Source: Eutreptiella sp. 'Long Island Sound 2002' (Eukaryota; Euglenozoa; Euglenophyceae; Eutreptiales; Eutreptiaceae). Taken from it: a stretch of DNA of 64,000 bases. Position 1 is the stretch's first letter. Each line of letters opens with the position of its first letter. The translations under genes and the position numbers were made by a program. Positions 1 through 64,000 of this stretch are shown in pieces. The notes under the pieces were generated by a model, which worked only from the letters and a program-made list of their open reading frames with translations, made no database searches and was not told the origin of the DNA. The DNA lies in NCBI GenBank assembly GCA_964036045.1, contig OZ038389.1:65200953-65264952 (forward strand), read 5' to 3'.

Positions 1-1682
1 CGACAAAAGAATCTGATCGGATCTGTGACAATTCATGTCCCTTCACATATCAGAATCTCGTACGCACGAGTCCTCAGAGAACACAGTAACAGAAACAGTG
101 ATGCATAAATAAAATAAATTTTTTTTTCTGCGTTCTTCAACTCAACTTGGTGCTGCCACAATGGACGGATCAACGTGCCCGTACTGGCCATGCCAGTCTA
201 TTTGCCGGGAAAGGTACAATCTTTCTCTTCACCCCCCAATCGAGCATCACCCAGCATCTGCATACCTGACGAAAGAATGAATGTTGAGCACCCCGTCATT
301 TTGCTATTGAACGCATCACTTCCTGATGCAAATGCTTTCCAAGCGACACTGGAATCGGATCAGTATCCCATGTATGTATCACATGAGATGTATCACACGC
401 CAATCATGCCACACCTGCAATTGCACTGAACCCCGCTCACGTCCAGGATGAGTGAATCAGCAGTATCCATAATAACCTCAGCATACGGCCAAAATGCATG
501 CACTCTCAAGTAAAATTTTCCAAATACCAACGGACTTCCCACCCGCAATATATGATCCGTCTCATTGCTCTCATGCAATCATGCTGCAGCCCGCAATATA
601 TAACCCGTCTCATTGCTCTCATGCAATCATGCTGCAGCCCTTTGGACCAGCACATACGTCCACCGTGGCAACGGTGAACCCCCCGAACAGAAAGCATCGG
701 ACCCGATTCATCTGCATCCACAGACAATGTCACAAGCACCAGAAGTTATGCAAGAAGTACATCTGCCTGTGCCCTTCTGCCCTTCTGCCCTTCTGCCCAG
801 AGATGATAAATCATCAACCTGGAGATTCACATCACCAGTAAAATCAATAACTGCCATGAACATACAAGTAATGTCAAGGTTCTGCATACACCCAGCCCTC
901 ACTTTTATGCTGCGCTTGAACACATAATAGAACAAACACGTGCAATAACCATACTTAATTCGTCTCATGCCATGTACGTGGTCCTGAACAGGAGTGACCC
1001 GCCATCTGCAATTATCAGAACAAACAGTGGAACAGGAATTCCCCAGTCCTCCTTGCGACACTCAATGAAGGAGAACAATCAAGAATGGTGCATGATACAT
1101 GGTCTCCTCTTCAAGAATGCAGATCAACAATCCGCCCAGAGTATACGCATCACAAGGTCAGGAAAAGAGTGGAATTCAAACGAAACATCTAGATCAATCG
1201 TGGATACGATCACACAGAGAGCAAAGTATCTGAAGAGACTAGGAAGAAGATGACGGTGGCCTCCTCCAGTCCGGAGAGAGCACCAGCTCAAAGAATCAGA
1301 TTCAGTAGGACACCCCACACCAAGACCACATGGGAATCTCAGGGCCAAAATCACAACGTACCATTCTGTAACCTGCAGTGTCCAATCACACCAGGGAGTG
1401 ATGAATCCTGTCCCAACGATATTACATGTTCTCACACCCCACCCCACAATCTCTCATGCGTGCACTGCCCGAGCACTGCCCGAGATTCTGAACACGGCGC
1501 CCAACCAACATTCTTCGCCATGTTGTCCCTGCAGAAGGAGCAGATTAGAACAGGTATGATAACTCTGCATGCCACAGACGGCTTACACATCATGTTCTCG
1601 GTGTACAGAAACTCAGTATAAAGAAAAGAATGTCAAAATCTCACCGAGAATCAATCAAGCCCCATCTAAAAAAAAAAAAAAA
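1..1682 (+). mobile_element. Decayed 3' end of a LINE, upstream sibling of the main element
   Basis: Nucleotides about 970-1610 align with the third ORF of the LINE at 9350-9990. Shared peptide blocks include NADQ.SA, AKYL..LGRR, RWPP..RRE, KESD.VG, EQIRT.MIT and ATD.L.IMFS, with stop codons and shifts between them. The copy ends in 15 adenines (1668-1682), as expected for target-primed reverse transcription, and the leader of the next element follows directly. Its 5' part runs off the window. Bases 1-960 probably belong to the same copy, but I could not align them securely. It is a non-functional remnant that shows related LINEs lying head to tail. Confidence 0.7.
543..638. repeat. 48-bp direct tandem duplication
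   Basis: A unit beginning cccgcaatatat and ending catgctgcag occurs twice back to back (543-590 and 591-638) with two or three differences. A second small tandem repeat, cccttctg repeated three times, follows at about 769-797. Both lie inside the decayed LINE. Confidence 0.75.
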
Positions 1683-2115
1683 TCTCCAAACACACTCAGC
1701 ATCCAAAGTCATATCAAATCTTTCTTATTCAAAGACAAACAGACAAGGTAAAGCCCTCTCAACACCGCAGCACACACTCCCGGACCCCATGCAAGTATCA
1801 AGGCACGAAGGGAAATCGAATAAAGCACTAGCCCTAATCCAGAAGGAGAGCACAGGAATAAGATGCAAAGATCGAATCCAGGTACGTGCATGCTGCAAGT
1901 GATCACAGTTTGCTCAACAACAATACAACGAATAGGGAAGGATCCACAGACCATCAAAAGTGCATGACTGTACATGTGCTCACGCAGAATCCAGTGCAAC
2001 ATTCTCCTCACGTAGTGCCGTTAACAGTGAACCACGCCCCTCCGAAGAACTCACTTCCAGATATCAGATATGCATGCCTTCAATGTCAATCAGTGTTCTC
2101 TGAAAGAATTTGATC
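1683..2115 (+). promoter_or_regulatory. LINE 5' leader
   Basis: This is the sequence between the poly(A) tail of the upstream copy and the first ATG of ORF1. No ORF or recognisable promoter box was seen. An internal promoter is expected here because LINEs carry their own, but nothing in the sequence identifies it. An in-frame TGA at 2101-2103 sets the upstream limit of ORF1. Confidence 0.4.
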
Positions 2116-4701
2116 ATGAACTCCGAAGAATTCATTGCTCTTGCTCCAGAACGACAGCGTGCGAACGTTGATCCCACAACCGCAGGGTACTTCACCAGAA
2201 TTTACTACTCGGATGGGGACCTCAAAGCAGTGGTGACACACTGGCCGTCCAAAGTAGAAGTATCAGAAGTATCGATGACCACCAGCCTTGCAACATGTTT
2301 CGGAATGTTCGCCTCCTTAATGCGCGCATCGATCTCCGAGGAAGACTTGACTCTACTGGGTGCAGAATTTCCGGATTACATGTGGCTTACAATCAAAGAC
2401 CTGACAATGCAGACTCAAGAATGGCTCAAGAATGCGTCCAACGAAGAATGGTGTGACATCCTGGACAGAATGTCGCATTATCTGGAATCAGAAAATGCCA
2501 AAGAAAAGTTCGATAAACTCATCAACGAGGATCCGTACAACTTTCATCGGTTGCTGGAGGCAGACGGCAAACTTATCGAAGGAGACAAGCAACTGTCGGA
2601 ATCCACTTTCTGGCTATTCTATTGGGCAGCCCTATATGCAGCATGGGCCACTTCTCAACACAAGCTGCCCCCATGGTCCCCGAACTTTATCGATGGCAAG
2701 CCGCACAAACAAGCCATGTCTGACCAGTCGTTGAGGGCCAGTATCACCACTACACTTCGCTCCCTGAAACCAGGCACAACCCAACCCAAAGGAAATCGTG
2801 CCGGCTCACAACAACGTGCTCCATCCCCCGGAGGGCAATCTCCATCCCGTGCTCAATCCCCTCGAAGAAACCCTCCACCGCCCATTATCAATCTGGATGC
2901 TCATCTTGATGTGCCACTGGAAGCTCTATCAGCAGCAAAGAATCGAAGAACACCAGCCATCAAACCCCCATCAATTCCATCAACAGCGGACTTGATGCCC
3001 CACTCAGGTCCAAGGGACTATGAACCTCCCAAGAGATACTCCACAGATCACAACAAATTTGCTTTCAACAAAGTCAGCCGATCCTACGTACCCAGAAATC
3101 AGCCAGGCCCCTCACTCCAAGATCAAAGAATGCCTGGACTACTTCCCCCTTCACAAGCTGCAACCAATGACACCTACGCCAATTTTGAAGACATCATAGC
3201 CAAAGTACAAGAAAAATGCGAAGCACTGGATGACAGTGAATGCGAAGTTGCAGCACGTCAGCTGTACATGCGCCTACTACCAGTCAAAGCGGCTGCAAAA
3301 ATCCTCAACTTCTTCCAAAAGGCACAAAAGTGCAAGCAACTCGGGGCCATACTCAAAGCCCACATGTGTGCCCTATCGAGCGACATCCCAGCAGTAACTC
3401 AGGCCCTGCAAGATTGGTTGAGATTTATGCAAGGACGAACTGTCGGCTCTTCCCCTGAGACCGGCAAAAGAATCAGCGAATTAAAGAAAATGTGGCAATC
3501 CATCCCACAAGATGCAGATTGGACCATGTCGGCGACGATGCTGGCTTTTTCATTTCATACAGAAGAGAACACCCGATTGAGTCTGATGTCCGCTCAAACC
3601 GCAGCCCAGTGGTGGAACGCAGTAATAAGAAATCTTGCCACCACCACCAACGTCGCAGACTTCGACACGGTGCAGACTGAACTAGAGAATCTAGGTGCCA
3701 CAGTGAATGTGCAAACTCCAGACTGGATCAACCAATGGATGGTTCCGGAAGATGAGAATCCTCACCACTCAGTCACCACAGCTCCACAGCCAACTCAACC
3801 CCTTACAGCAGCTACCCAATACCAGCCACAAACCCCAACCCCGATGCCAACTCAACAACATCAACAGTACCAGCAATACCAACAAAATCCCCCACAAAGA
3901 TCAACCGCATCGCATATGCAACCCACAACACCCAAGAACTCACTGCTGCCTTTCCCCCCAACGAATCAACCCCCAGAACCACCCGTGCAGCAACCACCTC
4001 AATACCCTCAGCATCAAGGTCAGGGAGTTACGCTGATGATTACCCAAATCAAAGATGTGCCGTACAAGGACCTTGAGAACGAGATCGAGAAGCACTTCGG
4101 ATTAAATTCAGGGCTACAACCTGCAGCCATCCACAAGGGATTCTGGTTCCTCAACAGTGTGAATCCCCATGCATGGAATGCCCTAGCACAGGGCAAAGAA
4201 AAAGTATGGCTCCACATCGGCAACAACAAGTACATTGGAGTACGGTCAAAGAATGAATTTGGAGATCCATACGAACCACCCAATCCAGCGAAAAGAAGGA
4301 AGACAGAATCAACAGGCAAACCAGCACAAGCCACGGGGGCCCCGCCACCACCCCCACCTGCAGCAACACCAGGAATTGTTCCAGGACACCAGTACAACCC
4401 GTACCCACCTCAGAGTCCTATGTACCCATGGTACCCTCCTCATCATCCACCCATGCCCCACATGCAGCCATCATTCTCTCACTACCAACCACACCTATAC
4501 GAGAACATGCACCCTATGGCTCATCCAACACCGGATCAACAACGTCCAGTGGCGGAAACAGCCCGTATCAATGCTCCACAGTCGCAGAATCGAGCAGCAC
4601 GCTCATCCTCGCCACGAAGAGAAGACTTGCCTCCAGCCCAAATTACGGCGTCCAGTGCCTCTATCCCAGCGGCACCCGGAGTAACGCAGGAGAAGAAATG
4701 A
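2116..4701 (+). CDS. LINE ORF1 (gag-like) protein
   Basis: 861 residues from the first ATG after an in-frame TGA at 2101. By position it is the RNA-binding ORF1 product of a LINE; I see no CCHC knuckle or RRM that would prove this. The first ~200 residues are globular and acidic. A Ser/Pro/Arg-rich linker follows (nt 2760-2890), then a helical middle domain (nt 3170-3740), a Gln/Pro/Thr-rich low-complexity stretch (nt 3770-4020), a short conserved-looking domain (nt 4024-4260) and a basic patch PAKRRK at about nt 4287 that could be a nuclear localisation signal. The C-terminal tail is rich in Pro, Tyr, His and Met. It ends at TGA 4699-4701, directly in frame with the next ORF. Confidence 0.75.
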   Translation: MNSEEFIALAPERQRANVDPTTAGYFTRIYYSDGDLKAVVTHWPSKVEVSEVSMTTSLATCFGMFASLMRASISEEDLTLLGAEFPDYMWLTIKDLTMQTQEWLKNASNEEWCDILDRMSHYLESENAKEKFDKLINEDPYNFHRLLEADGKLIEGDKQLSESTFWLFYWAALYAAWATSQHKLPPWSPNFIDGKPHKQAMSDQSLRASITTTLRSLKPGTTQPKGNRAGSQQRAPSPGGQSPSRAQSPRRNPPPPIINLDAHLDVPLEALSAAKNRRTPAIKPPSIPSTADLMPHSGPRDYEPPKRYSTDHNKFAFNKVSRSYVPRNQPGPSLQDQRMPGLLPPSQAATNDTYANFEDIIAKVQEKCEALDDSECEVAARQLYMRLLPVKAAAKILNFFQKAQKCKQLGAILKAHMCALSSDIPAVTQALQDWLRFMQGRTVGSSPETGKRISELKKMWQSIPQDADWTMSATMLAFSFHTEENTRLSLMSAQTAAQWWNAVIRNLATTTNVADFDTVQTELENLGATVNVQTPDWINQWMVPEDENPHHSVTTAPQPTQPLTAATQYQPQTPTPMPTQQHQQYQQYQQNPPQRSTASHMQPTTPKNSLLPFPPTNQPPEPPVQQPPQYPQHQGQGVTLMITQIKDVPYKDLENEIEKHFGLNSGLQPAAIHKGFWFLNSVNPHAWNALAQGKEKVWLHIGNNKYIGVRSKNEFGDPYEPPNPAKRRKTESTGKPAQATGAPPPPPPAATPGIVPGHQYNPYPPQSPMYPWYPPHHPPMPHMQPSFSHYQPHLYENMHPMAHPTPDQQRPVAETARINAPQSQNRAARSSSPRREDLPPAQITASSASIPAAPGVTQEKK
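4699..4701 (+). other. In-frame TGA joining ORF1 to ORF2
   Basis: The codon context is gag-aag-aaa-TGA-atc-ccc. The same frame stays open on both sides, and downstream no ATG occurs in this frame until 5146, which lies beyond a cysteine cluster at about nt 4927-5012. This layout fits stop-codon readthrough producing an ORF1-ORF2 fusion. A simple nonsense mutation or translation from an undetected start is also possible. Confidence 0.5.
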
Positions 4702-7700
4702 ATCCCCCTCGCCCTCCCCAAATCCACATCGTGCTCTGCACTAATCATACGTTACACGGATAACTTGCTACCACACGGTTCACTCAGCAAGAGAACCGCT
4801 GATGCATCCCTGACAGACTTACACAACTGGTCCACCAAATGCTCAACAGATCTCAATCATGACCCCCTCCAGCCACCATCTCAAAACACCAGAGCAAGCC
4901 CAGAACACACCACCCTACTACATGTATGTACACGATGTGGAACTCCAGCTTCACAGGAGACAACAGCCCTTTGCAACTGCCCCAACCCAGCACTGTATGG
5001 CATACCCTGTCATCAAGCAACCCCAGAAGAAGAGGCAGCAGTCGAGCTGCTGTATCGCATCACAAGAATCCCCAATCTAGAAGGAGTACCCCCGGCAGTA
5101 GTGCTCCGTCAGACTCGAATCATCCATGCATGGCTTCAAGCATACATGGAATCAGAGAACCAGTACAACAAGACTTTCACCCCGTCCTACCCAATAGTGT
5201 CCTGCGACTCTGTCCTACTCCTCTGGTGCCGGACAATCATCCCACCTGATGCCCGACTCTTTCGAGAAAGAACACGGGTACAACAATTCCAATCTCAAGG
5301 CGGATACATCATGATCTGCGCCCAAGAATACGACCCAAAGGACACAATTTCATGGTCAGACGGCCCGGAATGTCGTCAATGTGGAAAACTGTCAGGTTAC
5401 CACATGAAGCTGCATCTGACAACCCCCCATCAACAGAATCAGCCCCGCATCAGTGCCTGCTGGCACCTTCCCAAGCAAGAAAGTATTTCAGCTGAAATGG
5501 CGACACACAGCATTATACACTTGGGAACATTCAAACTCGAAGGAGTTTTCCCGATCACCGACAGCAGAATGTGGCCATGCAAACCTTCCCTTCCCAATGA
5601 TGTTCACCCGCACATTCAACGTGCATATGCACAAATGCACCAAGAATTCAGCACCATGATACCACCTGCGACCAACCCAAACATCCCAGAGTGGGTGGAC
5701 TTACAGATCATGGGCATCAATTGCGGAAGCCTCGAGAAGAAGCTGCATCAGCTGTACTGTTACCTAATCCTGGGAATGCCGGACATCGTCTGTCTTCAAG
5801 AAACGTGGGCTCTCATGCCCGAAGGATGGCTCAACGGACTCCCCTATCAACACGTTGCCTCGGATCCATACAAAGGCGGCGGCCTGGCCATCCTGGTGCA
5901 CACGAGAAGACTCTCGAAAAAGAAATGGAAGACAGATGTCAGAAAGCACTCCCTCTGCGCCCACATTAACCCGGGACTACCGACTTCCATAGCGGTAGCA
6001 TCAGTCCACTTCCCTCCCGGCATTTGCCCAATCAGCAGAGAAGAACACAGCAAGGCTGTGGCATCATTCCTCTCAAACGCAAAAGCAACAATCACATTCA
6101 TACAGGGAGATCTGAATGACGACGTTATGCGCAGCAAGCGTGGCTGGCTCAAGAAAACGCTCTCGAAAGAATGGAAAGAATTCAACTGTCCGTACGCTAC
6201 AGGTCACCCCACCAATCAAGTGCTGACTAAAAAAGGACTCTCAGAGAAAGAAATCGATTGGATGTTCACCCACAACAGTACTCCATGTGTAGCGTGCACC
6301 AGAGACCAACTGCCAGGCCTCAGTTCTCACCGAGTGCAGCAGTACTTCCTGGTGATGGACAGCGACCAGATGAAGCCGGCAGATCCATCTCAACGCAGGT
6401 ACGACTTCCGGCACCTGAACCAGAAAGAATTTCAAGAGATTGCGAACATCTGCTCACTGTTATTCGCATGGGCCAACATTACAAAATGGTCCCCCACAGC
6501 CGTCATGCACATGTACTTCCTGGTGATGGATTGTATAATTCCCCGCAGAAAATCACACCTCTCCTTGACGGTGGCAGATGCCAAAGCAATGGCGGCTGCA
6601 CTCCAAGCACATGATGGAAGAAATTCTGTGGCAGTTACCCAGTGGTGGGAAAACCGAAACAACAAGGCCATGGCGTCCAAGCTGCATATCCCACTGGAAA
6701 AACTGCAGGGAGTATCCATTACATCCGCAACAACTCATGCCATCAAACTTAAAAAGAACAAATTCCAAGTCGTGGACCAAATCAGTGCTGATGGCAAGTA
6801 TTTTCCACAGGAGAAAGAAGAATTTCAAGAAGAAATGCTGCGTCAAGCCAAGGAATTGTACAGCGGGCGTCCGGGAATCCGATTAGATTATGAGCACCTC
6901 AAGAAAGGCATGAAATTGGACACGGACCAACCTGAAGATACAGTTGACTTCATCGCCCACATGAACAGACTCCAAAGAACCCGAACAGGCATTCCCATCG
7001 ACGATGCAGCAGGTCAAACTCCGAATTTCCATGAACTCACTGCACTAGTCGGTCGCTCATCGTCAGAAGCCACCTCACTAGAGCAGCTTCCCCATGCTCT
7101 GGTGAGTCTCCTAGACGGATTCAGTCTGCTGCTCATCTCCACACTGCTCGCAGCATTTGCTAACGGCAGTCACTGTCCACTCTTATGTGCAGTACTTCAT
7201 CTATGTCTAAAGAAGAAAAAACCCTCCTGGCTCATTCCCAATAGCAGACCCATTCTGCTTGAACCCTACCTACGCCGTCTCGAATCCAGCAACGTTTTCC
7301 TACGTCAACAAGAGCGCTCAGAATGGTTCCAATGGACACCCCCATCTCACTATGCCTACAGAAAGCAGTTATCACCCCACATGTGCGCGATCACCTGCAG
7401 ATGGCTCACATGGTGGTATGCCCATACCAACGGTAAGGTGTTCATTATCGACTGGGATGAGAGCAATGCCTTTTGCAACACCATCAGACACGACATGGAC
7501 AAACTATTCCCCAGAGAAGCGCTTCAAGTAGAACGCTGGGCAGAACAGTTCTTTGGATCCTTTCGTATCTATGTTGTCTCACCATTTGGACTGACAGAAC
7601 CATACTGCATGCGCCACGGAGGATCGCAAGGTGACTCCATGGGAGTGGGCCTATACGCAACCACCACCTGTGCCAGGACCAGGTTTCACAACGGAGTCCT

Positions 7701-8658
7701 GAGTCAACAGCGCAACCCATCAGACCTCTCCAGCAGAGCACCAGAACATGCCTTCAAATGCCTCCCTGCCCCGTGGAACAGCAGCATCAAAGTACTGGAG
7801 ATTGTATACAGCGACGACCGCAGAGGATTCACCTCTACCTTGGAAGACGCTGCCCACATGTTCCATGTTTACAGTCAAGGATGCTGGTCGACAGGAGGTT
7901 CTTCTCAATGCAGGAAAGTGCAGATATTTGGAGTAGAACCCAAGAACCCGAGAGAACTAAAGTACATCGAGGACACGGTGGACACGATGCAAGACAAATT
8001 CAATCTGCAATGCTCAGGCCTAAAAATGACAGGGATACCTCTTCTGCCCAATGAGCAGCCGCAAACGGCCATTGATAAATTCACCACACGCCTCAGAGTA
8101 CTGCAAGGATCACTAGGGAGACTCCAACCCTCACTGATACTAGTTCTCCGCATTCTCGTCACGTACACAATCTCAGTGGTAGACTACGTCTTCTCTGCCA
8201 TCCCAGCACGAGCAGAACAAGTACAACTACAACCCCAGCAGATACAGATCAAAAGAATAGCCTGCAAAACGCTCTGCATCCCGGTGCGCACCCCCAACAA
8301 GATGCTATGGGCCAGCATAGACGATCTAGGCTTTGCAGTCCCCCACATCTTCACCCGCCTCCAGCTGCAATACATCAAGGGTCTCTTCTCTGCGTGTAAC
8401 AGCAGAAGCACCTACACCAGGGAAACCATCCGCACCATCATGCTGTACCCGTCACAGCAAGTGCCAACCCACCCAGACTGGATCACAGCGCGACAATGGA
8501 TGGCCAGCTACGGCATCTCATTCCACTTACCGTACGACCTTACAGAATCTCCAATTGCAATCGAAGTAATCCACTCTCCAAGAGGCGGAATCATCCTGAT
8601 GTCTGATGGGGCCAAGAAAGAAGATGATCATGCGTGGTCATCATGCGCTGGTGATTGA
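4702..8658 (+). CDS. LINE ORF2: APE endonuclease and reverse transcriptase
   Basis: The open frame of 1318 codons carries, in order: a Cys/His cluster (CTRCG...CNCPNP...PCH, nt 4927-5012); a possible second finger (CRQCG...H..LH, nt 5371-5420); an APE-type endonuclease with INCGS near nt 5713, the metal-binding Glu in LQETW (5792), GGGLAIL (5878), GDLNDD (6106), EIDWMF (6250) and SSHR (6319); and a reverse transcriptase with RPILLEP (about 7249), IDWDESNAF (7444), GGSQGD (7618) and the catalytic YSDD (7807). The frame ends inside RNase H, whose first catalytic Asp is in LMSDGAKK (about 8597-8620). The product nicks target DNA and copies LINE RNA in the nucleus. No ATG exists near the 5' end, so translation probably depends on ORF1. 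Confidence 0.85.
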   Translation: MPLALPKSTSCSALIIRYTDNLLPHGSLSKRTADASLTDLHNWSTKCSTDLNHDPLQPPSQNTRASPEHTTLLHVCTRCGTPASQETTALCNCPNPALYGIPCHQATPEEEAAVELLYRITRIPNLEGVPPAVVLRQTRIIHAWLQAYMESENQYNKTFTPSYPIVSCDSVLLLWCRTIIPPDARLFRERTRVQQFQSQGGYIMICAQEYDPKDTISWSDGPECRQCGKLSGYHMKLHLTTPHQQNQPRISACWHLPKQESISAEMATHSIIHLGTFKLEGVFPITDSRMWPCKPSLPNDVHPHIQRAYAQMHQEFSTMIPPATNPNIPEWVDLQIMGINCGSLEKKLHQLYCYLILGMPDIVCLQETWALMPEGWLNGLPYQHVASDPYKGGGLAILVHTRRLSKKKWKTDVRKHSLCAHINPGLPTSIAVASVHFPPGICPISREEHSKAVASFLSNAKATITFIQGDLNDDVMRSKRGWLKKTLSKEWKEFNCPYATGHPTNQVLTKKGLSEKEIDWMFTHNSTPCVACTRDQLPGLSSHRVQQYFLVMDSDQMKPADPSQRRYDFRHLNQKEFQEIANICSLLFAWANITKWSPTAVMHMYFLVMDCIIPRRKSHLSLTVADAKAMAAALQAHDGRNSVAVTQWWENRNNKAMASKLHIPLEKLQGVSITSATTHAIKLKKNKFQVVDQISADGKYFPQEKEEFQEEMLRQAKELYSGRPGIRLDYEHLKKGMKLDTDQPEDTVDFIAHMNRLQRTRTGIPIDDAAGQTPNFHELTALVGRSSSEATSLEQLPHALVSLLDGFSLLLISTLLAAFANGSHCPLLCAVLHLCLKKKKPSWLIPNSRPILLEPYLRRLESSNVFLRQQERSEWFQWTPPSHYAYRKQLSPHMCAITCRWLTWWYAHTNGKVFIIDWDESNAFCNTIRHDMDKLFPREALQVERWAEQFFGSFRIYVVSPFGLTEPYCMRHGGSQGDSMGVGLYATTTCARTRFHNGVLSQQRNPSDLSSRAPEHAFKCLPAPWNSSIKVLEIVYSDDRRGFTSTLEDAAHMFHVYSQGCWSTGGSSQCRKVQIFGVEPKNPRELKYIEDTVDTMQDKFNLQCSGLKMTGIPLLPNEQPQTAIDKFTTRLRVLQGSLGRLQPSLILVLRILVTYTISVVDYVFSAIPARAEQVQLQPQQIQIKRIACKTLCIPVRTPNKMLWASIDDLGFAVPHIFTRLQLQYIKGLFSACNSRSTYTRETIRTIMLYPSQQVPTHPDWITARQWMASYGISFHLPYDLTESPIAIEVIHSPRGGIILMSDGAKKEDDHAWSSCAGD
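8600..8658 (+). other. Overlap where RNase H changes frame
   Basis: The ORF2 frame reads D-G-A-K-K-E-D-D-H-A-W-S-S and stops at 8656-8658. The next frame (+1) is open from 8600 and reads H-H-A-L-V-I-D-E-Q-G, which continues the same RNase H strand. The switch must happen between 8600 and 8655. Either it is a one-base indel or a programmed +1 frameshift; no classical slippery heptamer stands out. Confidence 0.55.
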
Positions 8659-10177
8659 TGAGCAAGGAGTAGCCATAAGAGCATATTCCAAAGTGCTATG
8701 TAAAGGCGGCAGCAGCTGGGTGGCAGAATGGTGCGGCAAATTTCTTGCCTATCTACTACTGGAAAAGTACGACATCAACCCACATCAAGTGCTTGGAGCC
8801 ATCTCGGACAATCTTGCAGCAATGCACGGAGGAGATGGGGGCAAACCCTCCAAATGTGCCTGGATAGACGGCTACCGGCGTCAATACGCCACATTCCTGA
8901 GTGAGAACCACGTACCAGAATTCTATATCCCAGCCCAGCACAACACCAAAAGCAAGACACAAGTCGCGTTATGGCAGAAGGACACTGACGACACGGCCAA
9001 GCATGCCCTGAAGAATGCAATAGCAGGACAAGTACCCATGCCAGAATCACTAGACGACACGATGCTCTGCTTTCATCATGGCACACTTGCAGCTAACGTG
9101 GTACATGTTCTAGATGAAGCCTACAACAGCTCCCTACGCCCAGACTTTCATCTCGGAGATCCCAAAAGCAAAGTAATATGGCGCAGAGGAGTCACTCAAG
9201 GAAAGTATACGAACGAAGGGCTCACGGTGGCCTACTGGATACGAACCATACCGTACTGTCATGAAGGAACGAAAGAAGAATTCTCTTGTGCTTTCTGCCG
9301 CTCTTTGGACACAGGATGGGGCACACACATGCAATGGTCGTGCCTAACTCTTCCCATGCTATGTATGTGGTCATTCACAGAAGTTGCTCACCATCTAGCA
9401 GCACTGGGACACACAGTGGTATGGAAATCCCCAGCCCACTTTGCAACACATCAAGAAGGAGAACAACAAGAATGGGGCTTGGTACCAGATTTCCTCATTG
9501 AAAATGCAGATCAATGGTCCGCTCTGAGTACATGCATCACATGGTCAGGAATAGTACTGCGATCAAAAGAAGCTTCTCTATCAACCGAGGAGGCGGTCAT
9601 CCTGAGTGCAAAGTATTTGAATGGGCTGGGAAGAAGACGACGCTGGCCTCCACTGATCCGGAGAGAGAACCTGCTGAAGGAATCAGATCCAGTAGGATGG
9701 CCAGTGCTCAGCCCGCAATGGAATCTCTGCGTCATTGCGGCAGCATACAATTTCGTAGGCCGCAGTGCACAACCTCATCAGGAAGCGTTAAACCCAGTCC
9801 CTCTGAATCTGCTTCCTCCCTCACTCAACCCCACATCCTTCCGTGCGTGCATTGCCTGCCCCAGACCTGAACATGATCCTCGAGCAGTATACATCTCCAT
9901 GATGTCCCCGCAGAACGAGCAAATCAGAACCAGCATGATAACTTTTCGTGCCACAGATGAATTGTACATCATGTTCAGCAGAGAGCTGCTTATCTCTCTA
10001 GCACCCAAACTCACGCTTGTCCTGCTACAAGACGAATGGCCATGTAATCTACACGATCAACGACACGACCCTGAGCCGCCACCTCCCAATTGGGATGAAG
10101 TCTCATCTTCCGCCAGCGAATCTGCCCTAGAGTCAATCCTAGAATCTGACGACTCGGAGTACTGGGACTCAGAGTAA
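8600..10177 (+). CDS. LINE RNase H remainder and C-terminal domain
   Basis: About 525 residues in the +1 frame relative to ORF2. The N-terminal part completes RNase H: the catalytic Glu in WVAEWCGKF (nt 8719), Asp in AISDNLAAM (about 8800) and a last Asp/His region IPAQHNTKS...DTDDTAKHA (8929-9010). A Cys/His cluster follows (SCAFCRS...WSC, about 9283-9342), then a domain conserved in the upstream LINE remnant (NADQWSA, AKYLNGLGRR, EQIRTSMIT) and an acidic Ser/Glu/Asp tail. RNase H would remove template RNA after first-strand synthesis. The role of the C-terminal domain is unknown. The ATG at 8606 lies within the overlap and need not be used. Confidence 0.7.
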   Translation, partial: CLMGPRKKMIMRGHHALVIDEQGVAIRAYSKVLCKGGSSWVAEWCGKFLAYLLLEKYDINPHQVLGAISDNLAAMHGGDGGKPSKCAWIDGYRRQYATFLSENHVPEFYIPAQHNTKSKTQVALWQKDTDDTAKHALKNAIAGQVPMPESLDDTMLCFHHGTLAANVVHVLDEAYNSSLRPDFHLGDPKSKVIWRRGVTQGKYTNEGLTVAYWIRTIPYCHEGTKEEFSCAFCRSLDTGWGTHMQWSCLTLPMLCMWSFTEVAHHLAALGHTVVWKSPAHFATHQEGEQQEWGLVPDFLIENADQWSALSTCITWSGIVLRSKEASLSTEEAVILSAKYLNGLGRRRRWPPLIRRENLLKESDPVGWPVLSPQWNLCVIAAAYNFVGRSAQPHQEALNPVPLNLLPPSLNPTSFRACIACPRPEHDPRAVYISMMSPQNEQIRTSMITFRATDELYIMFSRELLISLAPKLTLVLLQDEWPCNLHDQRHDPEPPPPNWDEVSSSASESALESILESDDSEYWDSE

Positions 10178-11253
10178 AGAAACTCACTCCGCAAATGAAT
10201 TCATGCTTGGTCCCTTCCTCCGCTCTAACCCATCTCTTGCTAACCAATGCTGCTCCCCCCACTGATCTGAAAAAGAACTCATGTCCTCAAGACCTGTGAA
10301 AGAATTCGAGCACAAGTGTGTCAAAGAATCAGGGTCAAGATCCTGCATGTCAAAGAAAAGTTGCAACCCCATCCGATTCATCTCGTTCGTTGCCGATTGA
10401 TGAAAGTACCAAAGAATTGGAAATGTGCTCTCCGCTGTTGCAACCCCACCTGATTCAACCCACTATGTGCTAACCTCACAGAGTCCGTGCCGATAGACGA
10501 TGCCCCCAGCACGAATGTACCAATGAACCTGACATGCTAAATGCTCAAAAAGCATGACACCTCCATCAGAGTTGTCCACTCCCCACTCCACAAACCAGCT
10601 GACCCACTCCAGTGACAGATACAGGTGCAGAAAGAATGCCTCCCATGTGCCCATCCTCCTCCTGATGCGAACTCCCATTGCTAACCGGCATGCTGTCCCA
10701 CAACCTCAAAAACAACACAAGCGCCTGATGCCCTCAAGCCCTGTGAAAGAATTAAGCACAAGTGAGTCAAAGAATCAGGGACAGAATCTTGCATGCCAAA
10801 GAAATGTTGCAACCCCATCCGATTCATCTCATCCATTGTCGATTGACGCCGGAGATCCTCTACAGGTATCAACACACCCAAGTCCAATGAAAGGATTGTG
10901 TACAAAAGTATCAAAGAACTGGAAATGTGCTCTCCGCTATCAAAAGAAATGTTGCAACTCCACCTGATTTGACCCACTGCATGCCATTCTCACAGAGTCA
11001 ATGCCAATAGACGACGCCCTCAGAACGAATGTGCAAATGTACCAGACTCACCTCCGTCAGAATCTGATTCGTCCACTCCCTACTCCATAGACCCGCCGAC
11101 ACACTCCAGTGATAGAAACAGATGCTGAAAGAATGTCTCTCATGTCCCTCCCGTCTTCTCTCTGATGCAATCACCATCTGCCAATCGCCAAGCTGACCCA
11201 CTAACTCAAAAACAATACAAGTGCCTGATTCAAACCTCGAAGAATGACAGACG
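10178..11253 (+). repeat. LINE 3' UTR with ~440-bp tandem units
   Basis: Two imperfect copies of a ~440-bp unit begin at about 10265 and 10707. Each carries in order: CTGTGAAAGAATT, GTCAAAGAATCAGGG, GTTGCAACCCCATCCGATTC, ATTGGAAATGTGCTC/ACTGGAAATGTGCTC and CACAGAGTC(C/A)(G/A)TGCC. A partial third copy starts near 11205 (AAAACAATACAAGTGCCTGA). No coding potential was seen. Confidence 0.7.
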
Positions 11254-11756
11254 ATGCTCATATGCTCACATGCCTTCAATGTTCAATGTGCAATGCGTGC
11301 GATGCTTCCTGACATGTCATGCCCCTAATCCTCAATGCATCAATCGAAAGCAGGCAAAACCCCCCATCCTTCTCTCAACCCCAATATACATGCTCAGACT
11401 AAGACCCACCGCCCATCCATAAGAAAGCTAAAGCAGCATGATGTGAATCGAGTGTGAAAATGAATAATGCACAATGTCATGCCATGCCAAAAAAAAAAAA
11501 AAAAATGCTCACATGCTCACATGCCTTCAATGTTCAATGTGCAATGCGTGCGATGCTTCCTGACATGTCATGCCCCTGATCCTCAATGCATCAATCGAAA
11601 GCAGGTAAAACCCCCCATCCTTCTCTCAACCCCAATATACATGCTCAGACTATGACCCACCGCCCATCCATAAGAAAGCAAAAGCAGCATGATGTGAATC
11701 GAGTGTGAAAATAAATAATGCACAATGTCATGCCAAAAAAAAAAAAAAAAAAAAAA
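11254..11756 (+). repeat. Duplicated LINE 3' terminus, each copy ending in poly(A)
   Basis: A ~235-bp block starting near gctcacatgccttcaatg and ending aatgcacaatgtcatgcc appears twice, followed by 17 A (11489-11505) and 22 A (11735-11756). The two copies are almost identical. It could be two tandem insertions of the 3' end, or a 3' end reverse-transcribed twice. Confidence 0.85.
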
Positions 11757-19340
<7,584 letters not shown>

Positions 19341-19512
19341 GCACGCAGTGCAAACTATTGGATGGCGGCCACTACTTGAACCCTAGTTTTGGCGTTTTTT
19401 CACTAGTTGGTTGTTCCATAACAGTTTTTTTTTGCGCTTCTTGTGCATTGAGGATGTGGCACATTTGAATTGCCATCCATTTTCACCCATTTTCAGCCAT
19501 TTTAGCCCATTT
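19341..19512 (+). repeat. Dispersed repeat R1, copy 1
   Basis: The ~170-bp sequence beginning gcacgcagtgcaaact, through gaaccctagttt, gttccataacag, a T-run, gaggatgtggcacatttgaattg and repeated ccattttcacc, matches 26912-27078 over its whole length. The shared order of blocks shows common descent. It has no coding capacity. Confidence 0.75.
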
Positions 19513-21480
19513 TTTACTTGGTTTTGTTGCACGTTCTTTGTTATAGGTGGATGCCGGATTATGGTGATGGGGAATCACCAGATGTCGTGTACATTCACAA
19601 TGCAACAAATCGGCAGCAGGGTTGTTACACACTCCAAAGCGGATTCCAACCTTCATGGTCATTCCCTTGCTATCTCTAGGAAACAATTTCTTTGTGGATT
19701 CTCTTTATGAGCCAGTAGTTGAACCCTCCATCCACACTCTCGGATCATTGCGAATCAGTAGCATGGCTTATCAGTAACGGCCCACATAGTGCTGCATATT
19801 GCTACAAGTTGGGTCCCAATGGGGTCAAGGCAAAATGCCTATATCTCCTGAAGGCTACCACCATCTTCCAACACACTCACGCAACAACAGATTGAGCTTG
19901 GCCACGGCCACCAATCACCAAGCATATGAAGACTCTTGTGACACCTACATAAATGCAGGGGGGGGGTTTCCTCCCTTCCCCCCGGGCTAGGTTTCATTGT
20001 GTCGGCACTGCACGCAGTGCCCACGCAGTGCGCTCACAGTGCATCAACTTGGCCTCTATTGGGTGCCGTGCGTGCGCTGTGCCCGCGCTGTGTAAAAATG
20101 CCCCGAGACTCAGGGGCGCCAGTGGCCGGAAAACATTGCTGCGCTCGGGACACCAGAGGCATGCACATCTCTCACATGTGGTGTGGGACTTAGGGTGGTG
20201 GTATCTACAACAATGAAGGCATTTGAGAGCCGGGCATAGCGCCAAATGGAAGAAGTGAGTGACATAGCTCAATTGCTCTGTGGATGTATACAACAGTGCA
20301 CCAGGATACATTACGGTAAAAGGCAATTTTTAGTTGTCCACGTAGAATAGCAGCGATGTCATAGCGCATTGTTGGCTTGGGGCGCTCCCATACCCGTCCC
20401 TTGCGATCTAAATTCCTTTTTTCCTTCTTCTCAAAAAAGGTCTTGATCCCCCTATCCTCTAGAACGGCCCCGTAAGCAAAGCACACAACGCTCCACACAT
20501 GCAAGTCCTGGAAGGCATATGCCGCACTGTTCGGCAATTGATTCTTAAAGTGGCCATGGCCACCCCTTGCCGTCAAGTTCCATCTGGTCAGTAGTCACTC
20601 AAAGGGGTGGGGCCAGTGCTTACCAAACTAAGGCGCGCCCGGTAGTGGGGGGAAGGGGGGTTGAAAGTGCCTTATTGCGTTATGTTTCATGGTGTTGCCG
20701 TTGTTAGAAAGCTGGGAAACTTGGAGATAGCACCCGGGACCCATCATTGGTGAGGGGGTCCAAATAGAAGAAAAAAGTGGCCAAGTGATGGTCTCTTGGG
20801 GGGGATGGGGGGGGTCAGAGGAGAGGAGATTGAAAAAGGGGAGGACAGGTATATTTGCTGTGCTCATGCCTCCCCCCCCCCCTCCTTGAAATCCCCCCCC
20901 CAAGGGGGGAACCGTCACCTTGGCCCAAAAAGCATAGGAAATACTAGGCGCCTAAAGCGCCAAAGAAAATTTTTATAAGGCGCCCATGGCAACGAAGCTG
21001 ATTTACGCTGTGGTACTATGGCACAGATTTGTGGTGCAGCCCCCCCCCCCCCCCCAGGGGGGGAACCGGCCCGACAAAAGGGGGGATATTTCAAGTGGGG
21101 GAGGGTAGGTGTTCATTTGGCACCCCTGTCTTGCACTACCGGGTTGCTCTGTGGGGCGGGAGTAAAGGCCCCCACCAGCCCCCACCTTATTTTGAACATT
21201 TGGAGTCGCATAACAGCATGGTGTAATCCTGAACCTACATGACTAGCGGTGGGTATTGCGGCACATCAAGGGATGAGAAGGGCAAAAAAATAGGGTTTGA
21301 AGCCATTTGGTTTGGTTTGGTAGCATTTGATACAGAGGCGGACCACAAATAGGTAAAATTCGGGCAACCCCCAAAAGCTCACGATGATTGCAAAATCATC
21401 GTGGGGGAGTAGAGTCTCTACATGGTGGACTTGCCAAGGGCAATAGAATTGTCAAAAATTTGGCTTTTTCCGAATTCCTT
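19513..21480. other. 2 kb without a supportable gene
   Basis: Contains GC-rich palindrome-like strings such as CACGCAGTGCCCACGCAGTGCG (20009-20030) and GTGCGTGCGCTGTGCCCGCG (about 20069), related to those near 19030, 19325, 26912 and 29867. Two blocks of a C-run followed by aaggggggaaccg/caggggggggaaccgg lie at 20890-20920 and 21041-21070. I see no exon with recognisable homology. Confidence 0.45.
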
Positions 21481-21520
21481 GGGTTTGGGTGATCATTTGG
21501 TGACAACATGGGTACTCTAG

Positions 21521-21838
21521 CACCCATGGAGACCCACATAGTGGCCGCTAGGCCCCCAAATATGGGCATAGGGACACTTTGCACTGGCAAAACGGCCCCC
21601 AATAATGGGCATGGGGACACTTTGCACTGGCAAAAAGGCCCCCATATATGGGCATGGGGACACTTTGCACTGGCAGAGAGGCCCCCATAGATGGGCATGG
21701 GGACAGTTTGCACTGGCAAAAAGGCTCCCAAATATGGGCATGGGGACATTTTGCACTGGCAAAAGGGCCCCCCTATATGGGCATGGGGAAACTTTGCAAT
21801 GGCAAAAAGGCCCCCATATATGGGCATGGGGGAATCGT
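21521..21838. repeat. 43-bp tandem repeat, left part
   Basis: About seven units of gggcatggggacactttgcactggcaaaaaggcccc plus catatat, at a 43-bp period (unit starts near 21564, 21607, 21650, 21693, 21736, 21778, 21821). The array is cut by the YR retrotransposon and resumes at 26753. A 40-bp sequence just before it (21481-21520) recurs after the right part (26862-26902). Confidence 0.9.
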
Positions 21839-21840
21839 AC

Positions 21841-21937
21841 TTCTGTAGGAACGGAAGTTCTGTTGTAACCCTTTACTCCCTGCCCATGACTGTTTCTCAG
21901 TCTCTAAATTTGTGTATTGCCCTCTTGTACCATGAGC
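21841..21937 (+). repeat. Split direct repeat A1
   Basis: 97 bp from ttctgtaggaacggaagttc to catgagc. It matches A2 at 26476-26572 with only three differences. The putative gag ATG (21932) lies in its last bases. Confidence 0.92.
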
Positions 21938-23060
21938 TTCACGAAAAACGCGGCAGCAGCGCCGACTGCTGCGGACTAGTCATGGGAAGGCCTGATTGCG
22001 GAGGAGCCGGATGCACTCGACAAGTCCTGGGCTTCCCTGGTGGCGCATCCTGGGCTTGCGGCACGAGTTCCAACTAAGCACAGGTCTACAGTACTGTTGG
22101 CAGGCTCAGCGGCTTGGTCATCCTCCACCAGAGTGAATACCACGTCGCTGGCAAAGATATTCTTCGACGTGCTGCGTGTCACGGTTGTCAACAGCTCCTT
22201 CATATACTATCGGGACGCGTTCCTATTTGATTTGATGCTCAACTGGGGCCTTGAAGTGCAGTTTTTCGACCTGCAACCCGAGCAATCTGCTTTTGCTCTC
22301 TGTCAACGTCTTGCAGTGGCAACAGGGACGCTGCCAATGTCTCTCGACGCCCCCCAGCAGGCCACAGAAGCGGGCAACTCCCCTGCCAAGCCGCGGTACG
22401 ATGAGCTGTCGCTCAAGGCTGCCAAACTCATCAAGAAGCGCACTGGTGCAACTCGCTGGACACAGAAATTGGCCAAGGCTCTGGAAAGGTACTTGCACGG
22501 TTTGCGTGAATTGCCTGATGATGACCAAGGGCCAAACAGCCCGGCGCTGGAGATGCAAGCGGCGCTGGCCGACGAATTGGTAGCCGATGTGTGGCATACC
22601 ATACTCGAGTGTGATGACCCAGGAAACCAGGCTCTCAAGGCAGCGGACAAACAGCGGAGAAAGCGCGACAAAGCGCGACAAGAAAAAGCACGAGAAAAAG
22701 GGGAAAGGAAAGAGCTCACGGTCCTCCAGAAACAGATCCTCTGACAGCTCCGATTCTGCGTCCAGCTCGCGCTCCGACTCCGACTCGTCTACCTCTGCTT
22801 CCTCTTGTGCAGATGCGCACCGTTCCGGTGATCAACAGCGCGCTTCGTCGTCTGCATGGAGTCCAGCGAAGCTGACCATGGTGATTGTGGACGGAAAAGA
22901 ACATCTCAGAGGGAGAGACACTTCCAACAACCTCATTGATTGCTCGCGACCTCCACAGACGAAGTGCAGATTGTGCAAGGCTCACCACTGGTACAGCCTA
23001 CGGCTGCCCTACCCGGAAAAAGTGACTCCCCAAGGCAAAACGCTCCAGGCGCTTGGGTAG
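21932..23060 (+). pseudogene. gag-like ORF of the YR retrotransposon, broken
   Basis: The frame from ATG 21932 reads MSFTKNAAAAPTAAD, meets TAG at 21977-21979, and continues SWEGLIAEEPDALDKSW to a stop at 22744. From about 22670 the sensible reading moves to another frame, ending 23060, where a Lys-rich then Ser/Asp-rich tract (KKHEKKGKGKSSRSS) is followed by a Cys pair, KCRLCKAHHW. The shift lies beside a 10-bp duplication (gcgcgacaaa / gcgcgacaag). Position and composition suggest the structural protein of the element. There is no clear homologous domain; the call rests on context. Confidence 0.5.
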
Positions 23061-24111
23061 GGGCGCTAGGAGATTCCTGCGGGCGGTCCACCTGTTGCAA
23101 GCGGCCAAAGATACGGACTTCGGTTCCATGTATGCAGCCACAGCAATCCGGGGCCTTGGCATCAATTCTGTCCAGGGCTATCTACAGCAGCTTAGGGAAA
23201 CTAGACAGCGCCTGGCAATGCGGGCAGGAGAGTCGTTGCGAGACGCCATCGAGGCCCAGCTGCTGTGGAAAGTGCAACAGGGCCACACCGAGTCTAACGG
23301 CAAGAAGCTAGTGTTAGGTTTGCGGCTGTTGGAGAAGTTTTGCTGTCTGCCTTCTACAGTCACAGCAGCGGATTGGCTTTTCATTGACGCGTTCCAACGC
23401 GTTCCAATGCAAAAACAAGAGGGGCGTACCAAACAGTGGGCGGCAATGGACTGCATCCGTCAACTCTGCATCGCAGCCCGTTCCGACGAACAGTGGGAAA
23501 TCGTCGCCCTCGCCGCCCTTTCCGTCGCATTCGGCCTCCGAGGCTCCGAAGCTTTCACGGCGGCGCCGGATGTCGAGACACTACACTTCAAAGGCACCAA
23601 AGGTCGAGGTGGCATGCGCCATGAGTCACTCGGCCCGTGGGCGCGAAAATGGGCTGATTTTCTCGCACGCCTCCGGGCGCTCAGGGGGCAACATCCACAC
23701 CGGCCAGCCTTCGTCACGTCCAAAGCCCATTTGGAGATGTCATTCGCCCTCCTGCTCCAGACGGACGGCTGTCGCTGTCACACAATCAGATGGCACAGCT
23801 GGAGGCGATTTGGGGCAGCGCAACTGCACTGCCTCAAGCTATCACTTCACCTTATCCAAATCTGGGGAGGTTGGAAGTCCCTGGCAGTTGCCCGGATGTA
23901 CGCCACACTGCCACCCAGCTGGGAATTCAAGAGAGACGGGCCCATGCCAGCCCCAAAGTGGTCAGGGCGCCAAGCAGGCTGGTATGAGCTGGATTGGCCT
24001 TCCACAGCCATCTTCTCGCATTGGATGTGCAGCGAAATTGCATCGCAATCCTCCGACAGCGGACTTGTTGGGCGCGTCGCGAGTTCTCAGGCCCCAAAGA
24101 GGCAGCGTTGA
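23053..24111 (+). CDS. Tyrosine recombinase of the YR retrotransposon
   Basis: 352 codons with the catalytic layout of a tyrosine recombinase: the first Arg in FGLRGSEAF (about residue 160), H-x-x-R in HTIRWHSWR (about residue 243), a Gly-Gly-Trp motif IWGGWKS in the usual His/Trp position (about residue 274) and the nucleophilic Tyr in ARMYATLP (about residue 282). The N-terminal ~120 residues look like the core-binding helices. The enzyme would join the circular cDNA intermediate to the target by strand exchange. The frame is intact, although its start is uncertain because the preceding gag frame overlaps it by eight bases. It lies upstream of RT, unlike most DIRS-type elements. Confidence 0.85.
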   Translation: MGRGARRFLRAVHLLQAAKDTDFGSMYAATAIRGLGINSVQGYLQQLRETRQRLAMRAGESLRDAIEAQLLWKVQQGHTESNGKKLVLGLRLLEKFCCLPSTVTAADWLFIDAFQRVPMQKQEGRTKQWAAMDCIRQLCIAARSDEQWEIVALAALSVAFGLRGSEAFTAAPDVETLHFKGTKGRGGMRHESLGPWARKWADFLARLRALRGQHPHRPAFVTSKAHLEMSFALLLQTDGCRCHTIRWHSWRRFGAAQLHCLKLSLHLIQIWGGWKSLAVARMYATLPPSWEFKRDGPMPAPKWSGRQAGWYELDWPSTAIFSHWMCSEIASQSSDSGLVGRVASSQAPKRQR

Positions 24112-24604
24112 TAAGTCACGCCCCATCTCTTCACTGCCGGCGGATTTTCCCGACCTATTCCGAAAAATTTCTCAGTTGACTGGTGTCTTGCCGGCTCACA
24201 AGCCCATGGTATATTCTGCACTGCAGGTCTAGCTTTGTCCATCTTGCACTTCACGCGCTCCGTTGATGCTCTTGGCTCACTCCGCCGCGCGATGGAGGCA
24301 GTGCTTACCACAGGGCTGTTCTGCGAGGCGGATAGCTATTACCATTTTCTGCACCGCCTGGATGCCTCAGGTGCACACCGCAGGGTTCCAGTTGACGTCG
24401 CACAGCGGGAGCTGGGGGGCGCGTTCGCATAGCCCGCAGCATCTGGCGCCGTCTAGTCCCCTCAAACCTCATGCGCATATATACAGCGGCCTCTCGTCAT
24501 GTGTCGAAATTTCAGCCGCGGCACCGCCCTCAGCCAGCTCTCCGATCCATGCTGGAGTTAGTGTGTGTCACTACGCGGGGCATGCGTCACACCACAGCCC
24601 CTGC

Positions 24605-25310
24605 AACCTCCTGTGTTTTCCTTAGATCCGAAAATGCAGAAAAATGTAGGCTCCTGCTGAATGCTGTACGCATTAATGCTAGTGACCCACGGCCTCCTAA
24701 GAGGGTCCGTCTTCCAACCCTGGGTCATCTGGCTCGCCCCATCAGGCACTCCAGATCTGGAAGGTGGCTGTGCAAGATTGATCTCCAAAACTGTTGAAGG
24801 AGTATATGCCCGCCACGATCCTGGCACACTTTGTTGTTGAGGTGTATGGCACCACATACAAATACACCCGGCTTCCTTTTGGCTGGAAGCATTCGCCTAC
24901 TATCTGTCAGACCTTGGTCCGGCGCCTCGTGGCCTCAGCGCTGTCTTCTGCAGGCCTACCTGTCGGCCACAAAGTTTATTTAGACGATATTCTGCTTGAC
25001 GCTAAGTGCAAGAATGTCCTGCGCAGAGGCCAAAAAGCAGTTGTGCGTCAACTCAAGCAAGCAGGTTTCATTATCAGTGTCAAGAGCGAGCTCCGTCCAA
25101 CAAAGCGCCTCGTGTTTGTCGGCAAGTTACTTGACTCCCTCCGCAAAACGGTGGCAAACCAGCCCGCCGTGCTCGCTAGGGCTTTTCGCATGTGGCTCCG
25201 CGGGGTTGGTACTGGCCTCTTGTCTGCAGCTGAACTCCTGAGGCTGCTGGGGCGCCTCCAATGGCTCGCGCGGCCCTCATCCCTCTCTTGTTTTCTTTCC
25301 GCTGCCTAGA
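24605..25310 (+). pseudogene. Reverse transcriptase of the YR retrotransposon, frameshifted
   Basis: Two adjacent frames together give the reverse-transcriptase order: KCRLLLNAVRIN and LPTLGHLA, then GRWLCKIDLQNC (metal-binding Asp) in the first frame ending at TGA 24795; then LKEYMPATILAHF, YKYTRLPFGWKHSP, the catalytic VYLDDIL (about 24976) and the thumb-side GFIISVKSEL...FVGKLLDS in the second frame (24794-25309). A one-base shift sits at about 24790. YLDD replaces the common YxDD consensus in an acceptable way. Homology is to DIRS/Ty3-type RTs. The copy cannot make the enzyme without recoding. Confidence 0.8.
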
Positions 25311-25389
25311 GGGCGGTGCGTGCGGGCACAGGGAGATTCACCCGGGGTCTGATCCGGTCCATTGGCACAGTGCTCCTCTTCTCCACAGC

Positions 25390-25922
25390 CCCTCAAAAAT
25401 TCGGCAATGTGCCTGTCCAATCCTGTCTTCTTTGCTGACGCGGCGCCGCCCAGTTCGGGCTGTAAATATTACACTATTGGCGTGGTGGGCCCACGTGGGT
25501 GCTACCGTTCGCGCCGATGTCTAGCTTGGGTCTCCTCCATGCCTCAGGCACAACTGTTTGCGCTGTACACTGCAGCAACAATAGGGGCCTACGAGGGGCA
25601 TCCGTAGATATGTCTGGGGTCCGACTCGGACATAGCGCGGCTGCACGTCCTCCAGCAGCGTGCGAGCACCTCCAGCGCCGTTCAAAACCGGTTGCTGGGG
25701 CGCTTATTCTGGCTACGTTTGTGGAGTGGGGCCCAGCTAGTCCTGTTTAGGGTGGACACGTCAGTCAATCCGGCGGACCCGTTGTCTAGGCTCACCAATT
25801 TTCCCTCTCGGGCGCACACCTTGCGGGAGGCAGATTCCCACCTTCGTGCCTGGCAGAGTTCGCCCACGCCTTTCGCTCATGTACAGACCCTCGAGCCTTT
25901 GCCCTGGTCCCTCTCCCGCTGA
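25390..25922 (+). pseudogene. RNase H domain of the YR retrotransposon, interrupted
   Basis: The frame carries VFFADAAPPSSG (first Asp), a strand YTIGVVGP, SMPQAQLFALYTAA (the usual catalytic Glu appears as Gln), an in-frame TAG at 25605-25607, then GSDSDIARLHVLQQR and VDTSVNPADPLSRL, the NpADplSR signature of Ty3/DIRS RNase H. It follows RT directly. Loss of the Glu and the stop codon indicate decay. Confidence 0.7.
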
Positions 25923-26336
25923 TTGACCGCAACCTCTTCCTTCCCCTTGTTTGGTGCAGATCCCCAGTTCAGTCCACTGCACATATTCAGGGCAGGCATG
26001 GCGCGGCCCACGGCTCTATACAGCCACGCCTGCCAGCTCGCCGCCTGCGCCGCAGCGCGTCGCTGGGTGCAGTCAAACCTGAAACTATCTGTCCATGTCC
26101 CCCCCCCCCCTTCGTTGGGGGGTTTGGGTCATCAAGCAGGAGGCACGGAATGCCGTGACCGTCGGCCAGGTCCTCTCAGTCTGGGGCCCGTCAGTGCATT
26201 CCAGCTGGGGTTAAGTTATCAACGGCCACCCTGTTCTCCAAGTTCTCACGTGTTCTTCCATAACAGGGGCATTGGCAACCAGGCTTTGTCACGAGTCTTC
26301 TATATGTTCAGGGTGTTTGGCGGCCCACGTTGCCCC

Positions 26337-26412
26337 TGCGCTCACATTCGTTCGCCTGTTTTAGGCAGAGAGGCTGCGCTCACATTCGTTCGCCTGTTTT
26401 AGGCAGAGAGGC
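26337..26412. repeat. 38-bp tandem duplication before B1
   Basis: The unit tgcgctcacattcgttcgcc plus tgttttaggcagagaggc occurs twice, 26337-26374 and 26375-26412. Its end overlaps the start of B1. Confidence 0.9.
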
Positions 26413-26471
26413 GCAGTGCAGTGCCAGTGCTAGGGTTCATCCAGGGTCAGGAGGACAGGGTGTGCGGAACT
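26406..26471 (+). repeat. Split direct repeat B1
   Basis: gagaggcgcagtgcagtgcc ... gacagggtgtgcggaact. It matches B2 with a few substitutions and one single-base gap, and directly precedes A2. Confidence 0.88.
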
Positions 26472-26475
26472 GTAG

Positions 26476-26572
26476 TTCTGTAGGAACATAAGTTCTGTTG
26501 TAACCCTGTACTCCCTGCCCATGACTGTTTCTCAGTCTCTAAATTTGTGTATTGCCCTCTTGTACCATGAGC
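26476..26572 (+). repeat. Split direct repeat A2
   Basis: 97 bp, 94 positions identical to A1. The B1-A2 junction is internal to the element, as expected from a head-to-tail circle. Confidence 0.92.
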
Positions 26573-26687
26573 CGCCCTCCCACCCGCGCTGAACATGCAT
26601 CTATGTTCCCAGTCCCTGGGAGATAAGACACGCTGCAGCACTCGCCTGTGGGCAGTGTCATATGAAATGAAATGAAATGTGGCGGCG

Positions 26688-26752
26688 GAGAGGCGCAGTG
26701 CACTGCCAGTGCCACGGTTATCCAGGGTCAAGAGGACAGGGTGTGCAGAACT
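26688..26752 (+). repeat. Split direct repeat B2, right end of the element
   Basis: gagaggcgcagtgcactgcc ... gacagggtgtgcagaact. The 43-bp host repeat resumes immediately afterward with ttgcactggcaaaagggccc. Confidence 0.88.
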
Positions 26753-26815
26753 TTGCACTGGCAAAAGGGCCCCCATATATGGGCATGGGGAAACTTTGCA
26801 CTGGCAAAAAGGCCC
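26753..26815. repeat. 43-bp tandem repeat, right part
   Basis: One and a half units continuing the phase of the left array (ttgcactggcaaaaggg, ccccatatatgggcatgggg, aaactttgcactggcaaaaa). It marks the right flank of the retrotransposon insertion. Confidence 0.88.
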
Positions 26816-26861
26816 ATGTAGCTCAGGTCACGGGCCCCCTGAAAACCTCAAAACTGCAGGA

Positions 26862-27078
26862 TGGGTTTGGGTGATCATTTGGTGACAATATGGGTACTCT
26901 AGGAATGCCATGCACGCAGTGCGAAGTTTTGGATGTCGGCAAACACCCGAACCCTAGTTTCAGCCCCTTTTCACAAGTTTTTGGTTCCGTACCAGGGTTG
27001 TTTTTTTTAGCTTCCTAAGCATTTAGGATGTGGCATATTTGAATTGTGAACCATTTTTGCCCATTTTCAACCATTTCC
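26862..27078 (+). repeat. Dispersed repeat R1, copy 2, with 40-bp flank repeat
   Basis: 26862-26902 repeats 21481-21520 with one substitution. From 26912 the sequence matches R1 copy 1 at 19341. A shorter relative of the same region is at 29860-29930 (gcacgcagtgcaagaacttg, ctagcacccatgaggaccca). Confidence 0.75.
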
Positions 27079-27206
27079 CCCTAATTTCCTCCCCGGCATG
27101 CGCTTTAGCGCACGGGGTGTGCACCGGGCATCTTTGCTGCTTTGAGGGAGCGTTATTTTGGGCCTTCAACCTTCCGGTGCTATTGAGGAAACTGGGCCAA
27201 TTATCC

Positions 27207-29278
27207 AATCCACGCTTTGTTGTGTGGCCCCTTGAGTTGGGGTTAGGGACCCACAATCCACGCTTCGGTGTGGGCCCTCGAGTTGGGGTTAGGGACTCAC
27301 AATCCACGCTTCGGTGTGGCCCCTTGAGTTGGGGTTAGGGACTCACAATCCACGCTTCGGTGTGGCCCCTTGAGTTGGGGTTAGGGACTCACAATCCACG
27401 CTTCGGTGTGGCCCCTTGAGTTGGGGTTAGGGACTCACAATCCACGCTTCGGTGTGGCCCCTTGAGTTGGGGTTAGGGACTCACAATCCACGCTTCGGTG
27501 TGGCCCCTTGAGTTGGGGTTAGGGACTCACAATCCACGCTTCGGTGTGGGCCCTCGAGTTGGGGTTAGGGACTCACAATCCACGCTTCGGTGTGGCCCCT
27601 TGAGTTGGGGTTAGGGACTCACAATCCACGCTTCGGTGTGGCCCCTTGAGTTGGGGTTAGGGACTCACAATCCACGCTTCGGTGTGGCCCCTTGAGTTGG
27701 GGTTAGGGACTCACAATCCACGCTTCGGTGTGGCCCCTTGAGTTGGGGTTAGGGACTCACAATCCACGCTTCGGTGTGGCCCCTTGAGTTGGGGTTAGGG
27801 ACTCACAATCCACGCTTCGGTGTGGCCCCTTGAGTTGGGGTTAGGGGCTCACAATCCACGCTTCGGTGTGGCCCCTTGAGTTGGGGTTAGGGACTCACAA
27901 TCCACGCTTTGGTGTGGCCCCTTGAGTTGGGGTTAGGGACTCACAATCCACGCTTCGGTGTGGCCCCTTGAGTTGGGGTTAGGGACTCACAATCCACGCT
28001 TCGGTGTGGCCCCTTGAGTTGGGGTTAGGGACTCACAATCCACGCTTCGGTGTGGCCCCTTGAGTTGGGGTTAGGGACTCACAATCCACGCTTCGGTGTG
28101 GCCCCTTGAGTTGGGGTTAGGGGCTCACAATCCACGCTTTGGTGTGGGCCCTCGAGTTGGGGTTAGGGACTCACAATCCACGCTTCGGTGTGGCCCCTTG
28201 AGTTGGGATTAGGGACTCACAATCCACGCTTCGGTGTGGGCCCTCGAGTTGGGGTTAGGGACTCACAATCCACGCTTCGGTGTGGCCCCTTGAGTTGGGG
28301 TTAGGGACTCACAATCCACGCTTCGGTGTGGCCCCTTGAGTTGGGGTTAGGGACTCACAATCCACGCTTCGGTGTGGCCCCTTGAGTTGGGGTTAGGGAC
28401 TCACAATCCACGCTTCGGTGTGGCCCCTTGAGTTGGGGTTAGGGACTCACAATCCACGCTTCGGTGTGGCTCCTTGAGTTGGGGTTAGGGACTCACAATC
28501 CACGCTTCGGTGTGGCCCCTTGAGTTGGGGTTAGGGACTCACAATCCACGCTTCGGTGTGGCCCCTTGAGTTGGGGTTAGGGACTCACAATCCACGCTTT
28601 GGTGTGGTCCCTCGAGTTGGGGTTAGGGACTCACAATCCACGCTTCGGTGTGGCCCCTTGAGTTGGGGTTCGGGACTCACAATCCACGCTTTGGTGTGGG
28701 CCCTCGAGTTGGGGTTAGGGACTCACAATCCACGCTTCGGTGTGGCCCCTTGAGTTGGGGTTAGGGACTCACAATCCACGCTTCGGTGTGGGCCCTCGAG
28801 TTGGGGTTAGGGACTCACAATCCACGCTTCGGTGTGGCCCCTTGAGTTGGGGTTAGGGACTCACAATCCACGCTTCGGTGTGGCCCCTTGAGTTGGGGTT
28901 AGGGACTCACAATCCACGCTTCGGTGTGGCCCCTTGAGTTGGGGTTAGGGACTCACAATCCACGCTTCGGTGTGGCCCCTCGAGTTGGGGTTAGGGACTC
29001 ACAATCCACGCTTCGGTGTGGCCCCTCGAGTTGGGGTTAGGGACTCACAATCCACGCTTCGGTGTGGCCCCTTGAGTTGGGGTTAGGGACTCACAATCCA
29101 CGCTTCGGTGTGGCCCCTTGAGTTGGGGTTAGGGACTCACAATCCACGCTTCGGTGTGGCCCCTTGAGTTGGGGTTAGGGACTCACAATCCACGCTTCGG
29201 TGTGGCCCCTTGAGTTGGGGTTAGGGGCTCACAATCCACGCTTTGGTGTGGGCCCTCGAGTTGGGGTTAGGGACTCAC
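27207..29278. repeat. 46-bp minisatellite array, about 44 units
   Basis: The unit is ggggttagggactcacaatc, then cacgcttcggtgtggcccct, then tgagtt. Variants affect cttcgg/ctttgg and ggccccttgag/gggccctcgag; the latter creates a CTCGAG site. Each unit carries one TTAGGG inside GGGGTTAGGG. The low divergence between units points to recent amplification. Open frames across it are by-products of the 46-bp period. Confidence 0.97.
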
Positions 29279-29300
29279 GCTTGCACACCGCTTGCACACC

Positions 29301-29720
29301 GTTGTACCTTATATTGGTCGGAAAACTTTGATTGACGACCAACAAGAGTATAATGATGTCCATGGCTTCTATCGTGCAAGTATGGAGCACCTCTTTGCAC
29401 GGTTGTGGTAGTGGAGGATTGTCCGCAATGTCTGGACACACTCTGCAACGGAGCTGCATGGCCATGTGCGTATTTTGCTCCATCTTACTGAGTTTTGCAT
29501 TCGCAGACAGACTAGGTATCAACCCTATGGACCTTGGCCTCATGTGCCACAGTCTGTATGGGCGCAGGAGGAGGCAACCATTGTACAGGAGGAAAATGAT
29601 GACGGTGTTTGTTGCCAATTGTGTGGCCACTGTCCTGGTGATATATCCGAGTGTGGCACTTGCCACTTGAACATGTGTGCATCTTGCATGCCCTTGCATA
29701 GTTGTACTTTACAAGGCTGA
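29301..29720 (+). pseudogene. C-terminal fragment of a DDE-type transposase
   Basis: The reading PYIGRKTLIDDQQEYN, HGFYRASMEHLFARLW, a TAG stop at about 29407, then WRIVRNVWTHSATELHGH, LHLTEFCIRRQTRYQPYGPW and HVPQSVW has the look of the last third of a cut-and-paste transposase: the N-x-x-H...R-x-x-x-E-H-x-F-x-R-L-W block near the final catalytic Glu and a W-R-I-V-R-N helix. A Cys-rich tail follows (CCQLCGHC, CGTCHLNMCASC) and stops at 29718. The catalytic Asp residues would lie in the region now occupied by the 46-bp array, so only the tail remains. The superfamily cannot be fixed by eye. Confidence 0.6.
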
Positions 29721-30734
29721 TTTGCTTGTTCATAACGACAGTTGATTACCAAGTTGAAGGCGGGTTCGTTGTTCTCATGTGGGCTTTGCCACTTCGCCGT
29801 GCTACTAGACAGGTGACAGGTATTCTTGGGTGAGTATCCCAGCCTCTGCGTGCGCAATATGCACGCAGTGCAAGAACTTGGCCTCTAGCACCCATGAGGA
29901 CCCATGTAGTCGCCATGGCCCCCGAAAGCCCCAAATTTGCCTTTTTGGGTTTGCTATTGGTTGGCTTGTAGCCACCACTGTGCGTTGATTCAGACCCAGG
30001 ACCCATTCCACTTTTTCCTTCTATATGGACCCCCTAACCAATGGCAGGGGTTCTGTGTGCTATCTCTAATTTTCCAAGATCCCCCCCCCCCCCCATGGGG
30101 CCCCACCGGTGAGGACTTTTTTAGGCCAGCATGAGTTGAGCATGAGTTGACTGAAAAATTGTAATCCCTGGGTGACCCCTAATGACCTCAGGGACCCTGT
30201 GCCGGATAATCAGCCCCTAAGGCTAGAGGAGTGCCGAGGACGACTAAGCAGTGCCACCTATGTTTGTGAGGTTCAAATGACTTGGTTCTATACAACCTTG
30301 TTCTGTCAATATGCAGTGAAACTTCGACGTAGGGCACAGCCCATTGTACATAGTGGATTGCAGCTTTATTGTGAAGAACACACATTCCAAAAAACCAACA
30401 CCCACCAAGAAAACCCCCACGCAAAAGTGTATCCCCCCACCCCTTGTCCAAGCTACGTAACAGTCCCAAATTAATAATAATACCAATAATGTAATATACA
30501 TATTTACAATAATATGATACAGTAATATCAATAATACGGTCCCTATGCCTACTGCAGCTTAGACAGGACCCAAAAAAGATGCGGGTTCTGCCACATAGTG
30601 GCACCAGACATGAACCCCCCTTAAGAAACCCAAAAATTCTATTGTCTCTCTCTGGCAATGCACCTTGAAGAGAGATGGTATAGGCTGATTATGTTGAAAG
30701 CTTGGAGATAGAAACTTGGACAGTCTTAATAGGA
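29721..30734. other. 1 kb without a recognised gene
   Basis: Contains a relative of the 21.5-kb flank repeat (29860-29930), a C13 tract (30079-30094) and an AT-rich stretch at 30470-30540. No conserved coding sequence was recognised. Confidence 0.45.
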
Positions 30735-30945
30735 TTAACAATGGTAGTAAGGAATGAAGACGGCCGTAGGAATGTAGATGTTGGTGGGAACAAAGATGGT
30801 AGTGGGAATAAACACGGCACCGAGACTAAAGATGGCAGTTGCGATCAAGATGGGAGTGGAAAGAACGGTGGTAGCGGGAATAAAGATGGTTGTGGAAAAT
30901 ATATTTCAGTGGGAATCAAGATGGCAGTGGGTAGAATTGCTGAGT
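30735..30945 (+). repeat. Degenerate 18-bp minisatellite upstream of the glycosyltransferase gene
   Basis: Irregular units of aaagatggnagtgggaatn; in one frame they read repeated GNKDGSGNK. A similar array lies downstream at 34745-34905. They flank the glycosyltransferase gene and probably are non-coding, since they stop before its signal peptide. Confidence 0.6.
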
Positions 30946-30973
30946 GTCCATTTCTTTTTCAATCCATGCAGAG

Positions 30974-32770
30974 ATGTTGCATTTTCTCATGGCCTCCTGG
31001 CTTAGTATTGTCAGCCTCCCTGTCCTTGTGCTGCTTGTCAGCCTGGCATGCAGTGTTGCTTCTGATGGCCCCCCAAGTTCATGCATGTGCCCTCTGAAGG
31101 ATCTCCAGGGCCAGGCCCATTTGCCGCAAGGCTTGGGCTGCACCAGTGCCCAAAGCCGCTTTCTGCTCCGTGTGGTGCCCTCGGCACGTGACCCCTTTGC
31201 CTCCCGCATCGCTTTGTTGAGCAGCGCACACGATTTGGCGTATGCCAATCGGTTCTGGCCCAGCCTTGAGTCCACCGTGGCATATGCGGAGCTCTACAGA
31301 TACGACCGGTACCTTTATATTGACCAGAAGGGCAGTGTTTCCAAGCCAACGGGCCTCCTGGCCGTCCTCTCCCTGGGCCATGAGTGGATCTTGTTCTTGG
31401 ATATGGACGCCATATTTGAGCCCCGAGTGTTTGTGCAGCCGCATCCACTTGAGCCCTTCGTTGAATCGCCGAAATCACTGCTGCTCTTGGGTGAGCATAT
31501 GTTGTCGTCCGGCATCTTCTTTCTGAAGAACAGTGAATGGGGCCGCTGGTTTGCAAAGGAGTGGGAGACGCGGTGTGCCACGCCGAGGTGGTGCAATCGT
31601 GCCCACACCATCGATCCAACATTACAATTCGGCCTGGCCATCTACGAGCACTTGCTTCAGTACACTAACGAAACGTCACTCCTGAACGCGCGGAAGACTG
31701 CGGACAACGTGTGTAAGGAGGTGCAGGCCTGCAGATTCGACGTGCATAATGGCGTGTTCTGGGGCCGCTTCGACAAGAACCGGCTGCTTGCGTACGCCTC
31801 GTGGCCCGAGGTCGCCTTCCTGGCGTACAACGGCACTAAGACGGACCCGCAGCTCGTGAATGCCTGGGCCCTGCGCGCCATGCCCTTCATTGGCTACCGG
31901 CCCGCTGTCATTAAGCATCACTGCCACGATGATTATGCACAGCACGTGGCGCCCTACGCCACAACCCACGACATGCCCCGCGATGAGATCCGGGACCGGT
32001 ACCACGCGCATGATAGAGCTTTCAACTCGCATCGGTGGCCAGGGGATGTGGACTGGAATTACAAGCTGCTGAAGGTTGACCAAATACTGGCAAACAGGGA
32101 CCCCAACTACGCCCGCACGGAAGGGAACGCTGTGGGTCCGCAGCCCTCCCCCATGAAGATGAGCTCCATCCTGTTTCTTGGGTTTGCGCTGCAGAAGGCG
32201 AGTCTGGGGCACCGCTGGCCCAAGCGCTCTACTCAGGGGCTGCAGCTTGGCCTGGGCGACGGCGTGTTTGCATATAACATCCTCGCCGGGTGGCCGGCGT
32301 GCACCACGTACACCATCGTTCCCAACGCATGGGATGACGCCTCATGGGCCGATCCAGAACCTGCTGGGGCCCCGGCTATGGGCCCAGACCAGGCGGGAGG
32401 GCACAGGGCCCGCCAGCTACTGAGACCATGGGCCAAGATATACCGCATTGAGGCGAAGTCTCTGGAGAGCATTCCCGATGGATCGTTGCATTTTGCCTTC
32501 CTCACGGCCCCGCAAAGGTCGTCGCAGGAGCTTGCCGCAGTGCTGCTGCCGCTGTTGTGGCAGAAGCTGGTGGACGGGGCCTATTTGGGGGGCCACTGGT
32601 GGGGGGATTGTGATGGGAACACCGGGCCCCTCTGCAAAGGGGACGAACCTGCAGTCCGCGATGTGCGATCCCAAGTGCTTGCGTTTGCTGAGTCGGTGGA
32701 GCGCAACGTGCAGCCCACCCGGGACGCCCACCCCCCCACCCGCCTACAGTCCTGGTACATGGTAAAGTGA
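30974..32770 (+). CDS. Secretory glycosyltransferase fused to a methyltransferase-like domain
   Basis: 598 residues from the first ATG in frame; a TGA ends it. Residues 1-28 form a signal peptide or signal anchor (SLPVLVLLVSLACSVASDG), placing the protein in the secretory pathway. Residues about 60-330 resemble a GT-A glycosyltransferase of the GT34/GMA12-MNN10 type: AYANRFW, the donor-binding DxD in LFLDMDAIF (about residue 140) and SSGIFFLKNSEWGRWF (about 179), a position normally reading N-x-G-x-F-x-x-R-N. From about residue 400 the sequence looks like a class I methyltransferase: LQLGLGDGVF, ESIPDGSLHFAFL and a GAYLGGHWWGD strand before a helix ending FAESVERN. Known family members transfer galactose or similar sugars in the Golgi. 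The acceptor is unknown. It is a single exon and is one of two host-like genes here. Confidence 0.7.
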   Translation: MLHFLMASWLSIVSLPVLVLLVSLACSVASDGPPSSCMCPLKDLQGQAHLPQGLGCTSAQSRFLLRVVPSARDPFASRIALLSSAHDLAYANRFWPSLESTVAYAELYRYDRYLYIDQKGSVSKPTGLLAVLSLGHEWILFLDMDAIFEPRVFVQPHPLEPFVESPKSLLLLGEHMLSSGIFFLKNSEWGRWFAKEWETRCATPRWCNRAHTIDPTLQFGLAIYEHLLQYTNETSLLNARKTADNVCKEVQACRFDVHNGVFWGRFDKNRLLAYASWPEVAFLAYNGTKTDPQLVNAWALRAMPFIGYRPAVIKHHCHDDYAQHVAPYATTHDMPRDEIRDRYHAHDRAFNSHRWPGDVDWNYKLLKVDQILANRDPNYARTEGNAVGPQPSPMKMSSILFLGFALQKASLGHRWPKRSTQGLQLGLGDGVFAYNILAGWPACTTYTIVPNAWDDASWADPEPAGAPAMGPDQAGGHRARQLLRPWAKIYRIEAKSLESIPDGSLHFAFLTAPQRSSQELAAVLLPLLWQKLVDGAYLGGHWWGDCDGNTGPLCKGDEPAVRDVRSQVLAFAESVERNVQPTRDAHPPTRLQSWYMVK

Positions 32771-35116
32771 GTGGCAACATGAGTGGCCCGAGGAAAGGGG
32801 GATTGTACACATGGTCGGTTAACCCCGTAACCTTATGTCTGGGTTCGTGGGAGGGCCGACGATGTATTGTCCAAGACTTTGGGTCTGAAGCTCCGGAACA
32901 ATCCCGAACAGATGTCGATGGTACCGGAAAGTCAAAAAAAAAAAGGTAAAGTAAGTGGCAACATGTCTCACTGGAGCGTTGTCGCATGGTGAAGTGGGCC
33001 AATGATCACTCTGCTGTTGGTCAGGTCAGGTGCATGGCAATGTGCACAAGGCATACGCAGTCATTGTGGTGGTGGCATTGACAGTGGTCCTGGTGTCAGT
33101 TACGTGCTGCCGCTGCCACTAGATTTGGGGTGTGCCTTTGCTCAACAACGAATCGGGGATGGGAGGCTTTACAGGCCGGGGCTGGTCACTTTGTGCCATA
33201 TGCGAATCCCCCCGGCAACGAGTATCCCCTGGACTGAAGGTGAGGGACCTTCACGCAGCCCAAAGAACATTGACTCTCAAGGCGCTGGCGAACATTCTTC
33301 CAAGCTCGAAGGCGGCCGCTGCTCTGCTGCTGTTTTTGCTGCATCATTCTCGGGGGCGTCGACGTCGGGGTCAAGATTTTGCTGCTGCTGTGTCTGCTGT
33401 TTTCCGGGTGTGTGCATGGGGGATGGCATTGATGGACGCCGTGGCTGCAGTTTCTTGCTACTGCCCCTGTGGTGCTGGAGGTGGTGTTTAGGGGGTAGTG
33501 GCGGTTCTTGCAGCAATCCGGAACACTAGGCCCCCGGAACACTGTGCCCCAGAGCACTATGCCCCCGGAACAATATGCCCCGTGGTGCTGATGCTGCAGC
33601 GCTGGCAGCGGCGGCGGCGGCGGCGGCGGTGAGTAGCCTCAATTCTTTCAACGCCTAGCCCAACCTCCCACACAAGCCATCCTCTGAGTTTGCTCCAGGT
33701 CATCCAAATAAGTCGGAAGACATCACTGTGTGTGCGCAACACCCATTGACACTCTCCCTTTTCATTTAATCAAATGTCGCCTCTTCAGCGTTCAAGTCGT
33801 GCGCCGTGGTGCCTCCTTAATCAGAAACTCGCAATAAAAAGGCACACGCACCCGTCATTTCATTTCAATGCACTGTTCAAAGTGAAAGATCAGACACCCG
33901 CATATCAACTCGCCTTTTACTACCAAGAAGACAAAGGCCCTAGGCTTACTGTGGTGGACATGGTGGGAGAGGTTGGGGGTTCCACAAAAGTCCGCTTTGG
34001 GGAGCCCTCTGACCCAGACGTCAGCTTGTGCCAAGGTTTGTTGGTTGTTTGTTGAAGCTTCCCTTGGATCCTTGGCAGTGCACATGATTTGGTTTTACAT
34101 TCGAGCGTTGGTGGCTATGGTCCTGGCGTGCACCTGCAGTCTTGGGAGGCCTGGGAACAACCCCCTTCCCTGCGCCCTGTCCCTGTTCCTGCACCTGCAC
34201 CAGTGACTCTGTGGTGGGGCTCGGGCGCCGGCGAGGCCCCCCAATTTCTAACCTTCTACCTGCCTCCTCCCCTGGCGCCTCTCCGGATCTCTTGCACACG
34301 TGGGCCAAACCGGAAACATTCACCGGGCCATTGTTCTTGACCGTGTAGCCCCCCCCCCCCCTCTCCTACACTGCTGCCTCACTCCTGCCCTGACACTCAC
34401 CCAGGCCCGCGGACTTGCACCCACACGCACACTTGCACTAGCACTCGCTCTTGCACCTGCGCCCACCCTCATGCTCACTACTGTCAAGGGTACTTCTGCC
34501 CAACGGACTAATATCGGGGATTCCTGTGCTCTTTTCATGGATTCATGTCAGGGTAGCTTCCACACCCAAGCCCTCTGCATTGTACCCAAGGTATAGAAGC
34601 AGTCCAAAGGAGCTACTGCTCGGTAGTGCATCTGGATAGGTGCTGAAGGCAGGACTAAGCAGCCGAGCTTCTGGCAGGGCAAAGGCTTTTGGGCACTACT
34701 ACCTCTTTGACTCAGGCTTTTGTGGGTTGCAACAAAACAAAGAAAGAAAGATAGCACTGCGCAGAAAGATGGTATTGGGAATGAAAATGCCAGTCGGAAG
34801 AAAGATGCCAGTGGGAATAACAATGGTAATAGAGGCAACAATGGGAATCAAGGAGGAAGTGGGAAAAAGTATGGCAGTACTTTTAGAGATGGTAGATGCT
34901 TTGGCCATGGATTGGCAGTCTAGTGCTTGCTGTCATGCAAACATTAGGTTTCACATCACAAGTGGGCAATGTGGCATGGTTGGCTCCTCAACTAGACATC
35001 GGTGAGCATCATGATCCACCCCAAGTCGGTATATGGCCTTTCAAAAGCTGGTCAGTCTGCTCAAATCTGCACTAGTGGTGCCTGCCTTGCTACGGGCTTG
35101 TACAAATAGAGCTCCT
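32771..35116. other. 2.3 kb, no firm gene; possible exon at 33774-34055
   Basis: An open stretch at 33882-34035 reads TPAYQLAFYYQEDKG, RLTVVDMVGEVGGS and VRFGEPSDPDVSLC, which looks protein-like but matches no family I know; it could be an exon or a transposon scrap. Four degenerate units of nnaacactatgcccccgga lie at 33520-33582, and (GGC)n at 33606-33630. A Leu/Thr/Pro-rich low-complexity tract lies at 34370-34475. Confidence 0.35.
34745..34905 (+). repeat. Degenerate 18-bp minisatellite downstream of the glycosyltransferase gene
   Basis: Units of the form aagatgccagtgggaataac, with readings such as QKDGIGNEN and KKDASGNNNGN, resemble those at 30735-30945. The shared unit on both sides suggests a dispersed minisatellite family or a flanking duplication. 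Confidence 0.55.
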
Positions 35117-35704
35117 TCATATGCCCGTTATGAGTTCTGGGTTAGGGTTATGTAGTGTAGCATCGCTGGTACTTGGAACCAGCTGCCGCCATCCGTATCC
35201 AGTGGCCATTTTGCAAATGGTGTGACGGAATATATGATGACCGTACAGAGCTACCATATGGATTGTTGAAGGCCTCCCCCTTCCCCCCTCGGTCCCCACC
35301 CCCTGCTTCGGCTGCTGCTGCTGCAACTGCTGCACTGGCCCCTTTGACCTGCATGCCTCCAGCTCCTTCACCCGCGCGCGGAGCTGGTCCCTCTCTATCT
35401 CCGCCGCCTTCACCGCGTCCCGGGCCCGCTGGGCATCCCGCTGGGCACCCTGCAGCTTCCCCCTCAGCTGCAAAACGTCCCCCTCCGCCACCAGTGCCCG
35501 TTGTTGCCACTGGGGCTGGGCTTGCTGCTGCTGCAGCCAGTCCGCCACTTGGGCAGTGGGGGGGACGGTGGTGACACCGGGGAGAGGGGGGCCCGTCCTC
35601 TTGGCCTTGCGGGGCCGCCCCACCCCCTTTCCCCTCAAGCCCTTGGCTGTACTCTTGGGGGTATGAACCTCACATCTGAAGGTCTCGGCCTCCACCCAGG
35701 ATAG
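35117..35704 (-). CDS. Exon encoding an AT-hook and coiled-coil protein
   Basis: On the minus strand a 190-codon frame reads, after the first 25 residues, GKGVGRPRKAKRTG, an AT-hook-like basic motif, then a Gln-rich segment (WLQQQQAQPQWQQ) and about 55 residues of heptad-rich coiled coil (EGDVLQLRGKLQGAQRDAQR, EIERDQLRARVKELEA). It ends with a second GGRGRP motif and a C-terminal tail to a stop at 35117. Known AT-hooks bind the minor groove of AT-rich DNA. No ATG is present at the 5' end, so this looks like an internal or terminal exon. It abuts a half copy of the family-1 palindrome (35707-35716), so it may belong to that element, transcribed in the opposite direction. Confidence 0.5.
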   Translation of the reverse strand, partial: LSWVEAETFRCEVHTPKSTAKGLRGKGVGRPRKAKRTGPPLPGVTTVPPTAQVADWLQQQQAQPQWQQRALVAEGDVLQLRGKLQGAQRDAQRARDAVKAAEIERDQLRARVKELEACRSKGPVQQLQQQQPKQGVGTEGGRGRPSTIHMVALYGHHIFRHTICKMATGYGWRQLVPSTSDATLHNPNPELITGI

Positions 35705-36295
35705 GCAGTTTCACTGTTGCACAAAAATGACCACAAACCCCCAACAAATCTTTATATTTTCGAAAACACCAATTTTCAACCAATACTGTTTTGGGGATTC
35801 CTCTTGTGCCACCCCAAGCTGCCCAAGGTTTCGCTGTCAACAGTGAAACCCTGGGGTCAGGACTGTGCTGTACTACACTCTGGGCTGTATGCAACCCCTT
35901 ACGCCTGTCTACATACTCCCCTTGGTATGGTGGTGGTGGTTCATTTTGGGCGGGATGGATTATATGAGCACCAAAGTGTGCTTAATAGTGCAGGGTAGTT
36001 TCACTGTCAACACTGAAACTCTGCCTTGCTCCGAAGGATATGACATAGGCAACGGCTGGAGCACATAGCTGTAGGAACTCGATGACCGGAAATAGTTTCA
36101 CTGTTGACAGTGAAACTAGTTGTGATACCGTGGCCTGTGTGTGTGTACTGAGAAAACGGTAACAGGCATCAAGCACTTTCACTGTTGATAGTGAACCTAT
36201 TTCCCACACTGTGGTGTCCAGGGGTAAACAAGGAAAGCAGGTAAAGTGAATTTTATTTTTTGGAAGAGGCCTGTAAAAAACGGAACTAGAAATAT

Positions 36296-36485
36296 CGCCG
36301 GACCGTCGTCTCGTCCAATGGTTATAACCCTCGTGTCATACCACCGGGGGGTGGGTTCGATTCTCGCTAGATCCCCCATCCTAGCCACCCTGTGGCATAC
36401 CACACCAGTACATGGTCACCCATCAGGCATGGTAAGTGCCCCGTTGTAGAGGGGGTACACTACTAGTACTACCAAACCGGTAGTT
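36296..36485 (+). mobile_element. tRNA-derived SINE, copy 1
   Basis: The head is tRNA-like, of the Asp/Glu type: CGTCTCGTCCAATGGTTATA resembles the D-arm/A-box region (36307-36326) and GGTTCGATTCT is a near-perfect B-box (36354-36364). A poorly paired acceptor stem argues against a working tRNA. The tail (gccaccctgtggcatacc, catggtcacccatcaggc, gggggtacactactag) is shared with the SINE at 57.5 kb. RNA polymerase III would start upstream of the A-box. It lies between two palindromes of element 1. Confidence 0.7.
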
Positions 36486-36972
36486 TTTAGACATGTTTTG
36501 TAGTCTATAGTTGACCATGTAGTGAGACACCAAATTTCTAGCCCTGGTTGTAGGAAAAGTACCCCACCACGACTTGGAGGCATCAATAGAGTTGTACCAG
36601 ACCCGTTATATCCTTGTGGCTTCCCTATGGTTGTGGTGCATGGGGGGACAGTGGGGTGCCAAGTGAGGATCTCTTTGACGTTATGCCCCCCCCCCCCCCC
36701 AATGTACTTGCATTCACTCCATTGCCCACCTGCTTTTAGGTGGAAGGCATGCACAGCATCGGATCACAAGGACTTTCACTGTCAACGGCGAAACCACTTG
36801 CCGCTACTTCCTGTTAGGTCCACATGTTGTCTTTCCTCCTCTGCACAAGTTCTATTATTGTACCTGCTGACACCTTCTCACCACTAACTTTCACTGTCAA
36901 TTGTGAAACCACTAGTTGTTGTTTGCTTGTTCTGTCTGTATATGATCTGCCTTTGACGCCTCAGAGGGCAAT

Positions 36973-39038
36973 ATGCCTGACAGCAGTGCCTCCCCATTCA
37001 GTCTACGAGACTTGTGCTCGGGGTTGTATGACGTCTGGACCGGGCTAACATGTACCAAGACGGGGACTCACTGGTGGAGTGCGCTCTAGCGGGGAGGACC
37101 AGCTTTGACTCTTGTGGAGATGGCCCTAGAGTTGCGTCTCAATCCTCGAACAAGACGAAGTATTGCAGAACTGAAGCAAGACTGGCCGAGTCGTGGGTCT
37201 AAGCAATGGCTACTGCGCTTCATGCCTGCTGCGTTCAAGCTCTTCCGCTGCATGCTGGTGCTGGCAAAGCCGATGAAAGTGGCAGGAACGGTCCCCAGTG
37301 CAGGGGTTATGACAACATTGACCAAAGAACGTCGGCTTGAGTTGCGGGGAAGTGGGCTTATACTCCATCGGGAATTACCATTGGCCAACCGGGTTGCCCT
37401 TGCACAAGAGCGGATCCGCCAAGAAATGACACAAGGATGGTATGTGACATGGGCAGACCAGTTTTGCAACAACCGGTATAGCAAAAATCCAGATGGACCA
37501 CGGGACATCTCGTTGTCATGCACTGCCGTCGCTGTCCTCACAGGCCTGTCGGTGAGATTATCGTACGCTATGTGGCCTTCCGCAGAGACATTGACAGCAC
37601 GGGTCAAGGACGTGGCACTGCATATGCGGGACTCGGTCACTGAGTTTTTGACTGTTGTGCAGGACTTGGGATCGGATCCACCGCCCCTTGGTCTTCTTCG
37701 CTGTCCGTTGGATATTCGCCGGGGCAACTCCAAGACTTCATCATGGCAGCCATACGGGTTATGGGACATCGATGTCACCAAGACGGCGAGATTGGGGGGC
37801 GTGTTGGTCCGGTTATTGCAAGACAATTCTGGGAACCGGAACCCAGTGAAGGTATTACTTTGTGACATGAACATATGGTGGAGGGTTGCAAAGGTTGTGT
37901 ACCATAGGCTGATAGGGAGCATGCTGCTTCTCCGTTACGCGGTGCGCTCCGTGACATATGCCCTGTCTATGGGATTTGGCACGCTTACAAGGCGTGTGTC
38001 ACTGCTTTATACGGGGCTTTTTCACCTTTTTGTATCTCCCTGGAGTATGATTGCTTCTTAATGGATCCAACTGCCACACGGGTGTGCCAGTACCCCACTC
38101 TCATTGTCCTCGAGAGGCTCATTCTTTCGTGCTACCTTGTGTATCCCGCACTGCAGTGTCAATTTGACCGTGGCCTCCGGAGTTTCACTGTTGATAGTGA
38201 AAATTCCCTATGGAAGGAGCGCTGGGAGGCCCTGCAGGAATTATTGCAGACTTATGTTCATGATGTCTTGCAGTTAGGTATAATGGTGCATGAATGCTCC
38301 TATTAGGTATAATGGTGCATGACTGCTCCTGGAGACATCGGGCCTCTGGCACTGGTGTTGCAGCACGCAAGGTTTTAGAAGGCAGCCTGTTTCTGCTGCG
38401 GAAGATCAAGCCGACACGTAGTGACGGCAACTATAAAAACACTATCCGCATTGCTCTCCCCAAACGGTGCAGGTAGGTTGCAAAACTTGTTGCACTGTTT
38501 GACCTCAGGCACGGCCCCCTTTGTAGATATCAGAACAGTTGAGATGGAGGATAATCCTAAGGCCGCCCGCGTAACAGGTACCAACATTTGGCCAGACAGT
38601 TTCAAATTTCCATCTGCCCTCATGGACTCAACAAGCCTGGTTGAGTCGGAGTATATCGTGCTGCACCAAAGCCTTCACACTCTGTTTTACCTCTCTGGCA
38701 AAGCGTCTGACAAGGCAGACTGCCGGGTTGTAGCTGATCAGATGATCCAGCACCAGCAACCGCCCCGTGGTCGTGACTAGAGTTCCTTTTTTGATGACTA
38801 TGCAAGAACAGCTGCACACCTACGTGGAATGCTACCACATGATACTATGGCGTTGGCACTGCCCATTTGGGAAAAGGTACCCAGAAAACGCAAAAGAGCA
38901 GATGACGTTGGTGACCAAAACGGGTCTCAGGTAGACTCCGATGATGATGCAGACCTTGATGTTGTGGCATTGGGTGACAATGAGTTGTGCTATGTTGATT
39001 CTGAAAGCGATGACGACAGCTGTATCTTAGTTGGGTAG
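36973..39038 (+). pseudogene. Gene A, copy 1: unfamiliar element protein, frameshifted or spliced
   Basis: The 5' end is ATG 36973 (MPDSSASPFSLRDLCSG). The main block, 37083-37925, has LELRLNPRTRRS, LLRFMPAAFKLFRCML, TWADQFCNNRYSKN, AMWPSAETL and LLRCPLDIRRG. Near 37930 the frame changes and continues CPVYGIWHAYKAC, SLEYDCFL, ERLILSC, an in-frame palindrome (FTVDSE), and LGIMVH; then segments to about 38470 and 38500-38780 (NIWPDSFKFPSALM). It ends in an acidic tail (DSDDDADLDV...VDSESDDDSC) at TAG 39036. Each block has a counterpart in gene A copy 2. The motifs R-Y-S-K, C-P-L-D-[IL]-R-R and G-[IV]-W-H-x-Y-K are conserved. I do not recognise the family. A likely intron starts GTAGGT at 38473. 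Confidence 0.6.
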
Positions 39039-39860
39039 GGCTGGCAATGCTCCGGAACACGGATGTATATTGTGGCTAATGGACCTGTCATACTACCAAT
39101 GGTTGCGGTTCCACACTGTTTCCGCGTACCCCGCGTTTGCTGATGCCTGTGTGTCCAGTGCAATTGCCATCAGGGCTGGGGACAGTGAATGACTTTCACT
39201 GTCAACTGTCAAACACCGGGTGAAGGAGGCTAGAATGTATCACACGACGATTATGCGATGGTGACTTCATAATGACACAAATGGCATACCATCAGAGATC
39301 ACTTTCACTGTTGACAGTGAAGCCCTTGGGAAAGGCGTCCAAAATGGGGGACCGTGCATACGCTGATTGGCATCCAATGCACGTTCTGCGCGCGTGGCAC
39401 ATGATGCTTGTGGTTTCCCTCCTCCCTGCCTGTTGGGGGTTTATGGCCAGCACGATATCACTCATGGTAGTTAATTTGCGCCTTCATTGGGAAAAATTTG
39501 GAGTGCGTTTGGCAAAAAGCGGTTACTGCTGGTGCGGTTTTGAGGCTTCGAAAAGGCTTTGATCACGTTCCCAATCATTGGTGAAACAAGCAACCAAGCA
39601 AGGATGAGACAATCGAATATTTGGTCTTCACACAGAACAAGGTGAACCGAGTATCTGGCATGATGGTGACAAACGAATTCTAGTGCCCTGTTGATAACCA
39701 AAGACACATACTACTTTGAACCAAATGGCCTACAACACACTTTCACTGTTGACAGTGAAACACCGTTCCAAAAGGTGCCTCGGACAGGCAATTTCACGGT
39801 GTTTTGGGCTGTTTTTCTCCTACTTGTGGCTCCTCCTTGCTCTCTGCAGGATCCACTAAA
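39039..39860. other. Spacer between genes A and B of element 1, with three palindromes
   Basis: Contains family-1 palindromes at 39194, 39303 and 39741. The last 60 bases before gene B (a pyrimidine-rich tract ending ctctgcag at about 39850) look like the 3' end of a leader intron that contains the 39741 palindrome. An open stretch at 39345-39562 (HPMHVLRAWHMMLVVSL) is unrecognised. Confidence 0.5.
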
Positions 39861-40261
39861 ATGGGGGACCCCCCTGTGGAGCCCGAGCACCGAGACCAGG
39901 CGGAATCTGGTGAAGTGCTTGCAGATGAGAAACAAGAAGATGACAAACCGGAGTGCAGTTCTAGCGGTGAAGCAGATGCTGATGGTGAGGAAAGTGGTTT
40001 GGGTGAGGAGGAGGAGGAGAGTTCTAAGTTTGGAGAGGAGGAAGAGGAGGAAGTTGAGCCGGAGCAGGATGACGTGACCAGAATACAATCGCGACCGTGC
40101 ATCCTGGAGGGTGGAGACGCAGAGGCTCAGCATTTGGGATGACGAGCAGAAGTACGGTCAGTCACGACGTGTACAGCGCCCCCGCCTCGCAAGACTCCGT
40201 CGCAGTGTCGCCCACCGAGGGCTGATCCACGAGGTCCGCGGTTATCTACTAGACAGAGGAG
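39861..40261 (+). CDS. Gene B, copy 1: acidic N-terminal exon
   Basis: From ATG 39861 (MGDPPVEPEHRDQ), 11 nt after a likely 3' splice site. The product is extremely acidic (ESGLGEEEEESSKFGEEEEE). Frame 0 stops at TGA 40140, but the adjacent frame continues DDEQKYGQSRRVQRPRLARL to a likely 5' splice site GTATAT at 40262, so a one- or two-base indel lies near 40120-40140. The gene B copy in element 2 has the same acidic block (EEEEEEHDDEQEE, HWTDEDAEE). Function unknown; such acidic stretches often bind histones or basic proteins, but that is only analogy. Confidence 0.5.
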
Positions 40262-40401
40262 GTATATGCCCCAACCAGTGCAGGCTTTTGTATCAATTGT
40301 TTCACAGTTGACCTTGAAAGTCTCCTTTCCTGTACCGATTGTTTCATTGTTGACAGTGAAAGTCTCCTGTCCTGTGGCCCCTATCTGCAGGAGACATCTA
40401 G
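40262..40401 (+). other. Probable intron of gene B with two palindromes
   Basis: Begins GTATAT and ends in a pyrimidine-rich stretch with candidate AGs at 40389-40390 (atctgcag) and 40400-40401 (catctag); the second keeps the downstream frame open. It holds family-1 palindromes at 40300 and 40342. The same intron position in element 2 (62658-62795) holds a family-2 palindrome. Confidence 0.55.
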
Positions 40402-40776
40402 CTGGTGCTCGGCGGACAACACATGTGCGCCATTGTCAAAGAACTCTGGCTCGCACTGACATCACCGATTGAGGAGGGGGGTCAAGCTGTAGCTGAAAGT
40501 GATGTACCCCGAGAAATGCGATTCATCTATGGCGTTATACTTCGTGAAGACACACCACTGGAAATCTGCCGCTTTGCCGCCGGCCTGCACCAAAGGGCCC
40601 GGAGGGAATTCTGTGAGACTACTTTCTCTGAGGTGGCTGCGGCATTTCTGCAACGCTATGCTGAAATCGTGAAGAGGACCGACCAGAAGTACGCAACTCC
40701 CGATGCTGGTGAGATCTGGGAAGTGGTTAGAGATGTTGGGGTGCCATACAATGAGTATATGGGCATTGACACAACG
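40402..40776 (+). CDS. Gene B, copy 1: second exon
   Basis: 125 codons reading LVLGGQHMCAIVKELW, SDVPREMRFIYGVIL, FCETTFSEVAAAFLQRYAEI and DVGVPYNEYMGIDTT. The exon ends at a phase-0 splice donor, ACG/GTATGT. Its start motif G-x-Q-H is shared with element 2 (VGQHISSGVRQIFNQ at about 62806). The sequence is mainly helical with no known catalytic motif. Function not recognised. Confidence 0.6.
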
Positions 40777-40865
40777 GTATGTGACAAGCGAGTCTGCACT
40801 TAAAGGGCCGTGTTTCCACTGAGTTTCACTGTCAGCAGTGAAACTACCTTTGTCTTACTCCTCAG
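40777..40865 (+). other. 89-nt intron of gene B carrying a palindrome
   Basis: GTATGT at the 5' end, CTTACTCCTCAG at the 3' end. Removing it joins two open frames in phase 0 (IDTT / QTKAVNEW). The middle is the family-1 palindrome at 40824-40843. This is the clearest intron in the window. Confidence 0.75.
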
Positions 40866-41172
40866 CAAACCAAGGCTGTCAATGAGTGGAGGGGTCTGGC
40901 ACAGTTGTGTGGGATGATACTGGATGTTGGCGACAGGCTCACCCAGGCTGTTGCGGCGTTTGACGAGAAGAAGTGTTTCAGTCATGCTGCCTTTAAGGAA
41001 AGTGCTGGGCTACCGCGGCCGTACTGTTTGGAGTTTTTCAACTGGGTGGCGAGTCCAGGGTCCACAATCAACACCAATACAATCTCCCAGAAGTTCAGAA
41101 ACGTGACGTGCCTCTATCACGTCCGGAGTCATGTGTTCTGCCAAGGCAATCCAGAGATCCATGACAGCCAAC
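40866..41172 (+). CDS. Gene B, copy 1: third exon
   Basis: Continues QTKAVNEWRGLAQLCGM, ILDVGDRLTQAVAAFDEKKC, RPYCLEFFNWVASPGS and HVRSHVFCQGNPEIHDSQ. A possible donor GTATGC lies at 41173; the next acceptor is uncertain. The region 41173-41263 then holds a palindrome (41236). Function not recognised. Confidence 0.55.
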
Positions 41173-41263
41173 GTATGCCTGTAGCCGTCTACTCACATTC
41201 GTTGTTTCCAGAGTCCACTGCCTAACGCCGCACTGTTTCACTGTCAAGAGTGAAACTCCCTTC

Positions 41264-41851
41264 GTGCCTCATTGCAATGCAAGAACCGAGGCCACCGTGC
41301 AGATGCTCTGTAACGCAGTCAAGTGGGATGAGAGGTATTGGGCACTGGGTGCGACAGGCCGCGAGGCAACGAGGTACCGGCTGGGGACTGGTCAACCGAC
41401 ATGGCAAAATTTGCGGAAGGCAAAATTCTGGCAGAACCCGTTGCGCGCTGACACACGCAGGTCACTGTGTGAAGCACTGTGTGCTGAGGAGACCGAAGCT
41501 GGTAGTGGTGGAGCTACATCTGAGGTGGACGGAGTGTGCACTGCTGCCTTTGCTGGAACCCAGAGGACGATCCACTTCACTGGAGACGTGGGCAAGCATG
41601 TGTCTGCCAAGGCCCACCTCCTGTATATTGAAGTCCCAGAAAGAAGTGAGACATCACTTCTGCCGCCGGGATTCGGAAAGAAGCTTGCCGCTAAAGGGGT
41701 CCCTACAATCCTGTACGGTCCAAATGTGAAGTACACCCTGGCGCGTCTGTTCGAAGAGGCTGCACCACTGCGGGAATGGCGGTACACCTGTATGCAGCTG
41801 TACACCCCCCGAGAAGACATGCTGACACAAGCAAAAAGCCTGAATAGTTGA
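41264..41851 (+). CDS. Gene B, copy 1: conserved core segment
   Basis: About 183 codons with blocks KAKFWQNPLRADTRRSL, AHLLYIEVPER, GKKLAAKGVPTILYGPNVKY. These match the minus-strand frame at 63385-63996 (KANFWTQATHQGLRNSL, AHMVYIELGPEE, GGKLVADGTPCIVYGPNAKE), so this is the best-conserved part of gene B. It ends at TAG 41849; whether this is the true end or an intron follows is not clear. The fold is unknown. An acceptor just before ATG 41303 is a possible start for the exon. Confidence 0.6.
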   Translation: MPHCNARTEATVQMLCNAVKWDERYWALGATGREATRYRLGTGQPTWQNLRKAKFWQNPLRADTRRSLCEALCAEETEAGSGGATSEVDGVCTAAFAGTQRTIHFTGDVGKHVSAKAHLLYIEVPERSETSLLPPGFGKKLAAKGVPTILYGPNVKYTLARLFEEAAPLREWRYTCMQLYTPREDMLTQAKSLNS

Positions 41852-42109
41852 CGACACAAACCCTGTGCGCTATCCTGGTGACACCCGAAAGTATTGCACA
41901 GCACCCGCCATACTCTGCTACAAATTTGGAGTGGAGGTCACCGTGGCTCTTGGGATTGTTGGCTGGAGGACTTGTGGTACCAAGTGCACCAGAGCTGCCG
42001 GCAATTGTGGTGATGTTCAGCGCCCTCCGCAAACCGACACAAGTGTATGGGATGACAGCAGCACTGATTGCCTGCTTGCCTGGCTGGTTGTTGAGGCTTT
42101 GGGTACCGG

Positions 42110-42910
42110 ATGCATGGGGAGTGGGGACCGACTCAGTCAAGCAAAACCTGGTGCGGGCTGTACAGCAATGTGCACGGGAACCAGCAGCAGACTTGCAAGC
42201 CGAAGGAGAGCTGTGGCAAGCCGGTGAATGCGCAGCAACTACGCCTACTTGATAAGAACCTTCGACATGAAGTCAAAGCGGCAGAGAAACTAGATCACAA
42301 GAGGCAGAAGTTGGTTCTGAAGCAACGCGAAAAGGATGAACTAGCGGCGGTGAAAAAGTCACTAAAGGAGAATGGTGCAAAGGTTGTTGAACACAGGCAA
42401 GGAAGCCAGCATCAGAGGCTCCTCGACAGCCCATTCGGTGCCAAAACCACTCCAAAAAACCGGACTGTCCGAGGAGGTTTCACTGTTGACAGTGAAAGTG
42501 TCGGTTGTGAAGCTGCCTCATCCAGTGCTGTCGATCTTGCGGTTCATGTGCCCCCAACTGACTTGGAACCAGCTTTCCATGCTGTCAGTGTCGATGCAAA
42601 GCCGGCTCCAAAGCGAGCTCCTGCCAACAAGAAGGCGAAGTCCAAGACCACTGCCAAGACAGGTGCAAAGGGGCAGACTGAGCAGACCACCCTCACTCAG
42701 ATGGACCTGGAGGCTAGGGTGGATGTACAGAGTATTGACAAGGCCCAGCAGTAGGCAATTGTAGCGCAGATTGAGGCTGCCAACAATGCGGGTTATGCCG
42801 GACGAGGAGCTCCAGGGCTGAAACGCAAACCCAAAGCACAAGCCGTGACCATCCCCAGTGTGGCTCAGCTTGAGCAGGCTTCCCGGAGGACCCGCAGTGC
42901 AAAGCAGTAG
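42110..42910 (+). CDS. Lys-rich coiled-coil segment, gene B C-terminus or separate gene
   Basis: The frame reads NAQQLRLLDKNLRHEVKAAE, HKRQKLVLKQREKDELAAVK and KKAKSKTTAKTGAKGQTEQ; it is highly basic and helical. A family-1 palindrome is read in frame at 42478 (GGFTVDSES). A TAG interrupts at 42752 (KAQQ-stop-AIVAQIEA), after which the same frame runs on through GRGAPGLKRKPKAQ and LEQASRRTRSAKQ to TAG 42908-42910. The part beyond the first stop looks genuinely coding, so the stop is probably a recent C-to-T nonsense change. The composition suggests nucleic-acid binding. Confidence 0.5.
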
Positions 42911-43730
42911 GCTGAATGGGAGGACTTGTCAGTTGTGCTTTTTTGAGAACTGCTTCTGGTTGTACTGTTGCTACCGTGACAACGTTTGTTGGTTTGCTGG
43001 GATATCACAGTGTACTTTCACTGTCAATTGTGAAACACACTGCCATAATGACACCTCTGCCCGCAATGCCGGAAACCGGTGTTAGATTTTTTCCTGTCAC
43101 TGCACTGCTCTGTGATGACCTACTGCACAGCTTGGTCCGGAAGTCCACTATGTGCTTTTGTTTTTCAACAGACAGGAACAATCATTTATAAACCATAAAC
43201 TGTACCCTTCAGCCTCTGTCTTGGACTGCATGGACACATGACACTGTCCCTGTATATTTGCACTATACCTCACAGCAGGAGCCACGTACTGTTTATCTTC
43301 TATGTTAGTTTCACCAACAGGGTCATATATCTGGTGTGTTGTTTCCACGTTGCACCTTGGAGTGCAGTATGAAACTCTATTTCACTGTTAACAGTGAAAC
43401 TCTCTCCCTTGCTGATGTCATTTGCTAGTGACAGTATTTTTCATTACGGATATGCTTCTACACATGCAGGTACACTATGTGCACAAGTGCCCTACCTGTG
43501 TTTTGTGTTGCTCCTTTACATACACTCGTTTGTCACAGGGGGAAGTTGTTCGTGGCTGCCCCTGGTCCACAACCGCACATGGGATGGAATGGAGGGGGGG
43601 GGGGGTTCTGGGGATGCCGTCCATCACACCTCTATGCTTCGATGTCAGTTGCTGTTTCACTGTTGACAGTGAAACATTATGAAATATGGCCCCCACAGTG
43701 CAGTTTTGGGAAATTGAATTTTTATGTCAG

Positions 43731-43764
43731 TTTCACTGTTGGCCACACAGGCCAACAGTGAAAC
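43731..43764. repeat. Extended perfect palindrome with 14-nt arms
   Basis: Arms TTTCACTGTTGGCC and GGCCAACAGTGAAA surround a loop of about five bases (ACACA). The outer 10 bases are those of family 1, with GGCC added inside. It is the last family-1 site on the right and lies 56 bp after the standard site at 43655. Confidence 0.95.
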
Positions 43765-44518
43765 TTTTTGCCCGTTTTTGCGGTCCCCGTCGGCCCGGGA
43801 TGTCAGGTTCGTACCCCCAAGATACTTGCTCTGTCTGTGTGTTGACAATTCTATGGCAGCAAATCTGCCAATGTATTTTGCAGCCCAACCCGGGAGGTGC
43901 TTGGATGAAAGGGGGGGGAGTACCCCCCCCTGCTTGTCAAATCCCCTTTAGCCGCTTCTCCGGGGCAGTGGAACGCCGCTAGCTTTTGTTTGCAGACATA
44001 GGTTCAGGTATACACGTAGTCATGTATAGGTAAGGGGTATGGCCGAAGGAGTGCCAGCCATCAGCGCCCCGCGTATAAAACATTTGTAGTGTACATACAG
44101 TCTTTCAATTCCATGTGTGCCCATGAAGCAGTGTAGCATAGCACCAGAAGGGGTAGTCTTACGTTGAGGCCTTACTTACCATGTTCGGCTTTGTGTCGGC
44201 AGCAAGTTCGCAGTTTCGGTTTCGCTTGAACTGCTGGAAGCAGGCCTGGCATGCAAGTTGAACATTGCTTTGCATGTTGTTTCCAGGTACTTTAGCACAT
44301 GGTGAATTGATTGCTCCCTCCTCAAATCTCCCCTGGGGGGGGGGGGGGGGTACTGGCCAGTTCCAAAAGGAAATGCATCAGTGCTATGCGGTGGTTTTCT
44401 GCACCCTCTTGTGCTATATTGCTCCGTTCATATTTCGCAGGACCAGAGCTGTGAGACATTGTTCTCAGAGCTCATGTGCACCTCTGTTTCCCTGATTCTA
44501 CTCTTTAGACCTCTGAAA
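43765..44518. other. Spacer with a TATA-like box and G-runs
   Basis: No exon recognised. CGCGTATAAAACAT at about 44070 resembles a TATA box, and a G14 tract lies at 44335-44350. Either element 1 ends in here or the following unknown gene starts. Confidence 0.35.
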
Positions 44519-45295
44519 ATGTTCCCTCAAGGTATACCAGAGGGTCAGGTGATGGGGAGGTGGTCTGCACATGGTCTGCACCTAGGGGTTGGGCAACACC
44601 CTTGGGGACAAGTCGTATTTTACCGGGGACACTCCGGAGGAAAAGTGGATCCCCAAAAAGCTGGTGGCACTCACTGTGCCCAAGCTTGCACCCAAACGTG
44701 CAGGCGGTGCCGACAGACGGTGCCGTGTGCGACACCGTCCGCTCCCATGTCAGGCACACAGTCAGATACACACAACATGGTGACACCCCTCGTGACACCT
44801 ATTAGAGTACCGGTCAGTGCCTCCCCATTGTGCAGAGATACACCCGCCCGCCTGCTTTTGAATGATCTGGATTTATGCCTCATGGATGAACCTGTAAGTC
44901 GTCAGAGTGGCTCCCTCTCAGAGACCACCGTGTCTTTCGCCTCCACAGAGGATTACATTCAGTCTCAGGCTTCGCAGGACAGTCTACTCACGGCATCAGG
45001 GAGTGAAAACCATTCGGTCCCACGGCCAACCAAACGAAGGCATTTCAACACGCCTAGCCCGGTGCCATCAAGCCCCGCCTCAGTGGAAATACACTCACAC
45101 GGAACAACCATGTACTCACCCAGCATGCCGGCGCGTTCCAACAGACAGCCTGTATACTCGCCACGGCAACCCGCATCGCCTCTGGCGCCAGACACGCCCA
45201 ATTTCTGGCACTGCTCAATATGTGACACTGATTGCTCAGGGCACTCCCCACCAGAGTCACCCACCACCCCGGACTCTGGCTGTTTTGAGATGTAG
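44519..45295 (+). CDS. Ser/Pro-rich unknown protein with terminal Cys cluster
   Basis: 258 codons from ATG 44519 to TAG 45293. The first ~90 codons may instead be read in another frame (DKSYFTGDTPEEKWIPKKLV, 44598-44660), which looks more protein-like, so an indel or splice near 44680-44760 is possible. The remainder reads LLLNDLDLCLMDEPVSRQSG, SFASTEDYIQSQASQDSLL and RPTKRRHFNTPSPVPSSP, a disordered Ser/Pro/Asp-rich chain, and ends WHCSICDTDCSG, a possible zinc-binding cluster. I do not recognise it. It lies 0.75 kb right of the last palindrome and may be a third gene of element 1. Confidence 0.4.
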   Translation: MFPQGIPEGQVMGRWSAHGLHLGVGQHPWGQVVFYRGHSGGKVDPQKAGGTHCAQACTQTCRRCRQTVPCATPSAPMSGTQSDTHNMVTPLVTPIRVPVSASPLCRDTPARLLLNDLDLCLMDEPVSRQSGSLSETTVSFASTEDYIQSQASQDSLLTASGSENHSVPRPTKRRHFNTPSPVPSSPASVEIHSHGTTMYSPSMPARSNRQPVYSPRQPASPLAPDTPNFWHCSICDTDCSGHSPPESPTTPDSGCFEM

Positions 45296-45463
45296 GGGCC
45301 TTCTCCCATGTCTGAATGAACAAGCAAGAAAGCACCTGATCCGCAATTGAATTCGTGGTGACGATAGGGTCTGATTGTCTCTGTACCCCGTCACGCTATG
45401 CCCTTGATTGAGGTCCACCCCATGCCCCCAAGAGGTCCCCCCCCCGGGAGACCTTAAGCAAAG

Positions 45464-45736
45464 TCCAATTTGGCTCCGGTGCCAGTGGATGCTCTGCGGC
45501 ACGGAGCCATTGGCCTGTTCGACTATTGTGCCCAGTCACGATCATGTACAGGACGTCGAGTTCAGCTCAGACGTCAGTACTACCAGGGTGCGAAGGTTGT
45601 AGACCTGATTTGGGATGTGTTTCCCCACCCCCGAGGGAGTCGTCTGTCAGACACCCAAACACCCTTGAATGTTTTGACTGTTTCGTGCACATGCACCGGA
45701 GGTTGGGCCTTCGACCCCTCACACACATGCTGGTGA
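45464..45736 (+). CDS. Possible exon, unknown protein
   Basis: After a candidate acceptor (ttaagcaaag) the frame reads SNLAPVPVDALRHGAIGLFD, SRSCTGRRVQLRRQYYQGAK and VVDLIWDVFPHPRGS. The first 60 codons look protein-like; the end is doubtful. It may belong with the flanking unknown ORFs at 44519 and 45856. Confidence 0.3.
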   Translation, partial: SNLAPVPVDALRHGAIGLFDYCAQSRSCTGRRVQLRRQYYQGAKVVDLIWDVFPHPRGSRLSDTQTPLNVLTVSCTCTGGWAFDPSHTCW

Positions 45737-45855
45737 CACTGTCACTGTGGCTGGTCACGGCTATGTACATAGATAGTGGAGCACCCCAACCAAGAAGGGG
45801 ACACATGGAGCCTGTGTGAATGAACTGCACATGCACGCACTGACGTGATGAACTT

Positions 45856-46053
45856 ATGGATGTACGACAGGCGGTGGTGGACGTCTGTACGTTTCAGCAA
45901 ACCACCTTTATGGCCAAACGTGCAAAACAGCACAAAGTGAAGCCTGCTGCAGCAAGCTCGTCCATCCCTGTCGCTGATGGGAAGTATGTCCAGCAGTTCA
46001 AGACTCTATGGGACCATAAGAGGAATTTTTACACTGTCCCTGTTCAGAAGTAG
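45856..46053 (+). CDS. Possible 3' exon, short basic protein end
   Basis: MDVRQAVVDVCTFQQTTFMA, KRAKQHKVKPAAASSS and DGKYVQQFKTLWDHKRNFYT to TAG 46051. Lys/Gln-rich with an aromatic C-terminus. Its resemblance to the basic gene B C-terminus is only in composition. Unrecognised. Confidence 0.3.
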   Translation: MDVRQAVVDVCTFQQTTFMAKRAKQHKVKPAAASSSIPVADGKYVQQFKTLWDHKRNFYTVPVQK

Positions 46054-47522
46054 GGGCAGCCGAAAAACTGATGAATGGCTGCAGTGCATTGAGATTTGTG
46101 CTTGTTTGCATCCTGTGCCTCACACCATGAGCATCTATGAATGCCAGCGTGTATCTGGAAGGCTTTGGCAACCAACAGCAAGCGACTGACTGGCCATGAA
46201 TTGTGCACCTAATGGGGGTGTTGCTTGATCCGTGCGCGCACCGTGCATACTTTTGGGTAATGTTTGTTACTCAGATGCAGAACGCCTGAATTTTTTTCTA
46301 CAGAATTGGGTTATTCATGGTTGTTGTGGATGCAGGACAGCTATTCAGCTGCTGGTTGACCGTTGGTTGCCTGTATGCTTCGTTGTGCACTGGGAATTGG
46401 GGTCCCCCCTTCATTGGGGGGACACACTTTGTTAGGCACTTCTTTTTTCTGACTGCCTCCCCACGCTCTTGACCCAGTCCCCGAATCATCTTTTAGGCAG
46501 AATTTGGATATTAAACAATGATAGGGGGGCCACAGATAGCACCCTTTCTGAAATTTTCCTTTTCCAAATTTTCCTTCCTTTCTATTAAATGGTGCATTCT
46601 GTTGGCTGAGTGCTACAGTAAGAGGGGAGGGGTTCTTCGCCCAGAAAAGGAGGTGCGAGACGCATGAAAATCAGAAATTTCTGGTATACTAGCAAGAGCT
46701 GCAAGGTGCAGAAATTAGGACCCTGGGTCCTGTGACAAGCATCAGAACAAAAAATAAAAATTCGTGGTATGCCACCAAGGGCTGCAGGGTGCAGAAATTG
46801 GGACCCTGGGTATGGTTCTGTGGGGTCTGTTCAACGGGGTAGAAGCTGTGGGGTCTGTTCAACGGGGTAGAAGCTGGGTGAACAATCCAAAGACATTGAA
46901 CCGTGCACGCACCGTGCGTGCACCGTGCGACAACTCCCCCAATGGGCCAATAAGTGTTTGGTCTGTGGTGGTGCCCGTCACTTGGAACTGTCACTTGGCT
47001 ACAATCGCCATTTGAACACCGTCCCTCAAGCGGGGATGGGCAGGGGGGTCTAATTCCCCAAATGTGGGTTCCAGGCAGGCGGTGCAAATTTTCCCCCTGT
47101 GGCTGGCCAATCTGTGGCATCTGTAGATTGGGCCCATAGCCCCTGCTATCGATCAGGGGTTTCTTCTTTGAAGAAGAGAGTTTGCCTCAGACATGGGGTT
47201 GGATTGATGCATCGTAGCCGCGCCTGAAGGACCACGTTTTTGCACCCAAACACAGCAACTGACTGTGGCAGGGGTGTTTGCAACAAAGCAGCCGTGTGTT
47301 CAAAGAGCCGTTCAGCACACCGCAAGAACAGGGGACGTGGATGGACCACAGCAATAGGCTGATGGCCCTGGCGTTGTGAGCATCGGCACATACTTTAGCG
47401 GAACTGCAGGGGCAAAGTACGCGTTCCCGTGGGGAAGCGTCACCGGGTCTATGCACCGGCTAAACTTGACCTCGGCCATGAGCCCCTGCCTCCTCCGTGC
47501 CACAGACAGCCCAAGTCCACAG
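46054..47522. other. 1.5 kb with two small duplications, no gene
   Basis: A ~55-bp block (aagagctgcaaggtgcagaa ... gggaccctgggt) occurs at about 46692-46731 and 46776-46810, and gtggggtctgttcaacgggg plus tagaagct occurs twice at 46820-46875. Strings such as ACCGTGCACGCACCGTGCGT (46901-46920) belong with the GC-rich motifs at 19-20 kb. No exon was recognised. Confidence 0.45.
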
Positions 47523-47688
47523 ATGTCGGTGCCAGCGAATGTGAAGCCCTACGGCAAATCCATTTCTCTTGCGAAGGCGAAGGCCCTGGCAGCCGTCTGC
47601 AGTCAGGAGGCGCTTGCCAACGGGTGGGCCATGGCCATTGCGATCGTGGACGTTGGGGGCCATCTGATTTATTTCGAGAGGGAGGAAG
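47523..47688 (+). CDS. GlcG/HbpS (DUF336) family protein, first exon
   Basis: From ATG 47523: MSVPANVKPYGKSISLAKAK, ALAAVCSQEALANGWAMAIA, IVDVGGHLIYFEREE. The helix LAKAKALAAVCSQEA, then A-I-A-I-V-D-x-G-G-H-L-x-x-F-x-R-E is the signature of the GlcG/HbpS family (heme-binding or glycolate-utilisation-associated small proteins). The exon ends in phase 1 at GAAG/GTCGAG. Joining it to 51085 restores FEREE-G-TQIASLQMAVDKA, exactly as the family continues. Earlier in-frame codons exist, but this ATG precedes the domain directly. The biochemical role of eukaryotic members is poorly known. Confidence 0.75.
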
Positions 47689-47828
47689 GTCGAGTCCCTC
47701 TGCATCCCTTTCGATTCCCTCAGTCCACAGCCTCCGGGCAAGACCCCGGACAGCCCTCACACAGCCTGTACACTTGTCACCCTTCGCATCGCCCGATACC
47801 ACCTGTTGCCAGCCTGCCTGGGCCAGAT

Positions 47829-47910
47829 ATGTACGTATACATGTGTATACGTGGATACATGTATACGCGTATACGTGTACGCGACGTATACGCCACGTAA
47901 CACGTATATG
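47829..47910. repeat. Alternating RY tract rich in GTATAC/TACGTA
   Basis: About 80 bp of nearly strict purine-pyrimidine alternation with many self-complementary words (gtatac, tacgta, acgcgt). A second such tract lies at 48130-48195. Both can form Z-DNA or small cruciforms. They lie in the long intron. Confidence 0.8.
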
Positions 47911-48129
47911 TATCGTCTGTGGACACTGTGCATAGTTTGTAGACACTGTGCGTGGGTTGCGCATACACGTTTACCTGAGTATAGTCTCTACACACTGTGC
48001 ACCACAAGTAGACGCGGCCTTCTAATTGTAGACATGGTCGGTATGTTGTAGATGCGAAGAGACAATATTTGGGAAGGGGGCCAAAGGCCCCCTTCCCTAA
48101 AGAATGGTCTGCTAACGGCGTTTGCCGGT

Positions 48130-48195
48130 GCACAAGGGCATGTATGCGCGTGTACGTATGCGCGACGTATGTGCGTATACGCGCGTATACGTACA
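48130..48195. repeat. Second alternating RY tract
   Basis: gcatgtatgcgcgtgtacgt continuing to gtatacgcgcgtatacgta. Same composition as 47829-47910. Confidence 0.78.
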
Positions 48196-51084
48196 GCCCT
48201 CGCCTGGGCACGACGGCCCAGGCCTGCGCTCAAAGGGGGTCTCTTTACCCCCACCCCCCACCCCCTCCCCCACAGACAGTAGATGACAGCAATTAGGCCT
48301 TTGGTGGCTCATTCTCCAAGACGACTGCCTGACCTGCCCTCCCTTGCCCAGCCACAAGAGTCTGCTGGTTTTTCCTTTCGCTTTCCGATAAGTGGACACT
48401 GATTGTTACCCCACGGCCTGAACTAGAGTTCTGTTGGGCACAGTGCCCCTGTGTAGCGTGGGATTGGTTTGTTCAGGGTCTGGACTAGGGGCCCCGGGTC
48501 CCCACTTAAACCCTCGCCGGAGTCCAAAAAATATAAATCCTGAACAGTCGCCCATTGTTTGTTCCACTTGTGCACTGGTTTCGGGTAGAGATCCAGGGGA
48601 CACAGCAGCAGTATGGCCAAATGCCGTGTGCACGCAAGCAGCCGCGGTATCACGTTTCTGATGTGCAGCAGGAACACTCCCGCATGAACCTGTATGATTG
48701 GAGTGGTTGGCCCAGCTCCACAGCCCAGCCATGTATGGCATGGAATACTTGAACGGACGCGGTGTGCAGTGTACCCCCTCACCCCCTCGGGTTCGGGGAC
48801 GGCTGTCCGTCTCGCCCCAACCGCTTCTATTCGCCCCCCATTGCCTGCAAACCGTTTTTCATCCGCCAGCAGCAGCACCGCAGCGCAGGCCAGCACTGCC
48901 ACAGGGCGCCCCATGAGTTGTGGTGTAACCGGCACCAACACCGCCTATGACCCCAGCAGCACAGGGCTCTGATATGCACCCCCCAGCCTGAGGCTGTGGT
49001 AAGGGGTCACCGGGCGATGGCAGGGCTACGCTTGCCCCCGTGACCCGAGTCAGCCGGGTCACCCCAGTCTGATGATGACAGCTTTGAGGGCCACATGGAC
49101 CCCCTTATATGGCTGAGGAGGTGCAGGGTGCTGCCAAACATGACACGAGATCGCCACTCAAGGCCCGAGAACACTGCGCCCCAGAAGACGGCACGTGTGC
49201 ACCAAGTGCAGCGTGCACATCGTGGGTGGACCATGGCCACGGCCGTGCGAGTGTAACACTCACATGATCCCCACTACTCAGTCCCCCCAAGTGGGGGGGG
49301 GGGGGGGGCACCGTCACTCGCACATGTCCCCGAAACAACAAGCACCCAAAAGGCTTCAGGAAATAACCGCAGGCACCCAGAAGTGCGGTGCGGGTACTCG
49401 CGCATACCCCCCACCCCCCACCACGCTGTCGTTTGGTGCCAGGTCCCCTCGGGGATGAGGGACACCTTGCCGCATTGTGGTAGGACTTTTCAAGGGACGG
49501 GGGGGGGGGGGCGGGTGCTGGCAGAGCCTCTGGGGGAGCGTTAGCGCGCCGGGCATCTTTTTTTGACCATTACCCACCCATGCCTGTTTTTGCCCCCACC
49601 TCACCAACAATTTGGAGTACCTTCTTGCTGTGTCTAAGAATTTGGCCCATCCTTTGCACCCAGTTCATGACGATGGCAAGGGTGGTGGTTGGAAGTGGTG
49701 GGTGTGACATTTTGTGTTGTTGAATTCGCATATTTCGGCTTATACAAGGTGCCTTGCAGAGAAGGTTTGCAGTCTAGTGCGGTCTACTTGGGGGACTTCC
49801 CAAGGTGAGGATAAACCTGGGGCTAGAGATAAGATACTTAATACAAAGGTAGTGCGCCGGGCATGCGCCAGGCGCGCGCCGGGCAAACATTCCCCCTCTA
49901 GCTCCAGAAGCATGCTAGGGGGCCATAGGGAGGGGACCTAGAGAACATCAGGCCCGCAGAGTGCTGCTCTTCGATTTGCATCCCCTCCCTCTCCTGTTCC
50001 ACGCAAGCTGTGCACCGGGAATGCCCGCAAGTCCACATTCTGCTTGGGTCCGCCAGTGAAATGCATTGCTTGTCCCGTGGAAGCATGTCCTTTGAACAAC
50101 CCGGCGATCTGAGTGTTGTTTTCCCGGGTTTTCCCAGGGGTGCCTCGGAGTTGATTATTGGGGGGGGGGTCCCATCGGGGCCCCTGTCAGGAGTGGTCGG
50201 TCCTTTTACAGAGGGGAGGGGGGGTAGAGGATGGGTGTGTGCTGGGGTTGGGTGGCTGGAACCCCAGTGCCAAAGGCCCCGGAAAACAGTTGTTTTCCAC
50301 CCCCACAATGTGTGCCTCAAAATGATCAGCGGAACGGATCGCTCAACTTGACGTGTGTATTGTGGGGGTGGGGGATTGGGGGAGGCGCCGATTTTTCAGC
50401 CGCCCAACCCCGACGCACACCCCTCACGTCCCACCGCATTCCGGGGGCGGGGGGAGGGGGCTTTAGGGCGGGGCGGGATCCTCCCCCCCCCCTCTTCATG
50501 ATTAAGTTGGGACTGACCGGGCGGTGTTTCTGGGGGCAGGGGTCTGCCGTCGCCGTGACTTGGATAAAGCCATGCACCGGCGTGGGTGCGGGACTCGTTC
50601 CAAACACGGGCCGCCCTTGACCTGAAGCGGAGGAGGGAAGGCAATCCCGACGTATAACCCACACGGGGCCCGTCAACGCCCACATGCCGCGTGCGCACCC
50701 AGCGAACGCTCAGCAGAAATTCGGTTTCATGTTTAAAAAAAACAAACGGGTTTCGCAGTTTGGCGCCCACGGGTAGGGTCGCGTGCTCCTGCCCATCACT
50801 TTGTGTTGCTTCATGCGGCCTTTTGTGTGCCCGCCGAGAGGGGGATGAGGGAGGGTAGGACTTCTCTCTGAGGGTAAGACTTGAAATTAGGTCCGGGCTC
50901 CTCATGGGCATAGAGATATGGGGCCGCCAATTGACCACACGGGGGGCTGAAATTGGGTTCCCAAAAGGGGGTCATTTTGGCAGCTCCAAATGAGCCAAAA
51001 TCGAGGGCCCCGCAGTGCAGCATCGGCCGAGCACCGAACACCGCAGCGCATGCCCCGCCATCCCCTACATCTGCCCCTTCGCAG

Positions 51085-51201
51085 GGACCCAGATCGCCAG
51101 TCTGCAGATGGCCGTGGACAAGGCAAAGTGTTCCGTCGGGTTCAAGAAGGCCACGAAGGACTTCGAGGACCGCATTGCCAACGGAACCCTCCGAGTGCTC
51201 G
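51085..51201 (+). CDS. GlcG/HbpS (DUF336) family protein, second exon
   Basis: After the acceptor CTTCGCAG the frame reads (G)TQIASLQMAVDKAKCS, VGFKKATKDFEDRIANGTLR, VLG and ends in phase 1 at CTCG/GTGCGTG. The block S-x-x-x-A-x-x-K-A-x-x-x-x-x-F-x-x-x-T-x-x-[FL]-E is the second conserved helix of the family. The matching phase at both ends supports the exon. The C-terminal exon with the usual GG-[IV]-P...GA-[IV]-GVSG part was not clearly found; the frame at 51551-51680 (SVGAVCWAVGLQGDAKCCVV) is a weak candidate. Confidence 0.72.
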
Positions 51202-51768
51202 GTGCGTGTTGGTGCGTGTTGTCGGTGTGAGCGGCGGGGTGACGGGCGTGGCCCCGTATCCGGTGGTCATGGCGTAGCTCAAGGGGCAACCACAGGGACG
51301 AGGGCACAGGGCCTGCCTGACCCTTTCCCCATGTTCACCCTCGTACACACACCAGCGGGGGGGCTGGTGGCGTCACAGCAGGCGCGCCCGCCCGGCGTGC
51401 GGGCCGGTGCAGTCCTCTCTGTCAGGTCGGGGGTCGGGTCTGGCTCCGTGATTTGGAAACCTCGAATCGCGATTCCAAGTGGGAAATGCGCTCTTTGCGG
51501 CCCGGGGCCCTGTGCGTCGCGTCATCATTGTGCCTGTCGCCCGTGTGCAGGGCAGACACCCCCGCATGGTTTCGTGATTGCCGTGAGCTCACTGTCGGTT
51601 GGCGCCGTCTGTTGGGCCGTGGGTCTGCAGGGGGATGCGAAGTGCTGTGTGGTGGCGGTGTTGACCACAGGGACTGGGTTGCAGTTGGCAGGCGAAGGAT
51701 GTGGAGCGGCTGCAGGCGGGGGGTCTAAAGCCGCCACTGAGGCCAGGGCAGTCATTAAGGGACCAGAT
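51202..51768. other. Intron and possible weak third exon
   Basis: A phase-compatible acceptor (ccgtgtgcag, 51541-51550) opens a frame reading GFVIAVSSLSVGAV, CWAVGLQGDAKCCVVAVL. It superficially resembles the GA-x-GVSG...QD end of the GlcG family but key residues differ. I leave it unannotated as coding. Confidence 0.3.
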
Positions 51769-52133
51769 TTTTTTTTTGTTAAGGACCGCCCTTAAGGACC
51801 GCCCCAAGGGACCACCAACCGCTAACCGCCAACTGCCACCAACCGCCAACCGCCACCAACCGCCAACCGCCAACCGCCGCCAACCGCGACCAACCGCCAA
51901 CCGTCAACCGCTGCCAACCGCCACCAACCACCCATCACCAACTGCCAACTGCCGCCAACCGCCGCCAACCGCTGCCAACCACCAACCACCAACCGCCAAC
52001 CGGCAATCTCCACCAGCCGCCAACCGCCAATCGCCACCAACCATGGTTGAACATATGAGCTACATGCGGTCGTTTTTGAAAAAACCATGTTCTGGAACAG
52101 TTTTTTTTTCTTCCATTAAGGACCGCCCTGACT
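51769..52133. repeat. CCAACCG minisatellite bracketed by T-run/TTAAGGACCGCCCT blocks
   Basis: About 240 bp of irregular CCAACCGCCA units (51815-52050) lie between two blocks in which eight or nine T precede TTAAGGACCGCCC (51769-51803 and 52097-52132). Read on the minus strand each block is AGGGCGGTCCTTAA followed by an A tail. Related pieces occur at 17203-17232 and 54727-54905. Confidence 0.75.
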
Positions 52134-54065
52134 GAGGCAGGGAGTGTCGGGTTTTCGCTTGCCGCGGGAGGGGGAAAAGGGCTCAATTGACAGGACCATC
52201 AATCAGTTATTATGAACTCTGACGCCGAAGGTGCCGAAAATGTTGTTGAGCATTGAAAATGGTCAATTTTTTCACCAAATGCATTGCAATTGATGACTTT
52301 TCTGAACCCCCTCAACGCGCTGATTCCAAAAATCCCATTTTCATTGTTTGCCGAATTCTGGGTCTGGGCCACCTCCGGGCCCAGGGGTCAGTCTCGGTAG
52401 GATTTCGGGGGGCCTGTGAATTGAGCCCTTTTTGGGGGAGGGGGGGGCTCCAGCCAGAGTGCTGTATCGACCCCCCCCCCCCAGCAAATGAATGCGGCCA
52501 ATGCGGCCAGCGGAGGTAGGGTCGAGGGATGAACATCAGTTCGCCGGACACTCAACGAACGCGCCACACGTTGGCATGATGGACAGAAGGCGAAGACAGT
52601 CGCGGGCGCGACCAGGGCCTAATGCGAACACTGCAGGCCCAGCAAACGAAAAAAAACCAAAACAAGCCTGCCCACCCCAGCCTCCGTGTCGTGGGAATTC
52701 ATGGTCGCTTTTTCGCAATATTTTGACGGGGAAATGTGTTGAGATGGGGTGTCATCGAGCAATATTGCACACCCTTGTGCCAAGCAGTTGCCGGTTTGGT
52801 GGTTTGCAGGCCTGTGTGTGAGCCAATGCACTAGAACGGAAGAGTCATCCCCCCCACCCGTGATTTGGCTGCATAATGTGCCTAAGGCGCTTGATGAGCA
52901 AATTTGAGAGGTGGCATTTGATGCAGCACATGCGGCACAGCGGTTATCCCGGCCGTTCCTGGGGTGATCACGGTGCGAGTGCCCATGTGTCATGAGGGGT
53001 GGCTAGAGGGGGGCCTTAGGCCCGCTCTGAGGGGGAAATTAGGTGTTGATTTGCTGTTCAAGATCGAGAGAGAAAACATCCGGGGGCGCCGAGCTTTGGC
53101 CAGGCAATAACTACGTTGGGTCGGGATGACGTTTTGTAATTGCAACAAAAGCACACTCCTGTTTTCTAAAAGGCGGTCAACCCTGGGCAACCCTGAAGGC
53201 TTGGATGCCGCTTGAAGCGGTGTGCAGTGAAGAGGGAAAGCTGTACCCAGCACACAATTGGGTCAGAATACCTGATCAGGAGGGGGTCAATGGATCCCTT
53301 CCTTCCCAGTCAACGTCCTGCTGGCACAATAAACTCCAGGATTTTCAGGATTTTCAGTTCGGCTCCTCAAAAGGTGCCGCCGGTGTGACCCCTGCAATCA
53401 ATCGGCTTGCCACCGGACTGAAATGGAATGGTACCAAGACATGGTTGTCAGATTTCCAGTCAGTCTCAAATGGTACCATTGCGGCTCTTTAACTCTGTAC
53501 CGTTCCTCTGTACTGTGGCTCTATACTCTTGCTCTTTACCCATAAACACACTATGATTAGGATTCAAATGAGTTTGCCATTCATATGGCCAAAGCTTGAA
53601 ATTTTTGCTGGTAGAATTCTCCTTATCGCCCACAAGAAGGTATACAAGAGCCCCATTGATGCAAGGGCCTCTTTTGGGAGGGCATATCAACAGGTCTGCA
53701 TCAGACTCCGAACACGTGTTTGACACAACCCCCTTCAACTGCCATGGTCAGTCTTGGCCACCCCATAATAATTGCTCATGAGCCAAGCTAGTGTCTCAAA
53801 ATGGTCCGGTTGTTTTTCCACCATGATTTGGCTGGCATTGAGCAATACCGCGCATCGTGGTACCATGTGGTGGCCGATTGTAGTGGTCTGAATCAGTTGT
53901 TTTCAGCAGAATGATCGCTAATGTGAAAGGCATCCAATTGGGTTATCATAGAGCAGCCGTGTTTCACCCACAAACCAGGATAGTTATCCTAAAAAGCGGG
54001 ATCGCTGTCATGGAACAGTTGTTTGGCTATGAATTATGAGGACAACAACGATGATGATGGTGTAG

Positions 54066-54072
54066 TTGTTGT

Positions 54073-54130
<58 letters not shown>
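54066..54130. repeat. (GAT)n / (GGT)n trinucleotide repeat
   Basis: About 15 GAT units followed by GGT units, inside a longer Asp/Asn-rich open frame (54023-54331). The open frame is almost certainly due to the microsatellite and its degenerate borders. Confidence 0.9.
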
Positions 54131-54133
<3 letters not shown>

Positions 54134-54726
54134 GGGGGTTCTGAGGATACTGAAGATGATGAGACTGAGGCTGAGGATGAGCATGAGGATGAGGATGAGG
54201 ACAGAGCTAATCATGATAATGATGATAAAGACAACAATAATGATGTTTGCAACAGTATAGTCAATGATGGTACTCATACTATTGATGCCAATGATGATGG
54301 TGACAGCAAAATCAACAACAACCAACAATGATGGTGGCAGTGGTGGCGGTGGTGATGGTGGTGGTGATGATTATCCCATATTTTCCGCAAATAAGGACAC
54401 CCCATGGGTAAAGTGGCAGACCCAATTCTGTGCTACGTGGTTCAGGGATGGACGGTGTTGTGCCCGTGGAAGGTGGAATCCCCTTGGAATTGAACGGAGA
54501 AATTATTGGTGCGATTGGGATCAGTGGAGGTATTGCACGCCACAGAGCGCAGGGGAATGTTGTGGGGTGACCAGGGTGATAAGGGAGAGATGATGGGGGC
54601 CGGCTGTGTTTGTGAGATATTGAGGGGCCAACGTGTGCACGTGAGAGGCGCTAGGGTGTGATAGGGGAGGGATTGTGGATATGATGGGACAGGGCGCTCC
54701 CTGCGGGACGGCTTTGGCTGTTCCTT

Positions 54727-54905
54727 TTTGTTGAGAAAAGCCCGGGACTGCCGCTGGCGGCTACCCGCCAACCGCTGGCAGTTAGTTGCCACCTACTGAC
54801 GGTTAACCCCCAACCGCCGCCGATTAGCCCCCAACCCCCCAAACACCGATGCTGAACCGCCAACCGCCAACAGTTGACGGTCAACCGATGACCGGTTGAC
54901 GGTTG
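54727..54905. repeat. Degenerate CCAACCG/GGTTGAC minisatellite
   Basis: Units of CGCCAACCG and its inverse CGGTTGACGG (54760-54905), next to TTTTTGTTGAGAAAAGCCCG. It is related to the repeats at 17040 and 51769 and includes short inverted copies (GACGGTCAACCGATGACCGG). Confidence 0.6.
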
Positions 54906-55074
54906 TTGACAGCGGTCCGGGAGTGTTCTGTGACAAAGGGGCAGTTTTGGTACGCTTGCTGCTTTGCGCTTTGTTGTTTTCCCGTGCACTTCGGGCCAAT
55001 TCAAAGGGGGTGGTTCTGGTTTTGGACTGCAGTGTAATGGGACAGGATTTGCTGTTTTTCATGTGCCCTCTTGT

Positions 55075-55240
55075 GTGTGCACGTGCGTACGTGTGTGTTC
55101 TTGTGTACATGTGTATTTCTGTGCACATGTAAATTTGTGTACGCGTGTGCACATACGGGTACATGTGTGTGTCCCTGTGTACTTGTGTATTTGTGCGCAT
55201 ATGTGTACACGTGGGTTTGTGCTCATGTGCCTTTTGTGTG
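55075..55240. repeat. Alternating RY tract (GTGTAC/TGTGTG-rich)
   Basis: About 165 bp of mainly tgtgtgtacatgtg-type alternation with interruptions. It has no coding meaning in spite of open frames rich in Val/Cys or Thr/His. Confidence 0.75.
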
Positions 55241-56458
55241 TACAGTGTGTACACCTTGCACAAACAATGCCCGTGCTCATTTGCCGCCACCAAGTTCTGA
55301 GGGTTGCTCTGCTTTTTTTTGGTGGGGGAGGATAGGCGACCATGTCCGTGAGGGTGGGGTATGGGGGGCCAGTCGAGCGCTGCCTTGCCAACGAAAGGAG
55401 AGTGGACCACATCAGATGAACGTGGGGTAGCAGGAGCATGCAGCGGTGTTACATGCATGAGCTCATCAGGCAGGCGCACAAGTGCACGTGAGCCGAAACC
55501 AAAGAGAGCGTAAACCGGGCAGAGACACCATTCCCCAGGCTGGGAACAATGGGAAAGCAGCCAAGCAGTCACGACCAGGCGATGGGGGGAGGGGGGGGGA
55601 GGGACGGACAGTGCCAGAGCTGGCCAGAACTGGCAGAGAGCATGTGACCCAACCGGCGGAAGGGACGGCCAGCCAGCAGCTGGTTAGTGATTTTTGCCAT
55701 GACCAACCCCTGGGTACCCTGTTTCCCGGTAACGCATGCTGGTTGCTCTCCACAAAATGAGGCTGCCCCCACAGTACACATGGATACACAAGTACAGCTA
55801 TCCGTCGAGGGCCTTTTGGTGCGGCTTGCAAAGGGCTGGGCTGTGCTCCATGGGCAATGCTCTGCCCCTAAGTCGGGGTTTACCTCCCTGTCCGCAAGCC
55901 ACCTGCCCCACGCATAATGAATGCCCCTGCATTGGTTCCCTTGCCTCTTGCTGAGCCCACAACTGCCACAGCTGATTTGGTCTTTGCCATTTTCTAGCCA
56001 GTGATTTTTCTGCCCACTCTTCCACTTTGCACTTTGCATGTCATGGTTTTTCATCCCAGCCTCTTGTTTGCAGGAAGCGCCAAAGAAGATGGTGTGGTTG
56101 CTTCTGCTGGTGTGCAAGCACTGCCAAGTTTGTGAAACTCTGCACCTGGGATGCCACCATTGTATGGAACGTTTTTGGCAAGTCCAGTGTTCAGCATGCA
56201 TTATGCATCCTGAATATGTTTTCAGACGTGATATGACAATGCTGACACATCACACCCAAAGGAGGAACACCTAATGAAACACCAAACCACGGTGGGACCG
56301 ACTCTGCGGGTCCTAGGACACCAACTACCCCCCCAAGGGGCCTCCTGCCAACAGTCGGTTGCCAAAGGTGCCGCCCTCAGGAGTCCATGGGCACCGAAGG
56401 TGCCCGATGCTCCGTTGGCACAAAAGGCGCCTGAAGGAAATTTTGCATCCCACTTTGC

Positions 56459-56572
56459 ACCCCAACACTATCCTTAAGCCTAACCCTGATCCTCACGCCC
56501 ACCAACCCTCTGCCTAGTCCTAACCCTACCCCTACCCCTACCCCTACCCCTACCCCTAACCTGAACCAGGAC
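56459..56572. repeat. Telomere-like CCCTAA/CCCTAC stretch
   Basis: Degenerate cctaaccctgatcctc leads into a regular run of ccctac hexamers (about 56527-56562). It resembles interstitial telomeric or subtelomeric sequence. Confidence 0.7.
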
Positions 56573-57535
56573 TGAATATTGGGACCGAGCTCATGGGGAA
56601 AGGACACGAAGAATCACGCTACTTCCCCCCTGAAACCGCCCTCGAAAGTGAATTAGAGCCATTCAAAATGACCTCAAAATAAGCTCTATTCATCTGTTTC
56701 AGTACCTCAAATGGACTAAAATAATTTTTTTGGAAGATGAGCTTTTTGACCCATTTTTGAGCTACTTGTGGTCCCAAAATGGCCCATTTTCAAGGCTCTT
56801 TCGGACCCAAGAGGGTTAAAATTGCTCAAAAATGGGATCATTCTACTTGTTTGTGCACCCCAAATGGTCCAAGATTATTTTGGGGAAAACACACTTTTGA
56901 CCCATTTTTGGTCCCAGAACAGCCCATTTTCAAGGCTGTTGTGGTCCCCTAAAAATCCCAAAATGTTTTGAAAATGGTCTGTTTTGGGACGAAAAAAGGG
57001 TCAAAAGCGGATCAAAAATGTGTTTCGCCGGAAATGATCCTGGAGCGTTTGGGGTGCCCAAACAAGTGAAATGTCCCCGTTTTGAGCCCATTGCAAGCTT
57101 TTGGCCCCTCAAAATTCACAGAATGGCCACCACAGGCTCAAAACGTGCCAAAAAACAATTGTTCTGTCATCCCACGTGGTCTAGGATCATTTCCGAAAAA
57201 AAGTCCTTTTTTTCCCACCCAGTGGACCTTGTTGACTTGTTTTGGCACCCACCTCTTTGGGATCAGGCCTGTTCTTGGTTTGAAGTTGTCCACGGCAAAT
57301 GTGCGCATGATGCCCTTGATGGGCACCGTGACGTGTTCTACTGCCAGCACTACAAGCACTGTGGGAATTCTCTTGCAGGCCTGCAGCAAGGGGAAATGCA
57401 AAGAAATGTGCGTAGGAGGTGCTGTACAGCAATCAAAGAGTGGCCATGACCCGGGAAAGTCTTGTACGTGACACATACGATGCATGAAAAAGTGTTTTTT
57501 TTGAGTGGAAAAAAATGAAAACCGGAAATGCGGTA

Positions 57536-57700
57536 CCCGGTCGTCTAGTGCAGCGGTATGCATGGTGGATCATCAATTGTTGGCGTAGGTTCAATCCCCA
57601 CTATCGTCGACATGGCCACCAGGTGCATATCGCACCACGACATGGTCCCCCACTAAAGGGGCATATACCCGAGTAATACATTTTATGGTCCTACAACATG
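57536..57700 (+). mobile_element. tRNA-derived SINE, copy 2
   Basis: Head CGTCTAGTGCAGCGGTATG (A-box region, 57542-57560) and B-box GGTTCAATCCC (57588-57598), followed by the tail ggccaccaggtgcatatcgc, acatggtcccccactaaagg and gggcatatacccgagtaata. Tail blocks match the SINE at 36.3 kb in the same order, so both belong to one family with a diverged head. Confidence 0.65.
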
Positions 57701-57913
57701 TACACCTAAAGCTGGCCTACCTGGGCCTACCTAAGCTGGGCTACCTCTTGCTGCTTGCCGCAGCACACCGGGCCTAGGTACAGGGGTCTAGGCGTCAATT
57801 AGGGCAATTTTGAGCGGTGGAAACCACCAAAAGTTGGTGGTTGTGGGTGCATTAGGTGCGCTCGAAATCGCGTCTTGAGCCACGTGGTTTGGGGCTATCG
57901 GCGGCCAATGTGC

Positions 57914-58906
57914 ACAAATTCTGGGCCTTTTGGGGGCCTTTTGGGGGCGGTTTGCGGGCATACCGTGGAGTTAGAGGGCCCTAGAGGGCCCTTCGGCGCA
58001 GGGAAGTCTAGCTGCATGTGTAGTGTAGCCACTGTTTCCCTTCATTTGGCCGTTTTCAGCACGTTCTAGGGCGGTTTTTTTTTGGGGGGGGAGGCTGATT
58101 TTGGCCCTAAATTGCAGATTTTGTAATGGAGGTCCGGCACTTGCGACGCCCGTTCCCGGCCACCACCGTTGAATTTTTGGCTCATACTTTGTGTGGTTGT
58201 CCCTCACACCCATAGGTAGCATCCACCAAAATTTTGGCCAAAGCACCACAAGGGAGCTGTGATTTTCCTCCATTTCGTGTGTGCTTGCTGCTTCCTTGCT
58301 GCTTGCTAGCCTGCTGCTTGCCAAACCTTTTAGGTCCGGCCTAGACACCAAAGAGGGTTACAAAACCAAGACTGGTTCCACCAGCTCGGTGACTCTGACC
58401 CTAGCCTAGGGTTAGAGCTAGGGCTAGTGTTAGGGTCACCGAGCTGGTGGAACCAGTCTTCGTTTTGTTACCCTTTTTAGGGCCTAGGGTGGACCTACCA
58501 AGCTTAGCAAAGCAGCAAGCAGCAAGCAGTAGCAACAACAAGCAGGCATGAAATGAACAAACTCTGTAGTGCTGCTTTGGATTCGGCTGAAATTTTCGTG
58601 GATGATACCCATGGATGTGAAGGACGATCACACCCAGTCCGAGCCACAAACTCAACGGTTGTGGTCGTGACCGGGTGTCGCGAGTGATACACCCAAGTTT
58701 CAAAAAATGCCATTTGGGGCCAAAAACAGCCTTTTTTTGCCCAAACCGCCCCAAATCCTTTTCAAAATGGCCAAACGAAGGGAAATGGTGGCTACACTCC
58801 ACGTGCAGCTTGACTTCCTAATGTCAAAGAGCCCTCTTGGGCCCTCTAACTCCACAATATGTCCCAGAAACGACCCCGAATGGCCCCCAAAAGCTACAGA
58901 ATTTGT
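57914..58906. repeat. ~1-kb foldback: long imperfect inverted repeat
   Basis: Arms of about 480 bp (57914-58393 and 58435-58906) are inverted copies of each other. Matching anchors, left and right inverted: acaaattct; gtggagttagagggccc; gtgtagccac...tttccctt; agggcggttt/ggggcggttt; caccgttgaatttt/aaccgttgagtttg; catccac.aaaatttt; and the near-perfect inner ~40 bp around ggttccaccagctcggtgac. The 41-nt centre is ccctagcctagggttagagc-like. No coding frame. It resembles a foldback transposon or a tail-to-tail repeat pair. Confidence 0.88.
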
Positions 58907-59335
58907 TACTCCATGGACTTCTATGTTGTCCAGCCTTGTCTGTTCACCTGTTCACTTGAGTGTGCGCTTTCTGCATTTTGCGTTGCACTGCTTTCATGTT
59001 ATACCTTGGTGCCCTTCACGACACAGGCCTTGTCGATGTATGCTTCCCGTCCCATTGTAAACACATGTTCTCTTGTGTTCTTATCAGCATACACCGAAGA
59101 CTGTTGTCCCAGGTATTTGTATGCCGTCCTCTGCATTAGTATCCTGTTTGGTAAACGTTGCAACATAGATCAATGTCCACCCTGTTGGGGTACTGTTCTA
59201 TTGCTGGCAGTAGAATACATAGCGATGCGTTGAGTCCTATCAATAGTGTGTACAACAGGTACATCTGTGGAACTCTACCAACATGCGACATGTTCTGTAC
59301 GTTGGTGTACCACTGCCGGACCACCTCACCATAAG

Positions 59336-59394
59336 GTGAGACTTGTTCTACTCCTGACAGTAGAAGCTCTCCTGACGCTGTGGTTTTCTGCTAG
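59336..59394 (+). other. 59-nt leader intron of gene A, copy 2, with a palindrome
   Basis: ATAAG/GTGAGA at the 5' end, TTTTCTGCTAG at the 3' end, six bases before ATG 59401. The family-2 palindrome at 59345 starts nine bases after the donor. In copy 1 a palindrome (36889) also lies shortly before the ATG, upstream of an acceptor-like cctcag. Confidence 0.65.
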
Positions 59395-59400
59395 ACACCC

Positions 59401-61656
59401 ATGTCCTGCACCCTGCCCTCCGGTGCCATTGACTTACATATGTGGCGTAGTCTCCTTAACATGGAGACCCCCTATCAATCCGCTGAGGATCTATGTGGGG
59501 ATGCTGTTGATGGCAATCGGGCAAAACTCTTGGTGGACTTCTGCATGCAGCTGCGCATCAACCCCAAGACCATACGGCAGAACTCTTTGAACAACTTCAA
59601 GGAAGACCGGGAGGACCGAGGGCGGAAACATTGGTTACGGAGGTTGATGCCTACCATCTTTATGCTATACCGTACCCTGCTTAAGCTTAGCCATCAAGAT
59701 ACTGCCCGTGCAAGCCTGCCTCAAGACACATCAAGGGTTAGCAAACGGGTTCGTGTTCAGCTTGCCGCCTGCGGTTTGCTGTCAAGTCGTCAGGCGTCTG
59801 TGGCGACCCGGGTAGATATTAGTGAGCAGGAGGTGCTACGGATGTTGCAAAACAGGGGGGGAACACTTGTTGCCTACGTAGATCAGTTGAACAAAGCCCG
59901 GTACTCCAAAACCCGGCCACTCGACGCCACATATCATTGTCAACAATAGCAATGGCACCTGCTGGTAGTTTGAGGGGACATTTTGTGGGGCACCCCATGC
60001 CTGACTCCCTGTATAGTGATGTGGCTGAGCATGTTGTCCTTTACGGCGGCGACAAAGCACCTTGTGTGTAAAAACATAGGTTTAGAGGAGGTACGGTGCC
60101 CGTTGGACCTTCGCCGCAAGGACGTTGAGGTTACTCCATGGTACCCCTTAGCTATTAGGGATGTGCCTATCTGCGCAACCTTTGGGTTTCACCAGGCCAC
60201 GTATGGCGTACTTCAGCTGGCTAACACTGTTCAGCACCAATCTTACCGATGTTATGCGACATCACGATATACTACAGCTACTTGAAAATGTTGTACAGCT
60301 ACTGGATGCAGCCACTCCCGCTGCGCCATGTGTATGGCTCCGTTTGTCCTTTGTTCGGTGTCTGGCATCCATATAAGTACTGTGTTGATCACACGTACAA
60401 TGCTTTCGTTCCATTCATGGTGGCACTTGAATACGAAGGGTTCCTTCAAAACCCAGCGGCAAGACAACTATATGCATATCCTCCCTTTATTGTTAAGGAG
60501 CGTCTTATTTTGGCTATTTATCTCTCCATACCAGGTATCCATGTTCACTTACATTCGAATGCTCGCAGTAGAACACTTAAAGATAAGTTGTTAGCAGGGC
60601 TATACCGACTTGTTTTCCATTATGCCCCAGCCCTACTTCGTCTTGGTATTATGGTGTGCGATGGTTCGTGTTACCACCATACACCCGGTACCGGTGACGC
60701 AGCCAAGCGGTGCCTGCAGGTTTCTCTTTACTTGATTCAGAAGTTATGCCCACAGCACAAAGACGGTGGTTGCAAGCGAGCTTTGCACTTAGCACTACGA
60801 ATGTGGTCTCCATACCCCTCTTCCCTTCCTGCATCTGCCTTTGTGGAGGAGAAGGGGGAGGCCCTGTTGTCCCGTTTGGCACGGGCAGTGGGCGAGGACA
60901 CCAGCATTACCAGCGTTGATGACTACCACAATGTTTTTGTTACCTTACGCCACCAGCAGCCCGGTGTTCGGAAGCCCCTAACAAGCCCCCACATCACCCG
61001 CGAGTCACCATGAGCTGTGAGCATGCATCTTACACGGTTGCCATAATGCATTCATGCTGGTACTGTGCCGTCTGTTAAAACGATGGCTACTCTGCCACGG
61101 CCGGGTGCCCGGGCTGCCAATGCCCTGCAGGCTACTATGCAGTGGCCGGAGGACCCTGCCTTTCCACCGTGTTTCAACACCCGGGTGGCGGATGCGACCT
61201 TGCTGTATGGTGCATGCCGTTCACTGCTGTTTTTTTTAGTGAGACAAAGGTAGAAAGTCAGCCTAGGTTTGATGCATCCAGGGCGCATCTACCCCGCGAC
61301 GCGGCCACGGTGCCTGTGCACCCTGTGTTCCGCGAGTTCAAGCAACGGTTCATGAACTTCCGTGCCCATTTTGGGTATACACACCCACACCCCTTCCCCG
61401 CTGACGGAGATGTTGTGGGGGATCCGGACCCCCGGACACGCCGGCAGGGGGGGGGGGGGGGCTCGGTGTCCCGCCCCAAGTTGTACCCTGGCCTGTTGCG
61501 GCAGACTGTGCACCACGGAACCCTATGGGTCCTGTTGTGGATGGTGATGATGCCACTAGCAGCGATGCATCATCATCCGATGTATCGAACTTGACGTATG
61601 CTATTGTGGACAGTGACACCTCGGAAGGGGTTCACAGTGTGACTGTTATCGATTAG
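59401..61656 (+). pseudogene. Gene A, copy 2
   Basis: Starts at ATG 59401 (MSCTLPSGAIDLHMW). Blocks in order: MQLRINPKTIRQ, WLRRLMPTIFMLYRTLL, AYVDQLNKARYSKT, then a frame change near 59935, VRCPLDLRRKD with WYPL (60095-60150), another change near 60245, CPLFGVWHPYKYC, ALEYEGFL, VKERLILAIYL, LGIMVCDGSC, LHLALRMW, and further 3' segments (MATLPRPGARAANA, 61083 onward; REFKQRFMNFRAHFGY) with a G16 tract at 61447-61462, to the acidic tail DGDDATSSDASSSDVSN ending at TAG 61654. Some frame changes may be introns; others look like indels. The order matches copy 1 throughout. Function unrecognised. Confidence 0.6.
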
Positions 61657-62314
61657 CCCCACTGTTTTACTGCCAGCAATAGAAGACTGCGACCATGCTC
61701 GGTCCCCCCTTGTAAATGCATGGCATGCATATGCGGTGCCGGTGTGCACTGCTTTTGTGTGTTATGTGCATGGAGTTTGCAAAGTGTTTTACAGCCAATA
61801 GTATAAGGTACTTTGGGTAACTGTGATGTACTATACCCCAATGTCTATTGCGTGGTGCGACGTCCCTTTTGTACAACACCCGTTCGGCATGGAGTTTATA
61901 TGTTTTCCACAGAAAATGACTGCCTGATGTTCTACTGTCAGCAGTAAAATGTGGTACGAAGTAGCAATCGGGAAACATAATTCGGCCTCTGAGATGTAGG
62001 TTTCTGTGTGGGTTATGAGTCTTGAAAACCGTGTTTTAGTGAAACGTTGTAGGCCTCTTCTACGGCACAAGCAACAAGGACGGTGCCATTTCTATTCTTG
62101 GAAGCAACGCCTGGGGTTGTTGTGTGTGGATACACGTGATACACGGAAGCTTGAATCTGCAGGGTCCAGCTACGTAGGGGACACACCAAATGACTGCATG
62201 AAGCAATGTACCAAAACATAGTGTGAACAGTGCCGAATTTGCCTGTAACTTAGGCCATTTGGGCCCTTTTTTTGCTTTCTCTGTACATCTACCCATGGGA
62301 CCAGTTGTAGTCAA

Positions 62315-62657
62315 ATGGTTTCTGATGATGGCAGTGCTCGCGGGGGTGCGCAGGATACAGGGCCGCCTGCTGAAGCACCCCCCCCCCCCCCCTCAAAAAC
62401 TTCCCGTGCCCCAACGTTCCGTTGCTTGAATCTTCCGCGGACCTCTCCGACGACGAAATTGAGGAATTGTGCATCGATGCATCAACGGACCCCAGCAGTG
62501 GCACAAGACCGGACCGGGATGCGGAGCCAGCAGGCGATGACTATGAGGAGGAGGAGGAGGAGCATGATGACGAGCAGGAGGAGACGGACAGTGGAGGTGA
62601 AGAGACATTGGACGCGACACAGCATTGGACCGACGAAGATGCCGAAGAGTGCAGCAA
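62315..62657 (+). CDS. Gene B, copy 2: acidic N-terminal exon
   Basis: From ATG 62315 (MVSDDGSARGGAQDTG) a C16 tract (62377-62392) shifts the frame; the acidic part then reads SSADLSDDEIEELCIDASTD, DDYEEEEEEHDDEQEETDSG, HWTDEDAEECSN. It corresponds to the acidic exon at 39861 in element 1. A donor-like GTCGGT at 62658 ends it, followed by an intron with the family-2 palindrome at 62669. The C tract is either hypermutable or a disabling change. Confidence 0.5.
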
Positions 62658-62795
62658 CGTCGGTTGCCTTTTACTGCTGACAGTAGAAATCACTTCCGAT
62701 TTGTGCACTGCTGATGGGGGGCAGCTAGAAAGTGGTTGCTACCAATTTTTTGGAGATAGTAAAAACATGTGCTTTGTTTGTTCACGGACTCCAGG

Positions 62796-62905
62796 TACTT
62801 CCCCGTTGTGGGTCAGCACATTTCCTCCGGCGTGCGTCAGATCTTCAACCAGAAGATGGCACTGGTGGCAAAGGGGGGCTGCAGGGTTTGATGAAGCAGG
62901 CTGCC
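62796..62905 (+). CDS. Gene B, copy 2: start of second exon
   Basis: After the acceptor GGACTCCAG the frame reads YFPVVGQHISSGVRQIFNQK, MALVAKGGCRV and then stops. It aligns with the second exon of copy 1 at G-[GQ]-Q-H. Thereafter a minisatellite replaces the exon, so this copy cannot encode the full protein. Confidence 0.4.
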
Positions 62906-63329
62906 AAAAGCGTGACAGGCCCCATGTCATGCTCATCAAACACTTACCAAAGTGTGACAGGCCCCGTGTCACGCTTATCAGACACTCACCAAAGCGTGGG
63001 AGGCCCCATGTCACGCTCATCAGACACTTACCAGGGCGTGACAGGCCCCATGTCATGCTCATCCGACACTCACCAAAGCGTGACAGGCCCCATGTCATGC
63101 TCATCAGACACTCACCAAAGCGTGACAAGGCCCCATGTCACGCTCATCAGACACTCACCAAAGCGTGATAGGACCCATGTCACGCTCATCAGACACTTAC
63201 CAAAGCGTGACAGGCCCCATTTCACGGTCATCACACACTTACCAAAGCGTGATATGCCCCATGTCACGCTCATCAGACACTCACCAAAGCGGGGCAGGCC
63301 CCATGTCACGCTCATCAGATATATTCCAA
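62906..63329. repeat. 42-bp minisatellite, about ten units
   Basis: The unit is aaagcgtgacaggccccatg, then tcacgctcatcagacactca, then cc. A 42-bp period preserves reading frames, so all units are open in more than one frame; one unit has an extra base (gacaaggcc, near 63126). It lies exactly where gene B should continue. Confidence 0.95.
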
Positions 63330-63384
63330 AATGGGACCAGAAGTTCATACCACGAGCGGAACATCGAGGTGCGCCATAGGTAAT

Positions 63385-63996
63385 TCACAACCATGTATGG
63401 AAGATGCGGGATGAATTTCTTAGGTTGCAGCGACACCTTATAATGTACACCGCAATCTCGGTCTTTTGCCACGTTGCAAGTACAAGCTGCCTCTCCTGAA
63501 GGGATGCTACCTGCTCCTTTGCGTTCGGTCCATACACAATGCAGGGGGTCCCATCAGCCACCAACTTACCTCCCAGCACCACAGGGATCGTGTCCATCGG
63601 TTCCTCGGGTCCAAGCTCAATGTATACCATGTGGGCGGCACTCGGAGTTCCCATCTTGTCCTTGCAATATCGCATTGTCCGCATCTTGTTGTTCACCACT
63701 ACCTCGACCACTCCATCATGTGCGGCATCCGTGCTCACAGTACCTTGTGCAGTCATGTCTGCTAGCAGACTGTTCCTCAACCCCTGGTGTGTTGCTTGAG
63801 TCCAGAAGTTGGCCTTCAGTAAATCCTTTGCCTTCACTTGCAATCGTTCCACTCTCCAAAGTGCTACTGCCCATCCGCGTATCGTTCCACTCTCCAAAGT
63901 GCTACTGCCCATCCGCGTAGTCCCCAACTCCACAACCGGTTGTCCAAAGCCATCATACGTTTCACTGTGCTCTCTGTGCCTAAGAAAATAGGACAA
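63385..63996 (-). CDS. Gene B core homologue on the minus strand, third copy
   Basis: The minus-strand frame of about 203 codons reads LLKANFWTQATHQGLRNSLL, HDGVVEVVVNNKMRTMRYCK, AHMVYIELGPEEPMDTIPVV and GGKLVADGTPCIVYGPNAKE and ends at 63385. It is homologous to 41264-41851 of element 1 and seems uninterrupted to the window edge. Its opposite orientation relative to gene B of element 2 means an inversion or a neighbouring element in tail-to-tail orientation. The 5' part lies outside the window. Confidence 0.6.
   Translation of the reverse strand: MSYFLRHREHSETYDGFGQPVVELGTTRMGSSTLESGTIRGWAVALWRVERLQVKAKDLLKANFWTQATHQGLRNSLLADMTAQGTVSTDAAHDGVVEVVVNNKMRTMRYCKDKMGTPSAAHMVYIELGPEEPMDTIPVVLGGKLVADGTPCIVYGPNAKEQVASLQERQLVLATWQKTEIAVYIIRCRCNLRNSSRIFHTWL
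63844..63919. repeat. 38-bp tandem duplication inside the minus-strand gene B copy
   Basis: tcgttccactctccaaagtg plus ctactgcccatccgcgta occurs twice (63844-63881, 63882-63919). As 38 is not a multiple of 3, it shifts the minus-strand frame, so codons upstream of it (toward the window edge) may be out of frame with the true protein. Confidence 0.9.
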
Positions 63997-64000
63997 CAGG

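Follow-up and report, generated by a model that had tools for sequence, protein, structure and literature searches.

Why should two elements within one stretch of Eutreptiella DNA each carry its own family of dispersed 20-bp palindromes? This question is raised by the window, the whole stretch of 64,000 nucleotides analysed here, for which an earlier note had offered either sites for a coevolving element-encoded factor or insertable palindromes that spread within one element. The observation underlying it is borne out and extends past the window, with 18 sites in the first element (E1) and 14 in the second (E2). The layout of E1 is given below, with the strand where one applies.

35654 to 43821, plus strand: E1, full-length two-gene transposon with terminal inverted repeats (TIRs), its ends common to several copies on contig C1
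35649 to 35653: left target-site duplication GTACT, four of five letters equal to the right copy
43822 to 43826: right target-site duplication ATACT
35654 to 35675, plus strand: left TIR, CTTGGGGGTATGAACCTCACAT
43800 to 43821, minus strand: right TIR
36973 to 39038, plus strand: gene A, frameshifted copy with DDE-like motifs
39861 to 42910, plus strand: gene B, acidic at the N-terminus, with GT-AG introns inferred between its exons

The bounds drawn earlier are amended by the inverted repeats, which place E1 at 35654-43821 and carry E2 beyond the window to 66978. As termini of E1, the half-sites at 35709 and 43731 were discarded, since the copies end at 35654 and 43821. Gene A, frameshifted here, is present as 754-aa open frames in other E1 copies, and gene A of three lineages has in common the motifs WxD(N/Q), a second D, GxWHxYK and EExGExLLSR. 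The termini are CTTGGGGG and CTTAGG with a 5-bp target-site duplication, the TIRs starting with CTT and showing no resemblance to the palindromes when the two were compared. Both ends were located at 12 loci (6 E1, 5 E2 and 1 of a third lineage, E3), where the duplication is exact at eight (four E1, L009, L010, L013 and L016; three E2; one E3), agrees in four of five letters at two more (L011 and the window copy of E1) and is without a match at L030 and L033, the call at L027 requiring that the first TIR letter be taken as mutated. These elements have TIRs and a target duplication of fixed length, as do DDE cut-and-paste transposons.

The type-1 palindromes are distributed along E1 as follows.

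35829 to 35848: type-1 site
35999 to 36018: type-1 site
36096 to 36115: type-1 site
36177 to 36196: type-1 site
36774 to 36793: type-1 site, upstream of gene A
36889 to 36908: type-1 site, gene A start 64 bp downstream
38183 to 38202: type-1 site within gene A, translates as FTVDSE
39194 to 39213: type-1 site
39303 to 39322: type-1 site
39741 to 39760: type-1 site, ahead of gene B
40300 to 40319: type-1 site, 3 mismatches, within a 42-bp tandem repeat
40342 to 40361: type-1 site, within the 42-bp tandem repeat
40824 to 40843: type-1 site, inferred intron of gene B
41236 to 41255: type-1 site, inferred intron of gene B
42478 to 42497: type-1 site, gene B coding sequence, translates as FTVDSE
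43016 to 43035: type-1 site
43380 to 43399: type-1 site, perfect palindrome
43655 to 43674: type-1 site
43731 to 43763: type-1-like hairpin in the sequence, 14-bp arms, near the right end

The 18 sites span 35829-43674, and all except that at 40300 (3 mismatches) differ from the pattern by two or fewer of the 16 arm letters. Searching with this pattern gave 30 strand-matches against 0.01 expected, a number reached in 0 of 100 shuffles. The previous count of 19 is therefore lowered by one, while additional type-1 material is present outside the 18, namely the half-site at 35709 and the hairpin, which has a 5-nt loop. No exact copy of the type-1 20-mer was present in the viral contigs searched.

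E2 carries a different palindrome, type 2, and is only partly contained in the window.

57336 to 64000, plus strand: E2, portion inside the window
59401 to 61656, plus strand: E2 gene A, broken; the joined reading is 36% identical to E1 gene A
62422 to 62730, plus strand: acidic N-terminal part of E2 gene B, assigned by resemblance
63335 to 63876, minus strand: middle part of E2 gene B, inverted within E2
57336 to 57355: type-2 site, with a nested inverted-repeat insert to its right
59196 to 59215: type-2 site
59346 to 59365: type-2 site, E2 gene A start 35 bp downstream
60554 to 60573: type-2 site within E2 gene A, translates as SNARSR, one codon off the place of 38183 in E1 and in the identical frame
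61665 to 61684: type-2 site
61930 to 61949: type-2 site
62669 to 62688: type-2 site, N-terminal region of E2 gene B

The right TIR of E2 occupies 66959-66978, past the window; a left inverted repeat was not found in 54-74 kb (window coordinates). At up to 3 mismatches, 14 type-2 sites are present in E2 over the window and its continuation. Seven lie inside the window at up to 2 mismatches (0.00 expected), in agreement with the approximately seven reported before, and 64020-66809 contains another seven when up to 3 mismatches are allowed.

A third lineage, E3, has a third palindrome type, and a 20-bp palindrome with an inner CTG-NYRN-CAG fits all three types. E3, read from two loci picked out of 77 scored matches, looks young. 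Of the 77 scored gene A matches listed for it, 45 are stop-free. Genome-wide on the forward strand, the three types greatly outnumber their reversed patterns, with 2760 vs 105 for type 1 (3 mismatches), 367 vs 2 for type 2 (2 mismatches) and 620 vs 5 for type 3 (1 mismatch). Exact sites cluster with gene A of their own lineage: among the matches listed, 48 of 91 type-1 sites on C1, 31 of 63 type-2 sites and 18 of 43 type-3 sites on contigs C1-C3 lie within 9 kb of E1, E2 and E3 gene A, respectively, approximately half of the exact sites being located away from the gene A matches listed. Across lineages, again among the matches listed, no type-1 site lies within 9 kb of E2 or E3 gene A on C1, no type-2 site within 9 kb of E3 gene A or of 16 E1 matches, and no type-3 site within 9 kb of E2 gene A. 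The gene A entries compared were 16 E1, 6 E2 and 10 E3 for type 1 on C1 and 48 E2, 77 E3 and 16 E1 for types 2 and 3, the gene A lists holding the best-scored matches (77, 128 and 71) and each site list the first 100. The mapping proposed earlier, of the 20-mers against gene A, gave clustering within lineages and, in the comparisons made, none across them. The earlier statement that types 1 and 2 do not mix also holds at 2 mismatches, with no type-2 or type-3 sites in 12 E1-type loci and no type-1 sites in 12 E2-type loci, a count by locus that is partly circular because the loci were picked from clusters of sites. One type-3-like match each (1-2 mismatches) was detected in 5 of the 12 E2-type loci.

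Repeated sites of this kind might be assembly sites of the transposase, needed in cis for excision. In CACTA (En/Spm) elements, short repeated motifs serve as subterminal TnpA sites in a two-gene layout, with CACTA termini and target duplications of 2-3 bp, and a CACTA case with repeated TnpA-type sites is reportedly found in soybean. The elements described here share the repeated short motifs and the two genes and differ in their ends, CTTGGGGG/CTTAGG with a 5-bp duplication. Such a role, and equally the reading favoured below, is compatible with two short derivatives (L013 and L016) that possess both ends and an exact target duplication, lack a full gene A and have kept 12 and 11 sites. As the TIRs are unlike the palindromes, a separate recognition site for the transposase is also possible. 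The sites are nevertheless not limited to the ends, occurring throughout introns and coding sequence, and we regard transposase assembly as a doubtful, though not a negligible, explanation.

No match above the Pfam cut-off was obtained for gene A, nor for the scanned sequences of genes A and B with respect to any DNA-binding domain, the VANC domains DUF1985 and DUF287 or Mutator transposase. Searches of both genes against Pfam, NCBIfam and PHROGs were without result, those against PDB by sequence returned weak unrelated matches only, and two AlphaFold2 models were poor (mean pLDDT 32.8 and 42.0). A ParB-like domain in gene B is only hinted at, by a PHROGs match at E 0.03 with an E3 query (0.033 with a longer E3 query; none with two other queries), most tests being negative. 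ParB had no match to gene B in Pfam, NCBIfam or PDB, and a genome search with PF02195, made exon by exon across a region split by an inferred intron, gave 10 matches, none at the gene A copies listed. In tblastn at E 0.01, none of six pieces of E3 gene B matched E1 or E2; the homology of the E3 gene B therefore rests on gene order and on an alignment with 21-25% identity. The parS consensus is TGTTTCACGTGAAACA, and by eye its agreement with the palindromes is confined to the outer TTTCAC/GTGAAA of type 1, types 2 and 3 being different. In Ectocarpus, a ParB-like accessory protein of the transposon Sola1-1 is proposed to bind its own element (PMC12477816). To that extent it resembles the candidate accessory protein here; unlike gene B, the Sola1-1 protein is described there as having a DNA methyltransferase domain, and the string 'palindrom' has 0 occurrences in the text (PMC12477816). 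It is improbable, in our estimate, that gene B is ParB-like and the palindromes parS-like nucleation sites, such that a partition-type DNA clamp would have been reused for transposon self-recognition and its code rewritten at least twice.

The position of the sites bears on whether they could be small insertable palindromes spreading inside each element. In seven aligned E1 copies, 18 sites are at unchanged places (sites admitted at up to 4 mismatches; 7 of the 12 E1-type loci, L012-L016 being excluded as rearranged or short), apart from one lost inside the 42-bp tandem repeat; a clean gain of a site was not seen. Noncoding sites diverge by 6.8% vs 10.3% for other noncoding sequence, a value equally low in 1 of 300 random placements, and their 20-bp flanks by 8.1%; coding sites, at 6.1%, are hardly apart from other coding sequence (6.5%). 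Conservation of the sites is thus modest. Relative to the LGIMV codon, four of six E1 copies have the gene A site 91 nt upstream and five of nine E2 copies 88 nt upstream, in the identical frame and with different letters in both arms; the outliers are L010 (89 nt) and L027 (86 nt), and no such codon was located by the test in L018 (E1) or in L026, L033 and L034 (E2). In E3 the site is near this place in a different frame (107 nt). Insertion would account for the many near-identical copies and for rare variant letters common to two pairs of E1 sites. Fixed positions and a gene A site common to E1 and E2, within one codon and in frame, argue against self-inserting palindromes, which we consider very improbable, and for sites read by a coevolving element-encoded factor.

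Hairpins acting in element transcripts are just as hard to credit: the palindromes are self-complementary and G-U exceeds A-C mismatches on the sense strand (21 vs 13 in E1, 80 vs 64 in E2), but this excess is small, site centres are found in either orientation and some sites are upstream of the genes. Sites of a host silencer or activator, exploited or suffered by the elements, would suit a spread along the element body but are scarcely to be expected, as three mutually exclusive types in three lineages of one genome would not be predicted.

Combined, the three lineages with three types, the association of sites with gene A of their own lineage and the fixed positions lend good support to the first proposal of the earlier note, that of putative binding sites for a coevolving element-encoded factor. 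We consider it likely that E1, E2 and E3 are diverged lineages of one two-gene DNA transposon group (CTT TIRs, 5-bp target duplications), each carrying approximately 12-18 copies of its own palindrome dispersed along the element, and that these are bound by a dimeric, element-encoded protein acting in the manner of VANC. Gene B may encode this binder; its product would be the most likely candidate, otherwise that of gene A, and the specificity of the protein would have shifted together with its sites. Since the sites are spread along the element body, introns and coding sequence included, a protein bound to them would most likely act on chromatin or expression of the entire element, affecting its own lineage alone.

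VANDAL elements are Mutator-like transposons. Their anti-silencing by VANC in Arabidopsis is the closest precedent, and the claim that no described transposon has this feature was too strong in view of it: VANDALs have repeated motifs that are specific to the family and serve its own VANC protein, with binding shown and with DUF1985 and DUF287 named as VANC domains (PMC5735166), the motif being the 9-base YAGTATTAY, noncoding and often in tandem repeats (PMC5735166, PMC10398659). The likeness lies in short motifs repeated along the element that differ among related lineages and have changed together. E1-E3 differ from that description in having 20-bp palindromes at fixed places, mostly single, whose binding is putative, and, in contrast to noncoding VANDAL motifs, three sites here (38183, 42478 and 60554) fall within coding sequence, the others being noncoding.

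As far as the literature was searched, this transposon group may be undescribed. With a separate palindrome code in each of three lineages, and with a site at one gene A place and frame shared by two of them, the coevolution of transposon protein and DNA becomes directly testable by swaps of genes and sites. If anti-silencing is indeed the outcome of binding, self-recognition through dispersed motifs would extend beyond plants and Mutator elements.

Dispersed 20-bp palindromes are present in both transposon lineages of the window, type-1 sites (consensus about TTTCACTGTYRACAGTGAAA) occurring 18 times between 35829 and 43674 in the E1 copy and type-2 sites (consensus about TTCTACTGCYRGCAGTAGAA) 7 times, at ≤2 mismatches, in the part of the E2 copy inside the window. 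Shuffled sequence yields 0.01 and 0.00 matches, respectively, indicating that the two families described in the earlier note are real and far from chance; its figure of about seven type-2 sites was correct, while the 19 type-1 sites claimed become 18. A database protein, P0021, led to a third lineage, E3, in the same genome, whose copy L036 carries 12 type-3 sites (consensus GGTGCTGGNNCCAGCACC) at ≤3 mismatches, none being detected in 20 simple shuffles. Genome-wide, at ≤1 mismatch, type 3 gives 620 forward matches versus 5 for the reversed pattern. A 20-bp palindrome with a CTG-NYRN-CAG core fits all three types, the outer letters differing among them. Within E1, the two sites of each of the pairs 36889/43016 and 36177/38183 share rare variant letters, relatives having other letters there.

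The window (C12:65200953-65264952) belongs to a 2.28 Gb assembly of 2205 contigs and its apparent GT-AG introns, together with scattered repeats, mark the gene structure as eukaryotic. Its features, in window coordinates, are:
2110-10177, LINE-like open reading frames matching PF03372 (endonuclease/exonuclease/phosphatase) weakly, E 3e-4, below cut-off
27206-29278, satellite of 46-bp units, 45 copies, 97% matches
35654-43821, E1 copy, both ends recurring among copies
57914-58906, nested long inverted repeat in the left part of E2, arms 79%, with related sequence in inverted orientation at ~67.6-68.6 kb
62907-63319, 42-bp tandem array adjoining the inverted gene B part of E2
66978, right end of E2, beyond the window

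E1 copies were taken from eleven 10-kb stretches of contig C1, picked from clusters of exact type-1 sites. Their inverted repeats are 22 bp (CTTGGGGGTAYGAACCTSACAT) and, in the six E1-type loci with both ends located, 5-bp target duplications are exact in L009, L010, L013 and L016, with a single mismatch in L011 and in the window copy. In eleven type-2 loci and the window's E2, ends read CTTGGGGGTGCAAAGTTACC...; of the five loci with both ends located, three (L025, L026 and L027) have exact target duplications and two (L030 and L033) have none. The window's E2 is rearranged, gene B being partly inverted, and its left end was not found between 54 and 74 kb. The E3 copy L036 is 6975 bp long; its 25-bp inverted repeats (CTTAGGCCACGCAAACTGCCCGCCC) are perfect and its target duplication is CCAAA. 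A second copy, L037, which is partial, shares 98.3% identity with it across 5298 aligned columns, the match stopping at the same right end. Short derivatives L013, L015 and L016 retain 12, 11 and 11 type-1 sites without a full gene A, both ends being located in L013 and L016 and one in L015. A deletion in E1 copy L009 (window 39767-40288) starts just past one type-1 palindrome and stops just before another, which suggests recombination between sites.

In counts that are partly circular, the loci having been chosen by site type, 12 E1-type loci contain 5-18 type-1 sites each and no type 2 or 3, 12 E2-type loci 3-15 type-2 sites each and no type 1, and two E3 loci type-3 sites alone, 9 and 3 of them (≤2 mismatches), a single type-3-like match occurring in each of 5 of the E2-type loci. 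Types 1 and 2 are unmixed in these loci, as originally noticed. Proximity to gene A, the element gene with DDE-like motifs, avoids this circularity. Among the matches listed for C1, an E1 gene A match lies within 9 kb of 48 of the 91 exact type-1 sites, and not one of the 91 is close to the 6 E2 and 10 E3 matches compared on that contig; the 91 sites form 29 clusters, 12 with a listed E1 gene A. For type 2, E2 gene A is nearby for 31 of 63 listed exact sites, with no site close to E3 or to the 16 E1 matches compared. For type 3 on C1-C3, E3 gene A is nearby for 18 of 43 listed exact sites and E2 gene A for none; conversely, of the 24 E3 gene A matches listed on these contigs, 18 have a type-3 site near them. 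No listed site falls near gene A of another lineage tested, and about half of the exact sites are not near a listed gene A.

Between E1 and E2, gene A is 36% identical (joined readings), and the motifs WxD(N/Q), a second D, GxWHxYK and EExGExLLSR are common to all three lineages, a pattern resembling DDE transposases by sequence; a Pfam scan of gene A gave nothing above cut-off. Database proteins, P0021 among them, were matched by the E1/E2 gene A profile (10, one being the window's own), E1 gene B (7) and E2 gene A (4). E3 gene A is represented by at least 77 scored matches in this genome; of those listed, 45 show no stop over the part that matches and five have the same score. Gene B is recognisably related between E1 and E2. 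The E3 gene B pieces gave no tblastn match to E1 or E2 at E 0.01 and, joined, align at 21-25% identity, and thus homology of E3 gene B is tentative.

In an alignment of seven E1 copies (sites accepted at ≤4 mismatches), each of the 18 sites falls in the same alignment columns in every copy that extends over it, the sole exception being one missing L019 site within a 42-bp tandem repeat. Noncoding sites diverge by 6.8% versus 10.3% for the rest of the noncoding sequence, a value as low in 1 of 300 random placements, with 20-bp flanks intermediate (8.1%); in coding sequence, divergence is about the same at the sites (6.1%) as elsewhere (6.5%).

That the palindromes work as RNA hairpins is unlikely, as G-U mismatches exceed A-C just slightly (101 versus 77 in all). 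The best reading is an element-encoded dimeric protein that would bind the palindromes and act on the whole element, either gene A or gene B encoding the putative binder. The start of gene B resembles a ParB N-terminal domain by eye and a PHROGs search gave a ParB-like family (E 0.03, E3 query only), with no support for ParB from Pfam, NCBIfam, PDB or a genome search with PF02195. That search gave ParB_N matches above cut-off on small contigs, possibly bacterial contamination of the assembly (C1696, C1801, C1228, C1262, C953, C2055, C1235, C1386 and C324). PMC12477816 reports transposons of algae with ParB-like accessory proteins. The titles and abstract openings searched contained no description of the E1/E2/E3 group, which is not proof of its being undescribed. 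The closest experimental precedent comes from VANDAL21, whose noncoding parts hold a 9-base motif bound by VANC21; VANC6 has other motifs (PMC5735166, PMC10398659).

Measured upstream from the LGIMV codon, the site within gene A is at 91 nt in E1 (4 of the 6 copies tested) and at 88 nt in E2 (5 of the 9 copies tested), in a common reading frame, with both arms differing between lineages; residues are mostly FTVDSE in E1-type proteins and STASSR or SIAGSR in E2-type proteins, with SNARSR in the window's E2. The E3 site is 107 nt before this codon in a different frame. Given the equal frame, near-equal place and differing arms, the sites of E1 and E2 seem to occupy inherited positions at which the letters have been rewritten, the outcome expected of a changing binding protein.
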